Below, piece by piece: positions 1 to 64,000 of a stretch of 64,000 bases of DNA. Numbering within the stretch: the first letter of the stretch is position 1; each line of letters opens with the position of its first letter. The notes under the pieces were generated by a model. It saw only the letters and a list, made by a program, of their open reading frames with translations, had not been told where the DNA came from and did no database searches. The DNA comes from Telopea speciosissima. Lineage: Eukaryota > Streptophyta > Magnoliopsida > Proteales > Proteaceae. The stretch spans positions 2,682,927-2,746,926 of the forward strand of contig NC_057925.1 of the NCBI RefSeq assembly GCF_018873765.1. Reading direction: 5' to 3'. A program made the translations under genes and the position numbers.

Positions 1-2010
1 TGTCGATTCTACTCTGTTTCCGTCCAATTCTAGTCAATATTGTCCTATTCAGTTTGGAATAATCATTGACTAATTCGATCTTGATTCTATTTTTTGAAAT
101 CTTGCTCTGCTCCCTCTTGTATGAAGTCAATAATACCCTCCCCACTATTCCTGATGCCCATCCAAGACAGCCAAACCATTCCTTCCCTATAGGTGAAAGG
201 AAACGGCCTCATAATAGTTAAACAATTCAAATACTTTAGGAAGACTAATAAAAAGGTGGCTTATATGGTTGAGTTTGTATTGTGAAATTTGACATGTGAC
301 CATATAAAGTCAACAGAAAATGATGTACATGCTGGTACATTGTTCTCACACTCTCTCTCCTTTGTAATCACACTAGTCCCTCTATATACGAATCTTGAGG
401 CACCCCTTTTGTGCCCCCTATTGGCCTGGCATAAGAGATGCCCTTACATGCAAGGGTGTGTAGATCCCATGGCCAATACTTTTTAAGTACAATTATGTTC
501 TTGTAGAAACCGATTGCTTTGAACCATGAATGCATCCCCACAACCACCAAAGAGAGGAAGGTAAAAAAGAAAAAAGGTAAATCAAGTTGTAGGTACTCTT
601 ATATGACAATATAAGATAAGGTAATGTAATTAAGTTTTACCCAAAAAAAAATGTAATTAAGTTTTTTTAACTGTAAAAATAAATTGATAAATCTTCCACT
701 TCAAAGAGAGAGGGTCCAAACTTGGAATTTTTTTTCCTGAGTAAATTGCCCTTCTTTCCCCCATACTTTGCTTCAACAACACTCCCCTCCCCTGCATATT
801 GACTAAAGACAACTGTCTCCCATAAGATTTAAAGATTCTATCAACTGTACCCAGTCCGTGAGAAGAATACCGTTAAATGTTGACCTCAGCCTTAAAATAT
901 TCATTTAAATCTCAAACTATCCTATATAGGTGATATTCCAAGATTGCCCTCCCTAATAATAAGAGAACTAAGTGAGATAAGGAAAAAATACTCTTCTTCT
1001 TCTTCTCTAGTCGAACACTCTCCAGCGATCATCTTCTTCGTTGAAGCTCCTTGAGAGAGATAGATTGGATTCGATAGTGAAAGTTGCAAGGTTAAGTTTT
1101 TCTCTAATAACAGCAAACAGCCCAAAGTAGTGCTCACTGTGTACAACGCCAATTCCTACCAAAACCTAGTCTCTGATCGTCACCAATTCCGTGAACTAAA
1201 TCCATTGGCAGGACCCAAAGGTTTTCTTACTTTGATGGGATTTATGTATATTAAACGGTCAACATTTAAGTCATTTGATAAGGTAATTATAATCGAATAT
1301 TCCTATTGAACAGCTGAAGCATTGGTTGTTCAAGATACATGATCGCGTTTGAAAACTGACCCTAAAAGATTATTAGAAAATCACTTCTTTCAGATGGATG
1401 GGTTAAGTTGAATAATTCTCATTAGAAAGTCAAGATGAAATAAGCAATACATGGTGAGCCCAATTTGACATAAGTTCTTATGGTTGGATGGAACTACTGG
1501 AACAGTATCAAAGACATGTCGAGACTTCAAACAATTAAAGAATAGAAAGTTGAAATCACCTTTTTTTTTATTTTTTTTTATTTTATGAAAGGTGGTCCTT
1601 GGGCGGTAGACAGTTGAAACTACTACATCTTACTTTGTTTCCATGGTTACCTACATTTCTTAAGCCAACCCGTGCATAAATAATGATGATAAGGACAATA
1701 AAACTACAACAATAATAATAACATTACAACAGTTCCAATTGGATTGGTTTATAGTTTTGACTCATTTTATTTAAGTACATACATCACGGATTAATCAAAT
1801 GAGACAAAGGATAAAAGGGTCAGGAAAAAAAAAAGTTATAATTATTTTGAAAAACATCCTAAATAATACTTAAAAGGCCTAATTAAACTCAACTAAGGGT
1901 CCTCTCAACTCAACTATATTTTTTCCCCCTTAGATCTTCTCAACTCGACTTGAAACCCACTTTTCATAAAATGGACTAATGGAGTGAAAGCCAAGCAAAA
2001 AAAAAAAAGA
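1..2010. other. Intergenic, no gene recognised
   Basis: AT-rich sequence without a convincing coding region. The first ~110 bases belong to the dispersed GATTC-rich repeat seen many times in this window. Around 740-870 there is a C-rich stretch (starting near GAGTAAATTGCCC) that resembles the ends of MULE inverted repeats, but no partner end was found. Poly-T runs lie near 1560-1585. Confidence 0.5.
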
Positions 2011-2268
2011 ATCTAACTTTTTTTTTTTTTTTTTTTTTTGATACAGAGAATTTACAAACAAAGGAATGGAAATACAAGGAGGCGGGCAGTTGTGCCAAAC
2101 ATTAGCATCTTGGGATATTGCTCCTAAATTAGGCAGAAAGTTTGTAGTGCTATTTGCTTCCCTAAAAGTGTGCTTAAATACCACTGCACCAAATAGATGA
2201 CTGAGGTTCCAACATCTATCTACAATCCAAAACATTGGAATTTGGTCACACCTAGTAGTATCTAACTT
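2011..2268 (-). mobile_element. 5'-truncated LINE tail with target-site duplication
   Basis: On the minus strand, about 45 codons (roughly 2060-2235) read like the C-terminal end of the RNase H-like domain found in plant L1-type LINEs (a VFKHTFREANSTTNFL-like stretch; compare the usual FxHVPREANxxAD). This is followed by a short 3' end and a poly(A) tail, seen as the T run at 2018-2039 on the plus strand. The body is flanked by a 9-bp direct repeat, ATCTAACTT, at 2011-2019 and 2260-2268, as expected for target-primed insertion. Only the last ~240 bp of the element is present. The RNase H assignment is by pattern only. Confidence 0.6.
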
Positions 2269-2433
2269 GTTGCATCACCAAAAACAATGGAATTAGGATC
2301 CAGATCGGTCCTGACTCCGAATCAATCCCGATATTGGTGTGTAGATTCGTAATCCTTGTTTTCATATAGGGATTGATCTGTTCTAAATCAGCCTCGATCA
2401 ATTCTAACCCAAATTGATAAATCAATCCGATTT

Positions 2434-2660
2434 TGAAATCCCTAGGAGTTCTCCTATATTATCAAAAAAATCTAACCATGAGTCATTGACCTAACACAGA
2501 CTACCTAAGATACTATTAATGAGAATAAACCTTTCAACTTTATTTCAGAGCGTTGAAATCCCTAGGAGTTCTCCTGTATTATTAAAAAAATCTAACCATG
2601 AGTCATTGACCTAACACAAACTACCTAAGATACTATTAATGAGAATAAACCTTTCAACGT
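2434..2660. repeat. 120-bp tandem duplication next to a LINE insertion
   Basis: The sequence starting TTGAAATCCCTAGGAG at 2434 is repeated at 2554, exactly 120 bp later, with very few differences over ~107 bp. The segment between the copies (about 2533-2552) contains TTTCAACTTTATTTC and AGAGCG. Both strings also occur at the 5' end of the LINE fragment at ~2675-2707, in the opposite order. The duplication therefore looks like part of the LINE insertion event. Confidence 0.75.
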
Positions 2661-2909
2661 TTTTGGTGATATGAGAGCGTTATCTAGCTCTTTCAACTTT
2701 ATTTCTTTTCACTATGTACCACGGGCTGTCAACCATATTGCAGACACCCTGGCCAGGAAGGCCCTATCTATCATGTGTTTGACAGATTGGTCGCATTCCA
2801 CTCAGTGGCTTCAGGACCTGTGTAGGTCTGATGTCACTGGTTGTACACATGTTCCCATTCAGTAAAATCCTCTTTCACCAAAAAAATAAATAAAATGAGA
2901 ATAAACCTT
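2638..2909 (+). mobile_element. 5'-truncated LINE fragment with RNase H C-terminus
   Basis: The plus strand at 2671-2863 reads FHYVPRAVNHIADTLARKA and onward. This is the conserved end of the RNase H-like domain of plant non-LTR retrotransposons (HVPRxxNxxADxLAxxA), followed by a stop and a short A-rich tail at ~2880-2895. A 16-bp direct repeat, AATGAGAATAAACCTT, brackets the insert at 2638-2653 and 2894-2909. The retained body is only ~240 bp. It is in the opposite orientation to the LINE tail at 2020-2259 and differs in sequence, so this is a separate insertion. Confidence 0.65.
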
Positions 2910-3037
2910 ACTTTATTTATTCAGCTTACCTACTACTTTGAGTTTTGATTGTTGAAGATTTTCTCAAAACTTAATGCCCTGGGCTCCTCTTGGGAAAAGA
3001 GTAAGATAGATTCTAACTAGGTGGAAATCATACCACC

Positions 3038-3255
3038 CCATAAAACAGCGGAAAAGGATTCTATCCAGCCTTGGCGGGAGCTGGACCGGCCAACCCCACT
3101 AAACCACAGCAAAAATAGGAGTGGGCTGGTCATTTCATAGATGGGTCCCACCTGGCCCCACATGTGAAATGACCACCCTCTATTTTTTAGATGGTTTCCA
3201 AGCGTTGGACTGTCTAGCTCCCGCCACGGCTGGACAGGAGCCAGGTCCATAAAAA
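3038..3255. mobile_element. MULE-type hairpin MITE (family with GGCGGGAGCT arms)
   Basis: A ~200-bp foldback element at 3047-3246. The arms pair through TATCCAGCCTTGGCGGGAGCT on the left and AGCTCCCGCCACGGCTGGAC on the right. Near-identical 9-bp direct repeats flank it (CCATAAAAC at 3038-3046, CCATAAAAA at 3247-3255). The centre holds a second palindrome, GGTCATTTCAT ... ATGTGAAATGACC. The element at 20755-20946 is the same family. Confidence 0.75.
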
Positions 3256-3389
3256 GCTGACCAATTTGGTTAAAAGGCCAACTAGTAGACATCCCTGAAT
3301 CCTGACCAATTTTATAAGACGGGTGAGTCTGATCACCCTACCGTATCCATTAAAATGTGATGTGGATCTAGGGATTCCCTTGAGTTATG

Positions 3390-3720
3390 GTAAGTAATTG
3401 TGGTCTCCATCTAGGGTTTGAAGAATTAGGCTCAGATCGATCAAGGCCTAGGTTGATCTTGATTCTGGTCAATCTGGAGCAGCTGATCTCGATTCTAGTT
3501 GATTCATAAGCCATTTCTAGGGTTAGGGCGGATTCTGACCTATTATGGCCGATGCCAATCCTAGTTCCGGCTGAGTTAGATGATAGAGTGACCAATTCTG
3601 ATCCCAATCGATCCACAAGCCATTTCTAGGGTTAGGGTAGAATTTGTTTAATTTTGATTGAATAATGTCATATTGATCGATTCTAATTGGAATAGGAACA
3701 AAATCAAGTACAACCGATCG
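3390..3720. repeat. Dispersed GATTC-rich degenerate repeat
   Basis: An array of loosely repeated words such as GATTCTGATC, CGATTC and TTTCTAGGGTTAGGG. ACAAGCCATTTCTAGGG-like blocks recur at ~3508 and ~3610. It codes for nothing. Similar tracts end in TTTTTAAA-type words elsewhere in the window (see 35965, 44080, 49865). Confidence 0.5.
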
Positions 3721-3800
3721 AGATCCCTACCTAATGCAGGTCTTGAAATTGTAAAACCGTTCAATTGATGGGTTGGTTATGGTTTTAAAATTGAAGACGT

Positions 3801-5153
3801 TTAATTAAAGGTTAATTTACTCATACCACCCTTGAGGTTTGATGAAAGGATAATTTTACCCCCCAGTTTTGAAAAATTCTGCGTACCCCCCTGAGGTTTG
3901 CAAATAGTAACAAATAAGCTCATTCCGTCAGTTCATGACTAACAGTGTTAAAAATAAGAGGTGAACTGACAAAATTACCCTTGTAAAAAAAATTAAAAAA
4001 TAAAAAAACCCTGCAATTTGGGGAAGATGAGTTGTAGGTATCCCAGATAACCCAGATGCCAAAAGCCCTGAAATCCATAACGCCTTTCATGGCTTTGAAG
4101 TAAAAGAACCTCAAGAGAAATTCCCAGAATTTCTTTCATCCAAAGGGCAAAACCACCCAAATGACCACATCTCAGGCAAAACAGCACCCTTGGCTCTCTG
4201 CTACTAAACCGAATGTATCAATTGATTCTAGTGGTGCCGGAATTTGAAAAGAAAAAGCAAATATTGACCGAAGAAAGGGTCGATATTGAGCAACTTGAGC
4301 TCTTCCAAAGATATTCCACCGACCTACTTAAACTATCCAAGTCTATTGGTATTCTCTCAGAACCAAGGTTTTAAGAATCGGTGAATCGGCTGATTCCGTG
4401 AGCAATCCCGGTTTCCACCAATCCGACAAGGCCCAAAACCCTAGGGTTCTTGAGCACTGGTTCTAAAGCCAAGTAAGCTTCTCGCAATTTCACTTTCTCC
4501 TCAACTGAAATTAGCCCATTAGAATTTCTTTGAAAATGAAAACAGGGTTTTAAGCAGTAAATTCTGAGATTCTTTCTCATCTACTTTTCTTTTTTTCATA
4601 TTTCAGGTAACAGGAAGTGTGTTTTTCCGTCAAGGTGAGTCTTAATTGATCGATGATTTCTTAAATTTATGGGTTAGTTCTTGTTGCGCTAATAGATGAT
4701 AATCTATGGTTTACTTGGATGAATGATGATGATGCAGCTCAGTGCTACAGGCAGGGCCTTGGGCATGGCTATGGAGTATATCGGTTCTACACTGGTGATG
4801 TTTATGTAGGAATGATGTTGAACGAAGGTAGGTCTTCCGATGTCCACGGGCGACATCACCATCATTCCCTTGCTCTGAGTCAGTGAGTAAATTACAAGAG
4901 TTTCAGGCTGCAACTCATCGATTGGGGAAGATGAGTTGCAGGTTTTTTCTTTTTTTCTTTTTTTTTCTCGCAAGGGTAATTTTGTCAGTTCACCTCTTAT
5001 TTTTAACACTGATAGTCATGAATTGACGGAATGGGCTTATTTGTTACTGTATGCAAACCTCAGGGGGGTACGTAGAATTTTTCAAAACTGCGGGGTAAAA
5101 TTATCCTTTCGTCAAACCTCAGGGGTGGTATGTGTAAATTACTCTTAATTAAA
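3801..5153. mobile_element. Pack-MULE (non-autonomous Mutator-like element) carrying gene fragments
   Basis: The element spans 3810-5144 (1,335 bp). Its terminal inverted repeats are ~174 bp (3810-3983 and 4971-5144) and agree at roughly 90% by eye. A perfect 9-bp target duplication, TTAATTAAA, flanks it at 3801-3809 and 5145-5153. Long terminal inverted repeats with a 9-bp duplication are diagnostic of Mutator-like elements. There is no transposase. The interior (~4030-4900) contains a MORN-repeat exon fragment and other exon-like sequence of unknown origin, so it fits the Pack-MULE class. Confidence 0.88.
4741..4828 (+). pseudogene. Captured MORN-repeat exon fragment inside the Pack-MULE
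   Basis: Between an AG-like acceptor (GATGCAG, ~4736) and a GT donor (GAAG|GTAGG, ~4828) the plus strand reads CYRQGLGHGYGVYRFYTGDV followed by YVG. This matches the MORN repeat consensus (GxGxYxxxxGxxYxG) as seen in plant MORN-motif proteins. Only this one exon is recognisable, and it has no start codon or partner exons. It lies wholly inside the 3810-5144 element, so it was most likely copied from a host MORN gene elsewhere. Confidence 0.65.
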
Positions 5154-5700
5154 TGATTTAAACCCAATGAGATTGTTTAATCGAATGAACCGTTTAACAC
5201 TCTTAAATGTACATAAATGTGTCAAAATAAATAAAAAAAAAACCCATTTATTGAAACGAATCGAACCATTTAAAATGAAACAACAAAACCGTTTAATTAA
5301 ATAGTTTAAACCGAACAGAACCATTTAAAACCCTTAGGATACTGTTTACAAAAATTAGAATCATATCGGCTGAATTGACCAATTTTAATCGAAATTGTCA
5401 TGACTGATCCTGATTTTGGACATTTTGGAGAAGTTGATTCTAGGGGTTTTAAGGCCGAATCGTTGGATTTTCAGATATGAGAAGCCGATTCTAGTGTTTT
5501 TTGGAACCGATTCTAATTGATTCTGAGACGTTCCGGATTGAAACCGTTCGATCCAAACTCCGAGTTTAAAATCGGGGTCAAATCTTGTTCCACTAACGAT
5601 AATGGCATTGTCTAATCGAACCGAAAATATGGAGCTTGGAGCCCTTGATTTTTAAATAGTCATCTTCCATTCTTCCCCAGAAGGCCATATCATATGGATC
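5154..5700. repeat. Degenerate dispersed repeat upstream of DUF538 gene 1
   Basis: Contains repeated GTTTAA/TTTAAACC words (5150-5340), typical of degraded hAT-type short elements. A GATTC-rich tract follows (5360-5580) and ends near GAGTTTAAAATCGG. No coding sequence was seen. Confidence 0.4.
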
Positions 5701-5719
5701 CTCTCTCTGTTTCCAAAAT

Positions 5720-5835
5720 CTTGATTCCATCTCTCTCTCTCTCCCTCTCTACTTTGAGCTCTGAAGCCTTTTATTCGGTTTCTTCTTCTTCGACACTGAA
5801 ACCCATCCTCTATTACCAGTAAAACCAATTGTGCA
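5720..5835 (+). promoter_or_regulatory. CT-rich 5' leader of DUF538 gene 1
   Basis: A pyrimidine-rich tract (CTCTCTCTCTCTCCCTCTCT at about 5732-5751) precedes the ATG at 5836 by ~85 bases. Such Y-patch sequence is common in plant core promoters and leaders. No clear TATA box was found. Confidence 0.35.
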
Positions 5836-8800
5836 ATGGATCCCTATTCGAAACTGCATATGGGTTCCTTTCTCCTCTTCTTGTTCTTCGCTTCTGCCCT
5901 CGCAATCTCATCCGTTTCGGCCTCTAATGGCATAACAGTCTACGAAATCTTGACCCAATATGGGCTACCGCGTGGCCTCTTACCTGACTCGGTGAAAAAA
6001 TTTTCTCATACCGAAGATGGGAACTTCGTCGTTGAATTGGAGAAGCCCTGTTACATTCAATTCGAAAACATGGTCTCCTATGATCAGAAGATCACTGGTA
6101 CGATTAAGTATGGTTCGATTACGAATCTAGACGGGATTAAAGTGAAGCGGTTCTTCTTGTGGCTCGACGTCCAGGAGATCAGGGTGGATTTGCCGCCTTC
6201 CGGTTTCGTATATTTTCAGGTCGGTTTAATCAACAAGAAGCTTGATGCTGGTCAGTTCCAGACTGTGCAGTCTTGCAAGGATGGTCTCTCCTGTCAAGGT
6301 TTTTGGAAGGATATTCTCAAGGTATGAGCTCTCCAATCTTGTTTGGCTTGAGAAGACTTGATAAGCTCAATATCCCTGGAACTCAATTGGAGATTTGTTA
6401 GGGTTTGATATTTGTATACTTCAGGGTGGAACACCAACGAAACTGGATAAATTTTTTAGTGCATAAAATCACTAAGAACTTATCGCAATTGGCATGAATT
6501 GAAAACTGAATACTTTGTTCATTAAAGTTCAACCTTTTTTCTTGTCTGACTGTTTCTTTGAATCAAAACGGTTAAGAAACCTGAAAACATGAGATATTCC
6601 GGTCCTTAAAAGGCTCTTTTAGCAGCAGAAATATGCTTGTGATTCTTTTTACAGTTTATCTTGAAATTGTTGGAGCGATATGGGGGTCAAATTGCTGGGA
6701 CAAGTATCCCATAAATACACAATCAACACCATATAAATAGAATGTCTTGAAGCTGAACTTAGGTATTTTATACAGTCATATCAGAATAGGACATCTATTT
6801 CCTGATATCTGTTCTATGGGTCCTGTATGTCTTGTTCTGTGTACCACTCTCTTTTTCTTCTTGAGAAGCATTAGTTGGTTGATAAGGTCTCCATCGAACG
6901 GCCAAAATTTTTACAGTAATGGTGTGACTCTTTCATTGTTCTAAACATTTATAAGCTTAATTTTTCTCATTAAAAGATTGGGTATCAGTTCACTAGGGAA
7001 CGGTTCTTGGGGGGATTGAATCAGGTCTTTGTTGATAGCGAGGAATTTGAGTCATTATACAAAGTTTATAGTTGGATGCAAGCTTGTTAGTTGCAAGCTA
7101 TAATGATTTTATATAATTGCAGTAGGGGAAGTATTGATAATATATTGTCTATTTTTTTATTTTGGGTAAATTACCTAGATTCACTAGATAAGAAAAAGTA
7201 TTACAACAACAGAAGAAGAAGTATTAGGGACTGCAAAATATTCAGAAGCTCATTTATTGTCTATATTATTATTATTTTTTTTTGGGGGGGGGGAATGGTC
7301 CATCTAGTTGTGTTTATAGCTTATTGAGAAGAAGTATTAGGGACTGCAAAACATTCAGAAGCTCATATCCAATTCTTAATGATCTTGAATCTTCAATTTC
7401 CATGTAGTTGCTACCCTGGAAAGCATGGATATATTTTTCTCAACGAGTGATCAACTCAATTACTTTTTGTATACATGCCAGGTTGTTTTGGTTGGCCCAT
7501 TTATGGATCAGAAGAATGTATTATTCTCAAGTTCATTACTGTAGTGACTTTCATTATTTGATATCAATTTTACTCGTTATGTTGTATGTTTGTTGCATAG
7601 TTATAACATGCTTAATTTCTATGCAATATGACTAGAGATAGAAATGCAGAAACATATGAAGTGTGGAAAATTGGTCCTGTTAAATGTGAGTTTTTGGCCC
7701 AACATATCATGTGGTATATATAAGAAATGACATTATATTATTGGTAGATTCTCCTTAAAACAGTAACATGGTTGTCATTGGAAGCTGTTGATATGACTAG
7801 CCTAGAGGTTATCTGGTAACAACAACATTGAACCATGTATTGGAGATCGGTAACTGGTGTACCTATTTGAAGACTAATTGAGAAATAAAATAGTTAATGT
7901 TGACCAGTTACTTTTTACTGTTGTTTTATAATATGTTCCCTTGGTCTTGTTTTGAGATTAAGGGATGGTATATGCAGAACTGAAAATGATGGATCGTGTC
8001 ATGGAACCTGAAGTTTCAAAAAAAATTCAGAGTATTTGTGTGGTTCTATGTTGTGAAAGGTAAAGACGAGTTTTTTGTTAGTATTTGTGGTGAGGAGATA
8101 TGTAAAAGCATCATAAAGAGATTTTGAGGAACTGTTGTCCATTAAATGAACTAGGTTGAAGCAGTATAAAGGATGGGGACTTTGCATTTGCCCATATGAT
8201 CCACCTTTTTAATGACAAGCTGGGAATTTCTTATGAACATACCATCCAAAACAAATATGGTACTGGTGGTTGATGTTTTGAATGGTCCAGCCATCCATTC
8301 TGATATTCCATGAAAACCATGACTATTTATGAGGGAAAGTTATGCTTCACTCTCTGAAGAATGAGACAAAGGAATGGAAAATGATAGTATACTTGCCATA
8401 CATTTTAGATGAATAGGTGTTCCTTTTTTCTTGGTATCAACATGAAAAAGTGTTGAATCGCTTATTACATGAATTTCATTCAATTAGATAGTTGATTTCT
8501 AATGTTATTTATCATCATCCAGTTGCGTTAAGTTCATGCGGTGGTATATAAATACACGTGTAGACACCTATCTCTGTATTTCACAAACTGTTAGTAGCAA
8601 AGCGTATCTGCATGTCCCATTTGCATTAGTTGTGTGATCAGACTCTTATTTTGAAAAGATTGTTTGAGAAGTACAAGAAAAGACATCCTCCCTCTCTAGT
8701 CATTTTGGTCCTTCAAAATTCTGTTGTTTGATTATTCAGAGATTGAAAAGAGGAGATATGGATTATTATTATTATAATCTAAAGGTGTTTGGAAATATTT

Positions 8801-9120
8801 GCCTCCATGCCGATGTATCTTCTATGGCAAAATAGTCAAAACATGGAAAAAATACGTTCTTTACTCATTGGAGGCCTTTTTCACCTAACCCATGCTGTAG
8901 GTTCCCCTGCGGTGCTGTACAGGCATTACGTGACGTGACATGTCTAAATTTGTGTTCTTATTCATGGATGTATTTCTTATGCAAACCTGTTTATATATGT
9001 GGATTGTCTAACCAGGATAATAGAAATGAAACATAATTTTTGGCTAACTTGGTTTAAATGTTTGTGATTTTGTAGGTTCCCACTCCCATTAAGGAAGTCC
9101 CAATGCTACTAACAGAGTAA
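5836..9120 (+). CDS. DUF538 family secreted protein, gene 1 (two exons)
   Basis: CDS join(5836..6321, 9076..9120), 176 aa. Residues 1-30 form a signal peptide with a leucine/phenylalanine-rich core (GSFLLFLFFASALA). The rest is one DUF538 domain: YEILTQYGLPRGLLPDSV, the FxVELEKPCYIQFENMVSYD block, then ITGTIKYGSITNLDGIKVKR and FFLWLDVQEIRVDLPPSGFV. The exon 1 frame would run only two residues past the GTATGA donor. Exon 2, after TTTTGTAG, supplies VPTPIKEVPMLLTE, which fits the C-terminus of this subfamily. The intron is 2,754 bp, phase 0. DUF538 proteins are plant-specific with unclear biochemistry; Arabidopsis SVB affects trichome growth. The sequence most resembles, from memory, At1g55265. 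Gene structure is confident; function is not known. Confidence 0.88.
6322..9075 (+). other. Long intron of DUF538 gene 1
   Basis: A 2.75-kb phase-0 intron between GTATGA and TGTAG. It is AT-rich with no recognisable gene. A 33-bp duplicated stretch (GAAGAAGTATTAGGGACTGC) occurs at ~7212 and ~7328, and a T-run/G-run junction lies at 7275-7293. Confidence 0.7.
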
Positions 9121-9751
9121 GGAAAGACAAACTCGACCTTTTTAAAAGTATATACAAAATATCCAGATCATTGGCATGAAAATGCTAATGCTCAGTGAAA
9201 TGGGAAAACCAAGCATTCTTGTGATGGGTTTTGTTTTAGCGTCTTTTACCGGAAAAACCACCAGAAACAGTTGGACCGGTATATAGTTATACGAGAATAT
9301 GTAAGTTCTACAATCTTAGTCCTTGTTATGTTTTTAGGCAGTCTTTGTTTTCTTGTTTTGGGACTTTATGTAATGTAACTACTACCAACGTAGATGTTGA
9401 AGAAATTTATACCCATTGAGGGCTTGATTTGCTTAAATGATGGACAACCTTGAAGGCCTGTAAATTTTTAAAGAAGTCATTTATATGCATCTATACTTCA
9501 TCTTTTGTACAGGTAGACTCTAATATTATATGCCTTTCTATTGGTTAGAATGAGATATATCTCATTTTCTTTTAACATAAACATCAATAACCTATTAGAT
9601 AACCCTCATTTGTAGTGAGCATATAAAACATTTAAATTCATGCATTGACTGGTGCTGAGTGAGAAGACTGGGAACTATCATATAAGGGGAACGTTTTCAT
9701 CCACCCTAGGTTCCTCTGTACCCACCACTGTGATCTCATCATTACTCCCCC

Positions 9752-9928
9752 CTTATATTGGGATTGGGCTCCTCTGCAGTGCAGCACGGTGTGTAGTGCA
9801 CATCCAACGGCTGGGCTGCCACGATGCACACGTCAGCACACACCGCAACATGCATTGTGGCAGCCCAGCCATTGGACGTGCGGCTGCACATTGTGTTATG
9901 CTGCAGAGGAGCCGAATCCTCTATATTG
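9752..9928. mobile_element. Hairpin MITE (GGATTGGGCTCCTCTGCAG ends)
   Basis: A 159-bp foldback at 9761-9919. The left end GGATTGGGCTCCTCTGCAG is the near-perfect reverse complement of the right end CTGCAGAGGAGCCGAATCC. The arms continue through GGCTGGGCTGCCACGATGCA and TGCATTGTGGCAGCCCAGCC. Imperfect 9-bp flanks (CTTATATTG and TCTATATTG, 7 of 9) suggest Mutator-type insertion. Confidence 0.7.
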
Positions 9929-11198
9929 ACGATAGGTTGAAATATCCTTTTCACTATTCCAGGAGCCCCAACCAAGCATCAGAACCCATGAGTGAAATGT
10001 TCTCTCTTCATCGTGGGTGACAAAGAACTTGGTCAATCATATAATTCTCAATGATGTTGGTGGAAAAACTCATTTCTACCGGATCAGAAGCTAACATCTA
10101 TCAATGAATTTTTTTTTTTTTGGGGGGTGGGGGGGGAGGGGGGAGTTTTCTTTGATTGGGGTCCCTTAAGTGGATAAAGTAACCTGCCCATTGTTGACCG
10201 TTATTCTTATTTATTTCTTCACCCTAATCATTTTATTGAATAGAAGGTTGGTTGTTTAAACCATTTTTTAAACTCAAAACTTGAGACAACCACCCTTTAC
10301 CGGTGCCTAATGCTTTTGATGTTCAAGAGGAGCCAGTACCATACTTGCTTGGATCCATCTTCCACAGATCCTGAAGATACATCTATTGTACTACCCAATC
10401 TTCAAAATTTGGTAGATCAGTCACTAGAGTTCCTCTGGATTAGCCATGTCTCAAATTTGATGGTGTAATTGAATGTTGTATTTGATTTTCCCCTAGTATT
10501 CCAAATGATCAATCTATTTAGCTCATTTCTTCCCCTCCTCTTACTTTTCTCACTTGGGTGGACCTCTCCATCTTACTGAGAGATCTCACACAATTTACCA
10601 ATTTTGAACCCCACCCCCCTTTTTTGGCCATTTGGAAGACTATTTAAGGTAAAATTTAATAACAAGACACTGGAGTCTATTGTTTTCCTTCTTGGATGCC
10701 TACTTTCTTCCAGAGCTGCATTTAGAAAGAAAATTGAATAGAGTTTCTCATTAGCTTGATTGTAGAAGTTGGGAATACAAGTCTTTCATGATCAGTAACT
10801 AAAGAAAACAAAGGTTTTACCCAATGTCAAACATGTTATATGTTTTATCCCAATTATTTGCCTTCTTTTCCCCACCTTAAAACTTTAATCCTGCATCGGA
10901 GAGGAGCTGATAATCCGAAGAGAGAACCCAACTGAAGAAGCAATGAAGCATATATAGAAAATCCAATTTTGAGTGCTTAAACTAATCCTCGACATTTAAA
11001 TTATCAATGTACTTGATTGAGAGAGGGAAGGGGAGGGGAAGAAGAGAACCACTTCTAATTTACTGTGACATTACTTCCCCATACATGGGAGACATGAGCC
11101 CTTGGCAAGTGAAATTATGTGATTAGTTGATGAAAGCAAAGAGAGAAAAAGTCAATATACATTGTGTAAAGGATCCTCTGAGCTAAATTGGGGGGCTT
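9929..11198. other. Intergenic between DUF538 gene 1 and the J-protein gene
   Basis: No gene recognised. Contains a T11/G-rich junction at 10109-10144 and a GA-rich tract near 11020-11045. The right part probably includes the 3' untranslated region of the minus-strand J-protein gene. Confidence 0.5.
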
Positions 11199-11426
11199 TT
11201 ACAAGCTCTCTTCACAATAGCCTTGACGACATGCTCCAACATGCTGCAGAAGCTGGTTCTGCACGTGAGCTCTTTTGCCATTTTCACCAGTGAATCTAGA
11301 GGAGACCTGCAAAGAAAATTTTAAAGGGAGACCTAAAACGTAACGAGCATCTTCCTGTAAGAAATACCTAGGTACAATTTTTCTCTTTTGTTTCAACAAA
11401 CATAAAACAGAAAGTATCACATTTCC
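11160..11426 (-). other. Probable 3' untranslated region of the J-protein gene
   Basis: Minus-strand sequence after the stop codon at 11427-11429. A CTTGCAG-like acceptor near 11308 could mark a small 3'UTR intron. No conserved protein is visible here. Confidence 0.3.
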
Positions 11427-14400
11427 TTAGAGCCCCAACTCTTTTTTCAACTGAGCAAGAGTGGCTTCAATCTCAAAGATATGGTTTTCAATGCTATTCT
11501 TGTTGCCTGCTCTGCTTTGGTCATCTCCCTTACTATCTGACCCAGATTTTGAATATGGGATACCACTGGGAGGCGTTTCATTGTTTCCAGCTTCAACATT
11601 GGGATCTGTGATGTTCAGCTCATTCTCTAGAAATTCCATAAATTCTTCGCCAATGTCCTGCAAAATGAACTTTTGAGTAGTTTTCTCTACAAACAGTCCT
11701 TACTTATGGTCTACACCATGTTACTTCTTCATTTCTGTATGTTGAGTAAACATGCATGCCTAAAAGGTTATATTTACTTGGCCAATCCAAGAAAGTAGAG
11801 ATGAGAGATTTATTCAAGAGGTAAATACTGAATGTAATAATGTCTTACTGCCAACTCCTCCCATAAGCTCTTTGGCTTCCCTTGTGAACCAACATTAGCT
11901 TCCCAGTTACGGAATTCTACTTGGAGGTCTCTAAAGAAGTCCCCTGTCAAATAAGCAACATGAAGATTTATGAACTGCCAAATACAAGGTTTCTTCATAA
12001 TAGTGAAAATTCTGGGGGAAAAAAAAGAGAGACACAATGCAAGACAAATTCAGTCTCCATTTTGTCCCATGAAAAGGATGATTCTACCTATTGTTATTTG
12101 AACATCCCTCAAAAAATTACCTGCAGAAATAAACGGATTTAAGTATATGAATTTAAGGAAAAGATGCCCATCTGAAGACAAGAAACTACAAGGTGAGGTC
12201 ATGAGGTCAGAAAATGTTTTCTTCGACATTTCTCCCCCCCCCCCAAAAAAAAATCTCTTAGATAGCTTCAAGGACAACATTACACCATACTATAAATCTA
12301 AGATACAGATCTGGTGGCAATTATAGTCTACGAAGGCAATCACAATAAGTGTGGCTCATAAACAAAGCAACAGAACTAACCACTAGATGGATTCCACATG
12401 GGAGCCCTCTTACAAAAGACAACAAAAGAGGGACAGAGGGCAGGCCGGAGTGAGGGGGATCAGCGGGTAAGATGGTTATGATTATCTAATTGATCGATTT
12501 TCACTTCAAGAGATCCCAAATATGAGATCCATCTTATGGGATGAGATCCAGTTGTAGCGTTATTGCACCTGAAATACCAAAAAGGGGTGGGGGGTGGGGT
12601 GGTGGGGGGTGGGGTGGCAAAAGATATGTACGGATCTCCAAGGGCATATGATTCAGTACCAAAACCATAGAACTCCTCCTCATCTTGATTTATTTGAACT
12701 GAGTTGGAATAACCGGATCCACTATTTCCAAAGTCATATCTCTGCCAAGATCCTGAGGTCAATAATGTATTGTACGCATGTTTTATCATCATAAATTTCT
12801 CCTGAGCATTTGCCTGTACAAGTGAAAGCCAGGAACTTTTTAAGGAAATTATACCTAAGCAGTACATGCTACTGTGAAATACAGCAAAAAAACCCATAGT
12901 GCTTTTAGATTTTAAATTTTATTTCATTCAGTAACTACAAGCAGTTCTCCTCACTCCCCATGCAGGATGTGCATGTGTGAGAAAGAAGCACATAAATTGA
13001 ATCCGGGTATATAAATGAAATATACACAGCACATGCATTTAGTTTCCAACACTTCATGGATCCCTGAGACTCCAGGAGATTTCCTTCAAGAAGGAAACAA
13101 GGCAATCCTTGGCATTGCTATGCTTATTCCTTCACCATTAACTATGTGATACTCCATGAGGATGCAAGGAGAAACAAGTGCATCTGACATAACATAGGCT
13201 TATGTCTGAGGCACAGAACTTTGGAGAAAATATGAGAAGGTTTGAAACAAAAAAGGGCTTTTGCTAACAAATATAAACACATTTAGCTAAGTTTCTGTAA
13301 GCCTCTAACTGAGAGGCAAAGATGTAACCTATGACCCAATGCAAAGAACCTGCTCCAATTCACAGCATTGGGAAGCCTTAAAATAGTGACACAAATCCTC
13401 CTCGGCAAAGAGATATTCTTTGATGTGAAAGATACTCTTCCCAAAAGGTCAGAGGTGTTGGGTGGTCTTTTTCATCAGACATCAACTCCACTTTTAGACA
13501 TTGTCTGAGATTGGGATACCCAACATACAAGAACATCAAATGCACTTTTAAAGGCCTAATTACTACTCCGGAAAAAGTTCTCTGTCCGGGAGTGTGGCCT
13601 ACGCTAGCACTCCCATGAGTCTATCTCTCTCCTCCCCATGTGAAAAGACACCTCTGTCACCTTGTTTTAAAGAGGAGAGAGATAGACAAATGGGAGTGCT
13701 GGCATAGGCCACACTCCCTTACAGAAAACTGCTTTCCCTTACTACTCAGTCTCAATATATATTGACTGAGCTTGACTGGAGTTGTAGCGGGCTGTGGGGT
13801 TATGTCCATCCATGGTTTCAAATATCGGGATCGGATTGGGCGTATCAGTTGGATGGGATTGGGATTGTCGGTCACTGATCCAGTCAAGTGCTGCGGAAGT
13901 CAGTTAGAGATCAGGCTGGGTTGGAATGGGATTCGCGACCACCAATCTGGTCTCTGATACCCGTCTTTAAATCCTTTTGACAATCATGAGTCCTCAAGGA
14001 AAAGCTCCCCTCTATTAGGGAGTAGTTTTCACGAAGAATACATCAAGAATGATCTGATCCATTGTTCTGCAACAACTTTCTCCCCCTTACTATTTATTTC
14101 ACTGGAAATTCTCCAAAAAAGTACATCTACCTCTTAGTTACTAGCATTGTTTGAAGTCTATCATGTCCACAACAAACACCAAGCGGTTGGGTAAACAACT
14201 TAGGTGGTTTTCTGGATTTGTCTCAGCTATCAAACACCCTCTAATTCAAAATTGCCTGGACACAGAGGATCTCTTAGACGACAACTCAGCCCCCATATTC
14301 ACATTAGTGGTGTTCTAGAAACCGCATCAAAAGTGTATGATAATCATCACTGCTCACCCAGACACCAAAGCAATAAGAAAGGGAAATCACCCAATTCTTA

Positions 14401-15153
14401 CTTACAAACATGTATATATCAGAAAAATATTTTAACATACATTGGAATGGGGAACTGTTCAAAAGGAAAGGGAAAAAAAGAGTAAGAGAGAAAACAATAT
14501 CATTGTCATGTGAATGAGGAACAATGAATGCCCACTTCAATTTTTTATTTTTTATTTTTTTGAAATGTCTCCAAATTTCAAACCTTGAAATGGGATTCAT
14601 ATACCCACAGACCACTTCAATTTTTTATTTTTTATTTTTTTGAAATGTCTCCAAATTTCAAACCTTGAAATGGGATTCATATACCCACAGAAGGAAAATT
14701 GAAAATAAAAACAGATAAACTTAAATTTCTGGTTGAATACATCAAAATCCAATAGAGAAGACAATTGAAGAAAAACGTACTAACCTCCTTGTTAACATCA
14801 GGATGGAACCTGAGAGCAAGCTTTCTGTAAGCTCTCTTGATCTCTTCAGGCGTTGCAGTAGGCGAGACGCCCAACACTTCGTATGGGGACTCTCTACGAC
14901 TTGCTCTCAAAAGAGTAAAACAGTTTCGCTGGGCCCTCTTCTTGGAACTGTGCAAGAAAGACTGGGGAGCGAACAGAAGAAGATTGAAATTACTTGCACG
15001 GCCATATCTGTGATTGGGTATCGAAGGTTTTGCTTGGCTCCGCAGGTAGTGAACACAACGGTGGTGAAGAGGTTGTGAGTACCAACAGGAACGGAAAGAG
15101 TCGAATGTTGTCGTCGTTGTTTCTCGATATTTAGTGATTCCATGCATATTCAT
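11427..15153 (-). CDS. J-domain (DnaJ-like) protein, probably plastid-targeted, four exons
   Basis: CDS complement(join(11427..11657, 11849..11943, 12660..12813, 14785..15153)), 282 aa. Residues 1-85 are Arg/Ser/Thr-rich with few acids, like an organelle transit peptide. The J domain begins [20 protein letters not shown] (~89) with the HPD motif at 117-119. Intron 1 (1,971 bp) splits it directly after HPDVNKE. Exon 2 continues [18 protein letters not shown]. Exons 3-4 give [30 protein letters not shown] and a C-terminal tail ending in a short coiled-coil-like [12 protein letters not shown]. All four junctions keep frame (phases 0, 1, 0) with GT-AG borders. The protein resembles DnaJ-type chaperones such as, from memory, Arabidopsis At5g59610. 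It presumably stimulates an organellar Hsp70; the client is unknown. Confidence 0.88.
12585..12620. repeat. G-rich tract (GGGGTGGGG type) in J-protein intron 2
   Basis: Repeated GGGG runs on the plus strand, C-rich in the transcript, start ~40 bases past the exon 2 donor. The tract could form a G-quadruplex on the plus strand. If intron 2 were retained, the frame would read into a Pro/Thr stretch ([11 protein letters not shown]). Confidence 0.6.
13560..13747. mobile_element. MULE-type hairpin MITE in J-protein intron 1
   Basis: A 170-bp foldback at 13569-13738 with a perfect 9-bp target duplication, TTACTACTC (13560-13568 and 13739-13747). The arms pair via GGGAGTGTGGCCTACGCTAG and the right-arm GGCATAGGCCACACTCCC. 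The same family recurs at 27896-28042 and as one arm at 28066-28130. Confidence 0.85.
13800..13975. repeat. Dispersed GATTC-rich repeat in J-protein intron 1
   Basis: Starts near CATGGTTTCAAATATCGGGA and ends near CCGTCTTTAAATCC. The interior is made of GGATTGGG and GGGATTCG words. The TTTAAA-type end resembles the other members of the dispersed family. Confidence 0.45.
14532..14691. repeat. Perfect 80-bp tandem duplication in J-protein intron 1
   Basis: The 80-bp unit starting CCACTTCAATTTTTTATT at 14532 is repeated without visible difference at 14612. The identity of the copies implies a recent event or an assembly artefact. The unit lies ~100-250 bases inside intron 1, counted from the exon 1 donor. 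Confidence 0.9.
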
Positions 15154-15278
15154 GAGAATCCACTGGTTCTTCTCTCACCTCATTCGTTCTAAGCAATTGG
15201 ACGAGACGCCATTCTTAGAGATATGATCCCCACTCTCTGGAGCGGTGGAATCAAGACCGAATTCTCATCCAAAAATTA

Positions 15279-17253
15279 ATAAAAAAAGGGTAAAGCACAC
15301 GTACCCCCTATAATGCACTTAATATTCCTCGTACCCCTAAGCATCTGATAAGTCCACATATCACCCCTCAATATTCCACATACCACCCCTATTGTACCCC
15401 CTAATGCCAGATAAGTCCAAACTATTAAGTACCACCATTAAGTGTTAAAAACTTGACCATTTTACCCTTTGTTCCATTCTTATAAATTTGAAAAGATTTA
15501 ATTACCCTCACTTAGGTATTGCCCTAACCTAATTGAAAAAGACCATTTTACCTTTTGTTCTATTTTTATAAATATGAAAAGATCTAATTGCCCTCACTTA
15601 TATATTGCCCTAACCTAATTGAAAAAGACCATTTTACCCCCCAACTATTTGTTCTTAAAAACCAACCCAACCTAATATTACCGGTGCATACCCAGTGGAG
15701 AGAGCAACAAAAAGCTTGGGAGGAGAACCTGCTGCTCCAGCGAGGCGTCCAGCTCCCTGCTCCCTGCTCCGTCCACTTCCTTCCTTCTCCCGCGACGATT
15801 TAGGCCTGCAAGTAACTTCTTCTCAGCTTCTCCTTCATCTACTTCTTCTATGCTCTTTCTTCTTTGCTCCTTCTCTGTCTCTTCTTCTGCTTCGACTCAC
15901 ATTCCCTTCTCTGTTTCTACGTCTGCTTCGTCTATGTTCCTTCTTTTGGTTCTTATCTGCTCCATCGTTCTCTGCTCCTTCTTCTCCTTCTGATTTCCTT
16001 CTTATATTAAAGGGACATAATTTAAGGGAAAGAGACGATAGAATCTTCCAAGAGAAAGAAAATAAAAAAGAATTAAAAAAAAAAAAAAAGAATAAAATCA
16101 AAGAGAAAAAAGAAAATTTGAACCTAAAACAAGTGATTGATCCTAGCTACTCTATCGAATTAAAACGATTGATTCTGTAGCCTGAATTGAATCGAACCCT
16201 AATCATTTTGGTTTTTGAATTAGGGTTTTATGTAACTGACAGATCCTAAAACAAGCTGGACCTTTCAAAACCATCAAAACCAGAAGAAAACCCAAAAAAA
16301 ATCGATTCAAACTATTAGTTTCAGTATTTTTTTTTTTAAAATATATATGGGTAAAATAAAAACTTAACCGATAACAACACGATAAGAGTCCGTTAACAGT
16401 TTGATTTGGACTTTACCCAATTTCACTCCAAAACTGATTCAGAACCTTATCATAACCTGACCAAACTGAGTGGCACCCACCCCCAATGATCAAGTTTCCA
16501 TAGCCTCAATTCTCAAACATCTCACGGTTTCACGAGGCTACCACTTCCCTAGCTGTTTGCTCACTTTGACTTACTCCATTTCGGTGAGAGTATCGATCTT
16601 AGCTAGAAGAAGCATGATACAGGTTGTTGATACTTGATATATATATTTTTAATCTGAATGTAATTTGGTCTCTAAATAAAAATAAAACCCTTATTTTCCT
16701 TCTACTCAAGATCTCCCGGGTTGTATTAGGGTACCCTGCAGGCATAGATCGTCGCCAGAGAAGGAAGGAAGTGGACGGAGCAGGGAGCAGGGAGCTGGAC
16801 GCCTCGCTGGAGTAGCAAGTTCTCCTCCCAAGCTTTTCGTTTCTCTCTCCATTGGGTATGCAGCGGTAATATTAGGTTGGGTTGATTTTTAAGAACAAAT
16901 AGTTGGGGGTAAAATGGTCTTTTTCAATTAGGTTAGGGCAATAGGTCTTTTCATATTTATAAAAGTAGAACAAAGGGTAAACTGGTCTTTTCCAATTAGG
17001 TTAGGGCAATACCTAAGTGAGGGTAATTAAGTCTTTTCAAATTTATAAAAATGGAACAAAGGGTAAAATGGTCAAGTTTTTAGCACTTAATGGTGGTACT
17101 TAACAGTTTGGACTTATCTGGCATTAGGGGGGTAAAACAGGGGTGGTACGTGGAATATTGAGGGGTGGTACGTGGACTTATCAGACACTCAGGGGGGTAT
17201 GAGGAATATTGGATGCATCATAGGGGGGTACGTGTACTTTACCCAAAAAAAAA
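15279..17253. mobile_element. 2-kb non-autonomous MULE with ~500-bp inverted repeats
   Basis: Spans 15288-17244. The ends GGGTAAAGCACACGTACC and GGTACGTGTACTTTACCC are inverted. Homology between the arms continues for about 500 bp, to ~15800 on the left and ~16740 on the right (the shared stretch includes AGGCGTCCAGCTCCCTGCTC). The flanks are A-rich 9-mers differing at one base (15279-15287 and 17245-17253). Each arm carries an internal ~85-bp subrepeat with TTGCCCTAACCTAATTGAAA. No transposase is present. The ~900-bp interior has a CT-rich tract (15815-16000) that looks like a gene leader, but no identifiable protein. It sits ~135 bp upstream of the J-protein ATG. Confidence 0.85.
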
Positions 17254-17264
17254 GTATATAAAAA

Positions 17265-17530
17265 CCGAATCGGGGTCAGCCGATTATGATTCCGATTCAA
17301 TTGAGATTGATGGGAATCCGCCTGAATCCTAGAAACCCAACATCGATCGGCTGCTCTGGAGTGGTCAGAATCGACTTTTGGCTCAGCTGAAGGCCAAATC
17401 GATCAATCCAATTCCGATTTTTAAAACCAAGGATAAAATCCGATAACCTGATAATTGCATTGAAGGCTACATGGTCCTTTCAAAAATCGGATTCATCGGT
17501 AGGGCGATTGAACCTTCATTCCGAGTTTAA
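17265..17530. repeat. Dispersed GATTC-rich repeat abutting the MULE
   Basis: Begins AAAAACCGAATCGGGGTCAG right after the MULE's right flank. It contains CCAATTCCGATTTTTAAAAC at ~17407 and a further GAGTTTAAAATCC end at ~17522. Non-coding. Confidence 0.5.
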
Positions 17531-17539
17531 AATCCTTGG

Positions 17540-18620
17540 GTTATTACTTGGTTTACCCCTTGGGGCTTTGATACTGTTAGAACATGGGCATAAATGACAA
17601 CCTTGCTTCTCCCCTAACCCCATGTACTACACCAAAAGAAAAGAAAAAGGCATACCCAATGCACGAGGCTCCCACCATTGTGGGGTCTGGGGAGGGTCAT
17701 TGTTTACACCCTAATTTACAAAATTTACACTGTACTTTTGGTCATTGATCGAAAGACCATGCATGCTTTAAGGCCGTGCAATGCATATGCCATGCAAGTG
17801 GTTCTTTTGGAATTTGAACAACAAAACGGGAAGGTAGTGTAGAAGGTTGTGGAGAGTTACTTAACCACTTAGAGATGTTCAATTTTAAAATTAAAAAAAA
17901 AAAGAGTGGAAGTTGATGAAAGCAGAAACTACGCACAACTATCAAGGGAGTAACTATAAAAGAAGAGAATGTGAAGAAGAACTCGGCCCGACCAACACAA
18001 GCATATATTTACATTACAATTTATCTTTTGTTTTTATTTTTCTTAGTGTAATCTTTACCTTGACCATTTGGTCTTCCTATCGATCAAGCCTTTCTTTTGA
18101 TTAATTTCTCTTAATGGTATGTTCTTTGAATGTACTAGTATTCAATTCAATAGAATACTTGTTTCTTTCCAATCTAGAGTTGAAATCATTAATGGTTGCA
18201 ATCTACAACTAGCCATGTTGTCAACAACAACAGTACAATTCTACATCAAGTTGAGAAACTTCAACAGTTCATTGCTAGGCAAGATGCGGGCACTTCAACA
18301 GATGCACTACTGGCAACAAAAGATTTGGTGTGATTAGTGTAGTTTAGTGTAGTTTAACACCAAATTGTATGTGTTCAACAGTCCGTAGACGACCAGGTGT
18401 ACGTGTTTTCAACGGATATGTTACTGACAAGTTATGAATTTGATTTTCAATATTCTTCATCTTCTTCTTTCATTGTGATTTTCTTTTCCTTAAAAGTTCT
18501 TGGAGCAATCGAGGCATTGGAAAAATCTCATTTTCGTCATGGTTAGAAGTTGGATTTTATTCCATCACATTTCATTGAGTCGTACAACTCTGGCATGCCC
18601 GAGCACGATAATCTGCCGCG
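17540..18620. other. Intergenic, no gene recognised
   Basis: AT-rich. No conserved protein segments or clear repeats were seen on either strand. Confidence 0.45.
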
Positions 18621-18622
18621 TT

Positions 18623-19095
18623 GTTACTGTTACAAAAAACAACGCCCAGAATGGCGATTTGCAGAAAGAAAAAAGAAAATAGAGAGAGAGCACACAACGC
18701 ACAACACAGAGATTTATGTGGTTCACCTCCAAAATGGACGCTACGTCCACGGCCGAGCAGTAGAACAGGTTTCACTATTCCTCTGAAATGTTACAAAACC
18801 CTCATAACCCTATCTCAAAAGAGATAAGAACAATATATAAGAAAACCCTAACCTCAGAAAGTACACAAATGCCCCTAACCCAAAAAATGCCAAAAAACCT
18901 AGGCCAGACCAAAACATAACACATGACTCAAAAGTACTCATTTCGAAGATCTCGACGAGCCCGACACAACACCAACCTTTGGCATGGAGCCCCGCCATTT
19001 TTCAGCATTCTGAGATAGTTTTGAGGCCGAAACGGCCCTCCGAAGGTCTCAACCGCACTTTCTGGGCCAAATCAGGCTTCAGCAACAACAGTTAT
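18623..19095. mobile_element. Solo-LTR-like fossil (Copia-type ends)
   Basis: A 463-bp unit at 18628-19090 starts TGTTACAAAA and ends AACAACA. It is flanked by near-identical 5-mers (GTTAC and GTTAT). There is no internal coding region, so it looks like a solitary long terminal repeat. It carries the words TTTATGTGGTTCACC and CTACGTCCACGG. A related but diverged copy seems to lie at 48400-49230. Old. Confidence 0.5.
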
Positions 19096-19111
19096 AGAAT
19101 TTGTGGGTAAA

Positions 19112-19232
19112 TAGTCATAATGTACGCACCCTTACCCCTTCTTCGCGAAGAGGCTATTTCCAAAGACTCGAACCCATGACCACTTGGTCACAATGGAGCA
19201 ACCTAACCGTTGCACCAAGGTCCACCCTCAAA
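19112..19232 (-). mobile_element. tRNA-derived SINE (Au-like)
   Basis: Read on the minus strand, the sequence gives ACCTTGGTGCAACGGTTAGG (A-box TGGTGCAACGG), then GTTGCTCCATTGTGACC, then GGTTCGAGTCT (B-box), then CCTCTTCGCGAAGAAGGGGT and a GCGTACA-like 3' end. The order and wording match the widespread plant Au SINE family. It sits 17 bp beyond the solo-LTR-like unit. Confidence 0.8.
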
Positions 19233-19648
19233 CCCATGTACTGCACAATGGAGAAGAAATCATCCAAAGAAAGATATAGACCTTTAGCTTGGGATCTTCT
19301 AGATTATTCTGATTGATGCTGATCAGATTTGAATTCAAATCAAAGGAAGCCGATCTGATGTCAAATTATGGGATTTTAAACCTTACTAAGAGGAGGTCAA
19401 ACATTTTTGTTTTGTGGCAAACACAAGTGGATTCAATGTGAAAAATTGTGAACACACATCTCACTGCTTGTTTAAACAGGAAAACAAGAAATTCGTTTGA
19501 AGCTCTTTGGGTTGTTTTGGTATGATTTCTATTTTAAATTTTGCGTGATCATAAATTGAAATCTTGGTGTTTGGTATGATTTTTTCACCTTATTTATAAG
19601 AAATTGAAACCAATTTTATCTGAAATAGTGAAATAACTGAGGATAGGT

Positions 19649-19856
19649 TTAGCATCAGGATCGTGATCCTCTATAGCGCATTGCCCGTAGCGGCTTGAGC
19701 GGCACACAAATAAGGGGAGGTCCAATGACCACCTTACCCCCGCTCAGGCAAGGTACTCGGGCAGGGGTAAAGCGGTTATTGCGCCTCGTCTTATTTGTGT
19801 GCCACTTAGATCGCTACGGGCCGGCACGCCGTAAAAGATCTAGATTGTTAGCATCA
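19649..19856. mobile_element. MULE-type hairpin MITE (GTAGCGG family)
   Basis: A 190-bp foldback at 19658-19847 with a perfect 9-bp target duplication, TTAGCATCA (19649-19657 and 19848-19856). The arms pair as GCCCGTAGCGGCTTGAGCGG against CACTTAGATCGCTACGGGCC. Its centre carries ATGACCACCTTACCCCC. A second copy lies at 32478-32661. Confidence 0.88.
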
Positions 19857-20280
19857 ACAAGAGAATAGGAAGCATCGTAAGAGAGCCAACACAGTGGAAG
19901 CAACCAGAAGGAGCAATAAAACCAGGAGCAGAGGCAGTAGAATTGGCCTTGGTTTCTTGTGAAGAAAATTGAACCATATACTCCATTTATTCTTATATTT
20001 ACTTGCTTTTGCTTATCTTCATTTATTTATACTTTTTCCCTTTTTCTCGAAACTTTATTTTGTAACAAGGAAAACTCTATTTCGATTGAAACTGACATGT
20101 GATTTGTGCCCTCACAATAACAAAATTTAGATCATCTCACCCGCAAGGTGGCACATGTCATGCTTTTCACATGGGCTATATAAGAAAATTTTTAAATATA
20201 ATTAAAAAATATTTTCTCATGATGAATATAGGGATGCTATTCATATTGTCTATATAAGAAATTGTTAAAATATAATTGAA

Positions 20281-20460
20281 GGCAAGAGATCAATTTTTGG
20301 TCAAGTAGCCCTGCACCAACATGAGGGCAGTGAGAGTGTGCGTAGGGGCATCGACATAGATGGATTTTATGATTTCATATTGGGCAGAGTGGTAAATTCA
20401 CACACTCCAATGTTTGGGTTCAAGAACTATGTGACCAAACAACGTTTTTTTTTTCTATAA
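20281..20460. repeat. Dispersed repeat (GTGCGTAGGGGCATC family)
   Basis: AGTGAGAGTGTGCGTAGGGG begins a ~130-bp stretch that ends near CTATGTGACCAAACAACG. A second copy at 57508-57635 (GAGAGTGCGCGCAGGGGCAT) shares the beginning, the middle (CACACTCC/CGCACGCTCC) and the end. The family is not identified; it could be a SINE or a non-hairpin MITE. Confidence 0.5.
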
Positions 20461-20559
20461 TTAAATAATATTTTTTCATTATAAATCTAGGAATCGACAT
20501 ATGAGACTTGATTACACAAGTAATATTTTTTTGTTTTAGGGGGGTGGGGGGAAGGGGAT

Positions 20560-20646
20560 AAGCTCCCAAGCCTCGAGGAAGAGTTGAACTCATGAATTCT
20601 TAATTGTAAGTGTTGGCCTTTGAGCTAAGTTACCTTTTGAGGTACC
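20560..20646 (-). mobile_element. Possible tRNA-related SINE remnant
   Basis: On the minus strand an A-box-like TAGCTCAAAGG is followed 36 bases later by a B-box-like GAGTTCAACTC, then TTCCTCGAGGCTTGGGAGC. The spacing fits a tRNA-derived head. No tail or target duplication was found. Confidence 0.35.
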
Positions 20647-20745
20647 TATGAGGCCATGACTTGATTTCTTGATAACTTATATAAAAGTCAAGGGAGAGGA
20701 TTCTCTAGCAAGGGGCATAGAGAACCACACATATGAGAGAGTTAG

Positions 20746-20955
20746 ACATAAAGGGGACTTGGATCTTGTGCAGCTGTGGCGGGAGCTGCACTTTGCAGCA
20801 CCAAAACCCACCCTGAATATAGGGGGGAGGTGGTCATTTCACACGTGAGGCCTAGGTGGGACCCACCTATGAAATGACTATCTTACCCCTATTTTTCTTG
20901 TTGTTTAGTGTGCAGCTCCCGCCACTACGGGATAAGATCCTTTTCCACATAAAGG
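20746..20955. mobile_element. MULE-type hairpin MITE (GGCGGGAGCT family, copy 2)
   Basis: A 192-bp foldback at 20755-20946 with a perfect 9-bp duplication, ACATAAAGG (20746-20754 and 20947-20955). The arms GTGCAGCTGTGGCGGGAGCT and AGCTCCCGCCACTACGG match the element at 3047-3246, including the inner GGTCATTTCAC ... TATGAAATGAC palindrome. Confidence 0.88.
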
Positions 20956-21001
20956 TGCTATTGTACCCTACCTCAGTGGTTTGAAGAACCTTTTCCTAAA
21001 A

Positions 21002-21192
21002 TTCAATTATGGGAGAGTGTTCTTTGTGGGGGAGCACAGGGGCCATGCGTGCACTGCAACCAATGAGCGTGCACACTAGCATCTCGGGGGGTAGAATTTC
21101 TGCCTTTCATGGGGTCGGGGCAGTCATTTTGCCTCTATTGTGTCTGGGTGCAACCTACGTCCTCCCACAGAGAATATTTTTCCTTCAATAAT
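21002..21192. mobile_element. MULE-type hairpin MITE
   Basis: A 173-bp unit at 21011-21183, starting GGGAGAGTGTTCTTTGTGGG and ending CCCACAGAGAATATTTTTCC. It is flanked by TTCAATTAT and TTCAATAAT (8 of 9). The ends resemble those of 21942-22077. Confidence 0.75.
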
Positions 21193-21214
21193 TGTTTTAT
21201 TTTTTTTGGCATTA

Positions 21215-21429
21215 TTATAATTTGGGAAAGAGAATGTTACTTGAGCGTGTGCGGTGCGTTGCTCCTGTGGCAAGACCCAGGGAGACACAAAAATGGTAAA
21301 ATGATCACCACGCCTCCATGGAAAAGTAGAATTTCCTAGGGTGCGGTGGTCATTTTGTGCCTCTTATGTCTAGGCATAAGTGCAACGCACTTCACATGGC
21401 CATATATTTTTTTCTCTCCCTTATAATTT
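21215..21429. mobile_element. MULE-type hairpin MITE
   Basis: A 197-bp unit at 21224-21420 with a perfect 9-bp duplication, TTATAATTT (21215-21223 and 21421-21429). It carries AAAATGATCACCACGCC and GCGGTGGTCATTTTGTGCC as its inner inverted pair, and GTGCGGTGCGTTG/CAACGCAC in the arms. Confidence 0.83.
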
Positions 21430-21932
21430 TGGACAAAATTTTTCTCCACCTATAAAGAACGGGTCACCCACCTTCCTAGGATTCACAAAGCTGTGGTTCA
21501 CTTTTTCTTTTTCTTTTCTTTTTTTGTCCTCTTTTATTCTTTTCACGATAAGTTTCTTGGTTGCTTCTAAAACATAATATTAGGTGAGTGGATGGTGGCC
21601 ACAAGGACAGATGATTGATTATTCTAATTGTTGAATTTCTAGGGAATTGTCAGCATCCTCTCAAATCTCATACTTTATGTTCAATCATATTCCAGTGTAT
21701 ATTTTGGTATACCCTCTTATGTATGCCTATCCACAATGTTGTAGCTTATGTATTTTCTATGCTATCTTGAATTAGGGTAAGAGATCTTTATTTGGTTGCA
21801 TGGACTCTACATAAGCGTGTCTGGACCAATGGATGAGCACATCTGAGTATCTATCCTAGGGGGTAAAGGAATCATCTTACGATGCCCTGTGAGAGGGCGT
21901 AGAAACACCACCAAATAGAAATCTTTTTCTCC

Positions 21933-22086
21933 TTGAATAATGGGAGAATGTTCTCTGTGCCGTAGCGCAGGCTACGCCCAGGCACATGGGCAGTCTTTGC
22001 AGGGGGCAGGGTGATCATTATGCTCACCCCCATGTGCCTGGGCGCAGCCTGCGTTGCGACACAGAGAACAATGGCCCTTGAATTTT
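21933..22086. mobile_element. MULE-type hairpin MITE (TTCTCTGTG ends)
   Basis: A 136-bp near-perfect hairpin at 21942-22077. AATGTTCTCTGTGCCG pairs with the right-end CGACACAGAGAACAATG, and GCCCAGGCACATGGG pairs with CCCATGTGCCTGGGC. The flanks TTGAATAAT and TTGAATTTT agree at 7 of 9. Confidence 0.75.
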
Positions 22087-22259
22087 TGTGGTGTGATAGA
22101 CTTTTGTTTTGAGTGATACTCAGACATATATAAATATAAACTAAATTTCCCTTCACCCGAAAAAAGATCCTTTTAATCCACGAGTTTTGGTGGTTAGATG
22201 AGACTTCAAAAATAGTATCATGAGCAATTCAGACTTTCTGCAATAGGGGTAGAGGGAAT

Positions 22260-22640
22260 AATGATCCGCCAAAGTAAGCGTGTCAATTAGTCGGTTTAGT
22301 CTTGTTTCAGTCGGGTTGAATCAATTTTTTATATGCTACTAGACCAATCCAAAACCAAACCGTTAAATTTTTTTTCGATTTCTGTCCATTTTCTAATCGG
22401 ATTTTTGTTTGATTTGTAATCGAGTTACTATTGGGTTTGATCCAGTCTGATTTTGTATGCAAAAGAAAATTAATGAGAAAATTTGTTTTGTGTTTCTGGT
22501 TATTTTAGATTTGTTGTTCGATCAGTGCATTCCATCAGTCCGATTAGTCAGAAACCGAACCGATAAGCATTTAGTCCAATAAGACGTGGATCTGAGTCAA
22601 ATTAGATGTGATTCAGAGTTACGATGTAGGTATTATGGTA
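22260..22640. repeat. Degraded hAT-like short element
   Basis: Begins GTGTCAATTAGTCGGTTTAG and contains repeated ATCGGATTTTTG, CCGATTAG and CCGAACCGATAAG words. These are typical of old non-autonomous hAT elements that start GGGTGTCAAT. No matching right end was found. Confidence 0.35.
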
Positions 22641-22719
22641 CATAAATACGTGATTGAGAGTCGCGAGTTACCTCACGTCGTAAAAGTCAAGTGAAACTAG
22701 GACAACATTATCTAATTAT

Positions 22720-22727
22720 CTATAAAT
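22720..22727 (+). promoter_or_regulatory. TATA box of DUF538 gene 2
   Basis: CTATAAAT lies 79 bases upstream of the ATG at 22806. This fits a transcription start ~30 bases downstream and a ~50-base leader. Confidence 0.55.
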
Positions 22728-22805
22728 GTAAGAGTGTAGGACTTCACGGTCTTCGCCAGTTCGAGAACGCAAAAAGCTTTAATCTGATTGCTTTGAAGAG
22801 AAGAA

Positions 22806-24312
22806 ATGGCGAATTTTCAGAGACTTATCTCTGCAACTACTCTAACCCTTTCTCTAATCTCTGTGTTATCTGCAATCAATCTCTCTCTCGCTGTTCCCAA
22901 TGACGTCTACGACCTCCTCCCTCAATACGGCCTTCCAAAGGGTCTCATTCCGGATGCCGTGAAATCCTTCTCGATGTCCGATGAGGGAGACTTCGAGGTG
23001 GAGCTTGAACGCACCTGCTATGTTCAGTTCGATGAACTCGTTTATTACGATAAGAAGATCACTGGAAAGTTGAGCTACGGTGCTGTTTCTGATGTTTCCG
23101 GCATTCAGGCTAAGAAGTTGTTCGTTTGGGTTCCTGTCACCGGAATCAAAGCCGTTCCCAACTCCGACCTAATTGAATTCTATGTTGGGTTTTTGTCGGA
23201 GCAGTTCCCGGCCAAGCAGTTTGAAACTATTCCCGCTTGTAAGAGCAGAGCGTATGAGAATCAACGAGGGACAGAACTGGAATCTTTTGTTTCAGAGGTA
23301 AAATTATATGATTCCCTCTCTTATCATCATCATCATCATCATCTAACAATTATATCATCATCATATTGAGTTTTGTTGATCAATAATGCAACAAGAGATT
23401 TTCCAAGTAATTATCTTTCTATGCCTCTTTCTCTGAGGAAGGAAAGGAGAGGAAGTTCTACTCTTTTTCAGTAAAATTTGTGGATAGAAGTTAAAGTCAA
23501 CGGGTTTTGTTCATGGTGTTCTTAATTTTCCTGGGAAATTTTGTCTTCTTTTCTCTTTGAAACTACCAAAACACATGGATCTGTATGTTTTACACATTAG
23601 AGTATGCATACTTCAGTGCTTTCAGTTCTTATTTTCCCTTTTATGGAAATCAAACTATATATTTGGCTACAGCACCTTTTGAACCTCGATCTTTCTAGGC
23701 CTATGAATTTGAAGTGGGTGTAAGACCTCTTCAATTTATTGTTCAAAATGATTTCAAATGAAAAGAATTATTGAAGAACATAAGAAGAGATTCCTCAGAG
23801 AAAACCATACATACCTGCAAAAGGGTTGGTTTGGACGCTTTGCATAATTGAAAAATATATTTTAGAGTAAGAAATAGTGAGATCTTGAGTAGACAGAGTA
23901 TGAATATAGATACTTTTGTCCAAAGCATTAGTCCATTCAGGTCAATTTACATCAAGTAAGTCAAAACAATATGAATACGAGGAATGAATATATCGATTTT
24001 TGCTCAGAACATGAAGAGATTATTCACATAGGAAGAGCCAGAGTTGAGAGCAGAGAGAATTCAGAACCTAAAGTGGAACATTGCACACAGTAGGACTTTC
24101 ACCCTCAGGCAATACACAACCATGGGCATTGTTTTATTTTCCCTTTCCTGCTCGCCCCACCTGCAAAAGCACACCCAAACCCGCACCCATGGACTAGCAA
24201 CTGGGGGGAAGCAATTTTTAAAAGGCAATGTAATTCTCTTAATTAATTTTTTGACATACAAGGTACTTTTAGATGTGGAAATGAAGATCTTTTAAATCCA
24301 TTGCAGGTGTAA
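22806..24312 (+). CDS. DUF538 family secreted protein, gene 2 (SVB-like)
   Basis: Proposed CDS join(22806..23297, 24307..24312), 165 aa. Residues 1-29 are a signal peptide (ATTLTLSLISVLSAINLSLA). One DUF538 domain follows: VYDLLPQYGLPKGLIPDAVK, FEVELERTCYVQFDELVYYD, KKITGKLSYGAVSDVSGIQA, KKLFVWVPVTGI and EFYVGFLSEQFPAKQFETIP. The donor TCAGAG|GTAAAA is phase 0, the same position class as gene 1. The best acceptor is TTGCAG at 24301-24306, leaving a last exon of only Val-stop. If unspliced, the frame would continue to 23369 through a CAT repeat (six His), which looks like intron. The domain resembles the Arabidopsis SVB (At1g56580) subgroup. Exon 1 is firm; the end is inferred. Molecular function is unknown. 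Confidence 0.82.
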
Positions 24313-24414
24313 ATCAGTGATACATCCTTTCATGGTATAGCAAACTCAGTTCGAAGCTCTTAGGCTGGATACTGGATTGTGGAGGATCGGCATATAAAGC
24401 CTCTTAATATGTTT

Positions 24415-24420
24415 AATAAA
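24415..24420 (+). terminator. Polyadenylation signal of DUF538 gene 2
   Basis: AATAAA lies ~105 bases after the proposed stop at 24310-24312, followed by TG-rich sequence. The position supports the proposed second exon. Confidence 0.45.
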
Positions 24421-24429
24421 TGTGAGCTT

Positions 24430-26280
24430 TGTGTGATGTAGTTATGAATCTATGTCACCACAGAGAAGTGGTTTATCTGACAATAAGTGTGCTTCAAAAT
24501 TGATGTATGTATGTGAATGTATATTAAATCATGTATGAATTGTCAAGTTATCCATCCTTTTTTTAGCCTTAGATCTGACCTTTCACCGATTCATATCTTA
24601 TGCACATAATGGATTCTTAAGTGTTTTCATCTGTTTGTTTTGGCTTGACAATAATGAATCCTGGGAACTTCACTACATTTTCTAACCTTTCTTTGGATGA
24701 AAGTAGGAAATTATTATCAATAAATCAGACATGAATAAAATGAAGATGTAGGAGTAGTAAGGGAGTTCAGATGATATCCAGAAATTTTAAGTGATATACT
24801 CTTGAGCCTAGATGCTGAAGGATGCAGCTGCAAATAGAGATTCAGAGATCAATTTTCAATCCATGACAAAAATGACATTTTATGGATGTGGATGCAATGT
24901 TGTATTGTATATGGCAGTGACAGATGTGTCACAGTATCCACCCAACAATTGTTAAGACTTAGGTATGATCTTTTAATAATGGTACATAACTTCCACACCT
25001 AACTGGATTGCTATGTGTTTTAGTCGTTAGTTTTGGCTTGATTTTTGGAATTGTGGGAAAATTTTACTGCAACTACCATTTTATCCATGACCTTTTCTTT
25101 TCCTCTTTTGATTAAAGTAGGAAGGTGCTGATAGATAAGCACATGTATGCTAGTGGTGATTTCTAGTACACCAGCTCTGAGAACATAGACAATACAAGCC
25201 TTTGGAACAAAAGTACATGCCTCAAAGTTATTTTGTTGCACCAGGAAGAGCCAGTTCATTTGGAACCCCATTTGTTTCTCTATAGGTTATACTGAAAACA
25301 ACAGAATGAAAACCTTGACTGGAAGTGATGAGTGTTGAATCACCTGCAGTGATAATTGATGGACTTTGCTGCTGTAGTGTGATATTAGTTTCTGTGAAGC
25401 AGCACAGCAATCTGGGTAATGAGGTCCCTTGCACCTCCTGGTCCTGGATTACAGAATTGAGCCATCAAACCTCTTAAAATACTGAGAGTGGAAGTGGAGA
25501 TCAAGCCAGCAATTGGTTTCCACAAACAATGGTTCTGTTGAGGGTTGTGAAGGGGGTGAAGTCCTATTAAAACAGAGCATGCTTCAATGAGCTACATTTT
25601 AAGGCAACCAGAGAGAGAGAGAGAGAGAGACGGAATAGTGGATGTATGTGGCATTGGTAACATTCTAGTATGGACTGGGATGAAGCTCACAAGGTTTCCA
25701 ATCCATTGAAATCCATCTTGGTCATGAGATTTGTTCGAGGAAGCGCACAATCCACCACAGGATCAGCCTCCACCGATTCTGATTCTGAGTCTGCCAGAAT
25801 TCGCTGGGATCTGGCTGAAACCCTAGAAATTGGCCGATTTTTTGAATCCGGAATTGGGTAGAATTGATGCAATTCAGCCGATTCCTTGACAATGCATGGA
25901 GTACTAGGTTGGTCCCTAAGGCACAATGAGTGACATCGATCATGCATGTTGGATTAGCATTCTAGGACCACCTGTGAGTGGCTCCCTCCATCCCAATTGA
26001 GAGATTGCCCTTGTCAAAAAAATGGGTTGTTCCCTCTATATAGGCACATATTGATCAGCAACTCAATGTGATTACTGATCAACTCTATTTAGTGATCTGC
26101 CCATTGCAGCAGCTGCAGTTCTTATTGCAAAGAAAATGTTTATAATTTTGTATTTTTGCAAAGCAAAGTAAAAGCCCCTACACAAATTAACAACTTGTTT
26201 TGTGGGGTACAGTTGACTAAAGCATCAGTTGAATAAAAAATTGGAACTATACTGAGTAGGTTAGCAAGGATGAATCAACA
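24430..26280. other. Intergenic, no gene recognised
   Basis: AT-rich. It includes a GA microsatellite at 25612-25630 and a GATTC-rich repeat copy at 25760-25890 (GATTCTGATTCTGAG, GATTTTTTGAATCCGG). Confidence 0.45.
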
Positions 26281-26299
26281 GGAGTTCTTTTGACCAATT

Positions 26300-26690
26300 G
26301 AATGAATGCAGAAAATGCATATGGTTGGGATCAAGGATCAAGAACTCGTCGACTTGGCTGAAACCAAGATTTGGTCAAAACCTGATACAAATTTCCATTC
26401 ATCGGAAACCTTGGTTGGAGGGGTTTCTGTTGAAATCAAGTCAAGATGAGGTATTATATAGGCTTGGTTTGACGTGGTTCAACCATTTTTCAATCGAAAC
26501 ATGGTTGGAATTGTCGATACCGAATCAAAACCATGTAGTTTTTAAAATACCCATCCATCTCGTCTCGGAAACCTGCGAAACCAAGATATCTCGGTGGTTT
26601 CGACAAGTTTCAACCGAGTTTTCTTTCCATGGTTGGGATTATCTGTTTCAAGCTTTATTTGGTCTAACTGATCTCTTAAGCAGAGACATC
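26300..26690. repeat. Dispersed repeat rich in TTTCGACC/GGTCGAAAC-like words
   Basis: About 390 bp of repeated GAAACCAAGAT, GGTTTCGAC and ACCGAGTTTTC words. It is open in one frame for 132 codons, but the composition is repetitive and matches no protein family I know. It looks like a dispersed, non-coding plant repeat. Confidence 0.4.
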
Positions 26691-26859
26691 AGATGAGATT
26701 TGGTTTGTTTATCCACTTTTTGTTATTCCCCTCCCTTTTTCAGAACCAAGAGATGAGATATACGTTGCTGGTCCTATATTTCCATGAAACGTAAGCAAGT
26801 TGCCTTGGGAACGCACACATGTAGAAGGTTTGGACATGAGAGGAGAGGACTCATAAATT

Positions 26860-27180
26860 GATGAGATGTTGGGAGCTATAGAGTTATAGTCTTACATCAA
26901 GTCCTTGGTGCGTCCAAATGCTTAAGGATTTGGGTTGGACCTTCAAGTTCGTGGGCTTGTCCATTATATTTAACATGTAATCAAAGCTGAGTCCATCTAT
27001 TGTTCACCCATAAGATGTATATCCACATGTATGTTAAAGATACAAGTGAAGGGATTATTGAGACGTTGGGAGTTTTTTTTTTTTTTGGTAGAAGAGATGT
27101 TGGGAGTTATAGAGGTATAATCTCATCATATTGGTTATCTAGAACCTTAGAAGTGTCTTAATATATCTTTGGATCAATTT
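26860..27180. mobile_element. LTR-fossil remnants
   Basis: GAGATGTTGGGAGTTATAGAG-like blocks at ~26865, ~27060 and ~27095 with TCCTTGGTGC nearby. Related words in the other orientation occur at ~46245-46330. They look like pieces of an old LTR element with no coding part left. Family and true ends are uncertain. Confidence 0.3.
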
Positions 27181-27514
27181 CAACTAGTCAAGTTCAAACG
27201 TATCTCTCGGATTTCAAATTTGGATAAAACCATAAATAGCGCTATTAAAGGTCTCTCTTTCTCAAATGTCTTGTTCATCCCTATTGTATGTAGTAATTAA
27301 TAGAGAAAATGCGATGGAGATAATCTAAACAAAGTTGAATCTAAGAAGAAATTTGGTCTCAATTTGATATGGTTCAAATAGAAGCTGCCAGCTTAGTTAC
27401 TAGTTTGGAAAGAACTTATGTTGGTGATGGCTGTGTCCCATGATCAAATCCCACACTAGCTTGCTTAGTTACCCCTTTTGATTGTGAAATATTTTGAAAG
27501 TAAAGCAAGGGATT

Positions 27515-27660
27515 GAGTTCCCTCTCCGGTTGCATTGCGAATGTTAGCGCTCCTACCACCATAGGGGGCAAATATGTCATTTCATAGAAGGGAGGAGAGA
27601 GATAGATATAGGGAGGTGCTAGCATATGTTATGTAGTTTAACAAAGATGTTTTTCCTAGA
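27515..27660. mobile_element. Diverged hairpin MITE (GCTAGCACTCCC family)
   Basis: TGTTAGCGCTCCTACCACCA and the right-arm AGGGAGGTGCTAGCATATG form weak inverted arms around GGAGGAGAGAGATAGATA. They match the 13569-13738 family at lower identity. Confidence 0.4.
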
Positions 27661-27895
27661 AAAAAAATGGTTAGGTTTTTTTTTTTTTTTTTTTTGGGTA
27701 GAAAAGAATTTATTGAGAAACGCATGAAGAGCTCATGGAATCCGTATTATAAAAATGAACAAACCATGAAATGGAAGTAGACCAGAGAGTATGGTAGAAG
27801 GTATTTGATATATCCCTGATAATTGGGAACAATTTGGATTGATCCCAAATTAAATTTTAACCCCACTTGCCTTCATTGCTCTTTAGTATTTATGG

Positions 27896-28042
27896 GAAGT
27901 AGTTTTCTGTCCAGTAGTGTGGCCTACGCTAGCACTACCATGTGTTTATCCCCCCTCCTCAAACTAAGGGGGCAGTGGTATCTTTTCATATGGGGAGGAA
28001 TCATGAGAGTGTTGGTGTAGGCCACACTCCCGAACAGAGTTC
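27896..28042. mobile_element. Hairpin MITE (GTGTGGCCTACGC family)
   Basis: GTTTTCTGTCCAGTAGTGTG and GCCTACGCTAGCACTACCAT on the left pair with TGTAGGCCACACTCCCGAAC on the right. Same family as the element in J-protein intron 1. A third, single arm (AAGTGTGGCCTATGCCAACA) follows at 28066-28130. Confidence 0.7.
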
Positions 28043-28139
28043 TTTTCCCCATAAATATATAGGGGAAATGTTTTTTGTCTAGAAGTGTGGCCTATGCCAA
28101 CACTCTCCCATGTGTCTCTCTCTTCCTCCTCTATGCAAT

Positions 28140-28745
28140 TGGTCCAGTTCTAGGTTATCGGTCTAGTTTCTTCACAGTTCCGGCCCCAAGGGGTCAGGAC
28201 CTGAACCGGACCAATAAGTTAATCGGTTTCAAATTTTTTCCCCTAAACATTCTACATATACTCAATAATATTATAATAAGATTAATTTCATTCACATGAG
28301 ATATGCATCCCACTATCATTTTTTGTCCTTCACAAATCACAAAACTAATCCATTTTACCTTTTGTTTTGTATTAATTAATAAGTATAAACACCACCACCC
28401 TCTTAATTAAGTTAGGATTATTTAAGATATGCTCATAAGGTAGCATTCTCAAATAGACTTTTAAATTAAAACCAAATCTTTGGTAAAAAAATACATGAGA
28501 CAAGTGGTAGTATTCAAAATTAAGGACTAAAAAAATGAAGGGTAAGACTTAAGAATTATATAATATATAGGATTATGATATAAATTTGTTCAGGTTCCTA
28601 ATTGGTAGGTTTGGAATTGGACCAATAACATATCAGTAGATCCAAAACAAGACCAATAAATTTTAGTGTGGGTCAATTTTGGTTCTTAGTGGGTCGGTTC
28701 GTTCCGTTCTCGATTCCAATCCAAAATTGACACCCTTAATCTCAA
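28140..28745. repeat. Degraded hAT-like element
   Basis: The left part has CTGAACCGGACCAATAAG. The right part has GGGTCGGTTCGTTCCG and ends AAAATTGACACCCTTA, which resembles the hAT short-element end ATTGACACCCCTA. The left end is unclear, so the limits are approximate. Confidence 0.4.
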
Positions 28746-28748
28746 CCC

Positions 28749-28916
28749 TCTATTGGGGAATTTTTATCCGCTACTGTGCACTACAGCGCTGCTGTGCCAT
28801 CGTGCGGCGTAGCAACGGACATATGTGCACAGCGGGCCCCACTGTGCTCACTTGGCCGCTGCTGCACCGCACAGCCGCACCTCTAGTACTGGAGCGGATA
28901 AAGGTCCTCAATTGGG
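28749..28916. mobile_element. MULE-type hairpin MITE (TTATCCGCT ends)
   Basis: A 150-bp unit at 28758-28907 with ends TTTTTATCCGCTACTG and GGAGCGGATAAAGG. It is flanked by TCTATTGGG and TCAATTGGG (8 of 9). GC-rich interior (TGTGCACAGCGGGCCCC). Confidence 0.7.
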
Positions 28917-29004
28917 GAGGAAAGAACGGAAAACACACCATCTTATGACAAAAGTTTTTGTGGATGACCGTGCAAAAGACCTGTGCACACCAAACCCCAG
29001 ATGC

Positions 29005-29142
29005 ATCGAAATCCGGATCAGGTACCCACATAGGGCCTGGTGAGGATAGATCTGATCCTCCATGGGGTGTGGGTTCCGCATCCCATGGAGGGTTTAGATC
29101 TATCCCCACCCGTCCCATGTGGGTAGCAGATCTGAAATCGAT
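29005..29142. mobile_element. Foldback element next to the hAT insertion
   Basis: GGATCAGGTACCCACATAGG and GAGGATAGATCT on the left pair with AGATCTATCCCCACCCG and CATGTGGGTAGCAGATCTG on the right. An inner CCTCCATGGGG/CCCATGGAGGG pair marks the loop. No clear target duplication was found. Confidence 0.55.
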
Positions 29143-29155
29143 TCGTCGTGGTCTA

Positions 29156-29374
29156 CTGCACACTAGGGGTGTCAATAAAGCCCGGCTGGCCCGAACCCGC
29201 CCGAACCCGCCCTGAGCCCGGCCCGGGCCCGACCTTGATTTTTTGACCCTGAGGGCGGGTTTGGGTTTAGTTATAGTCTGACCCTGGCAGGGTCGGGTCG
29301 GGTCAGGGTTTAGATCCTGGGCCTAGCCCGGCCCGGCCCGACCCGACCCTGTATTAATTATAGGTATATAATAT

Positions 29375-29411
<37 letters not shown>

Positions 29412-29919
29412 CTTAATATAAGTATTTTCTTGACAAAAAAAAAAACAGAAGAGAATTGTACATAGATAACTACTAGCTTTGTCATCATCATGAAGTGGGA
29501 ACCCATAAAAAGAGTAGATCATCTACTATTTTGATCAGGACCATAAAAAGAGTCACTGACATGATTGTTATTTAGTTGTAGCCCCTATAAGCTTCCAGGC
29601 CTATTAAGGGGACATCGTTACAATTGTAGAGAGAGAGTTTATACACACGCCATTTTTTTCAACATATTTATTAGCTGTCCCATAGGTTGAGATCCTATGT
29701 TACAAAAACATGTTCTAATGAGACACGTGGACGGTGCCATAAATCAGGACCAACCCGACCCGGCCCGACCCGACCCTGGCAGGGTCGGGTCAGGGTTGAG
29801 AGTTTCTTGACCCTGACAGGGTCGGGTCAGGGTCAGGGTCAGGGTTAAGGCCTCTAGGGTCGGGTCAGGGTTTAGGCAGGCCCGGCCCAACCCGACCCAT
29901 TGACACCCCTACTGCACAC
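29156..29919. mobile_element. Non-autonomous hAT element (TAGGGGTGTCAAT ends)
   Basis: 748 bp at 29164-29911. The perfect terminal inverted repeats are TAGGGGTGTCAAT and ATTGACACCCCTA. A perfect 8-bp target duplication, CTGCACAC, flanks it at 29156-29163 and 29912-29919, the hallmark of hAT transposons. Both subterminal arms carry many GGGTCGGGTCAGGGT/CCCGACCCGACCCTG words in inverse orientation. The middle is AT-rich with a TA microsatellite (29371-29405). No transposase. Confidence 0.92.
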
Positions 29920-29999
29920 AAACGTCCGTGCCGGTTTGATGAGGACACACATCTCAAGAAATTTTACAAAACAATAAAAGAATGAGTCCCCCTCCCCTC

Positions 30000-30290
30000 C
30001 TCTTTAACATTCTAGAAAGGAAGAAGCAAGAAGACAATAATAGACTTGACGAAGAAAGAAGACACTTGGCCTCAGAATTGAGTCCTCCACTGTAACATTC
30101 TAGAAAGGAAGAAACAAGAAGACAATAGCCTTAACGAAGTAAAAAGACAAAATTGGCCTCATCCCAAGAAAGGAGAGCAATCAAATTTAAGACACCGATG
30201 ATAAAAACAAAAGATTGAGTATGGCACCTCTGTAACATTCTAGAAGAAAGAAACAAGAAGACAATATCCCAAGTAAAGAGAGGAGTGGCT
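30000..30290. repeat. Three spaced copies of a CATTCTAGAA block
   Basis: AACATTCTAGAAAGGAAG with ACAAGAAGACAATA following occurs at ~30007, ~30094 and ~30235, with unequal spacing and changed sequence between. The core TTCTAGAA is the two-unit form of a heat-shock element, but it may be coincidental. Non-coding. Confidence 0.5.
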
Positions 30291-30419
30291 TCATCAGCAA
30301 CCAAATTTAACGACAGTATAGGAGTGGGATGGAAGAGCGGACCAATGAGAGAGTACTGAAATTATGTTTAATGGGGGTAGAGATGTCATTTTATGTTTGA
30401 GGAGAGAGTTAGAGGGAAA

Positions 30420-31400
30420 AGATGTTAATTGTTGAAAAACAATCGAGTTACCTGAATGCACAGTGAAATCAAATTGAATATAAATATTTATATTTAAGTT
30501 TGAGATCTCTTCTCATTACAAATAATAACAATAGGATAGCATTCTTTAAATTGAGATCCTCTCTAATAATATTTAACCACCAGAGTCAAACTCACACCAT
30601 CCATGGGGTGTGGTCATCCTTCAAAGCTTAGGTGCATTTCATAATTATGTCCTATGAGAATATTTTTTGCGCTCTTCATCTTGTAGGAATGTTACCAAAT
30701 GCAGCCTTAGAGTATAGATGTCAACGGATAGAATACGAATCGAACATGTCTGCACTTGCCTCTAATTAGTTTTCAATTCAAAAAAATATCGATTCTCCTA
30801 AATGGTGTTGAGCGGAGGCGAACTTGACAATAATAAAACTCGATTAAGGTTGATGTTGAAGGGTTGAATGAAGGAATGAAGCCACTACCTACTAGGGTTG
30901 ATGCTGAAGGATCCTATGAAATTACATACCAATGAAAGCTTGCATACATCCATACCGATGATGAATTTGAAATTACATAGATGTCTTCATGAATCCTTTT
31001 TTTATTATTTAATTTCTTGTTTAATTTTACATGTAATATGTTGTAAAGCGATAAAGATATTTATCAGATCATTATAAAAATCCACCAGAAAAAATACTCG
31101 ACCTACAGGTGTCAATCGGTTAGTTCGGGCCAATTATGGTTTGGGTTGAGTCGGTTTCAATGTGGGGAATGGTAAATCCGAAACCAAGCCAATAAGGGAA
31201 GTTCGGTTCGATTTCATGTTTGTATTGGTTTCTTGTATTGATTTGTTACAGGGTCGATCTCAGTTTTGGCCAAGTTTGGGTTCGATTTAACATACACATT
31301 TATACAAAAATATGGGAGAAAAAAACAACTAGTTTGTAATTTTATTTTATTTTATTTTATTTTATTTTATTTTTGTAAAAAATTTTGTAAGTTATCACCA
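30420..31400. other. Intergenic, no gene recognised
   Basis: AT-rich. Contains a degraded hAT-like start (CAGGTGTCAATCGGTTAGTT, ~31107) and an ATTTT pentamer array at 31340-31372. Confidence 0.4.
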
Positions 31401-31408
31401 TCCAATAT

Positions 31409-31672
31409 TGTTGGAGGGTCTATCCTAAAACATTAAGGCATTGGATGGAAAGAGCTCCTCCGGTATATGAAGGCACCAAGGACATGAACAAAATGTAGTA
31501 CTATAACTCTAATATCTCAATACTCTCCCTCACATGTAGTTTTGTCATATCTGGTTCTATACATAGACAAACAACTTAGATAAGATACAAATTAAGGGAC
31601 TTGAGATTGATACCATGTTAGATGTTCTAACTTAAAACCTTAAGGAGCTTCTCAAGAATATGAAGGCACCAA
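31409..31672 (-). mobile_element. Miniature LTR (TRIM-like) fossil
   Basis: Two direct repeats begin TGTTGGAGGGTCTATCC (31409) and TGTTAGATGTTCTAAC (31616). Both run to TATGAAGGCACCAAG. Just inside the second lies GATACCA, the complement of TGGTATC, the usual primer site for initiator tRNA-Met, so the element reads on the minus strand. It is ~260 bp with no coding region and looks old and broken. Confidence 0.5.
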
Positions 31673-31674
31673 GT

Positions 31675-32470
31675 AGGGATGTCAGCCAGTCGGGTTTGGT
31701 CAGGCCTAATCGGGCTTAACCAATCTCAAGCCCTGCATCGTGATAATTCGTTTAGCTAATTGGGCTAGGCCTGGATAGGCTTGGTCGTCTCGGGCTATAA
31801 TCGGGCTATTAGAATCAGGCCTTAATCGGTCGTCTATGACCTGTTCAACTCTAGACGGTCTTTAAACGGGCTCTAAACTGTGCAAACCTAAAATTGGTCT
31901 GTAAAGTAGGCTGTAGGGGAAAATAAAAAATAGTTACCCATAAATTGTCATTTCGCAGTACTTATGGGTTTTAAACAGACTCCCCATGCCCTCACTGCTT
32001 ACCATTGGATAATCTTTTAGCTGTGTGAAAAAAATTGATGAACGCAGAGGGCAATCGACCAAACAATTGCCAAGTACAGCCACACACTAAGAGAGACAAG
32101 TGGAAAAGATAGATAAAAAAGACTTGAACCATGGAGTTATTTATTTATTTATTTATTTGGGGAGATGCTGCTAGTCCCATGCAACAAATGCATGCTTGTT
32201 AATTTCTTCTAGAATGTGAATTTATTTCTGCCTCAAAATAATTATTTGAGTTTTTTATTTATCCTTTTTTTTTTTTTTTTTTTTTTTTGGGGGGAGGGGT
32301 GTGGGGGGATGCTGCTAGTCCCATGCAACAAATGCATGCTTGTTAATTTCTTCTAGAATTCTACCAAAAAAAAAGTTAATTTCTTCTAGAATGTAAATTT
32401 ATTTTTGCGTCGAAATAATTATCAAATTAAAAAAAAAATCTTGCGTATGTTTTTTCAAAACTAAAACTCT
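31675..32470. other. Intergenic with a 145-bp duplicated block
   Basis: GATGCTGCTAGTCCCATGCA occurs at ~32164 and ~32308, both followed by AATGCATGCTTGTTAATTTC. The copies are separated by a T-run/G-run junction (32263-32310). An ATTT array lies at ~32139-32158. The left end (GGGATGTCAGCCAGTCGGG) looks like a degraded hAT-type start. No gene seen. Confidence 0.5.
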
Positions 32471-32670
32471 ATAACTCAGATCGTGATTTGGGTGCGCTAC
32501 TCGTAGCGGTCTAAGCGGTTCGCAAATAAGGTGCAATGCACTGATCGCCTTACCTTCATTCGGGCAAGGTGTTTAGACAAGGTAAGGCGATCATTGCGTC
32601 GTGCCCTATTTGTGCATCGCTCAGACCGCTACGGACAGCATGCCATAGAAGATCTGGATTGCTATAATTC
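32469..32670. mobile_element. MULE-type hairpin MITE (GTAGCGG family, copy 2)
   Basis: A 184-bp foldback at 32478-32661 flanked by CTATAACTC and CTATAATTC (8 of 9). The arms ACTCGTAGCGGTCTAAGCGG and CAGACCGCTACGGACAGCAT match the copy at 19658-19847. The centre is GATCGCCTTACC ... GGTAAGGCGATC. Confidence 0.82.
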
Positions 32671-32924
32671 CCAATATCAGCTTAGCAAAAACAAAACACC
32701 ATTAATGAGGTTGACGTTTTATATGCCCGAAATACCTCCAATTGTATTAAAATTTTGAATTAAAAGTAAAACCGACATGCATGGTATCACACTTGATGTA
32801 ACCAATTGTAAGTATGTAACCAATTGTAAGTATGCTTAAAACGTGAGAACATTTATAAACATTCGTATTTACAATATTTTTTTGGCAAAAACCCAAAAAA
32901 TAATAAAATAAGAAAAACAAATCT

Positions 32925-32932
32925 CTATAAAT
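32925..32932 (+). promoter_or_regulatory. TATA box of the P450 gene
   Basis: CTATAAAT, 94 bases upstream of the ATG at 33019, a usual distance for a plant gene with a short leader. Confidence 0.55.
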
Positions 32933-33018
32933 TTGCTGATGGGTGACTCTATCATTCCGCCATTACCATCTTCATTACGAACCTTCATTGCACTCTTTTA
33001 AACTAAAGTCCTCATCCA

Positions 33019-34587
33019 ATGGGCCTCTGGTTCATCATCCTCTTCTCCATTTGTCTCTGTGCAACCCTCAAATTCATACTAGTTCTCCTCTCCCCCACCA
33101 TTAAAACCAAACACACCAATAAGCTCTCTCTCCCCTCAGGACCCCTGAAACTACCCATCATTGGCAACTTCTTTTGGCTCTACAAATCTTTCTCTGAAAT
33201 CGAATCAATCCTCCACAACCTTCGACAAAAGTATGGCCCCATTGTCACCTTACACATTGGTTCACAACCTCTCATCTTCATCTCAACCCCCTCTCTTGCT
33301 CATCAAGCCCTAATCCAAAACGGCGCTACATTTGCCGACCGTCCACCGGCACCTCCCTCCAACAATATCATCACTAGTAACCAACACAACATCACATCCG
33401 CTACCTATGGTCCTCTCTGGCGAATCCTTCGTCGGAATCTCACCTTAGAATTGTTTAATCCTTCTCGAGTAAAATCCTATGCTAACACTCGCAAATGGGT
33501 GTTGCAGATAGTAAAAACGCAGCTCAAATTCCATGTTAAATCCAACGAGTCTGTGCATGTGATGAAACAATTCCAGTATGCCATGTTTTGTTTGTTGGCC
33601 TTCATTTGTTTTGGTGAGAAACTTGATGAGAAAACCATCACAGAGATTGAAGATGTAGAGAGAAGCCTCCTCTTAAATTTTGTTGGAATGAATGTCCTTA
33701 CTTTCTTACCCAAGTTAGGGAAGATCATCTTCAGAAAACAATGGCTAAAGCTTCTCAATTTGCGTCGTAGACAGGAAGATGTAGAGATCCCATTGATAAA
33801 AGCTCGTCGAGAACTGAAGGAGAAGAAAAAAGAGAATCACGTCGTCCAAGATGAAGCCTCCATCCCCTACGTCGATACATTGTTGGATCTTCAAATCCCA
33901 GATGAATCAGAAGGAAGAAAACTCACAGATCAAGAGATTGTGAGTCTCTGCTCTGAATTTCTGAATGCTGGCACAGACACAACCTCCACAGCATTACAAT
34001 GGATAATGGCGAATTTGGTGAAACACCAAGAAATCCAAGAGAAGCTTTACACTGAGATCAAAAGTGTAATAGTTTTGAATAACTCATCAAGTGAAGAGGA
34101 AGAGATCAGTGAAGAGGATTTGCAGAAAATGCCTTATCTGAAGGCTGTAGTGTTGGAAGGGCTTAGGCGTCACCCACCAGGTCACTTTGTGTTACCACAT
34201 GCTGTCACCACAGATATTGTGTTGGATGGCCATGTGATACCAAAGAATGCTACTGTGAATTTTATGGTGGCTGAGATGGGTAGGGATCCAATGGTTTGGA
34301 AAGATCCAATGGAGTTTAAACCAGAGAGATTCTTGGGTGATGGAGGAGAAGTAGTGTTTGATATAACAGGGACAAGGGAGATTAAAATGATGCCTTTTGG
34401 TGCAGGGAGGAGGATTTGCCCTGGGCTTCGGTTAGCTATGCTGCACTTAGAATATTTTGTGGCGAATTTGGTCAAAGATTTCAAATGGACGGCTGTGGAT
34501 GGTGATAATGTTGACTTGTCAGAGAAGGTGGAGTTCACTGTCGTGATGAAAAACCCATTGGAGGCTCATGTCTCCCTCAGATCATAG
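33019..34587 (+). CDS. Cytochrome P450, CYP89A-like, intronless
   Basis: 522 aa in a single open frame. An N-terminal membrane anchor (residues ~2-28) is followed by the proline-rich hinge LPSGPLKLPIIGNFFWL. The I-helix oxygen-activation motif AGTDTT is at 317-322. The K-helix ExxR is Glu380-Arg383 (EGLRRHPPGHFVLPHAV). PERF is at 435-438. The heme loop FGAGRRICPG has the heme-ligand Cys467. All signature residues are present and length is normal, so it should be an active ER-bound monooxygenase needing P450 reductase. The lack of an intron and the HPPGHFVLPHAVT wording fit the CYP89A family. Arabidopsis CYP89A9 acts in chlorophyll breakdown, but the substrate here cannot be told. Close relatives in CYP77 are the main alternative. 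Confidence 0.93.
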   Translation: MGLWFIILFSICLCATLKFILVLLSPTIKTKHTNKLSLPSGPLKLPIIGNFFWLYKSFSEIESILHNLRQKYGPIVTLHIGSQPLIFISTPSLAHQALIQNGATFADRPPAPPSNNIITSNQHNITSATYGPLWRILRRNLTLELFNPSRVKSYANTRKWVLQIVKTQLKFHVKSNESVHVMKQFQYAMFCLLAFICFGEKLDEKTITEIEDVERSLLLNFVGMNVLTFLPKLGKIIFRKQWLKLLNLRRRQEDVEIPLIKARRELKEKKKENHVVQDEASIPYVDTLLDLQIPDESEGRKLTDQEIVSLCSEFLNAGTDTTSTALQWIMANLVKHQEIQEKLYTEIKSVIVLNNSSSEEEEISEEDLQKMPYLKAVVLEGLRRHPPGHFVLPHAVTTDIVLDGHVIPKNATVNFMVAEMGRDPMVWKDPMEFKPERFLGDGGEVVFDITGTREIKMMPFGAGRRICPGLRLAMLHLEYFVANLVKDFKWTAVDGDNVDLSEKVEFTVVMKNPLEAHVSLRS

Positions 34588-34711
34588 GATCATATCACCA
34601 GTGGAGAAGGGATTTTTCTTTCTATTCCAACGGAGGAAAACTTTTACATTTCTCACCTCTTTTTAATGGGTTCTGATGTTTTGTATTTCAGCTTTTGCTC
34701 CATTGGGGCTT

Positions 34712-34717
34712 AATAAA
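34712..34717 (+). terminator. Polyadenylation signal of the P450 gene
   Basis: AATAAA about 125 bases after the TAG stop, in TTAATAAATTGC context. Confidence 0.45.
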
Positions 34718-34739
34718 TTGCTTTCATACTAGAAAAAAA

Positions 34740-35430
34740 AAGATATCGTATCGCATCAGTTGTATCGATAAGTATCGGTATTGACGGATATTGATACATA
34801 TTGTTGGTATTAGTATCGTTGGAGGATAAAATGGTCTAAAAATCGATGGTATATTGGTATCAATGTTTTGGATACCATTTGGCGTCGTTGTTTGGTTTGA
34901 TTTTTGGACCTTAATTCACTGAAATAGAAATCAAAATTCATTAAAATTCTGAAATAGGTGTCAAGCTCTTTCAATTTTAAAATTGAATTCACTCTTGTTC
35001 TTTAATGAGCACATGGTTAATTGATGGGTAAAACAGTAATTTCATATTAAAAGTAAAACATTACCCCCCTTCCCAGCCTCCCACCACCACCACCACCACC
35101 CTCTCCCAAAGAAATATAAAAAATCTATTCCCATAAATTAAATCACCAAATGAATTTCTTATTCTTGAAATATTTTAAACTGATGCAATCAAACAATTTC
35201 AATTTCTTGCCAAAAAAATTAATTCATAAAAATTAATCTAAAATTAAAATAGAAATCATTCCAGATCATCCTTCTGGCCTTTAGGGGGACAGAAGGGGAA
35301 AATCTCAAGCATAGCTATCACACTATGGTCGTAGCCATTCTTTTAGGCAAGTCGTTTCCTTTCTATTCCTGAACGAACTTCCCTTCTTTTTCCTGCTCTA
35401 AAAGGTTGTTCTTGCATGGTTTTCTCAAAG
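34740..35430. other. Intergenic, no gene recognised
   Basis: Repeated GTATCGATA/ATCGGTATT words at 34740-34880 mark a degraded dispersed repeat, similar to the tract at 45316-45560. A CCACCACCACC run lies at ~35085-35100. Confidence 0.4.
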
Positions 35431-35432
35431 AA

Positions 35433-35767
35433 TCATTACTCTCGGATGCGACAATAGGATCATAACATTCCACCACGCTTCTGGACCCACGTCCTTGACG
35501 GCCCACTCCATGGCGGCTTTCACTTCGGACCCCTCGAGCACCGGGTAGCCCTTTCCATAGATTACCCCTGTCGGTGCCTCAACCCATAGACATGGCAACT
35601 CACTCTGATACCATTGATGCAATCCTGGATCTTAGCCCACAAAACCGGTTCAGTAGGTTTTGTGGGCTGCCCAGGACTATAGTAGCCCACACCAGAGTTA
35701 ATTACTCTCTGATGTGGGATACCCACCGGAGTTCGTTACTCTCGGGTGGGACAGCAGGATCGTAACA
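35433..35767 (-). mobile_element. Miniature LTR (TRIM-like) fossil with tRNA-Met primer site
   Basis: Read on the minus strand, a ~150-bp terminal repeat (35618-35767) starts TGTTACGATCCTGCTG. A primer-binding site, TGGTATCAGAGT (35602-35613), follows within a few bases. A short GC-rich interior leads to a second terminal repeat that starts TGTTATGATCCTATTG at 35467. The primer site matches initiator tRNA-Met, as in most plant TRIM and Copia elements. There is no coding region. It looks broken and moderately old. Confidence 0.7.
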
Positions 35768-35964
35768 AAATGCAGCCCAAGTTAACCGCCCAAACGCACT
35801 CTTTAATTCATTGTTACCTAATCATATCTGGTCCATTACACAAACACAACTTTAAATTTTACTTTCGAAGATGAGCATGAAGATCCATCAACCAATACAT
35901 CCAATATAACCTGTTTTTTAGGGTAAAAATCCAACGGGAAGAACATGCAAATTACTCTAAGGGT

Positions 35965-36125
35965 TCAGGTTTTAGAACTCAGGATCGGCTGATCCCGATT
36001 CCAACCGCTCCGTATTGCATTTCTAGGGTTAGGGCAGAATCTAGCCAATTCCTGACTGATTCTGACCAAACAGCATCAGAATTGGCCTCGACCCAGATCC
36101 CGATTCTGCTCTTTAAAACCCTGGT
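35965..36125. repeat. Dispersed GATTC-rich repeat, well-delimited copy
   Basis: Runs from AGGTTTTAGAACTCAGGATC to GATTCTGCTCTTTAAAACCC. The two ends are roughly inverted (GGTTTTA.. / ..TTTAAAACC). The interior has TTTCTAGGGTTAGGGCAG and GATTCTGACC words. It is the cleanest copy of the family in the window. Confidence 0.55.
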
Positions 36126-36709
36126 AGGGTTAGGTTATGCAAATTGATTGATGCCCTCAAATGTATCCATGCATATGATTCATTTGCTGATCTCTATATC
36201 CCACTGTATTCACAAGCATTCCATAGAGTACATGATTCTACGGTATAATCCATAACAAAAGAACATAACAAACATCAAAGCCACAAATTGGTAGGTGCAA
36301 TGTGGCCCATGCATGTTGTTTTGGACTTCCTCAAATCAAATTTCAAAATGGCTTCTACACCCATCTCTTCATCAATCTCTTCTCACAGTCTGAAAGGAGT
36401 GCAAGGGGAAATGATCCCTCGAGCCACTCTCTTGCTTTTCTTCTTGATAGCTCTTGTATTCATCCCATCTCCATTCCCAAGTCTGACATGAAGGTATGAT
36501 TCCCATCTAAAATAGCATGAGTATTGAGCATCCTCTTCCATTGTCAACCACAGCAACTGATGATTCAATCTCCCCAAAGCGAATACAGAATGCCAGGAAG
36601 GAGCATACTGTTTTGAATGCAAAAAACTCATTGTGATGAAGCAAGGGAATAGAGGAAACTATCAAGACAGGAAGGGAGTTCAGATTCCTTGGAAGCCTTC
36701 CACCGGTTT

Positions 36710-39700
36710 TCATGCCTGAAGCACCTGACAGTGCACAATGTGACTCTTCAAACCACTTCGACCTGCAATACTGGACCATAAGTTGGTGACAAGAGTCCTA
36801 AAGTGGCCTTTCCCTGCAATAGTCTCCCAAAGATGAGGGTTACTCTCTACATGTGTATCAGGGCTAGAAACATCAACCAGACTGATGCTCATGTTGTTGC
36901 GGATGATGCAAAGCTTCCCATTCAGGGGGACAAGTGCAGCGGCCTCCAGTGCCCGTGAGCTTCCAAGGTGAAGGTTACTGTCTATGAACTTGTTCCATGA
37001 ATCTGTGGCTCCATCATAGACTCGTAGCTTACAACCATCCCTGCAGTCCAATGCATAGAGCTTCCCATTCAAAGAGATGCTGGGGTTGCGCCAACCTGCA
37101 ACCATTCCATCATTAACTGAGGCCCAACTATTGGTTTCAGGAATGTAGGCCTCATTCATGACCTCACGGTGGGAACCAAGCCCCTTTAGGAACCACTTCC
37201 CATTAAAAACAACCCCTATGAAGGGCACCATTGCAGCGCTCATATCAGCGATAAAGTTCCACCTGTTCCGGTTGGGATCATAAACTTCAGCTGACCGCAG
37301 GGTTCTTTGGATTCCTTCACATTCTCCACCAGCCACATATAGGCAGTTATTAATCACACAAGAACCAAAGAAATGGCGTTTCCGGAGCATCTCGGGTGCC
37401 CGGTGCCATTTGTTTGTCCGGGCACTGTAGTAGATAACCTTTCTCATAGATCCTCTAAGTGGATCTTTGCCCCCAAATAAATAGAGATGGCAACCGCTCA
37501 GAACTGCACACCCAAATCCAAGGGCTTCAGCATACTCCACAGGAACAGGAGGAAGTGGTTGCCAGAGCTGGTAGGTAGGATCAAAAGCATGCCATGAAAT
37601 CTTTCCATCGCGTTCTCGTTTGATAACGTACACCCACTCCTCTGCCATTCCCAGGTTCTTCCTCAGTGAGTAAAAGAAGTTACCAGCGAGAAGCTTATAC
37701 CATCTCTTGCAGACTAGACGAAGCTTTCTATGCTCAACACGTGGAACCCGGATCAGACATGCAATGGCGAGATCATCAGGAAGACCAGGCAAAAGGGGAG
37801 GCTGGACTCTGCTCCTTTCCCTGCGGGAGTTCTTGCTCTTGATTGCATGAGTCTTGATATCAGGCTGTATACAAAGTTTCGATCCAGGGACAAATTTCCT
37901 CGCCCCGACAACTGTTTTTAAGCCTGAATCTACTCTGCAATAGCACGACACAGAATCCACCTGCAATGAATTCCATGGTAAGAAGCAAGTTTTTCCCCCC
38001 CTTGTTTTTATAGATAACCACAAATTACTTTGAAAAAATAGCAAAGATACATGAAGAGAATTTGATAAGCAATTCATCGATTCTGGCTGCCTGGAAATAG
38101 AAGCTAGAGCTAGAAGTGCAAACAAATAAAGAGGATTCAGTGTATACTGTCTAGTATGACTCAATTTCTTAAAAACTCAAGTGTGATTAGGAGGCAAGCC
38201 TCTAAACAGTTTGGTCGGATAACAGAGTTCAGAGCTGGATATGCATCTGAAATTATTGGACCCCTAAATCAGAGTATAATGACTCCATTCGACCAGGCCG
38301 GCCTCCCATCTAGATTTTAAACATAGGCTTAGATGTGACGGTGGAAGCCAGTGGTGTTCAAGTCACTAACTTTTACGGAGGATCAGAGGCTAAATGGATC
38401 AAGAGGAGCATAGAGGGGTATTTTGAATTCTACTAGAGAAAAGCATGAATGAAGCAGCTAAAGCAACACCACGTTAAATATGAATGACCTTTAGTTATTT
38501 GGTATACATTTTCATACCAAAAATATACTCGTATTTGAAAATTATAAAAGAAATTTCTCTCCCCATCCTCCCAGCTACTCTCTCAACTCCTCTTTGCACT
38601 CACAGAAAGAAATCATTTGGGATCATTCATGACTGCATACCCCCAAATATCATAAGAGTTGGCACTGTAATCCCCAGTTGTTTAAATCACAGGCAGAAGT
38701 TAATTGTAGGCAAGTAATCTATACAGTAACTGCTGCTCACAACTTTCAGGTACTTGCTAGGGGCTGCTCACACTGATCTAAGTTTATTGTGGATTTGTCA
38801 GGTACCATAGAGTAGTTGGGTTAATTCACTAGACAAAACAGATTATTATAGGGGGATCCAAACATCGAGAAAAGCTTTATCTAGCTTCAAAAACAAAGTA
38901 ATTAGTGAAGTAGAAGACCACTGTGCGATAGCAGCAGAAGTTATACATAAACTGCCTTCAGTTCAATAGCAACATTGAAAAGTTCTCACAAGAGATTGAT
39001 GAAGGATGACATATCATTTCATTAAGACCACCAGCAATGAACTTTGCTTCAACCACTAGTTCGCAAAGACTACAATAACAGCACAAAATATTGATAATGT
39101 ACTCACAAGAAATTTACAAAGTTGGACCATTTCATTTTCATACTGTCTGCCACAACAAGATGCTCACATATTTTGACTTATTCTTTGGGGGTCTTAAAAG
39201 GCTATTGTAGCATAAGCATTTAGGGAAATGAGCCAAATCAGGTCCGAGGCCAACCCAACCAACTTTTAAGTCACATTGGAGTAGCTTTTCTACAGTACCA
39301 TGGGGTTAGCCTTAGGTTCTGGAAACATGAAATAGAGTGGGGACAGGCTGAGGCCTTAGTCAACTTGACCCACTTGCGCCTAACTATTCTTTTCACTGTC
39401 TATGTGCACAATGTCGTACCCAAAGGTCAAATTCTTACAACACCAGAGTAAATAGGTTTCCATAGTTATTTCATGTATTATTTAGTAAAAACTCTATAAG
39501 TTGATATCCTCGGGACCTACCCTATCTTATTATATTACATAAAAATTTTCAATTTCAAGCACAGGCCGAGTCTAATATCTCTGCTTCTTTCATCCCTCCC
39601 AGAGGAAATGCCTCCCCTGCCAGCTTTATCAGTGAGAGAGCCATTTGGAAAGAAATTTAATTGACCACTTAAAATGTTTAACCAGTGCATTTGTAAACTT

Positions 39701-42700
39701 AACTAAGTTAGGGTTAACAACTCAATAAAATTAGAGACTTTCTTAAAATCACACTATCTTGCACCCAAAAAAAAAAAATGTCAGTGTGTCTCCAGTTAGG
39801 ACTTTGAAAAAGCATATCACAGTTTCTCATAGATGACTAGCAGATTCCATTACTACGATAAATCAACTCATTGAGTGATTTATGCACAAGAATAAAAGAA
39901 AAGGGATCAACATGCAAGACATTCAGAATGTACTCCGATAAGTAGGAATTAATCAGGTACTCCAATAAGCAGGAATTAATCAAGGCAGTTAAGTCAAAAA
40001 GCAGTTAAATTATTTCTGAAAAAATGAGGTTAAGGAAGGAAAAGTAAGGTCACGAAACAGTCAATGCTGAAAACATCTATGCCAGTAGGAAAGAGCTTAA
40101 CCATGCCAAATCAACTAATATGGATACTTCTTCTTGAGAGAAAAGGGGCAAACAGGAAGAAAATCTAAGATAAAATTGATATTTTCTGGTTATTTATGAA
40201 AAAAATTGGTATTTACTAGCCTAGAGAAAAAAAGAAAAAGACATTGGTACAAAGCATTTTGGAGAAGTCCTAATGGAAATTTCTGATTCAGTCTATGAAG
40301 TATCCAAGGAACAAAAAATAAAAATAACTTAGACAATTATCCTTCAGAATTCACAACAATTGAGCTAAAGGCAGAAAAAATATGTTTATGTTAAACAATA
40401 AAAATGCAGAATAAAAAACCAGCAACTCATTCCCAAAATGTTAACAGATTCTAAGGTAATAATGAAAAGTGTTCTTATTGAACTGATGGTGAGCCACATA
40501 CAAGTGATTATCCGTCAAGAGAGAAATGTAAATGTGGCATTTCCAACATGACCTGACAAACCAACATAAACATGGCAAGGAGAGAGTGGAACTTTGGTTG
40601 AGAAAATTTTGACATGAAATAAGTCTGATACAATACAACAAACCCATTTTCTAAATGGGTCATGTTCAGGTTGAGGGGTAAACCACCAACCTTTTTTATC
40701 CATAAGGAGTGAGTATGCTCTTTGCTAATCACATCATTGTTAACATGTTAGTTGGAGTGCCTTCCTTGAGAAGTTGAGCATTGTACCACTTACTACTTGA
40801 CACAACCCATGATAGATCACTACAGACTGAATCTATTGTGGTTCAGCCCATCCTCTCCCATTGCTCTCTATTTCTTCTCTTAATAGATTTTGGTTTGCTT
40901 TCTATTTGGTTTTGTTACATACTCTATAGATGGACAACCAGTTGAGCCCTTCATTAGCAAATCAGGTTGTTAGTTTATGAAAGATTAGTCTTTTTTATGG
41001 GAATCGAACTTGAGCATTGAAAACATTAAAAACATTTCGCCAGTTATGTCCTCTGGTACAAGTCTACCTTTTACGAGCATACACATAAATAATAAAACAC
41101 ACACAAAAAAGGAAGAGAGGATAGAAATCGGACATCATTAAAATACCCAATAAAAGTATACAGCATACAAATACAACTTTAATTACTTGCTCCAGACTAT
41201 CTTTGACACAAAGAATGCAGATAAGAGCATATAAACGGTTGCCCATCAATATGATTCAGAGACACAAAAGACAAACTCTGTAACATAGGTCCCGATGTGG
41301 GCTCCGACATGGTTATGTGTCTAACATCAGATCTGTCTAACCACTAACTCTCAGGATATACATTCCAGCAAAGAATGGGTATATGAACACATCTTTTTGG
41401 CACAACAATAAACAGTTTTCCTGTACTCAATATTTAATATTCAATGCAGTCCTTACAGATATCTAATGAAGAAAGCATCAAGCAATAAATAACACAACTG
41501 ATTTCGCAATATCACACAAGTTAAGAATTCCAAATGTAATACTGCAGTAAAAACCCACAATGTGTAAGGTTCAAAGGGCATAGCCTAATTGGTGATGCAT
41601 TGCATACATTCAATTTGCCTGCTAATTAGAGAGAAGCTAAGGTTTTGTTATGATATAAATGACATTGCCAGTAAGCAATAGGAAAGGCCTTTACAAACAG
41701 GATGTTGTATTCAAACTAACCAGGACCACTCTTTTCAAATCAAATTGCATGTATGTGCTATGTGTTTTTCCAAGCTCCAATACCAATTGGATCTCTGCAT
41801 ATAAACTCTTACTCAGAAAAGTGTTATTCTAACCCCACCCTCATATCCAAGGATACATGCCAACAAATATTTATTTCTAGTAAAATGAGATACAGGTTAT
41901 GAATATGTCATGCAATGACGCATCAGTAATAAAATCTATTTCAATAATAGATGAGTTGGGCTTATTAATTTTATGGTTTTAACTTGTAATGGTCCTAGAT
42001 CAAAGGTCCAAATATAGCTGCTAGCCTGTTGGGGCATGCAAATTTTATTTTATTTTATTATGTTAGTTGGAGTGGAGCCAGCAGTACTCTCATGTTAATA
42101 CTCACCCTTTTTCCCTAAATTTTTCTCATCAGCAATCTCTCTTGTATTCCCTTCCTTCTTTCTTTCATCAATGTTCCTCTTTATCTCCAACTTTTTATGT
42201 CATTGACTTCTATTTTTCTTGTCCAAAAATTCTTTAAACAGGTAAAAAATCACTTCCTATTTGCTCCCCCAAGTTCCAATCAAAATCCTTAACTTTCTCT
42301 CTCCTTGTCTAATTGACACCCTTATTTCTTCCTTGTTCAACCTCATCAATTTCATCTATTATAGTTATTTTCTTTTTTATTTATTGTGAAACTTCAAATA
42401 AATTATTACCCTGAAAATTCAAACCAGTAGATCTAGGATCAGACCTGTCCCTCATTGGCCATTAGAATTGAATCTCCTCTTCCTATTCTTATTGTTCCCT
42501 TATTGAGCCCATTACCAATAGGATCAGGCTGTTAGATCCCCACCTGCATCAATATGGCATCCAGAACCTTTTTTGCAGAACATAACCTTAACTGATGTCC
42601 TACTAAAGCTCTGATGATTACGATGATAGGGCTAAGATGAAAACAGAAATTGGACTCCTATAGTTGATATTCAACTGTCATAAGAACTCTCAAAGAATCT

Positions 42701-43666
42701 GAAGATACATCAATAGAGGACCAGTGCAAGTAGGTACATAACTAGAAGAACAGTTTACAATAGAGAAAAACAAGAATGCGGGCTATAGGCAGAAAGGTCT
42801 ACCTAGAGGAGCAGGCACCATGAGCACAAAGCAGCAAACAGAAGGAAGGCTAAAAATATTAGTATCAGAATGCCAAACCCAGCAGATACTCATGCCTGTG
42901 ACAAGTGCGAAACCTAAAACCATAAAATAAGGCAGGACAATACAAAAGTGAAGTGTTATAGGCATCTAAATAAATGGACGACTAAAGCCCGAATGGGATC
43001 CTTGCCTCAAACAGATGCAAGATACAACTCCCCCCTTCCCCCCACCCACACACACACAGAGAGAAAAGCCCGGTCATCAAACTTAAGAAACACAAAAAGT
43101 AAGTAATTTTTCAAAATGAAAAGAAAGGGTTTGGGGAGGGAGGGGGATTCAGAGTTTCAGATACCAGTAGTCTCATACTTCGTACTTAAACAACCGAACA
43201 GACTGAAATCATCTCCCACAAGCAAACAATAAAACTGAACCCAACCGTCTTCCAAGACCCACAGATCTTAATATCAAAACTATCCATCATTTGATTTGAA
43301 CCCAATTCCCTAATCCATCCTCCAACTTCTAAATCCTAGGTTTACAAGACATCCACAACGAAATGCAGCACTCGCCCACCTCAATTCCCCTAGAAGTGAA
43401 ACCCAAAACCACAAAACTTAGTAATAATCAAGTAAAATCACAGGGAAAGCAAAACCCGGCAGATCTTCAAATATGTAACTACATCAGATTCCAGAGTTTT
43501 CCTCAAAAGCTCCAAATTCAACCATAATTCCATCTGGGTAATTTCGGAAGATGAATGGCTTACACGACAAAGCAAAAATTTGAGAGTAACGATCGACTGG
43601 ACTTACCAGTGGAGCTTGAATACGGATGCCTCTTTCCACATTCGAAGAAGTTTCAACGGACTCCAT
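36710..43666 (-). CDS. F-box/kelch-repeat protein, At1g55270 (SAGL1)-like
   Basis: CDS complement(join(36710..37960, 43607..43666)), 436 aa. Exon 1 gives MESVETSSNVERGIRIQAPL and ends CCACTG|GTAAGT in phase 0. Exon 2 after ATTGCAG gives VDSVSCYCRVDSGLKTVVGA. The F-box is LLPGLPDDLAIACLIRVPRV, continuing EHRKLRLVCKRWYKLL. Kelch repeats follow with the GG-Y/W pattern: LYLFGGKDP, CLYVAGGECEGIQRTLRSAE, EVYDPNRNRWNFI and LYALDCRDG. The tail is SIAGRSGLKSHIVHCQVLQA. The Arabidopsis homologue has a similar length (~430 aa) and the same ending. These proteins are substrate receptors of SCF ubiquitin ligases; SAGL1 is reported to target phenylalanine ammonia-lyase and the wax enzyme CER3. The 5.65-kb intron is unusually long. 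Assignment is strong; substrates here are inferred. Confidence 0.92.
37961..43606 (-). other. 5.6-kb intron of the F-box/kelch gene
   Basis: The intron is AT-rich with no recognisable exon on either strand. A B-box-like AAGTTCGATTCCC (minus strand, ~40997-41009) hints at a SINE remnant. An ATTTT run lies at ~42045-42058 and an AC run at ~43048-43060. No hairpin elements with target duplications were found here, unlike the flanks. Confidence 0.6.
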
Positions 43667-43990
43667 CTCAGAAGAGCAAGCTCATCTATAAACTCGCTGC
43701 GAAAACCCAGAATAAGGTAAAGTGGGTTAGAGAAGCTCGGCCACTCGGGAGACTTGGATCGAGCTTCTCGTGCTTCAATCGGTGAATCTGCCTAAAACCA
43801 AAACCCACAAATGGAAAATTTTGTCTCTATCTCTGTGAATGCAAACAATAAATAACAGTAAGAACAACGAACCCCAGCAACAAAAACGTGAGGGCAATGC
43901 AACCCCTTCTCTTCCCTCCGTATCTCCCTCAAACTGAAGATTATAGCTGTACTCCTGGACCCACTGCTTTCACCATTTCTCGCATCTCTC
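43667..43990 (-). other. 5' untranslated region and promoter of the F-box/kelch gene
   Basis: Upstream of the ATG at 43666. No clear TATA box. An upstream ATG occurs at ~43690 (ATGAGCTTGC). Possible splice sites cannot be confirmed by eye. Confidence 0.35.
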
Positions 43991-44079
43991 TTTGAACACT
44001 TCAGCCGTTAATTAGTAATACTTGATTCTCGTGTACATGTCCGACAACAGAAATCTTAATTACAGGAATTTAAAAATCT

Positions 44080-44195
44080 GAATCGGAATCCAGGCCGATT
44101 CTGTACAAGGTTAAAGTGTTTTTAAGCTGATTCCTACCGATTTTGAATCGGAATTAGGACCGATCTGGATCTTGATTTCAGGTTTTTAAATACTG
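44080..44195. repeat. Dispersed GATTC-rich repeat
   Basis: From TTTAAAAATCTGAATCGG to GATTTCAGGTTTTTAAATAC. The inverted TTTAAAA(A)/(T)TTTTTAAA ends are clear in this copy. Confidence 0.5.
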
Positions 44196-44644
44196 AGATA
44201 TGTATTTAAAAATTGATCCCTAAAATATAATAACTCCATGGATTTCATATCTACTACCAAGTCTGTCACCATAAGACAACAAAGAACATAAGATCAGAAT
44301 CCCTAAATATTATTATGGGAACCAGTCAACTCTTTGAAGTTGGGTTTTGGGAAAAACAAAAGCAGAATTAATTTATGATTGATCTGTAAGGTCTTTCATC
44401 CTACATAGACCCTACCAGCTATGTCCTTTTGTAACCCTTCAATTCTTTAATCTTTCTAAACATCTGAATGGGTCCAAACTTTGGTAGGAAGAGGCCATTA
44501 ATAATCCTCATGATCAAGAGAACTTAACACTCAAATTGATCATAAATTTGATAACGGTGAGGTTAGGAAGAGCTTTCAACAGTGAGGAACATTATTAGTG
44601 GTAGCTCATATATAGCAATCTGATTTTTTCCTGTGTACCTTCCT

Positions 44645-44785
44645 ACATGGTTTGAGGAATCAGGCCAAATTGGATTGGAACAGAATCAGCCGATTCTAGT
44701 TTTGAGTCTAGTCAATTTGAATCGGTTGATTAGTACTAGATTTCTAGGGTTCAATGGAGGCCAATTACATTGTCGATTCGGATCA
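44645..44785. repeat. Dispersed GATTC-rich repeat
   Basis: GAATCAGGCCAAATTGGATT, GAATCAGCCGATTCTAG and TTTCTAGGGTTC words. It directly adjoins the hairpin element at 44788. Confidence 0.45.
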
Positions 44786-44787
44786 GG

Positions 44788-44940
44788 ATCGTCTCTAGGG
44801 AGCCCAGCGCTCAGGGTGCACCCAGGGAGCATCCAACGGTTGAGTTGTGCCGCACACATCTCGGTGCATGCCTAGGGATGTGTGTGGCACAGCCGAACAG
44901 TTGGATGCACCTTGGGCAAGTTGGGCTCCTTGGAGACGAT
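44788..44940. mobile_element. Hairpin MITE (ATCGTCTC ends)
   Basis: A 153-bp foldback. The left end ATCGTCTCTAGGGAGCCCA pairs with the right end TGGGCTCCTTGGAGACGAT. Inner pairs include GGAGCATCCAACGG/AGTTGGATGCACC and GTGCCGCACACATC/GATGTGTGTGGCAC. No target duplication was recognised. Inner words resemble the element at 9761-9919. Confidence 0.72.
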
Positions 44941-45089
44941 TTAAATTCTTGCCGATTCTGCCTACTTGAACCATGCTCTGTAAGTAAGGGTGTTAAACAA
45001 AGAGGAGATAATGCTCTCAAACAATATTGTACAGTCGATATCTTTTCTTGCTTAATATATATTTTCTCTTTTCATAAAATAAAAAAACA

Positions 45090-45260
45090 AAAATAGTAAG
45101 GGTGTTAAACTGTTCAATTCGATTAAACCATTTAGTTTTGTAATCTCAATTTTGAAACCATAATTAAACCATTTATTAAACGGTTTCATGATTTAAGTTT
45201 AAACGGTTCGATTTCGATAAACGATTTATGTTTGATTTTATCATATTTATGTACATCTAA
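45090..45260. repeat. Degraded hAT-like repeat
   Basis: AAGGGTGTTAAACTGTTCAA is followed by repeated AAACCATTTA/AAACGGTTTC words. The same words in reverse orientation occur at 5170-5340. Confidence 0.35.
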
Positions 45261-45315
45261 GAGTGTTAAATGGCTTCTCCCCCCCCCCCCCCCCGGTGTT
45301 TGTGTTTTAGTTTAC

Positions 45316-45550
45316 GATATTGGTATCACTACTAATATTGATTGGCCAGTTAGTACCAAATTGATCCCAATACAAAAAAGCTACTTTTTGACCTTATCAA
45401 TGTCATATCAGTATTGATCACCATCGATATTGGTGTCACTACTAATATTGATTGGCCAGTTAGTACCAAATTGATCCCAATACAAAAAAGCTACTTTTTG
45501 ATCGTATCAATGTCATATCAGTATTGATCACCATCGATATTGATACATAT
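45316..45550. repeat. 110-bp tandem duplication
   Basis: GATATTGGTATCACTACTAA at 45316 is repeated at 45426 with only a few differences, then a partial third start, GATATTGATACAT. The unit is made of ATCGATATTG/GTATTGATC-type words. Confidence 0.8.
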
Positions 45551-45559
45551 CTATCGATA

Positions 45560-46760
45560 CAATTAATACGATACCTAAATGCTCTCTCTCTCTCTCTACT
45601 TATGTGTAGAGTTCTAGCAAAAGAGGGGGGGAGAGATTATATATAAGAATCAAACTACAGAAACCAGAAGAAAAAAAAAAAAAAGAGGACAGTAAGGTGA
45701 AGAGAAGGAAAAGAAAGGAGGCATCACTATCTAATCCCTCTCATACATAGAGGTTTCTTCTTGTGCCTTCCAAGTTCTCTAATGGTGACAAACCTTGCCT
45801 TGCTTACATAATGAACCTAACTCCAGTTTACAAGTCAATTAATGGATCATCTTTGCAGCCGCCATGACCATGAGTTTACTTGCAAAGAGTAACTGTTAGG
45901 CCAATAATGGCTTCAAGAATCCCTTATTGTTTGGCATACAAGGTTTCTTCTACTTACGTTTCTAAAGTCATTAATGGCTAAGGATTATTTTTTTCTAATT
46001 ATAGGTGATTCCCTTCAGTTTTTCGTACCAACCTAATCAATTATATTTATTTCAAACCATAGCTTTTAAAATCAGATTTGACCTTCAATGCAAAAATAAC
46101 TGGTGGGTTCCCCTTCATTTGGATTCGGATTTCGATTCGGATTCTTGCATATCCATCAAATCGAAATGCTAAGAGCCTAAAGAGATTTTGCATTTGTGAT
46201 TGAAATGTCTTGGTTCGGGAGGGATGATTCATACCATTGTTTTGCCCTGCACCAAGGACCTAGACAAACAATGTAGAACTATAACTCTTCAACTTCCAGA
46301 ACTATAATTCGATAACTCCCAACATCTCAGTAGTATCTAAATTATATAATGCTTTAACATGTAAATAAAGAGTAAAGTAGATAACTGAGAGACTTGGTCA
46401 GATCAAACTTTTTTTCTTGATAAAGCAGCTAAAACATGCAATATGATAAACCCTAAAATGATGAACTTGCAATAGACATTACATACATATGCTCTTTTGG
46501 ATCTTTTGCATTGTCAATTGTTATCTACTTATAACAAACTACTTTCTTTAGCAATATCTTTCCACACAAACATAAAATCCTAGCTTTGTTGACTACTGTG
46601 CACACATGAAAATATATCCTCTCTAGCTTTTTCTAATTTTAATTTGGTCTACAACTTTGTCTTATTGGAACAATCAAAATACATCACAAGTCCCTTTGAG
46701 TCTAAGTTTTCAAGTTTTCGTCCATCGTGGGAGAAGAAAAACATATGATCAAACGGTCAT
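45560..46760. other. Intergenic, no gene recognised
   Basis: AT-rich. A CT microsatellite lies at 45582-45597. LTR-like words (CTCCCAACATCTCAGTAGT, ~46316) and a GATTCGG tract (~46122-46145) are present. No protein homology. Confidence 0.4.
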
Positions 46761-46766
46761 TATTAT

Positions 46767-46961
46767 TCTTACTATCAATTCGACTCCTCTACTTCCACCT
46801 GCCCCTACTGTCATGTGCGCCCCACACACAAGCAAGGCGGAATGTACCGCCTTACTCCTGCCCGAGCGGGGGTAAGGCGGTACTTTTTGTCGTGCTTGTG
46901 TGGGGGGGCACACGATAGTACCGGGCAGGCGGAAGTAGAGGAGTCGGATCCCTCTTACTAC
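46767..46961. mobile_element. MULE-type hairpin MITE (GACTCCTCTACTTCC ends)
   Basis: A 177-bp near-perfect foldback at 46776-46952 flanked by TCTTACTAT and TCTTACTAC (8 of 9). CGACTCCTCTACTTCC pairs with GGAAGTAGAGGAGTCG. The centre ACCGCCTTACTCC/GGGGTAAGGCGGT repeats the core seen in unrelated hairpin families. Confidence 0.85.
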
Positions 46962-47449
46962 ATAACAAAAGTTGAAAATCCATCCACTAATTATGATCCA
47001 CATCCTACGTCCATTAATATTAATGGTGAAAGAATACCTCCTTCATCGTGGGTGAAATGAAACTGTCTCCATTCCTTTTCCCATGCAAATCAAAGGATTC
47101 AGATCTCCATGACAAGGAGAAATTCTTTCTTTACCAGGGGTGAAGAGGAATTGGTCCTAGATTTTATAAGATGATTAGGGTAAAAAAGAATTGGGTTTTT
47201 GGATCAAGTGGATTAGTTGGAGATTGGGGAAATATCACAACTCACATCACCAGTGGTGGTTGAAGGAAAGTTTATTCTTAAAATATATTACTTTAATCCA
47301 TGCAATAATAAACTCATTGCAAATATCTCATAGGGATTCACAAGTATCTCCTTGTGCCCCCCCCCCCCCCTCTCTTCTTGATTTTATATGATTTCGTTTT
47401 TAATAAAATGCCAGGGGCCAACCCAGGTCTCAGATAATATTCGAGTTAA

Positions 47450-47605
47450 AAAAAAAAAATCAGCTATTGATTCAGCCACTAGTCCTGTAAGGACAATTGC
47501 CAGGTAGATAACAACTGCAGTGACTGTCATTCGCATGTCAATCGCAATTGCATCACCCTTTGAGAACATTGAATCCAATGCATTTGCCACCATCCTGAGA
47601 ACCAT
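47450..47605 (-). pseudogene. Acyl-activating enzyme (AAE17/18-like) fragment, minus strand
   Basis: The minus strand reads [20 protein letters not shown] then [20 protein letters not shown] and [12 protein letters not shown]. In plant peroxisomal AAE17/AAE18 acyl-CoA synthetases the matching stretch is ..[46 protein letters not shown].., shown here as a pattern from memory. The flanking residues do not continue the family, the usual Pro after IDM is Arg, and there are no neighbouring exons. It is therefore an isolated exon piece. It lies ~1.1 kb from a later exon of the same gene in the opposite orientation. Confidence 0.8.
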
Positions 47606-47699
47606 TTTTTCAAACACTTTAACATCATAAACACAGAAGGATTGCTCTCTCTCCCCTGAAATTGGGAGCAGAGCAGCAGAGCATGAATTTTCATTTTTC

Positions 47700-48360
47700 A
47701 TGTTGAGTAGTACTTTCTGACCATGGTTTCAAAGACCAGTCTGGCTGATTAAACTGGGTTATCCAGAACAAGTTGCTTGCTGGTTTTCATGGCTCAATTG
47801 AAGACCCATTTACTGGAACAATGACCCAAGAAGCTTTGGGCCATGAATTTTCATCAAACTCCCTAGATTTGTATGTCTATCTTGAATGCTGACTGGTTGC
47901 ATGGTTCCTATGCACACAGGACCGCTTGAATTTACCATTGAACCTGTTACTTTCTGACTGGTTGTGTGGTTCCTATCTTCACCTTGTTCATGTTCTAGAT
48001 TGAATTGTTCCTATGACTGATTGGTTTCATTGTATTTATATTCTTTGGTTATAAACTAGGTTTTGAAATGATATTTTCCCTGATTTTGCTTTCAGGACTT
48101 CATACATAGAGGAGGTAAAAATTTTCCTCTATATAGGTAAAGGTCACTGTTATTTAATGCTGGATGTTTGAATATAGTAAATGACGTGTGATTTGTGTAT
48201 GTGAGTGTGTCTAATACATAAAAAAAAACTACCCTCATCTTCATCCCTTGCTGGTTTATTTATAATGTGTAATGGTATAGCTCCCATGCTCATTTCTTCA
48301 TCTTTGTTTATTTTCTATACCTTGTATTGTAAATGATGAATGCAGTAATTGTAATCTTAG
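47700..48360. other. Spacer between the two AAE fragments
   Basis: Contains two copies of TGACTGGTTG(C/T)(A/G)TGGTTCCTAT at ~47889 and ~47955 and otherwise AT-rich sequence. No further AAE exon could be read on either strand. Confidence 0.4.
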
Positions 48361-48399
48361 GCACCAGCATTACTGGAGAAACCTCCAATTTCTATGGTG

Positions 48400-48665
48400 A
48401 CCAATGTAAAACCTAACACGATGCAGAGAAGAATGGAAATCGCAAACACAATCACACAATGCGCTCAAAGATTTACGTGGTTCGGCAAGTCAACTACGTC
48501 CACAGTGAGATGAGATCTATTTCACTATCAATGGAGAATAGGGTTTCAGTCGCTCATTCCTCACACCTCTTTCAGATTTTTCCATATAGAGAAAGAACTC
48601 TCGCTACAGGTCTATAGCGAAACCCTATACAGGAAATTTACCGAAATACCCATATAGTCCTTCAA
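48400..48665. mobile_element. LTR-like fossil related to the 18628-19090 unit
   Basis: AAAGATTTACGTGGTTCGGC with CTACGTCCAC matches the TTTATGTGGTTCACC...CTACGTCCACGG part of the earlier unit. Both are followed by ..TTCACTAT.. and AGAACTCTC/CCCTAA-type leader words. Further related words (GGTCTTGACGAGCTC, GAGACCGAAACC) reappear at 49120-49205, beyond the AAE fragment. Ends not defined. Confidence 0.4.
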
Positions 48666-48733
48666 AACCAATGGCCCCCCAGAGGCTCCACACAGCAGTC
48701 CATCATCAGAAGTCAAGACACCAAAACCTCAAC

Positions 48734-48910
48734 AACCGATGGCTTTCTTCAAAGGCTTATTACAGGCCTATCATCGAATGTTGTGGAGGTACAGAGCTTG
48801 CATCTTTATACATTCAAGGAAGCTTTCTGCAACAAGAAGCCTTTGGAGCATTTAGTACAGCATCAATGACAACTGGCTTTGTCATCCTTGATGAACATGG
48901 AGTTCCTTAT
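48734..48910 (+). pseudogene. Acyl-activating enzyme (AAE17/18-like) exon fragment, plus strand
   Basis: Reads [40 protein letters not shown] and [18 protein letters not shown], then a GT donor (TTAT|GTGAGA). This is the conserved acyl-adenylate region ([16 protein letters not shown]) of AAE17/18. It is exceptionally well conserved, yet the next exon (PDDQPCVGEVGLFP-like) is absent downstream and the preceding exon is missing. It looks like a displaced exon of a pseudogene copy rather than a working gene. Confidence 0.82.
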
Positions 48911-49239
48911 GTGAGACTCTGTTATTCCCCATTTCCATTTTCAATGTTCTAAGAATATTGTGTCTAAAAGCATGCCTGAAGTCCCCACTGTTAAGAAAAA
49001 TAATGCCCAGAAGTATATATTGTTTCGAAAGTACAGAATTACCCTTAGAGCCCAAAAACGACCAACTAGTCAAGGTCGAACCAAAACTAAACATATGTTA
49101 AAATACATATTGTTTCGAAGGTCTTGACGAGCTCTACACAACTCACTGTCTTCGGGAATGATGTATCCGTTTTTAGACCATCCGAGATTGTTTCGAGACC
49201 GAAACCAATTAGTGTCTTACCGAACATAAATCCTTTTCA

Positions 49240-49860
49240 TGATGAACAGTTGAGCCATATTAGGATAGTGAAGGAGTTTCCAAGAAATGCTTCAAACAAA
49301 TTACTGAGGAGAGTTCTAAAGGACGAAGGCTTCGTTTGGTTGCAAAGGATATTAAAGAGAAGGGAAGTGAAATTTTCATACTTAAAAAATAAATTTTTTT
49401 AATCATTACCCCATGTGACACCATGTGACAATATATGTAACTCCAAATCATTTCATATTTGGTTATTAAATTTTACTTTACTTTGCATCCATTTCCCTTT
49501 GATTTAAAATTTAAAATAAATATTACATGTAAAATGTATCTTTACTAGATATGGTAAGAAATTTATGTAGTTTATACAATCACATGGGATAATGATTACA
49601 AAAATTTCGTTTTTTAGGTTTGAAAATTTTTCCTTCTCTTCCTTTTAATTTTCCTTGTATCCCTTTAATTCCCCTTGCAACCAAACGGATCCGAAATGAA
49701 GAATAAATTTACTTCCCACAATCAACTTTAGCTGTTATGATCATGTTCCCCATGAGACGGTTCACAGAAAGCCTGTTGAATGAGCTGATGGGCAGAGGAT
49801 AGTGATGGGTTCTCCCCAAAGTGAGAATCCTTCTACAGGCAATAGTGAGGATGTCAGTGA
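49240..49860. other. Intergenic, no gene recognised
   Basis: AT-rich. No protein family or clear repeat end identified. Confidence 0.4.
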
Positions 49861-49864
49861 TCAT

Positions 49865-49940
49865 AGATCGCAATTTGGGGCCGATTCCAGCCGATTTCAA
49901 TTCAATCCGGAACCGATTCCGGGTTTTTAAATCCTGATTG
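49865..49940. repeat. Dispersed GATTC-rich repeat, short copy
   Basis: CGCAATTTGGGGCCGATTCC through CCGGGTTTTTAAATCCTGAT, with the family's TTTTTAAA end. It lies ~210 bp upstream of the PORR gene start. Confidence 0.5.
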
Positions 49941-50150
49941 CTATCAGAGATTCAACACAATTATGCTAGCATGGACAGTGGGAGGATCAAATGGCCAGTA
50001 TCCCATTTTATAACAGGGGAGGATGGTATTGGTCATGGTATATTCTTTGTCCATTTTATGTCCTCCTTTTCTAGCTAAATTTCCAAAAAACCATTTGAAG
50101 GAAGGGAAGTACTAAAAGCAAAGGAGCAGAAAGCAAGCGCTTCAGCCCAC

Positions 50151-51452
50151 ATGATATTGACAAGTGCAGCTCTCTACTTTCTGTGGAGACTTGGCTCAGC
50201 CCCTGCCCGTGAGACCAGCAAGCTTTACCAACACCTCCAATGGCGGGGGCTGGTGAAGGTGAGGCTGAAATGGGTGAAGAACAGAGGCCTCGACCATATC
50301 ATAGACAGAGAGACCGATCTCAAAGCTGCTTGTCTCCTCAAAGAGGCAATTAAACGAACGTCCACCGGCTTCGTCACCGCCAGGTCTCTCTCCGACTGGC
50401 AGAAGCACCTCGGCCTCACTGTTCCCGTTCTACGCTTTATCCGCAGGTACCCAACTCTCTTCCATGAATTCCCTCACTCTCGTTATGCCAGCCTCCCTTG
50501 CTTCCGCCTTACCGACACAGCTCTTGTCTTGGACGCACAAGAACAGAGTATACACGAAGCCCAAGAGGCTAATACCGTCGAAAGGCTCTCTAGGGTTTTA
50601 ATGATGTTCAAAAGCAAGGCGATTCCCTTCAAATCGCTCCTCCCTTTGAAATGGGATTTGGGTTTGCCTGATAGTTTCGCCGCCACAATAGTTCCGAAAT
50701 ACCCAGATCATTTTCGTATCGTTAAGTCGCAGAACGGGCTTTCGTCTTTGAGCCTTGTTCGATGGAGAGACGAATATGCTGTATCCGCATTGCAGAAGAG
50801 CAATGAGACTGAAGAATTGAGTGATACGTATCGGCAATTTAAGAAGGGTAAAACGGCGTTGGCATTCCCAATGAGTTTCCCAAGGGGCTACGGTGCACAG
50901 AACAAGGTGAAGGCTTGGATGGAGGATTTTCAGAAGTTGCCATACTTTTCACCTTATGAGGATTCCTCACAGATCGACCCAAATAGCGATCTTATGGAGA
51001 AACGGGTAGTCGGGGTTTTGCATGAGCTTTTGAGCTTGACTATTCACAAGAAGACTCAGAGGAACTACTTGAGATGCTTGAGACAGGAACTGAATCTACC
51101 TCACAAGTTTACTCGGATTTTTACGAGATACCCAGGGATATTCTATCTCTCTTTGAAGTGCAAAACGACGACTGTGGCAATAAAAGAAGGGTACCAGAGA
51201 GGGAAGTTAGTTGACCCACATCCCCTCGCCCAAATAAGGGAAAAATATTACCACGTCATGAGGTCTGGGGTTCTCTATCGGGGTAAAGGTGTGCATTTGA
51301 TTCCAGAGAAAGAGGGTCTGGTTAATGGTGAGGTGGGTGGGATTGAAGAACCAGATTCGGAGGAGGAAGGTGTTGAGACAAGCGATGAATGCTATGAGGA
51401 GGATATGTCAGAGGTTGAGGTGGAATCTGAGGAGTCGTCTGAGGAGGAATAG
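50151..51452 (+). CDS. PORR-domain organelle RNA-binding protein (WTF1/RPD1 family)
   Basis: 433 aa, single exon, ATG at 50151. The N-terminus (~1-35) has the look of a mitochondrial or plastid presequence (few acids; Arg, Ser, Leu-rich). The plant organelle RNA recognition (PORR, formerly DUF860) domain spans about 35-375. It starts VRLKWVKNRGLDHIIDRETD and includes LRFIRRYPTLFHEF, LTDTALVLDAQE, LMMFKSKAIPFKSLLPLKWD, the LPDSFAATIVPKYPDHFRIV block and RIFTRYPGIFYLSLK. The last ~40 residues are strongly acidic (runs of Glu and Asp). PORR proteins such as WTF1 and WTF9 bind group II introns and promote their splicing. Which organelle and intron this one serves is not visible. Single-exon structure is usual in the family. 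Confidence 0.92.
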   Translation: MILTSAALYFLWRLGSAPARETSKLYQHLQWRGLVKVRLKWVKNRGLDHIIDRETDLKAACLLKEAIKRTSTGFVTARSLSDWQKHLGLTVPVLRFIRRYPTLFHEFPHSRYASLPCFRLTDTALVLDAQEQSIHEAQEANTVERLSRVLMMFKSKAIPFKSLLPLKWDLGLPDSFAATIVPKYPDHFRIVKSQNGLSSLSLVRWRDEYAVSALQKSNETEELSDTYRQFKKGKTALAFPMSFPRGYGAQNKVKAWMEDFQKLPYFSPYEDSSQIDPNSDLMEKRVVGVLHELLSLTIHKKTQRNYLRCLRQELNLPHKFTRIFTRYPGIFYLSLKCKTTTVAIKEGYQRGKLVDPHPLAQIREKYYHVMRSGVLYRGKGVHLIPEKEGLVNGEVGGIEEPDSEEEGVETSDECYEEDMSEVEVESEESSEEE

Positions 51453-51459
51453 CAATTAT

Positions 51460-53990
51460 CTGAAAATGTTTTAACAGGACAGCTTGTTCCTGGGGTAAGG
51501 CTAAGCTGTGGTATTAGCAAGCTACTGTACCTTCTATACATACAGGGATGCATGAATGAGTTGCGTAACTTGATAGCTGCATTTAAGTTATGGTTTTTAG
51601 GTTGCAAATTCATGGATTTGAATGAATTTCTTTTTCTGCAAATTTTGTAGTTCAATTAATATCTGTCTTCTTTTCACGTACTGCAGCTAATACAGAATTT
51701 ATACCTTTTGGTTTCTATTTTACTATTTGCTCTTGAATAATTTGCTGCTTATGGATTTATTTGCTTCTACTAAAGGAAATGGAATGTTAGCTATAAAATA
51801 GATCAAGATGTTAATAAGAGATACTAAATTTATTTTTGCATTACTTGAATTCTATTAAATAATCACTACCCAATGTTGTCATGACTCATGACACCATATT
51901 ACTTTAGTTTGTAGCATGGAAGTGAAATTTGTAAAGTTTCAGTTGTGTCTATCATCTTCCATGACTTAATACCCCCGTCTTGATTCTGTTGTTCCAATTA
52001 GAATTAAATGCATTTGAATGTCTTCGGCTATTCGCACATATTTATCATTCTGTAAAACAATGTCTGCATTTTTCCCTGGTTTACATCACTATTAGATAGA
52101 TTGTTTCCCACTAAACAGAAAAATATCTAGTTCAATGCTCATTCTAAACTCCAGTTAAACTTTTGATAATTTTTTTTCTTCGTCCTTTTCTCTTTCTCGG
52201 GGGGAGGGGATTGCTTAGTTTTTAAAGGAAACCTGGTAAAAGTATACCCTTGGTAATCAGATAAGACAATTGGAAGATTTTATGGTTAGCAATGCTGCAA
52301 TAGTAAGTGGATGGGATAGCAATGAACTTTATGAAACGATAGAGTTCAATTAAAGCTGGAAAGGAGACAAATCTGTTTCTGGGATGACATACAATGCGGA
52401 GATTCTCTTCAGTATGTTTCTTCAAGTATATGTCGCTAGCAGCAGAGAAAGGAGCCATGATGAGTGGCAATCTTTTAGGTTTTGGTGCTACAAAGAGAAG
52501 ATTTTATTGAACTATTTATTCTTCAGAACTAGAGAAAAGTATGGCTCATTTGTTGGGAACCCTGAGAGAGATTCAACAGTACTAAAGTGAGCAGACCAAA
52601 GAATTTTGATGTAGAAAGAAGTCTCTTTCTTGTGACTTCTTTTTACTTAGCTTACTTTGAGGATCCTATGCCATCTTTCCTAGCTAGGGTCCTCTGGTGA
52701 TTAGATGTTCTGTTGAATGTGAATTTCATCAACATATCTTAATTGGCCATCACCCAATGACTGGGAAGTGCTCCCTGTAAATGCACATCGGTTTTACTAG
52801 ATGGCGATGGGCCAATTATTCATCTTCTTTTACCATTTTGTGTTTCTTGGATGTGTTTTGGCATTCAATATTTTTTAAAAGGATTAGAAGTGCCCCAAGA
52901 GGTGTTAGAGGTGACAGTCTTGCATGCAGTGGTCATCAATCAAGTGAAGAAGCCCTGGTAGTCATGGTGCCTAAGCATGGCCTGCCACCATGGCACCTAG
53001 CCTTAGCCTAGGTGGGGGTCCCCCAAGTCTCCAAGGCACTCACCATATGTTACATTCCAGACTATATTTTACAGTTATTTATATATATTATATTTTTTCA
53101 TAGTTTAGTTATATATTCCATTTGGCAAAAAAAATTTTGCACAACCTTCATAGTAAGGCCTTTCTATGTGGTCCACCTTATTGTGCGACATGGAAGGGGG
53201 TGGTGTAGCAATTCCATCTGTTGAATAAATGTGTAATCGTCTGATCTGTCATATGTGAGATTTAAGGACAAATTCAATCATTACCTTGCATTTACGACCA
53301 CTCATTCATTTCAAAACTTGACATTTGTGCAGAGGACCTTGTGTCCTACCTGTCCACAAAATTTTGGACCCCCTTCAATCTGTTACATGACAGATATTAG
53401 GGCCATAAAGGAATGCCTTCCTAAGAGCAAACTGCCTGTCTTATATATTTTATAATCTTCATGTTTTAATAACCACTAGGTATATAAAACAGGAAGAACT
53501 ATAAAATACATAAGAGGATCGGTTTTCTTGTCTAGTTTTATAAATTATGGTTTTTTATAGGCAAATAATATAGTTTGTCATCTTTTCCTGATTCTAGGCG
53601 CCTTGATGGTCAAGGCAACTGGATGCCTCAACCATCAAGGAATGCCTTGTTGCCTGGACAATGTGCATGTCTGTCCATGTGTATGTATGCTTTGGGACAG
53701 GGAATTTTCCATTTGTGTTTTCTTACTAGATTAGTTGACCGTTGACCTAATGTTTTTAGTGGCTTTAAGGTTTTCTCAGACTTGATTTTTGCATTAGGAA
53801 GAGAAAAGAGCTGGAGTTCTCTATTTGTGTCTTTGACTAGATACTTGTCTTTTGACAGGATATTTTCAATGGCTTTAAGGTTTTATCGGAAGTGATTTTG
53901 TGGCTTTATGAGTTTAGGACAACACCCCCCCCCCCCCCCCAAAAAAAAAAAAAAACCTAAATGGCTTACTTTTGCTTACCTGCATTTGGA
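51460..53990. other. Intergenic, no gene recognised
   Basis: Starts with the PORR 3' region, then AT-rich DNA. CCACCATGGCACCTAGCCTT with GGGGGTCCCCC at ~52988-53022 and GGCGCCTTGATGGTCAAGGC at ~53598 belong to a degenerate GCCTTGG-type dispersed repeat. A C17/A15 junction lies at 53927-53955. The open stretch 52384-52587 shows no family. Confidence 0.45.
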
Positions 53991-53994
53991 ACAG

Positions 53995-54294
53995 GTACAA
54001 CCATAGAAGTACCACTTAGGGTTGCTCTGGTTGACAATGGCCGACTCCATGACATTAGGTATCTGTATAATGCATTCTTAAATTGATGTTTTGGCTTTGT
54101 GGGTAATTTTGGGCTTATTTTTCCCTTGGGCTGTGGAGAGAGAGATGAACTACTTGAGGGGAGATGATTTAATTCTCTGCCTTCTTTGCTTTATTCCTTC
54201 TAGGAATCTTAGTCAACTCAACCTTGCAAGCTATGATGGCTTTGTTACTGAAAGCATAAGAGAGGTTTTTGGAAATTCAGTACAAGGAAAAATG
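53995..54294 (+). CDS. Unrecognised spliced coding fragment (two exon-like blocks)
   Basis: Two blocks join in frame: 53995-54058 (after TTTGGAACAG, before GTATCT) and 54204-54294 (after TTCCTTCTAG, before GTCTGC). The joined frame reads TTIEVPLRVALVDNGRLHDI, then RNLSQLNLASYDGFVTESIR and EVFGNSVQGKM, without a stop. Composition is protein-like and the phase agrees across the junction. I do not recognise the family. No start, stop or further exons could be placed, so it may be the middle of a small gene or a pseudogene remnant. It lies between the PORR and helicase genes. Confidence 0.35.
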
Positions 54295-54309
54295 GTCTGC
54301 GTCTGCATT

Positions 54310-55020
54310 CTGCCACTAAAGAATTTGCTCTAAGCTAGTCTTATCTAAATTTTTTTTTTAAAAAGAAAAAAAGACGGGGGAGAATTTAAGCCATGCTGGA
54401 TAAATTTGGTCTGAATTAACTTAATTTAAGCCATGCTCCTTATTTAAGGAGCCTCTTTCTGATGTTTCAAAAGTGTCTACTGTCTAACTTATGCTGTTTG
54501 GGGAACATACAATCTTCTCCCCAAGTCACCTATGAAATAATCCCATTTGAATACATGTACTTACATTCTGTTCACCTTGACTTTTATAAATTTGGCTGCA
54601 AACTGTTATCTCAGGAAAGTACTGGTGTAAAATATGGCTCTTCCTATCCTGTATTAATATTTTTACAAATTCATTCTGTTCATCATTTTTATTTTTTGTT
54701 CTGTTTGGTATGGCTCTTCCTATCCTTTGTCTAACATTTTTTACAAATGCATTCTGTTCGTCATGTTCGTTTATTGTTTTTCTGTTTGGTGTTCCATTAA
54801 AAAGTAATTACTGCTAAATGCTAGCTTGGTACATACTTTTTTCCTATCCAACATCAACACAGTTTCATGGTTTTATTCTGCGTATTCTAAGTGATCAGCA
54901 AGATGGAAAGGAGCTTTATTTGGTGTAGGAATGCTGCTACGAAGTCGAGAGTTTTGCTGGAGATACATAATGAAGATGGAACCACTTTTTTATATTAGGA
55001 TTTTGATATACTAATTTGAC
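54310..55020. other. Intergenic, no gene recognised
   Basis: AT-rich. ATGGCTCTTCCTATCCT is repeated at ~54636 and ~54709, with ACAAAT(T/G)CATTCTGTTC after each (a ~73-bp imperfect tandem repeat). No protein similarity found. Confidence 0.4.
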
Positions 55021-55028
55021 CTTACCCA

Positions 55029-55135
55029 TGTTGGGGTTCCATGCAAAAGCAACAATCCCACATCAGATGTGAATAGCCTGTTGTGAAGGCTTATAAGATT
55101 GAGTTTTATAAAGTCCCAACAAGTGGTATCTGAAC
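55029..55135 (+). mobile_element. Miniature LTR (TRIM-like) fossil, one terminal repeat plus primer site
   Basis: A 93-bp unit (55029-55121) begins TGTTGGGGTTCC and ends AGTCCCAACA. Two bases later comes TGGTATCTGAAC, resembling the initiator tRNA-Met primer site. Terminal repeats this short are typical of plant TRIMs. No second terminal repeat was found within ~1 kb, so it looks broken. Confidence 0.6.
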
Positions 55136-55604
55136 TGGGTATGGAGAAAAATCTTTCAGAAAATATCTCAGTTCTCATTCTCAATAACCAAGTGAACCAT
55201 CTTGTATCACGAATTGAGAAATGCATTCTCTCCCTTCTTACTGGCTTAGCGCTTATAGGATCCACCAGATTTCAAGGACTATGGGTGTGGTTACGGTAGA
55301 AACAGAGGTCACTCAATTCAAACGCTTGCACACACACAAAAGGTAAAGTTTGTTGATTTTCACATCTAAGGACAACACGATTTGTTTTTGATTTACGTAT
55401 ACAATGACAAAAAACCCCTCTATCTGAACACAAACATCTTGAAGATGATTGGTTGGTATACTTCCTTTGTGAAGGGCACTTCCAAATTTATTTCCGTCCC
55501 TCTTTCTCAAATGGTTTTAGACCTTATTGAAGAGTGATTCAGGTTGCCCAACCAAAAATAAAATGTTGTAATGGAATTCAGGTGGAATTTCATAACTTGC
55601 CTGC

Positions 55605-55760
55605 AGTTTTGACCAGCCGATTCCAATTCGGATTGGTTGAAATCAGCCAAAACTAGATACAATCTGCCTTAACCCTAGTTTTTTGGAAGGAGATCGACAG
55701 AGCCGGATCAAACAGAATCAATAATGCACTTGGCAGATCTGATTCGATCGCAATTCTTAA
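55605..55760. repeat. Dispersed GATTC-rich repeat
   Basis: CAGCCGATTCCAATTCGGAT through GATTCGATCGCAATTCTTAA, with CTTAACCCTAG in the middle. Non-coding. Confidence 0.45.
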
Positions 55761-56428
55761 TGTACAGACAAGTAAATGTTTAACCCATCGAATCAAAACA
55801 AACAGGAGAATGTGAACTTTTTTCTTCCTGAAAGTGCTCTGGATTTATTTGAGTCACTCCAAATATTACAATGACAGTAAACCCCACCAGAAAAAAAAGG
55901 GCCAAGTACTCAACAAGCAAGAAGATGAAAAATCCAAAACAAAAGGACATGACCACAGACATGACTGGTCCCGCTCATCAAAATAGGTTGAATAGAACAT
56001 GCCTCTAAGAGAAAAAACTGCCAAAACTGGAGCTTCCCCTCCCTTTCATTACATATCCTACAACCTATGACCCACCCAGATTTCAAAAGGGTAAAAAAGA
56101 CAAACTAAACTCAAAATACACTAAATCTGTTAGCTGTTTCTCACTGCAACCACCACCTCTCCCCCAAAAAAAACCCCATCATCTCAATGAGAAGTTTCAC
56201 CATTTCTTCTAAGCATCAAACACATTGAAGGGTGGGGTTGGCACCAACCCCTAATTCCTACATAAAAATTTTATATAAAAACTTCCAACAGCTGGAGCTG
56301 GACAACAAGAAGGGGCTTCAACAACACTCCTGAGGTAAAAGAATTATACCTTGTAAACCTATAAACTAAGAAAAAGATGTATGCACCATTCTGGGGAAGA
56401 AAAGAGTCCCTTTAAATACTAGGGATGT

Positions 56429-59664
<3,236 letters not shown>

Positions 59665-60173
59665 TCATCAGCAAACAATCATGATGCACCATATACTTAC
59701 ACAAATTTAATGTATCGTGACCACGCCAGTCTGAACAAGAAAACCGTTATGCTCATCATATCATCACGTTTTCAAAATAAGCACATAAATATCTAAGAGG
59801 CAGCATGCATAGCAAAGCCAACAACCAATCTGAATAAGAAATACAAGATTATAATAAACTATGAGAAAGCAATAAAGACACAAAGTACCAGCATATACTG
59901 TTGTGAGCCTTGCTACTCAAGTTAAACAAATGCAATCCAGGGTTCCAAAACCCGACTCAGATCACTTTTGGGCCCAGCCAGAAAACAATCACTCAACAAT
60001 TAAATGTAATGGCAAACTCGTAAATAATCAGTGTGTTTGACGTGCTATTTGATAATCAAAAGTGAAATATTGAGGAGGGGCATACTAGGAAGAGGTGATA
60101 AAATAAGGACAACAAGGGATAAAAGAAATAGGCAAGGGCAGTTTTGGAAATAAGGAAATAGATATGTTACAAA

Positions 60174-61042
60174 CAACCAATGAAGGTTGTCTTCAACCTT
60201 TGAGCTCAAACCAGAACCAGCAGAGGTTGCTTCAATTCCAAGTGAAGGTTCTCACTACTTAAGCCTTGGAATGGTCTGAAATTGCAAGTGAAGGTCGGAA
60301 ACTCGATGGTCTCTCGATTCCGACCGATAGATACCTCAAACCCATCAAACAGGAGCTGTTGTTCCTATAGCTTAGACCTGGCGATAGAAGTTCAGGTTAG
60401 TTCTGAGATGTGTTAAGATCTATCAGCAGAGAGAATTTTCTAGATCTAGATTCCTGAGTTTCAATCACCTTAGGGCAGTGATTCATGCCCCAAATCTTCA
60501 AGCCCAATCAATTACCTCTCAACGGGTTCGAAACAGTTCTATTGGAACAGAATATATTGGCAACAAAAACAAAGAGATGAAATAACAAGAGAGGAAGAAG
60601 ATTAAAGAGAAAAAGAAAATACCAGCAAGTAAGAGAGACAAAGGTAAGAATAAGAAAGGAGAAGAAGAAAAAGAATATAGGAGAGAGAAGCGAGGCAAGG
60701 GAGAGAACGGCAACAAAGAAACTCATTCTTCATTCAAAATCTCAAATCTATCATTTATTGGTTACAACCTTGTATTTAAGGAAGATAATAAAAGACTCCA
60801 AATCCTTAACCAAAACTAAAATAAAACTTGACTCTAACTTGGACTCTAAAACTGAAATAAAATCCTAAGCCAACTCTACCACTAATTAGCCTATTAAACT
60901 AAAACAGAAGATCCAAATAAAAATTTAATTAATAAATAAACTAAAATATCCTACTGGACCCAAAAAACAATTGGATAAAGTTCATCTCCATCTGGGTTCC
61001 CCAAACCGGTCCAAGGAATTGCTCATGCATCACTAGTCCAAC
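60174..61042. mobile_element. Possible LTR-type fossil
   Basis: Runs from TGTTACAAAC to CTAGTCCAACA, has the AT-rich leader composition of plant long terminal repeats, and has no coding region. No convincing target duplication was seen. The limits and the call are tentative. Confidence 0.25.
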
Positions 61043-61164
61043 ATAATTATAAGTAATCTTTATCAACCTTTCTTCCATCTCAAGTATACAATGCCACAAA
61101 CTTGACTATCAAAGTTAAACCCCAAGTGAACATCAAAGCATGAATCCATGTGGTTAGTAGTCAC

Positions 61165-61500
61165 CATGGTTCAAGGAATCGGAATCAAATTCAATTAGAT
61201 GAATGGGCTGAGCCGAATCCCACAACCCTTTTTTAAATCGCCCATTATTCATGCTTTGATCTTAATTTTTTTGGCTCTGATTTTCTTCTTTTAGTCAGTA
61301 AAATAGCATCAACGAAACTTACCTCAATACCACTTCTAGCAAGATCCAAATGTTTATTGAATAAAAAATTCCAAAAAATACAAAATTTGGGAAATCTTTG
61401 CTTCTTCCCAATTCTAATTTCTAAGGTACAAACCGATTCTGGGCCAAGTCCAACCAACTTCAATCTGTATTGGATGGGAATCTAAGGAGGCCAATCCCAT
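61165..61500. repeat. Dispersed GATTC-rich repeat
   Basis: CATGGTTCAAGGAATCGGAA starts it and CCTTTTTTAAATCG lies near 61230. A second part continues with ACCGATTCTGGGCCAAG to ~61500, where the 148-bp repeat begins. Confidence 0.4.
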
Positions 61501-61845
61501 ATCCAATTCCAGGTACTTAAACCTTGGTAGTAACTCGTTCGTAACTAAGGCACAAGTTCAATTAAAGATAGAATAATGAAAGCCCAACATGTCATTTCAA
61601 ATAGAAAAATCCTTGGACAATTGTTTGTTATTGGCCAGACAATTCCATATCCAATTCCAGGTTCTTAAACCTTGGTAGTAACTCGTTCGTAACTAAGGCA
61701 CAAGTTCACTAAAAGATAGAATAATGAAAGCCCAACATGTCATTTCAAATAGAAAAATCCCTGGACAATTGTTTGTTATTGGCCAGACAATTCCATATCC
61801 AATTCTAGGTTCTTAAACCTTGGTAGTTATTCATTCGTAACTAAA
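61493..61845. repeat. 148-bp tandem repeat, ~2.4 copies
   Basis: ATCCAATTCCAGGTACTTAA begins at 61501, with repeats at 61649 and 61797, exactly 148 bp apart. The copies are ~97% alike by eye, and the third is partial. Each contains ACTCGTTCGTAACTAAGGCA and TTGTTATTGGCCAGACAATT. Confidence 0.88.
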
Positions 61846-63320
61846 CACCTTTTTTTTTCGGAGGGAGAGGAGAAGCATAACATTGTCTCTGTTAAGACTA
61901 GGAAATATGGTTATTAAGAAAGTTACTAACCCATCACTAGTTAGCAAGACATTTTCCTAAATTATTCACAGGCAAAAAACACTTTCTTGGAAGATAAACA
62001 CCCTAGTAAAGCAGAGTCTTCTGAAGTGCACCGATTTTTATTCTTTTGTTTTTTAATGGATTGATAATTACAAAATACTTCTGGGTTACGTAAGGAGACG
62101 ATTAGATTCATATCTGGGGAAGATTTCTCTTCTTTTTCTTTCTTTTTTTTTGGGGGGGGGGGGGGAGGAGGAGGGGCTAAAAAAATAAAATTGAGAGGGT
62201 TTTTTTTATGGTTGTGGACCATTGCAAGGTTGTAGCATTAAGCAAAATGCTGGTAAGATTAAACGTCACGCCTGCTGCAGTTGCGTACTTGCATTAGCAT
62301 GGTCTATCATTTCCTTCTCTAAGGTATGATCCCTTCTCTTCTTTAGTTCTTTTTTTCTTCTTTCTTTCCAGTCTTATTCTTTCCTTTTTCTTCTTTGTTT
62401 TTTTCCTTCTTTGTTGTTATTTCCTATTACTGTTTCCATACTATAAGATCATTGGGCCAGTCCAACCATGCTATCACAACTGCATCACTGCCTTCTGAGA
62501 GTTACAATCTGGATCATTAGAGCTCGTGGTATGTGTTATCAGTTGTTCGGCATTGATCTTGGTAGTAAATTGCAGCTTCCAGTGAATTTTAGTCCTCAGA
62601 ATACCTAAGTCCTCTTGTGTACTAATTTTCTTATTATAAAACCTAACACATTTCCTTTTTCAAAACTTACCGCTGGAGAGAAAGAGACAGAGAGAGAAGA
62701 GTGGGGAAACTCATGGTATAGGAATAGCTATACAAAGCAAACCATGAAGCATACTTATGTCCAAAGGAATAGAATAAGCCTCCTTATAACTAGTGTATTG
62801 TAACCAAATAACCCTTAGTAATAATATATTGAAGGTAATCCATTAATATATCTTCTTAGTTAAGAGACCATATTCTGTCTTACAAATAAATGCGTCCAAG
62901 CATATTATCATCATTTGATTCTTTATCCTTAAATATTTCTGTGTCCACTATAAAATTCTCAATAAGGGGCATAACCTGTACATAGGAGAATAAAGGTCTT
63001 ATGTGGTTACATAACCACTTGGCCAGACACAATTATAATACTGCTAGTCACCCACCCCCTCCCCCTCCCCACACACACACACAGAGGAGCGTGTGTACCT
63101 CGGTGGTTTAACAAATAACTCATGTTATATCAAAGTAGACCTTATAAGAGGCAATCATCCAGCATAAAGATGGGAAGTGATTAAAGGTGAGCAGTTATAA
63201 CCAGACAAACAAGACTGACCCTCACGATAACAAATGCAACCCTAAACTTTGGGCATGTAAAGCATTCTGCTGAATAAGGAAAAATATTAAGCGGACATGA
63301 GGAAGGAATAGCACATTAAA

Positions 63321-63447
63321 AGACCTCCCACAGCAAGTGCCAAGGGCAGAATTAAATCATGGAATTCCACAAACAGAACAATACAGACCTCCCACAGCAA
63401 GAGCCTAGGGCAGAATTAAATCATGGAATTCCACAAACAGAAGAATA
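63321..63447. repeat. 65-bp tandem duplication
   Basis: GACCTCCCACAGCAAG at 63321 recurs at 63386. Both copies run through GGGCAGAATTAAATCATGG and AATTCCACAAACAGAA with only a few base differences. Confidence 0.85.
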
Positions 63448-63829
63448 CCCATTTAAGGGATAATGTGCACACCAATAACATCAAAATAAACATCATTTCT
63501 ATAGATCCAAAGAGGCACCAACTCCACATACTTGTTTCTTTTTCCTAATGATAAGCATAAGAAAAAGAAAAAAAGAGGGGGTTCCCTATCAAAGAAGAGG
63601 GAAAAACACACTGAATATATCCACAGATTGCAACTGTCATGATCCACAATTCTTAAAGATGCACTTCTAAAAAGCAGCTAAACGAAGGTAGTGTGCAAGC
63701 AAGAAGCATCTATAAATCAAGTATCAACAATATGTGAATAACAGAAACATAGTTATCGTCGTAATTTACATAAACAATGTAAGCAGTCATTCCATAATCC
63801 ATGTACAAGGAACAGCCAAGCATGAATCG

Positions 63830-63970
63830 TTATCCCCTCCAATTCCTCCAATTCCTCACATGGGGGTGGAAATGACCACCCTACCCCCCCGCCCGAAAAC
63901 ACTGCCAAAGGTGGTGTCCACTTCCCCCTATTAGAGGAATTGGAGGTGCCCGCGAATTGGAGGTGATAAT
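63830..63970. mobile_element. Hairpin MITE (TTATCMCCTCCAATTC ends)
   Basis: A 141-bp foldback. TTATCCCCTCCAATTCC on the left pairs with GAATTGGAGGTGATAA on the right. The centre is AAATGACCACCCTACCCCCC, the same core as in other hairpin families. No clear target duplication was found. Confidence 0.72.
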
Positions 63971-64000
63971 TATACGCCAAGCATGCCCCCATCAAATAGT

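Follow-up and report, generated by a model that had tools for sequence, protein, structure and literature searches.

Hairpins with different arms and a recurring internal word

MITEs are usually classified by their ends, yet a first-pass annotation of the DNA analyzed here had pointed to hairpins whose ends do not match and which nevertheless have an internal word in common. What would keep such a word in place among hairpins that an end-based classification separates? The window is a stretch of 64,000 nt from Telopea speciosissima (NC_057925.1 of GCF_018873765.1, 2,682,927-2,746,926, forward strand). An inverted-repeat search of it (arms of at least 25 bp, separated by at most 400 bp) recovered the hairpins at 3047, 19658, 20755, 32478 and 46776, whereas the hairpin placed at 63830 was found by a separate hairpin search and that at 21224 by neither. 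The words quoted for these elements lie at or near the places given for them, except that the element at 20755 contains GGTCATTTCAC and GAAATGACT rather than GGTCATTTCAT and GAAATGACC. No match to a known RNA family reached the gathering score in the window. The elements, lettered by family, and their sites are as follows.

3047..3246: foldback element, D-like, flanked by a 9-bp target duplication that differs at one position (CCATAAAAC/CCATAAAAA); both arms bear a degenerate site in reversed orientation, its CCCC side facing the ends
13569..13738: foldback element of type F with 9-bp duplication TTACTACTC and a single degenerate site (10/12), which starts 75 bp from the left end
15288..17244: 2-kb long-armed inverted element, a MULE in the first-pass annotation; candidate duplication within A-runs
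15624 (plus strand) and 17036, 16990, 16922 (minus strand, 5' ends): exact words (16 positions) in the 15288 element
15453, 15492, 15538, 15578 (plus strand) and 17075 (minus strand): near copies in the 15288 element
19658..19847: A-type foldback element, 190 bp; 9-bp duplication TTAGCATCA
19724..19740, plus strand: site AATGACCACCTTACCCC in the 19658 element, 66 bp from the left terminus
19764..19780, minus strand: second site AATAACCGCTTTACCCC (11/12) in the 19658 element, 67 bp from the right terminus
20755..20946: 192-bp foldback element of type D with 9-bp duplication ACATAAAGG
20873..20889, plus strand: site AATGACTATCTTACCCC in the 20755 element, reversed, CCCC side 57 bp from the right terminus
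20822..20838, minus strand: partner site AATGACCACCTCCCCCC (10/12) in the 20755 element, CCCC side 67 bp from the left terminus
21338..21354, minus strand: degenerate site AATGACCACCGCACCCT; it belongs to the element of type E near 21224, for which no clear target duplication was found
22003..22019, minus strand: site AATGATCACCCTGCCCC in a B-type hairpin (arms 21942-21990 and 22029-22077)
32478..32661: A-like foldback element whose duplication CTATAACTC/CTATAATTC has one mismatch; both arms hold degenerate sites (one lies at 32579-32595, minus strand; below 10/12 in the 264-kb hairpin scan)
46775..46952: A-like foldback element flanked by the 8-bp duplication TCTTACTA; both arms hold degenerate sites, of which one lies on the minus strand at 46869-46885
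63824..63975: 152-bp foldback element of type C with 9-bp duplication GCCAAGCAT
63871..63887, plus strand: site AATGACCACCCTACCCC in the 63824 element, 47 bp from the left terminus

Repetition of the word in the arms of the 15288 element, also proposed at first pass, was borne out by four exact and five near copies; the arms, whose separation exceeds the 400-bp limit of the inverted-repeat search, were read by eye. Counted from the end, the copies start at about 165 bp, and more than half of them (five of nine) are only near matches.

The near-invariant unit is a two-part word with a fixed gap

When the genome (823 Mb) was scanned for the motif, with all genome-wide counts being lower bounds, exact ATGACCACCTTACCCC occurred at least 655 times against 0 for the reversed pattern and AATGACCRCCYTRCCCC at least 5,045 times against 0 for its control, so that recurrence of an internal word in hairpins with differing arms was confirmed far beyond chance. 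The word itself had to be redrawn. Its near-invariant unit is AAWGAC-N5-TRCCCC, 17 bp in length, in which the 5-bp gap is fixed and the spacer nearly free, and the middles quoted earlier (ACCTT, GCCTT, ACCCT) are merely frequent spacers outside the near-invariant part. Because the spacer varies, the exact quoted word was too narrow as a unit and was dropped. Genome-wide, AAWGAC-N5-TRCCCC occurs at least 23,744 times (15,012 + 8,732), compared with 189 for reversed controls (73 + 116), and lengthening the gap by 2 bp (genome-wide, in the set without C at position 7) gave a background-level count of 189 versus 365.

The fixed gap was equally apparent in a 347-kb sample consisting of the window, 20 stretches elsewhere and the flanks of loci L001-L030, with 260 bp masked at each anchored core: a gap of 5 accounted for 50 matches, while each of 29 other gaps gave at most 6. 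For just the 200 kb lying outside the window, the corresponding numbers were 23 and at most 3. In a leave-one-out analysis, the motif letter was kept at positions 1-6 and 12-16 in 36 of 36-40 sites and at position 17 in 36 of 50, whereas the commonest spacer letters reached only 16-22 of 36 sites; the third motif letter was A in 10 of 37. The 182 sites listed, which come from the beginning of a single contig, had 80 distinct 5-nt spacers. Neighboring sites within 200 bp of one another were convergent in 5 cases, divergent in 1 and tandem in 5, numbers that are small. The literature searched, including a search by its letters, yielded no description of AAWGAC-N5-TRCCCC.

The word is concentrated in hairpins and carried by several families

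The window and the 20 stretches elsewhere (200 kb, at places picked blind by hand rather than drawn by a generator) make up a 264-kb sample in which 20 of 41 hairpins contained a match to at least 11 of the 12 motif positions, against a mean of 0.03 hairpins for 30 permuted motifs. Motif density was 3.27/kb within hairpins and 0.086/kb outside. Since the window is where the word had been spotted, we split the hairpins by place: 15 of 25 outside the window carried the motif and 5 of 16 within it, three pairs of these hairpin calls overlapping each other. The motif is not confined to hairpin elements, because 22 sites (at least 11/12) fell outside detected hairpins in the same sample, compared with 3.03 for permuted motifs; elements of another build, namely the 15288 element and an inverted pair in locus L042, carry it as well.

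Hairpins carry one or two sites only. B elements (~137 bp) have a single central site 58-62 bp from both ends, and all 20 end-anchored B copies show it in an alignment read by eye, some with several changes; F elements (~167 bp) likewise have a single central site, 74-77 bp from both ends. In the full-length A elements examined (188-192 bp), the site lies 64-68 bp from an end, mostly one per arm. The C-type elements measured have one off-centre site (67 and 94 bp in L016), and D-type elements carry the site in reversed orientation. With one central site in B and F and mostly two in A, the idea that the core is tied to base pairing was dropped.

A common cryptic tip and a set distance to the site

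We scanned around 124 sites for inverted ends with 9-bp target duplications, considering site starts 30-95 bp from an end, and found such termini at 38, belonging to 30 elements, whereas 248 random positions gave 2; 18 finds came from L001-L030, 7 from L051-L070 and 13 from the window together with the 20 stretches, and 38/124 is not an unbiased rate because L001-L030 had been selected by the core word and L051-L070 by B-type ends. For 32 of the 38 finds, the distance between an end and the start of the site was 58-75 bp, comparable to the ~60-80 bp from the terminus of Galileo and P-element sites; for the other six it was 47, 47, 47, 48, 55 and 85 bp, the terminus being mis-set in the last. 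A duplication test over 90 hairpins in all sampled loci was passed by 15, of which 11 had duplications of 9 bp, 2 of 10 bp and 2 of 8 bp; three of the 15 were judged to be other hairpin kinds. In the B family, perfect 9-bp duplications were found in 5 of 20 copies and duplications with one mismatch in 4 more, and the stricter rule that the duplication directly follow CCC gave 6 of 20. Target site duplications in the 8-11-bp range and long terminal inverted repeats that make up most of the element length are both features of Mutator foldback MITEs, and it is the 9-bp duplications that point to a Mutator affiliation.

The arms do differ, as first noted, and the outermost 16 bp nonetheless carry a common cryptic signature. 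Between families assigned by end words, the terminal 16 bp matched at 0.490, compared with 0.262 when permuted (0 of 5000 permutations as high). In a test repeated without such assignment, T10 and T15 of the signature were present in all 62 termini of the duplication set, row L007 being excluded and, as in the between-family test, D and one G element hand-added. Columns 17-56, compared ungapped, were unrelated between families (0.252 versus 0.255 shuffled). By this ungapped comparison the elements do not align end to end as one family, and that candidate was dropped, though the outer arms of B-F, A-C and B-D show some relatedness (D and F representatives hand-made, p-values uncorrected for the number of pairs). 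The plan is a common tip, a free palindromic filler and a common site, and what changed is the stretch of arm that separates the two. Some families have this tip and no site (28758-28907, 44780-44948 and L042:3986-4164), which shows that the site is not required by every element with the common tip. Separately, CATCCAACGG is common to two site-less hairpins of the window, lying 50 bp from the terminus of that at 44780-44948 and 46 bp inside the edge of that at 9755.

Comparison with known systems

A non-exhaustive literature search found no MITEs with common interiors and different ends. CORE-SINE type retroelements resemble the Telopea hairpins in that their centre is conserved and their ends are exchanged; they are RNA-polymerase-III retroelements, and their mechanism is unrelated. 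The THAP domain of Galileo transposase has its footprint at +63 to +80, with more sites in the tandem repeats of the arm, so that in both systems a site lies beyond a short conserved tip and extra sites lie in long-arm repeats; Galileo, however, belongs to the P-element superfamily of Drosophila, its binding has been shown whereas that in Telopea is putative, and the likeness is one of placement (PMC3688188). MURA binds a ~32-bp motif in the Mutator ends of maize, which share with the Telopea elements the Mutator superfamily, long inverted ends, 9-11-bp target duplications and a motif inside the ends; binding is shown for MURA, whereas the putative Telopea site is common to families with unrelated arms (PMC3310237). 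Muta1, a foldback MULE with subterminal repeats and a predicted FLYWCH zinc finger, has 8-9-bp duplications, a short terminal motif followed by subterminal repeats and nonautonomous kin with other interiors, but it is a mosquito element whose 12-bp repeats occur within one family and are not common to several (PMC5225508).

A putative subterminal binding site and its alternatives

Of the two readings first offered for the core, a functional site is favored by the fixed spacing with a free spacer, the fixed distance to the terminus, the presence of the motif in differently built elements and its repetition in long arms. The other, in which an old core repeatedly gains new ends, is not favored in that form, because the 62 duplication-set termini have one cryptic tip signature. 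Judging from these sequence patterns, we tentatively regard the core as a putative two-part site, subterminal in position, that a protein from a lineage of Mutator-like transposons would bind, a reading to which we give somewhat less than an even chance. Either a Mutator-like transposase, through its DNA-binding domain, or a partner protein from the same element would hold on to the site, leaving the catalytic part to act on the common tip, and elements that keep tip, distance and site would be mobilized in trans. The filler would need only to preserve the distance and usually the foldback, and would for that reason turn over between families. The genome has at least 150 MULE transposase-domain matches (150 of 828 candidates scored). 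The analysis identified neither a complete autonomous element that combines this tip with the site nor a link between the site and these 150 domains. Site listings are complete over the initial 5 Mb of contig C1; of the two MULE places listed there, that at 1073190 is 2.9 kb from a convergent site pair with the same spacer (1069276, 1070311), against a background of about 1 site per 28 kb.

The repeated exact and near copies in the 15288 arms would also suit an anti-silencing site, at which a VANC-like transposon protein would recognize the motif and, acting in trans, strip all carriers of methylation, as would the occurrence of the motif in differently armed elements, in both orientations and as an optional component. 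The short motifs bound by VANC21 and VANC6 have built up in tandem arrays within noncoding portions of Mutator-like elements, VANC6 motifs being found also in an unrelated element; the likeness is of a short motif amplified in noncoding DNA of such elements, and the difference is that the function there is loss of DNA methylation, in Arabidopsis VANDAL elements, and that the motifs are contiguous 8-9-mers (YAGTATTAY or AGTTGTCC/AC), whose letters the two-part word does not have (PMC5735166). Such a site would moreover not need a set distance to the terminus in hairpins, and we consider this explanation unlikely. Plain common descent, in which all families derive from a single old foldback element whose slowest part, without present function, is the core, would account for the extra letters that A, B and E have in common beside the core (CCCAGACACA..GTGCAATGACC, by eye) and for the partly related arms of B-F, A-C and B-D. 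Drift alone, however, predicts a spacer conserved like the flanks, which the 80 spacers contradict, and neither the reversed orientation in D, the motif in the 15288 element and the L042 pair, nor the unrelated columns 17-56 (ungapped) are as descent would have them; we judge it quite unlikely.

A host transcription-factor site, for example of WRKY type, spread for expression or open chromatin, appears improbable to us: two rigidly spaced parts spanning 17 bp make a long site for a host factor, and the distance to the terminus would be left unexplained. The left half AATGAC[C/T] does include the W-box, TGAC[C/T] (PMC2390551), but the A found as third letter in 10 of 37 sites breaks TGAC. Repeated placing of new arms on an old central module, by recombination or template switching, fits the unrelated arms around a common site, and A and B agree beside the core while the ends of A and F disagree. 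It seems to us very improbable, given that the examined termini have one signature in common, so that no complete new ends were acquired, and that casual inspection, rather than a dedicated search, noticed no chimera with arms of two families.

Extending the putative binding site to the Mutator-type hairpins in general, we regard it as possible, though rather doubtful, that they follow one modular plan of a 16-bp tip, palindromic filler and an exchangeable central 'address' ~40-75 bp inside that chooses the trans-acting protein, with AAWGAC-N5-TRCCCC as the main address; CATCCAACGG may then be a candidate second address word. If the subterminal binding site is real, it would account for arms diverging while tip, distance and site persist, a short two-part word would predict common mobilization across families that end-based annotation separates, and plant Mutator-like elements would have a recognition code open to testing.

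A two-part motif with a fixed gap

The first-pass annotation had claimed that hairpin elements with different ends share one central core. The observation is real, with more regularity than was described there, and the true unit is a two-part motif, AAWGAC-N5-TRCCCC (12 scored positions). Across 347 kb (the window, 20 stretches elsewhere and the flanks of 30 loci chosen by the core, anchored core masked), AAWGAC and TRCCC were separated by 5 bp in 50 cases, and no other gap between 0 and 29 occurred more than 6 times; in 200 kb outside the window, the 5-bp gap occurred 23 times versus at most 3 at any other. Genome-wide (823 Mb, 1,287 contigs; pattern counts are lower bounds), AAWGACC-N4-TRCCCC had 15,012 matches (control, 73) and the non-overlapping set with a letter other than C at position 7 had 8,732 (control, 116), which fell to 189 versus 365 in the control when 2 bp were added to the gap. 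The exact 16-mer ATGACCACCTTACCCC was counted 655 times (reversed control, 0) and the 17-mer AATGACCRCCYTRCCCC 5,045 times (control, 0).

In leave-one-out analysis, the motif letter was kept in 36 of 36-40 sites at each of positions 1-6 and 12-16 and in 36/50 at position 17, while the commonest letter at spacer positions 7-11 occurred in 16-22 of 36; the 182 listed sites contain 80 distinct spacers. Conserved flanks around a free middle are unexpected under descent alone.

The motif is enriched in hairpins in 264 kb (the window and the 20 other stretches), where 20 of 41 detected hairpins carry the motif at ≥11/12 positions, against a mean of 0.03 for 30 permuted motifs, and motif density is 3.27/kb within hairpins versus 0.086/kb elsewhere. 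Outside the window the motif occurs in 15/25 hairpins (4.00/kb inside, 0.082/kb outside), and in the window in 5/16. Beyond detected hairpins there are 22 matches versus a mean of 3.03 for permuted motifs. The core's frequency is not due to chance.

The internal words quoted by the first-pass annotation were found in the window, except that those of the 20755 element had been given wrongly. A search for inverted repeats of ≥25 bp recovered five of its elements, and a separate hairpin search the 63830 element; neither picked up the 21224 element. Interspersed with the hairpin elements, at 33007-34587, is a 526-aa open frame that is cytochrome P450-like by eye.

Common tips, family-specific filler

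Five end-types were tallied genome-wide by exact end words.

Copies of family end words
B: 590 copies; control 0
C: 411 copies; control 0
D: 65 copies; control 0
F: 523 copies; control 0
A, two versions: 194 and 17 copies; control 0

By eye, all 20 aligned B copies contain the site. Inverted ends with a 9-bp target duplication were found at 38 of 124 sites (30 elements), drawn from the window, the 20 stretches and loci picked by core or B ends, versus 2 of 248 positions taken at random. In 11 finds the site begins 58-59 bp from the terminus, in 18 at 64-68 bp and in 3 at 74-75 bp; 6 of the 38 lie outside these classes. B (~137 bp) and F (~167 bp) have a single site midway between the ends, and full-length A elements (188-192 bp) mostly have one on each arm. 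In D (192 bp) each arm carries a reversed site, whose CCCC side is separated from the terminus by 57 bp on one arm and 67 bp on the other, and C has a single off-centre site; C and the reversed D sites fit poorly with a fixed-position subterminal site.

With termini set by target duplications, the first 16 bp match between families at 0.490 versus 0.262 permuted (0/5000), and columns 17-56 show no agreement (0.252 versus 0.255). T occupies positions 10 and 15 in 62/62 ends (31 elements, without family labels), and 1,252 end pairs with unrelated arms have a tip match of 0.490 versus 0.260 shuffled. Tip and site are thus common and the filler between them is family-specific, so that of the "shared inside, different outsides" first described, the shared core and unrelated filler stand, but the 16-bp tips are common and filler had been mistaken for ends. 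Gapped comparison of outer arms over 40 bp gave some kinship for B-F (p 0.001), A-C (p 0.001) and B-D (p 0.004; all uncorrected) and none for B-C, A-F or C-F; old divergence therefore accounts for part of the arm diversity.

Elements without the core and sites in other contexts

Three elements, 28758-28907, 44780-44948 and L042:3986-4164 (L042 and L037 are stretches outside the window), have the common tip, and the site was not found in them; they fit poorly with the site as a general requirement.

Hairpins 9755-9926 and 44780-44948, both without the core, share the central word CATCCAACGG. It lies 50 bp in from the left terminus of the latter, as defined by its target duplication, and 46 bp in from the left boundary of the former, for which a target duplication was looked for and not found. 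Their right arms bear related words. ATCCAACGG occurs six times in 264 kb, twice within hairpins (reversed, 0). This CATCCAACGG/ATCCAACGG word resembles the MSA element, a target of MYB3R factors. The G family hairpins (28747-28917, L037:5050-5259 and L042:3985-4165) have a CCATGTG / GGGCCCCACATG-like centre and lack the core; two of the three carry the common tip signature, and the third has no clear target duplication.

The arms of the 2-kb element at 15288-17244, read by eye, repeat the core as reported, in four exact and five near words 39-68 bp apart with varying spacers.

Exact two-part words in the 15288-17244 element
15624 (+)
17036 (-)
16990 (-)
16922 (-)

Its first copy lies ~165 bp from the end, a poor fit with the 58-75 bp seen in most hairpin finds. 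Further contexts hold sites with other spacers. At L042:1351 and 3129, two copies of AAATGACTAATATACCCC stand in inverted orientation ~1.8 kb from each other and probably mark another long-armed element. On contig C1, three one-strand sites with identical spacer, 130-131 bp apart (4035138-4035415), are perhaps a small tandem array. Within C1 1069276-1073474, a match to a MULE transposase domain, with a 672-aa open frame, lies at a distance of 2.9 kb from convergent sites with identical spacer at 1069276 and 1070311, a closeness that could be chance.

A putative subterminal contact

A fixed gap, a free spacer and a set distance from a common tip have the look of a subterminal protein contact, and the site may be one for a DNA-binding protein. 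Of the two readings first offered, a functional site is favoured over new ends acquired around an old core. The Galileo transposase footprint lies at +63 to +80, and repeats of the arm hold extra sites (PMC3688188); MURA has its binding site within the ends of Mutator (PMC3310237); and Muta1, a foldback MULE, combines subterminal repeats with a predicted zinc finger (PMC5225508). The Galileo footprint resembles the site here in its distance from the terminus. The genome has at least 150 MULE-domain matches (150 of 828 candidates scored). The chief rival is an anti-silencing system of the VANC type, as described in PMC5735166. For mPing, PMC9921582 reports no internal promoting sequence common to two MITEs, which recalls that the effects of an interior need not depend on specific sequence.

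Our non-exhaustive literature search, by motif letters and for MITEs with shared interiors and different ends, returned no description of this arrangement. The idea of a subterminal site is known; what appears to be new is a single site common to families with unrelated arms.
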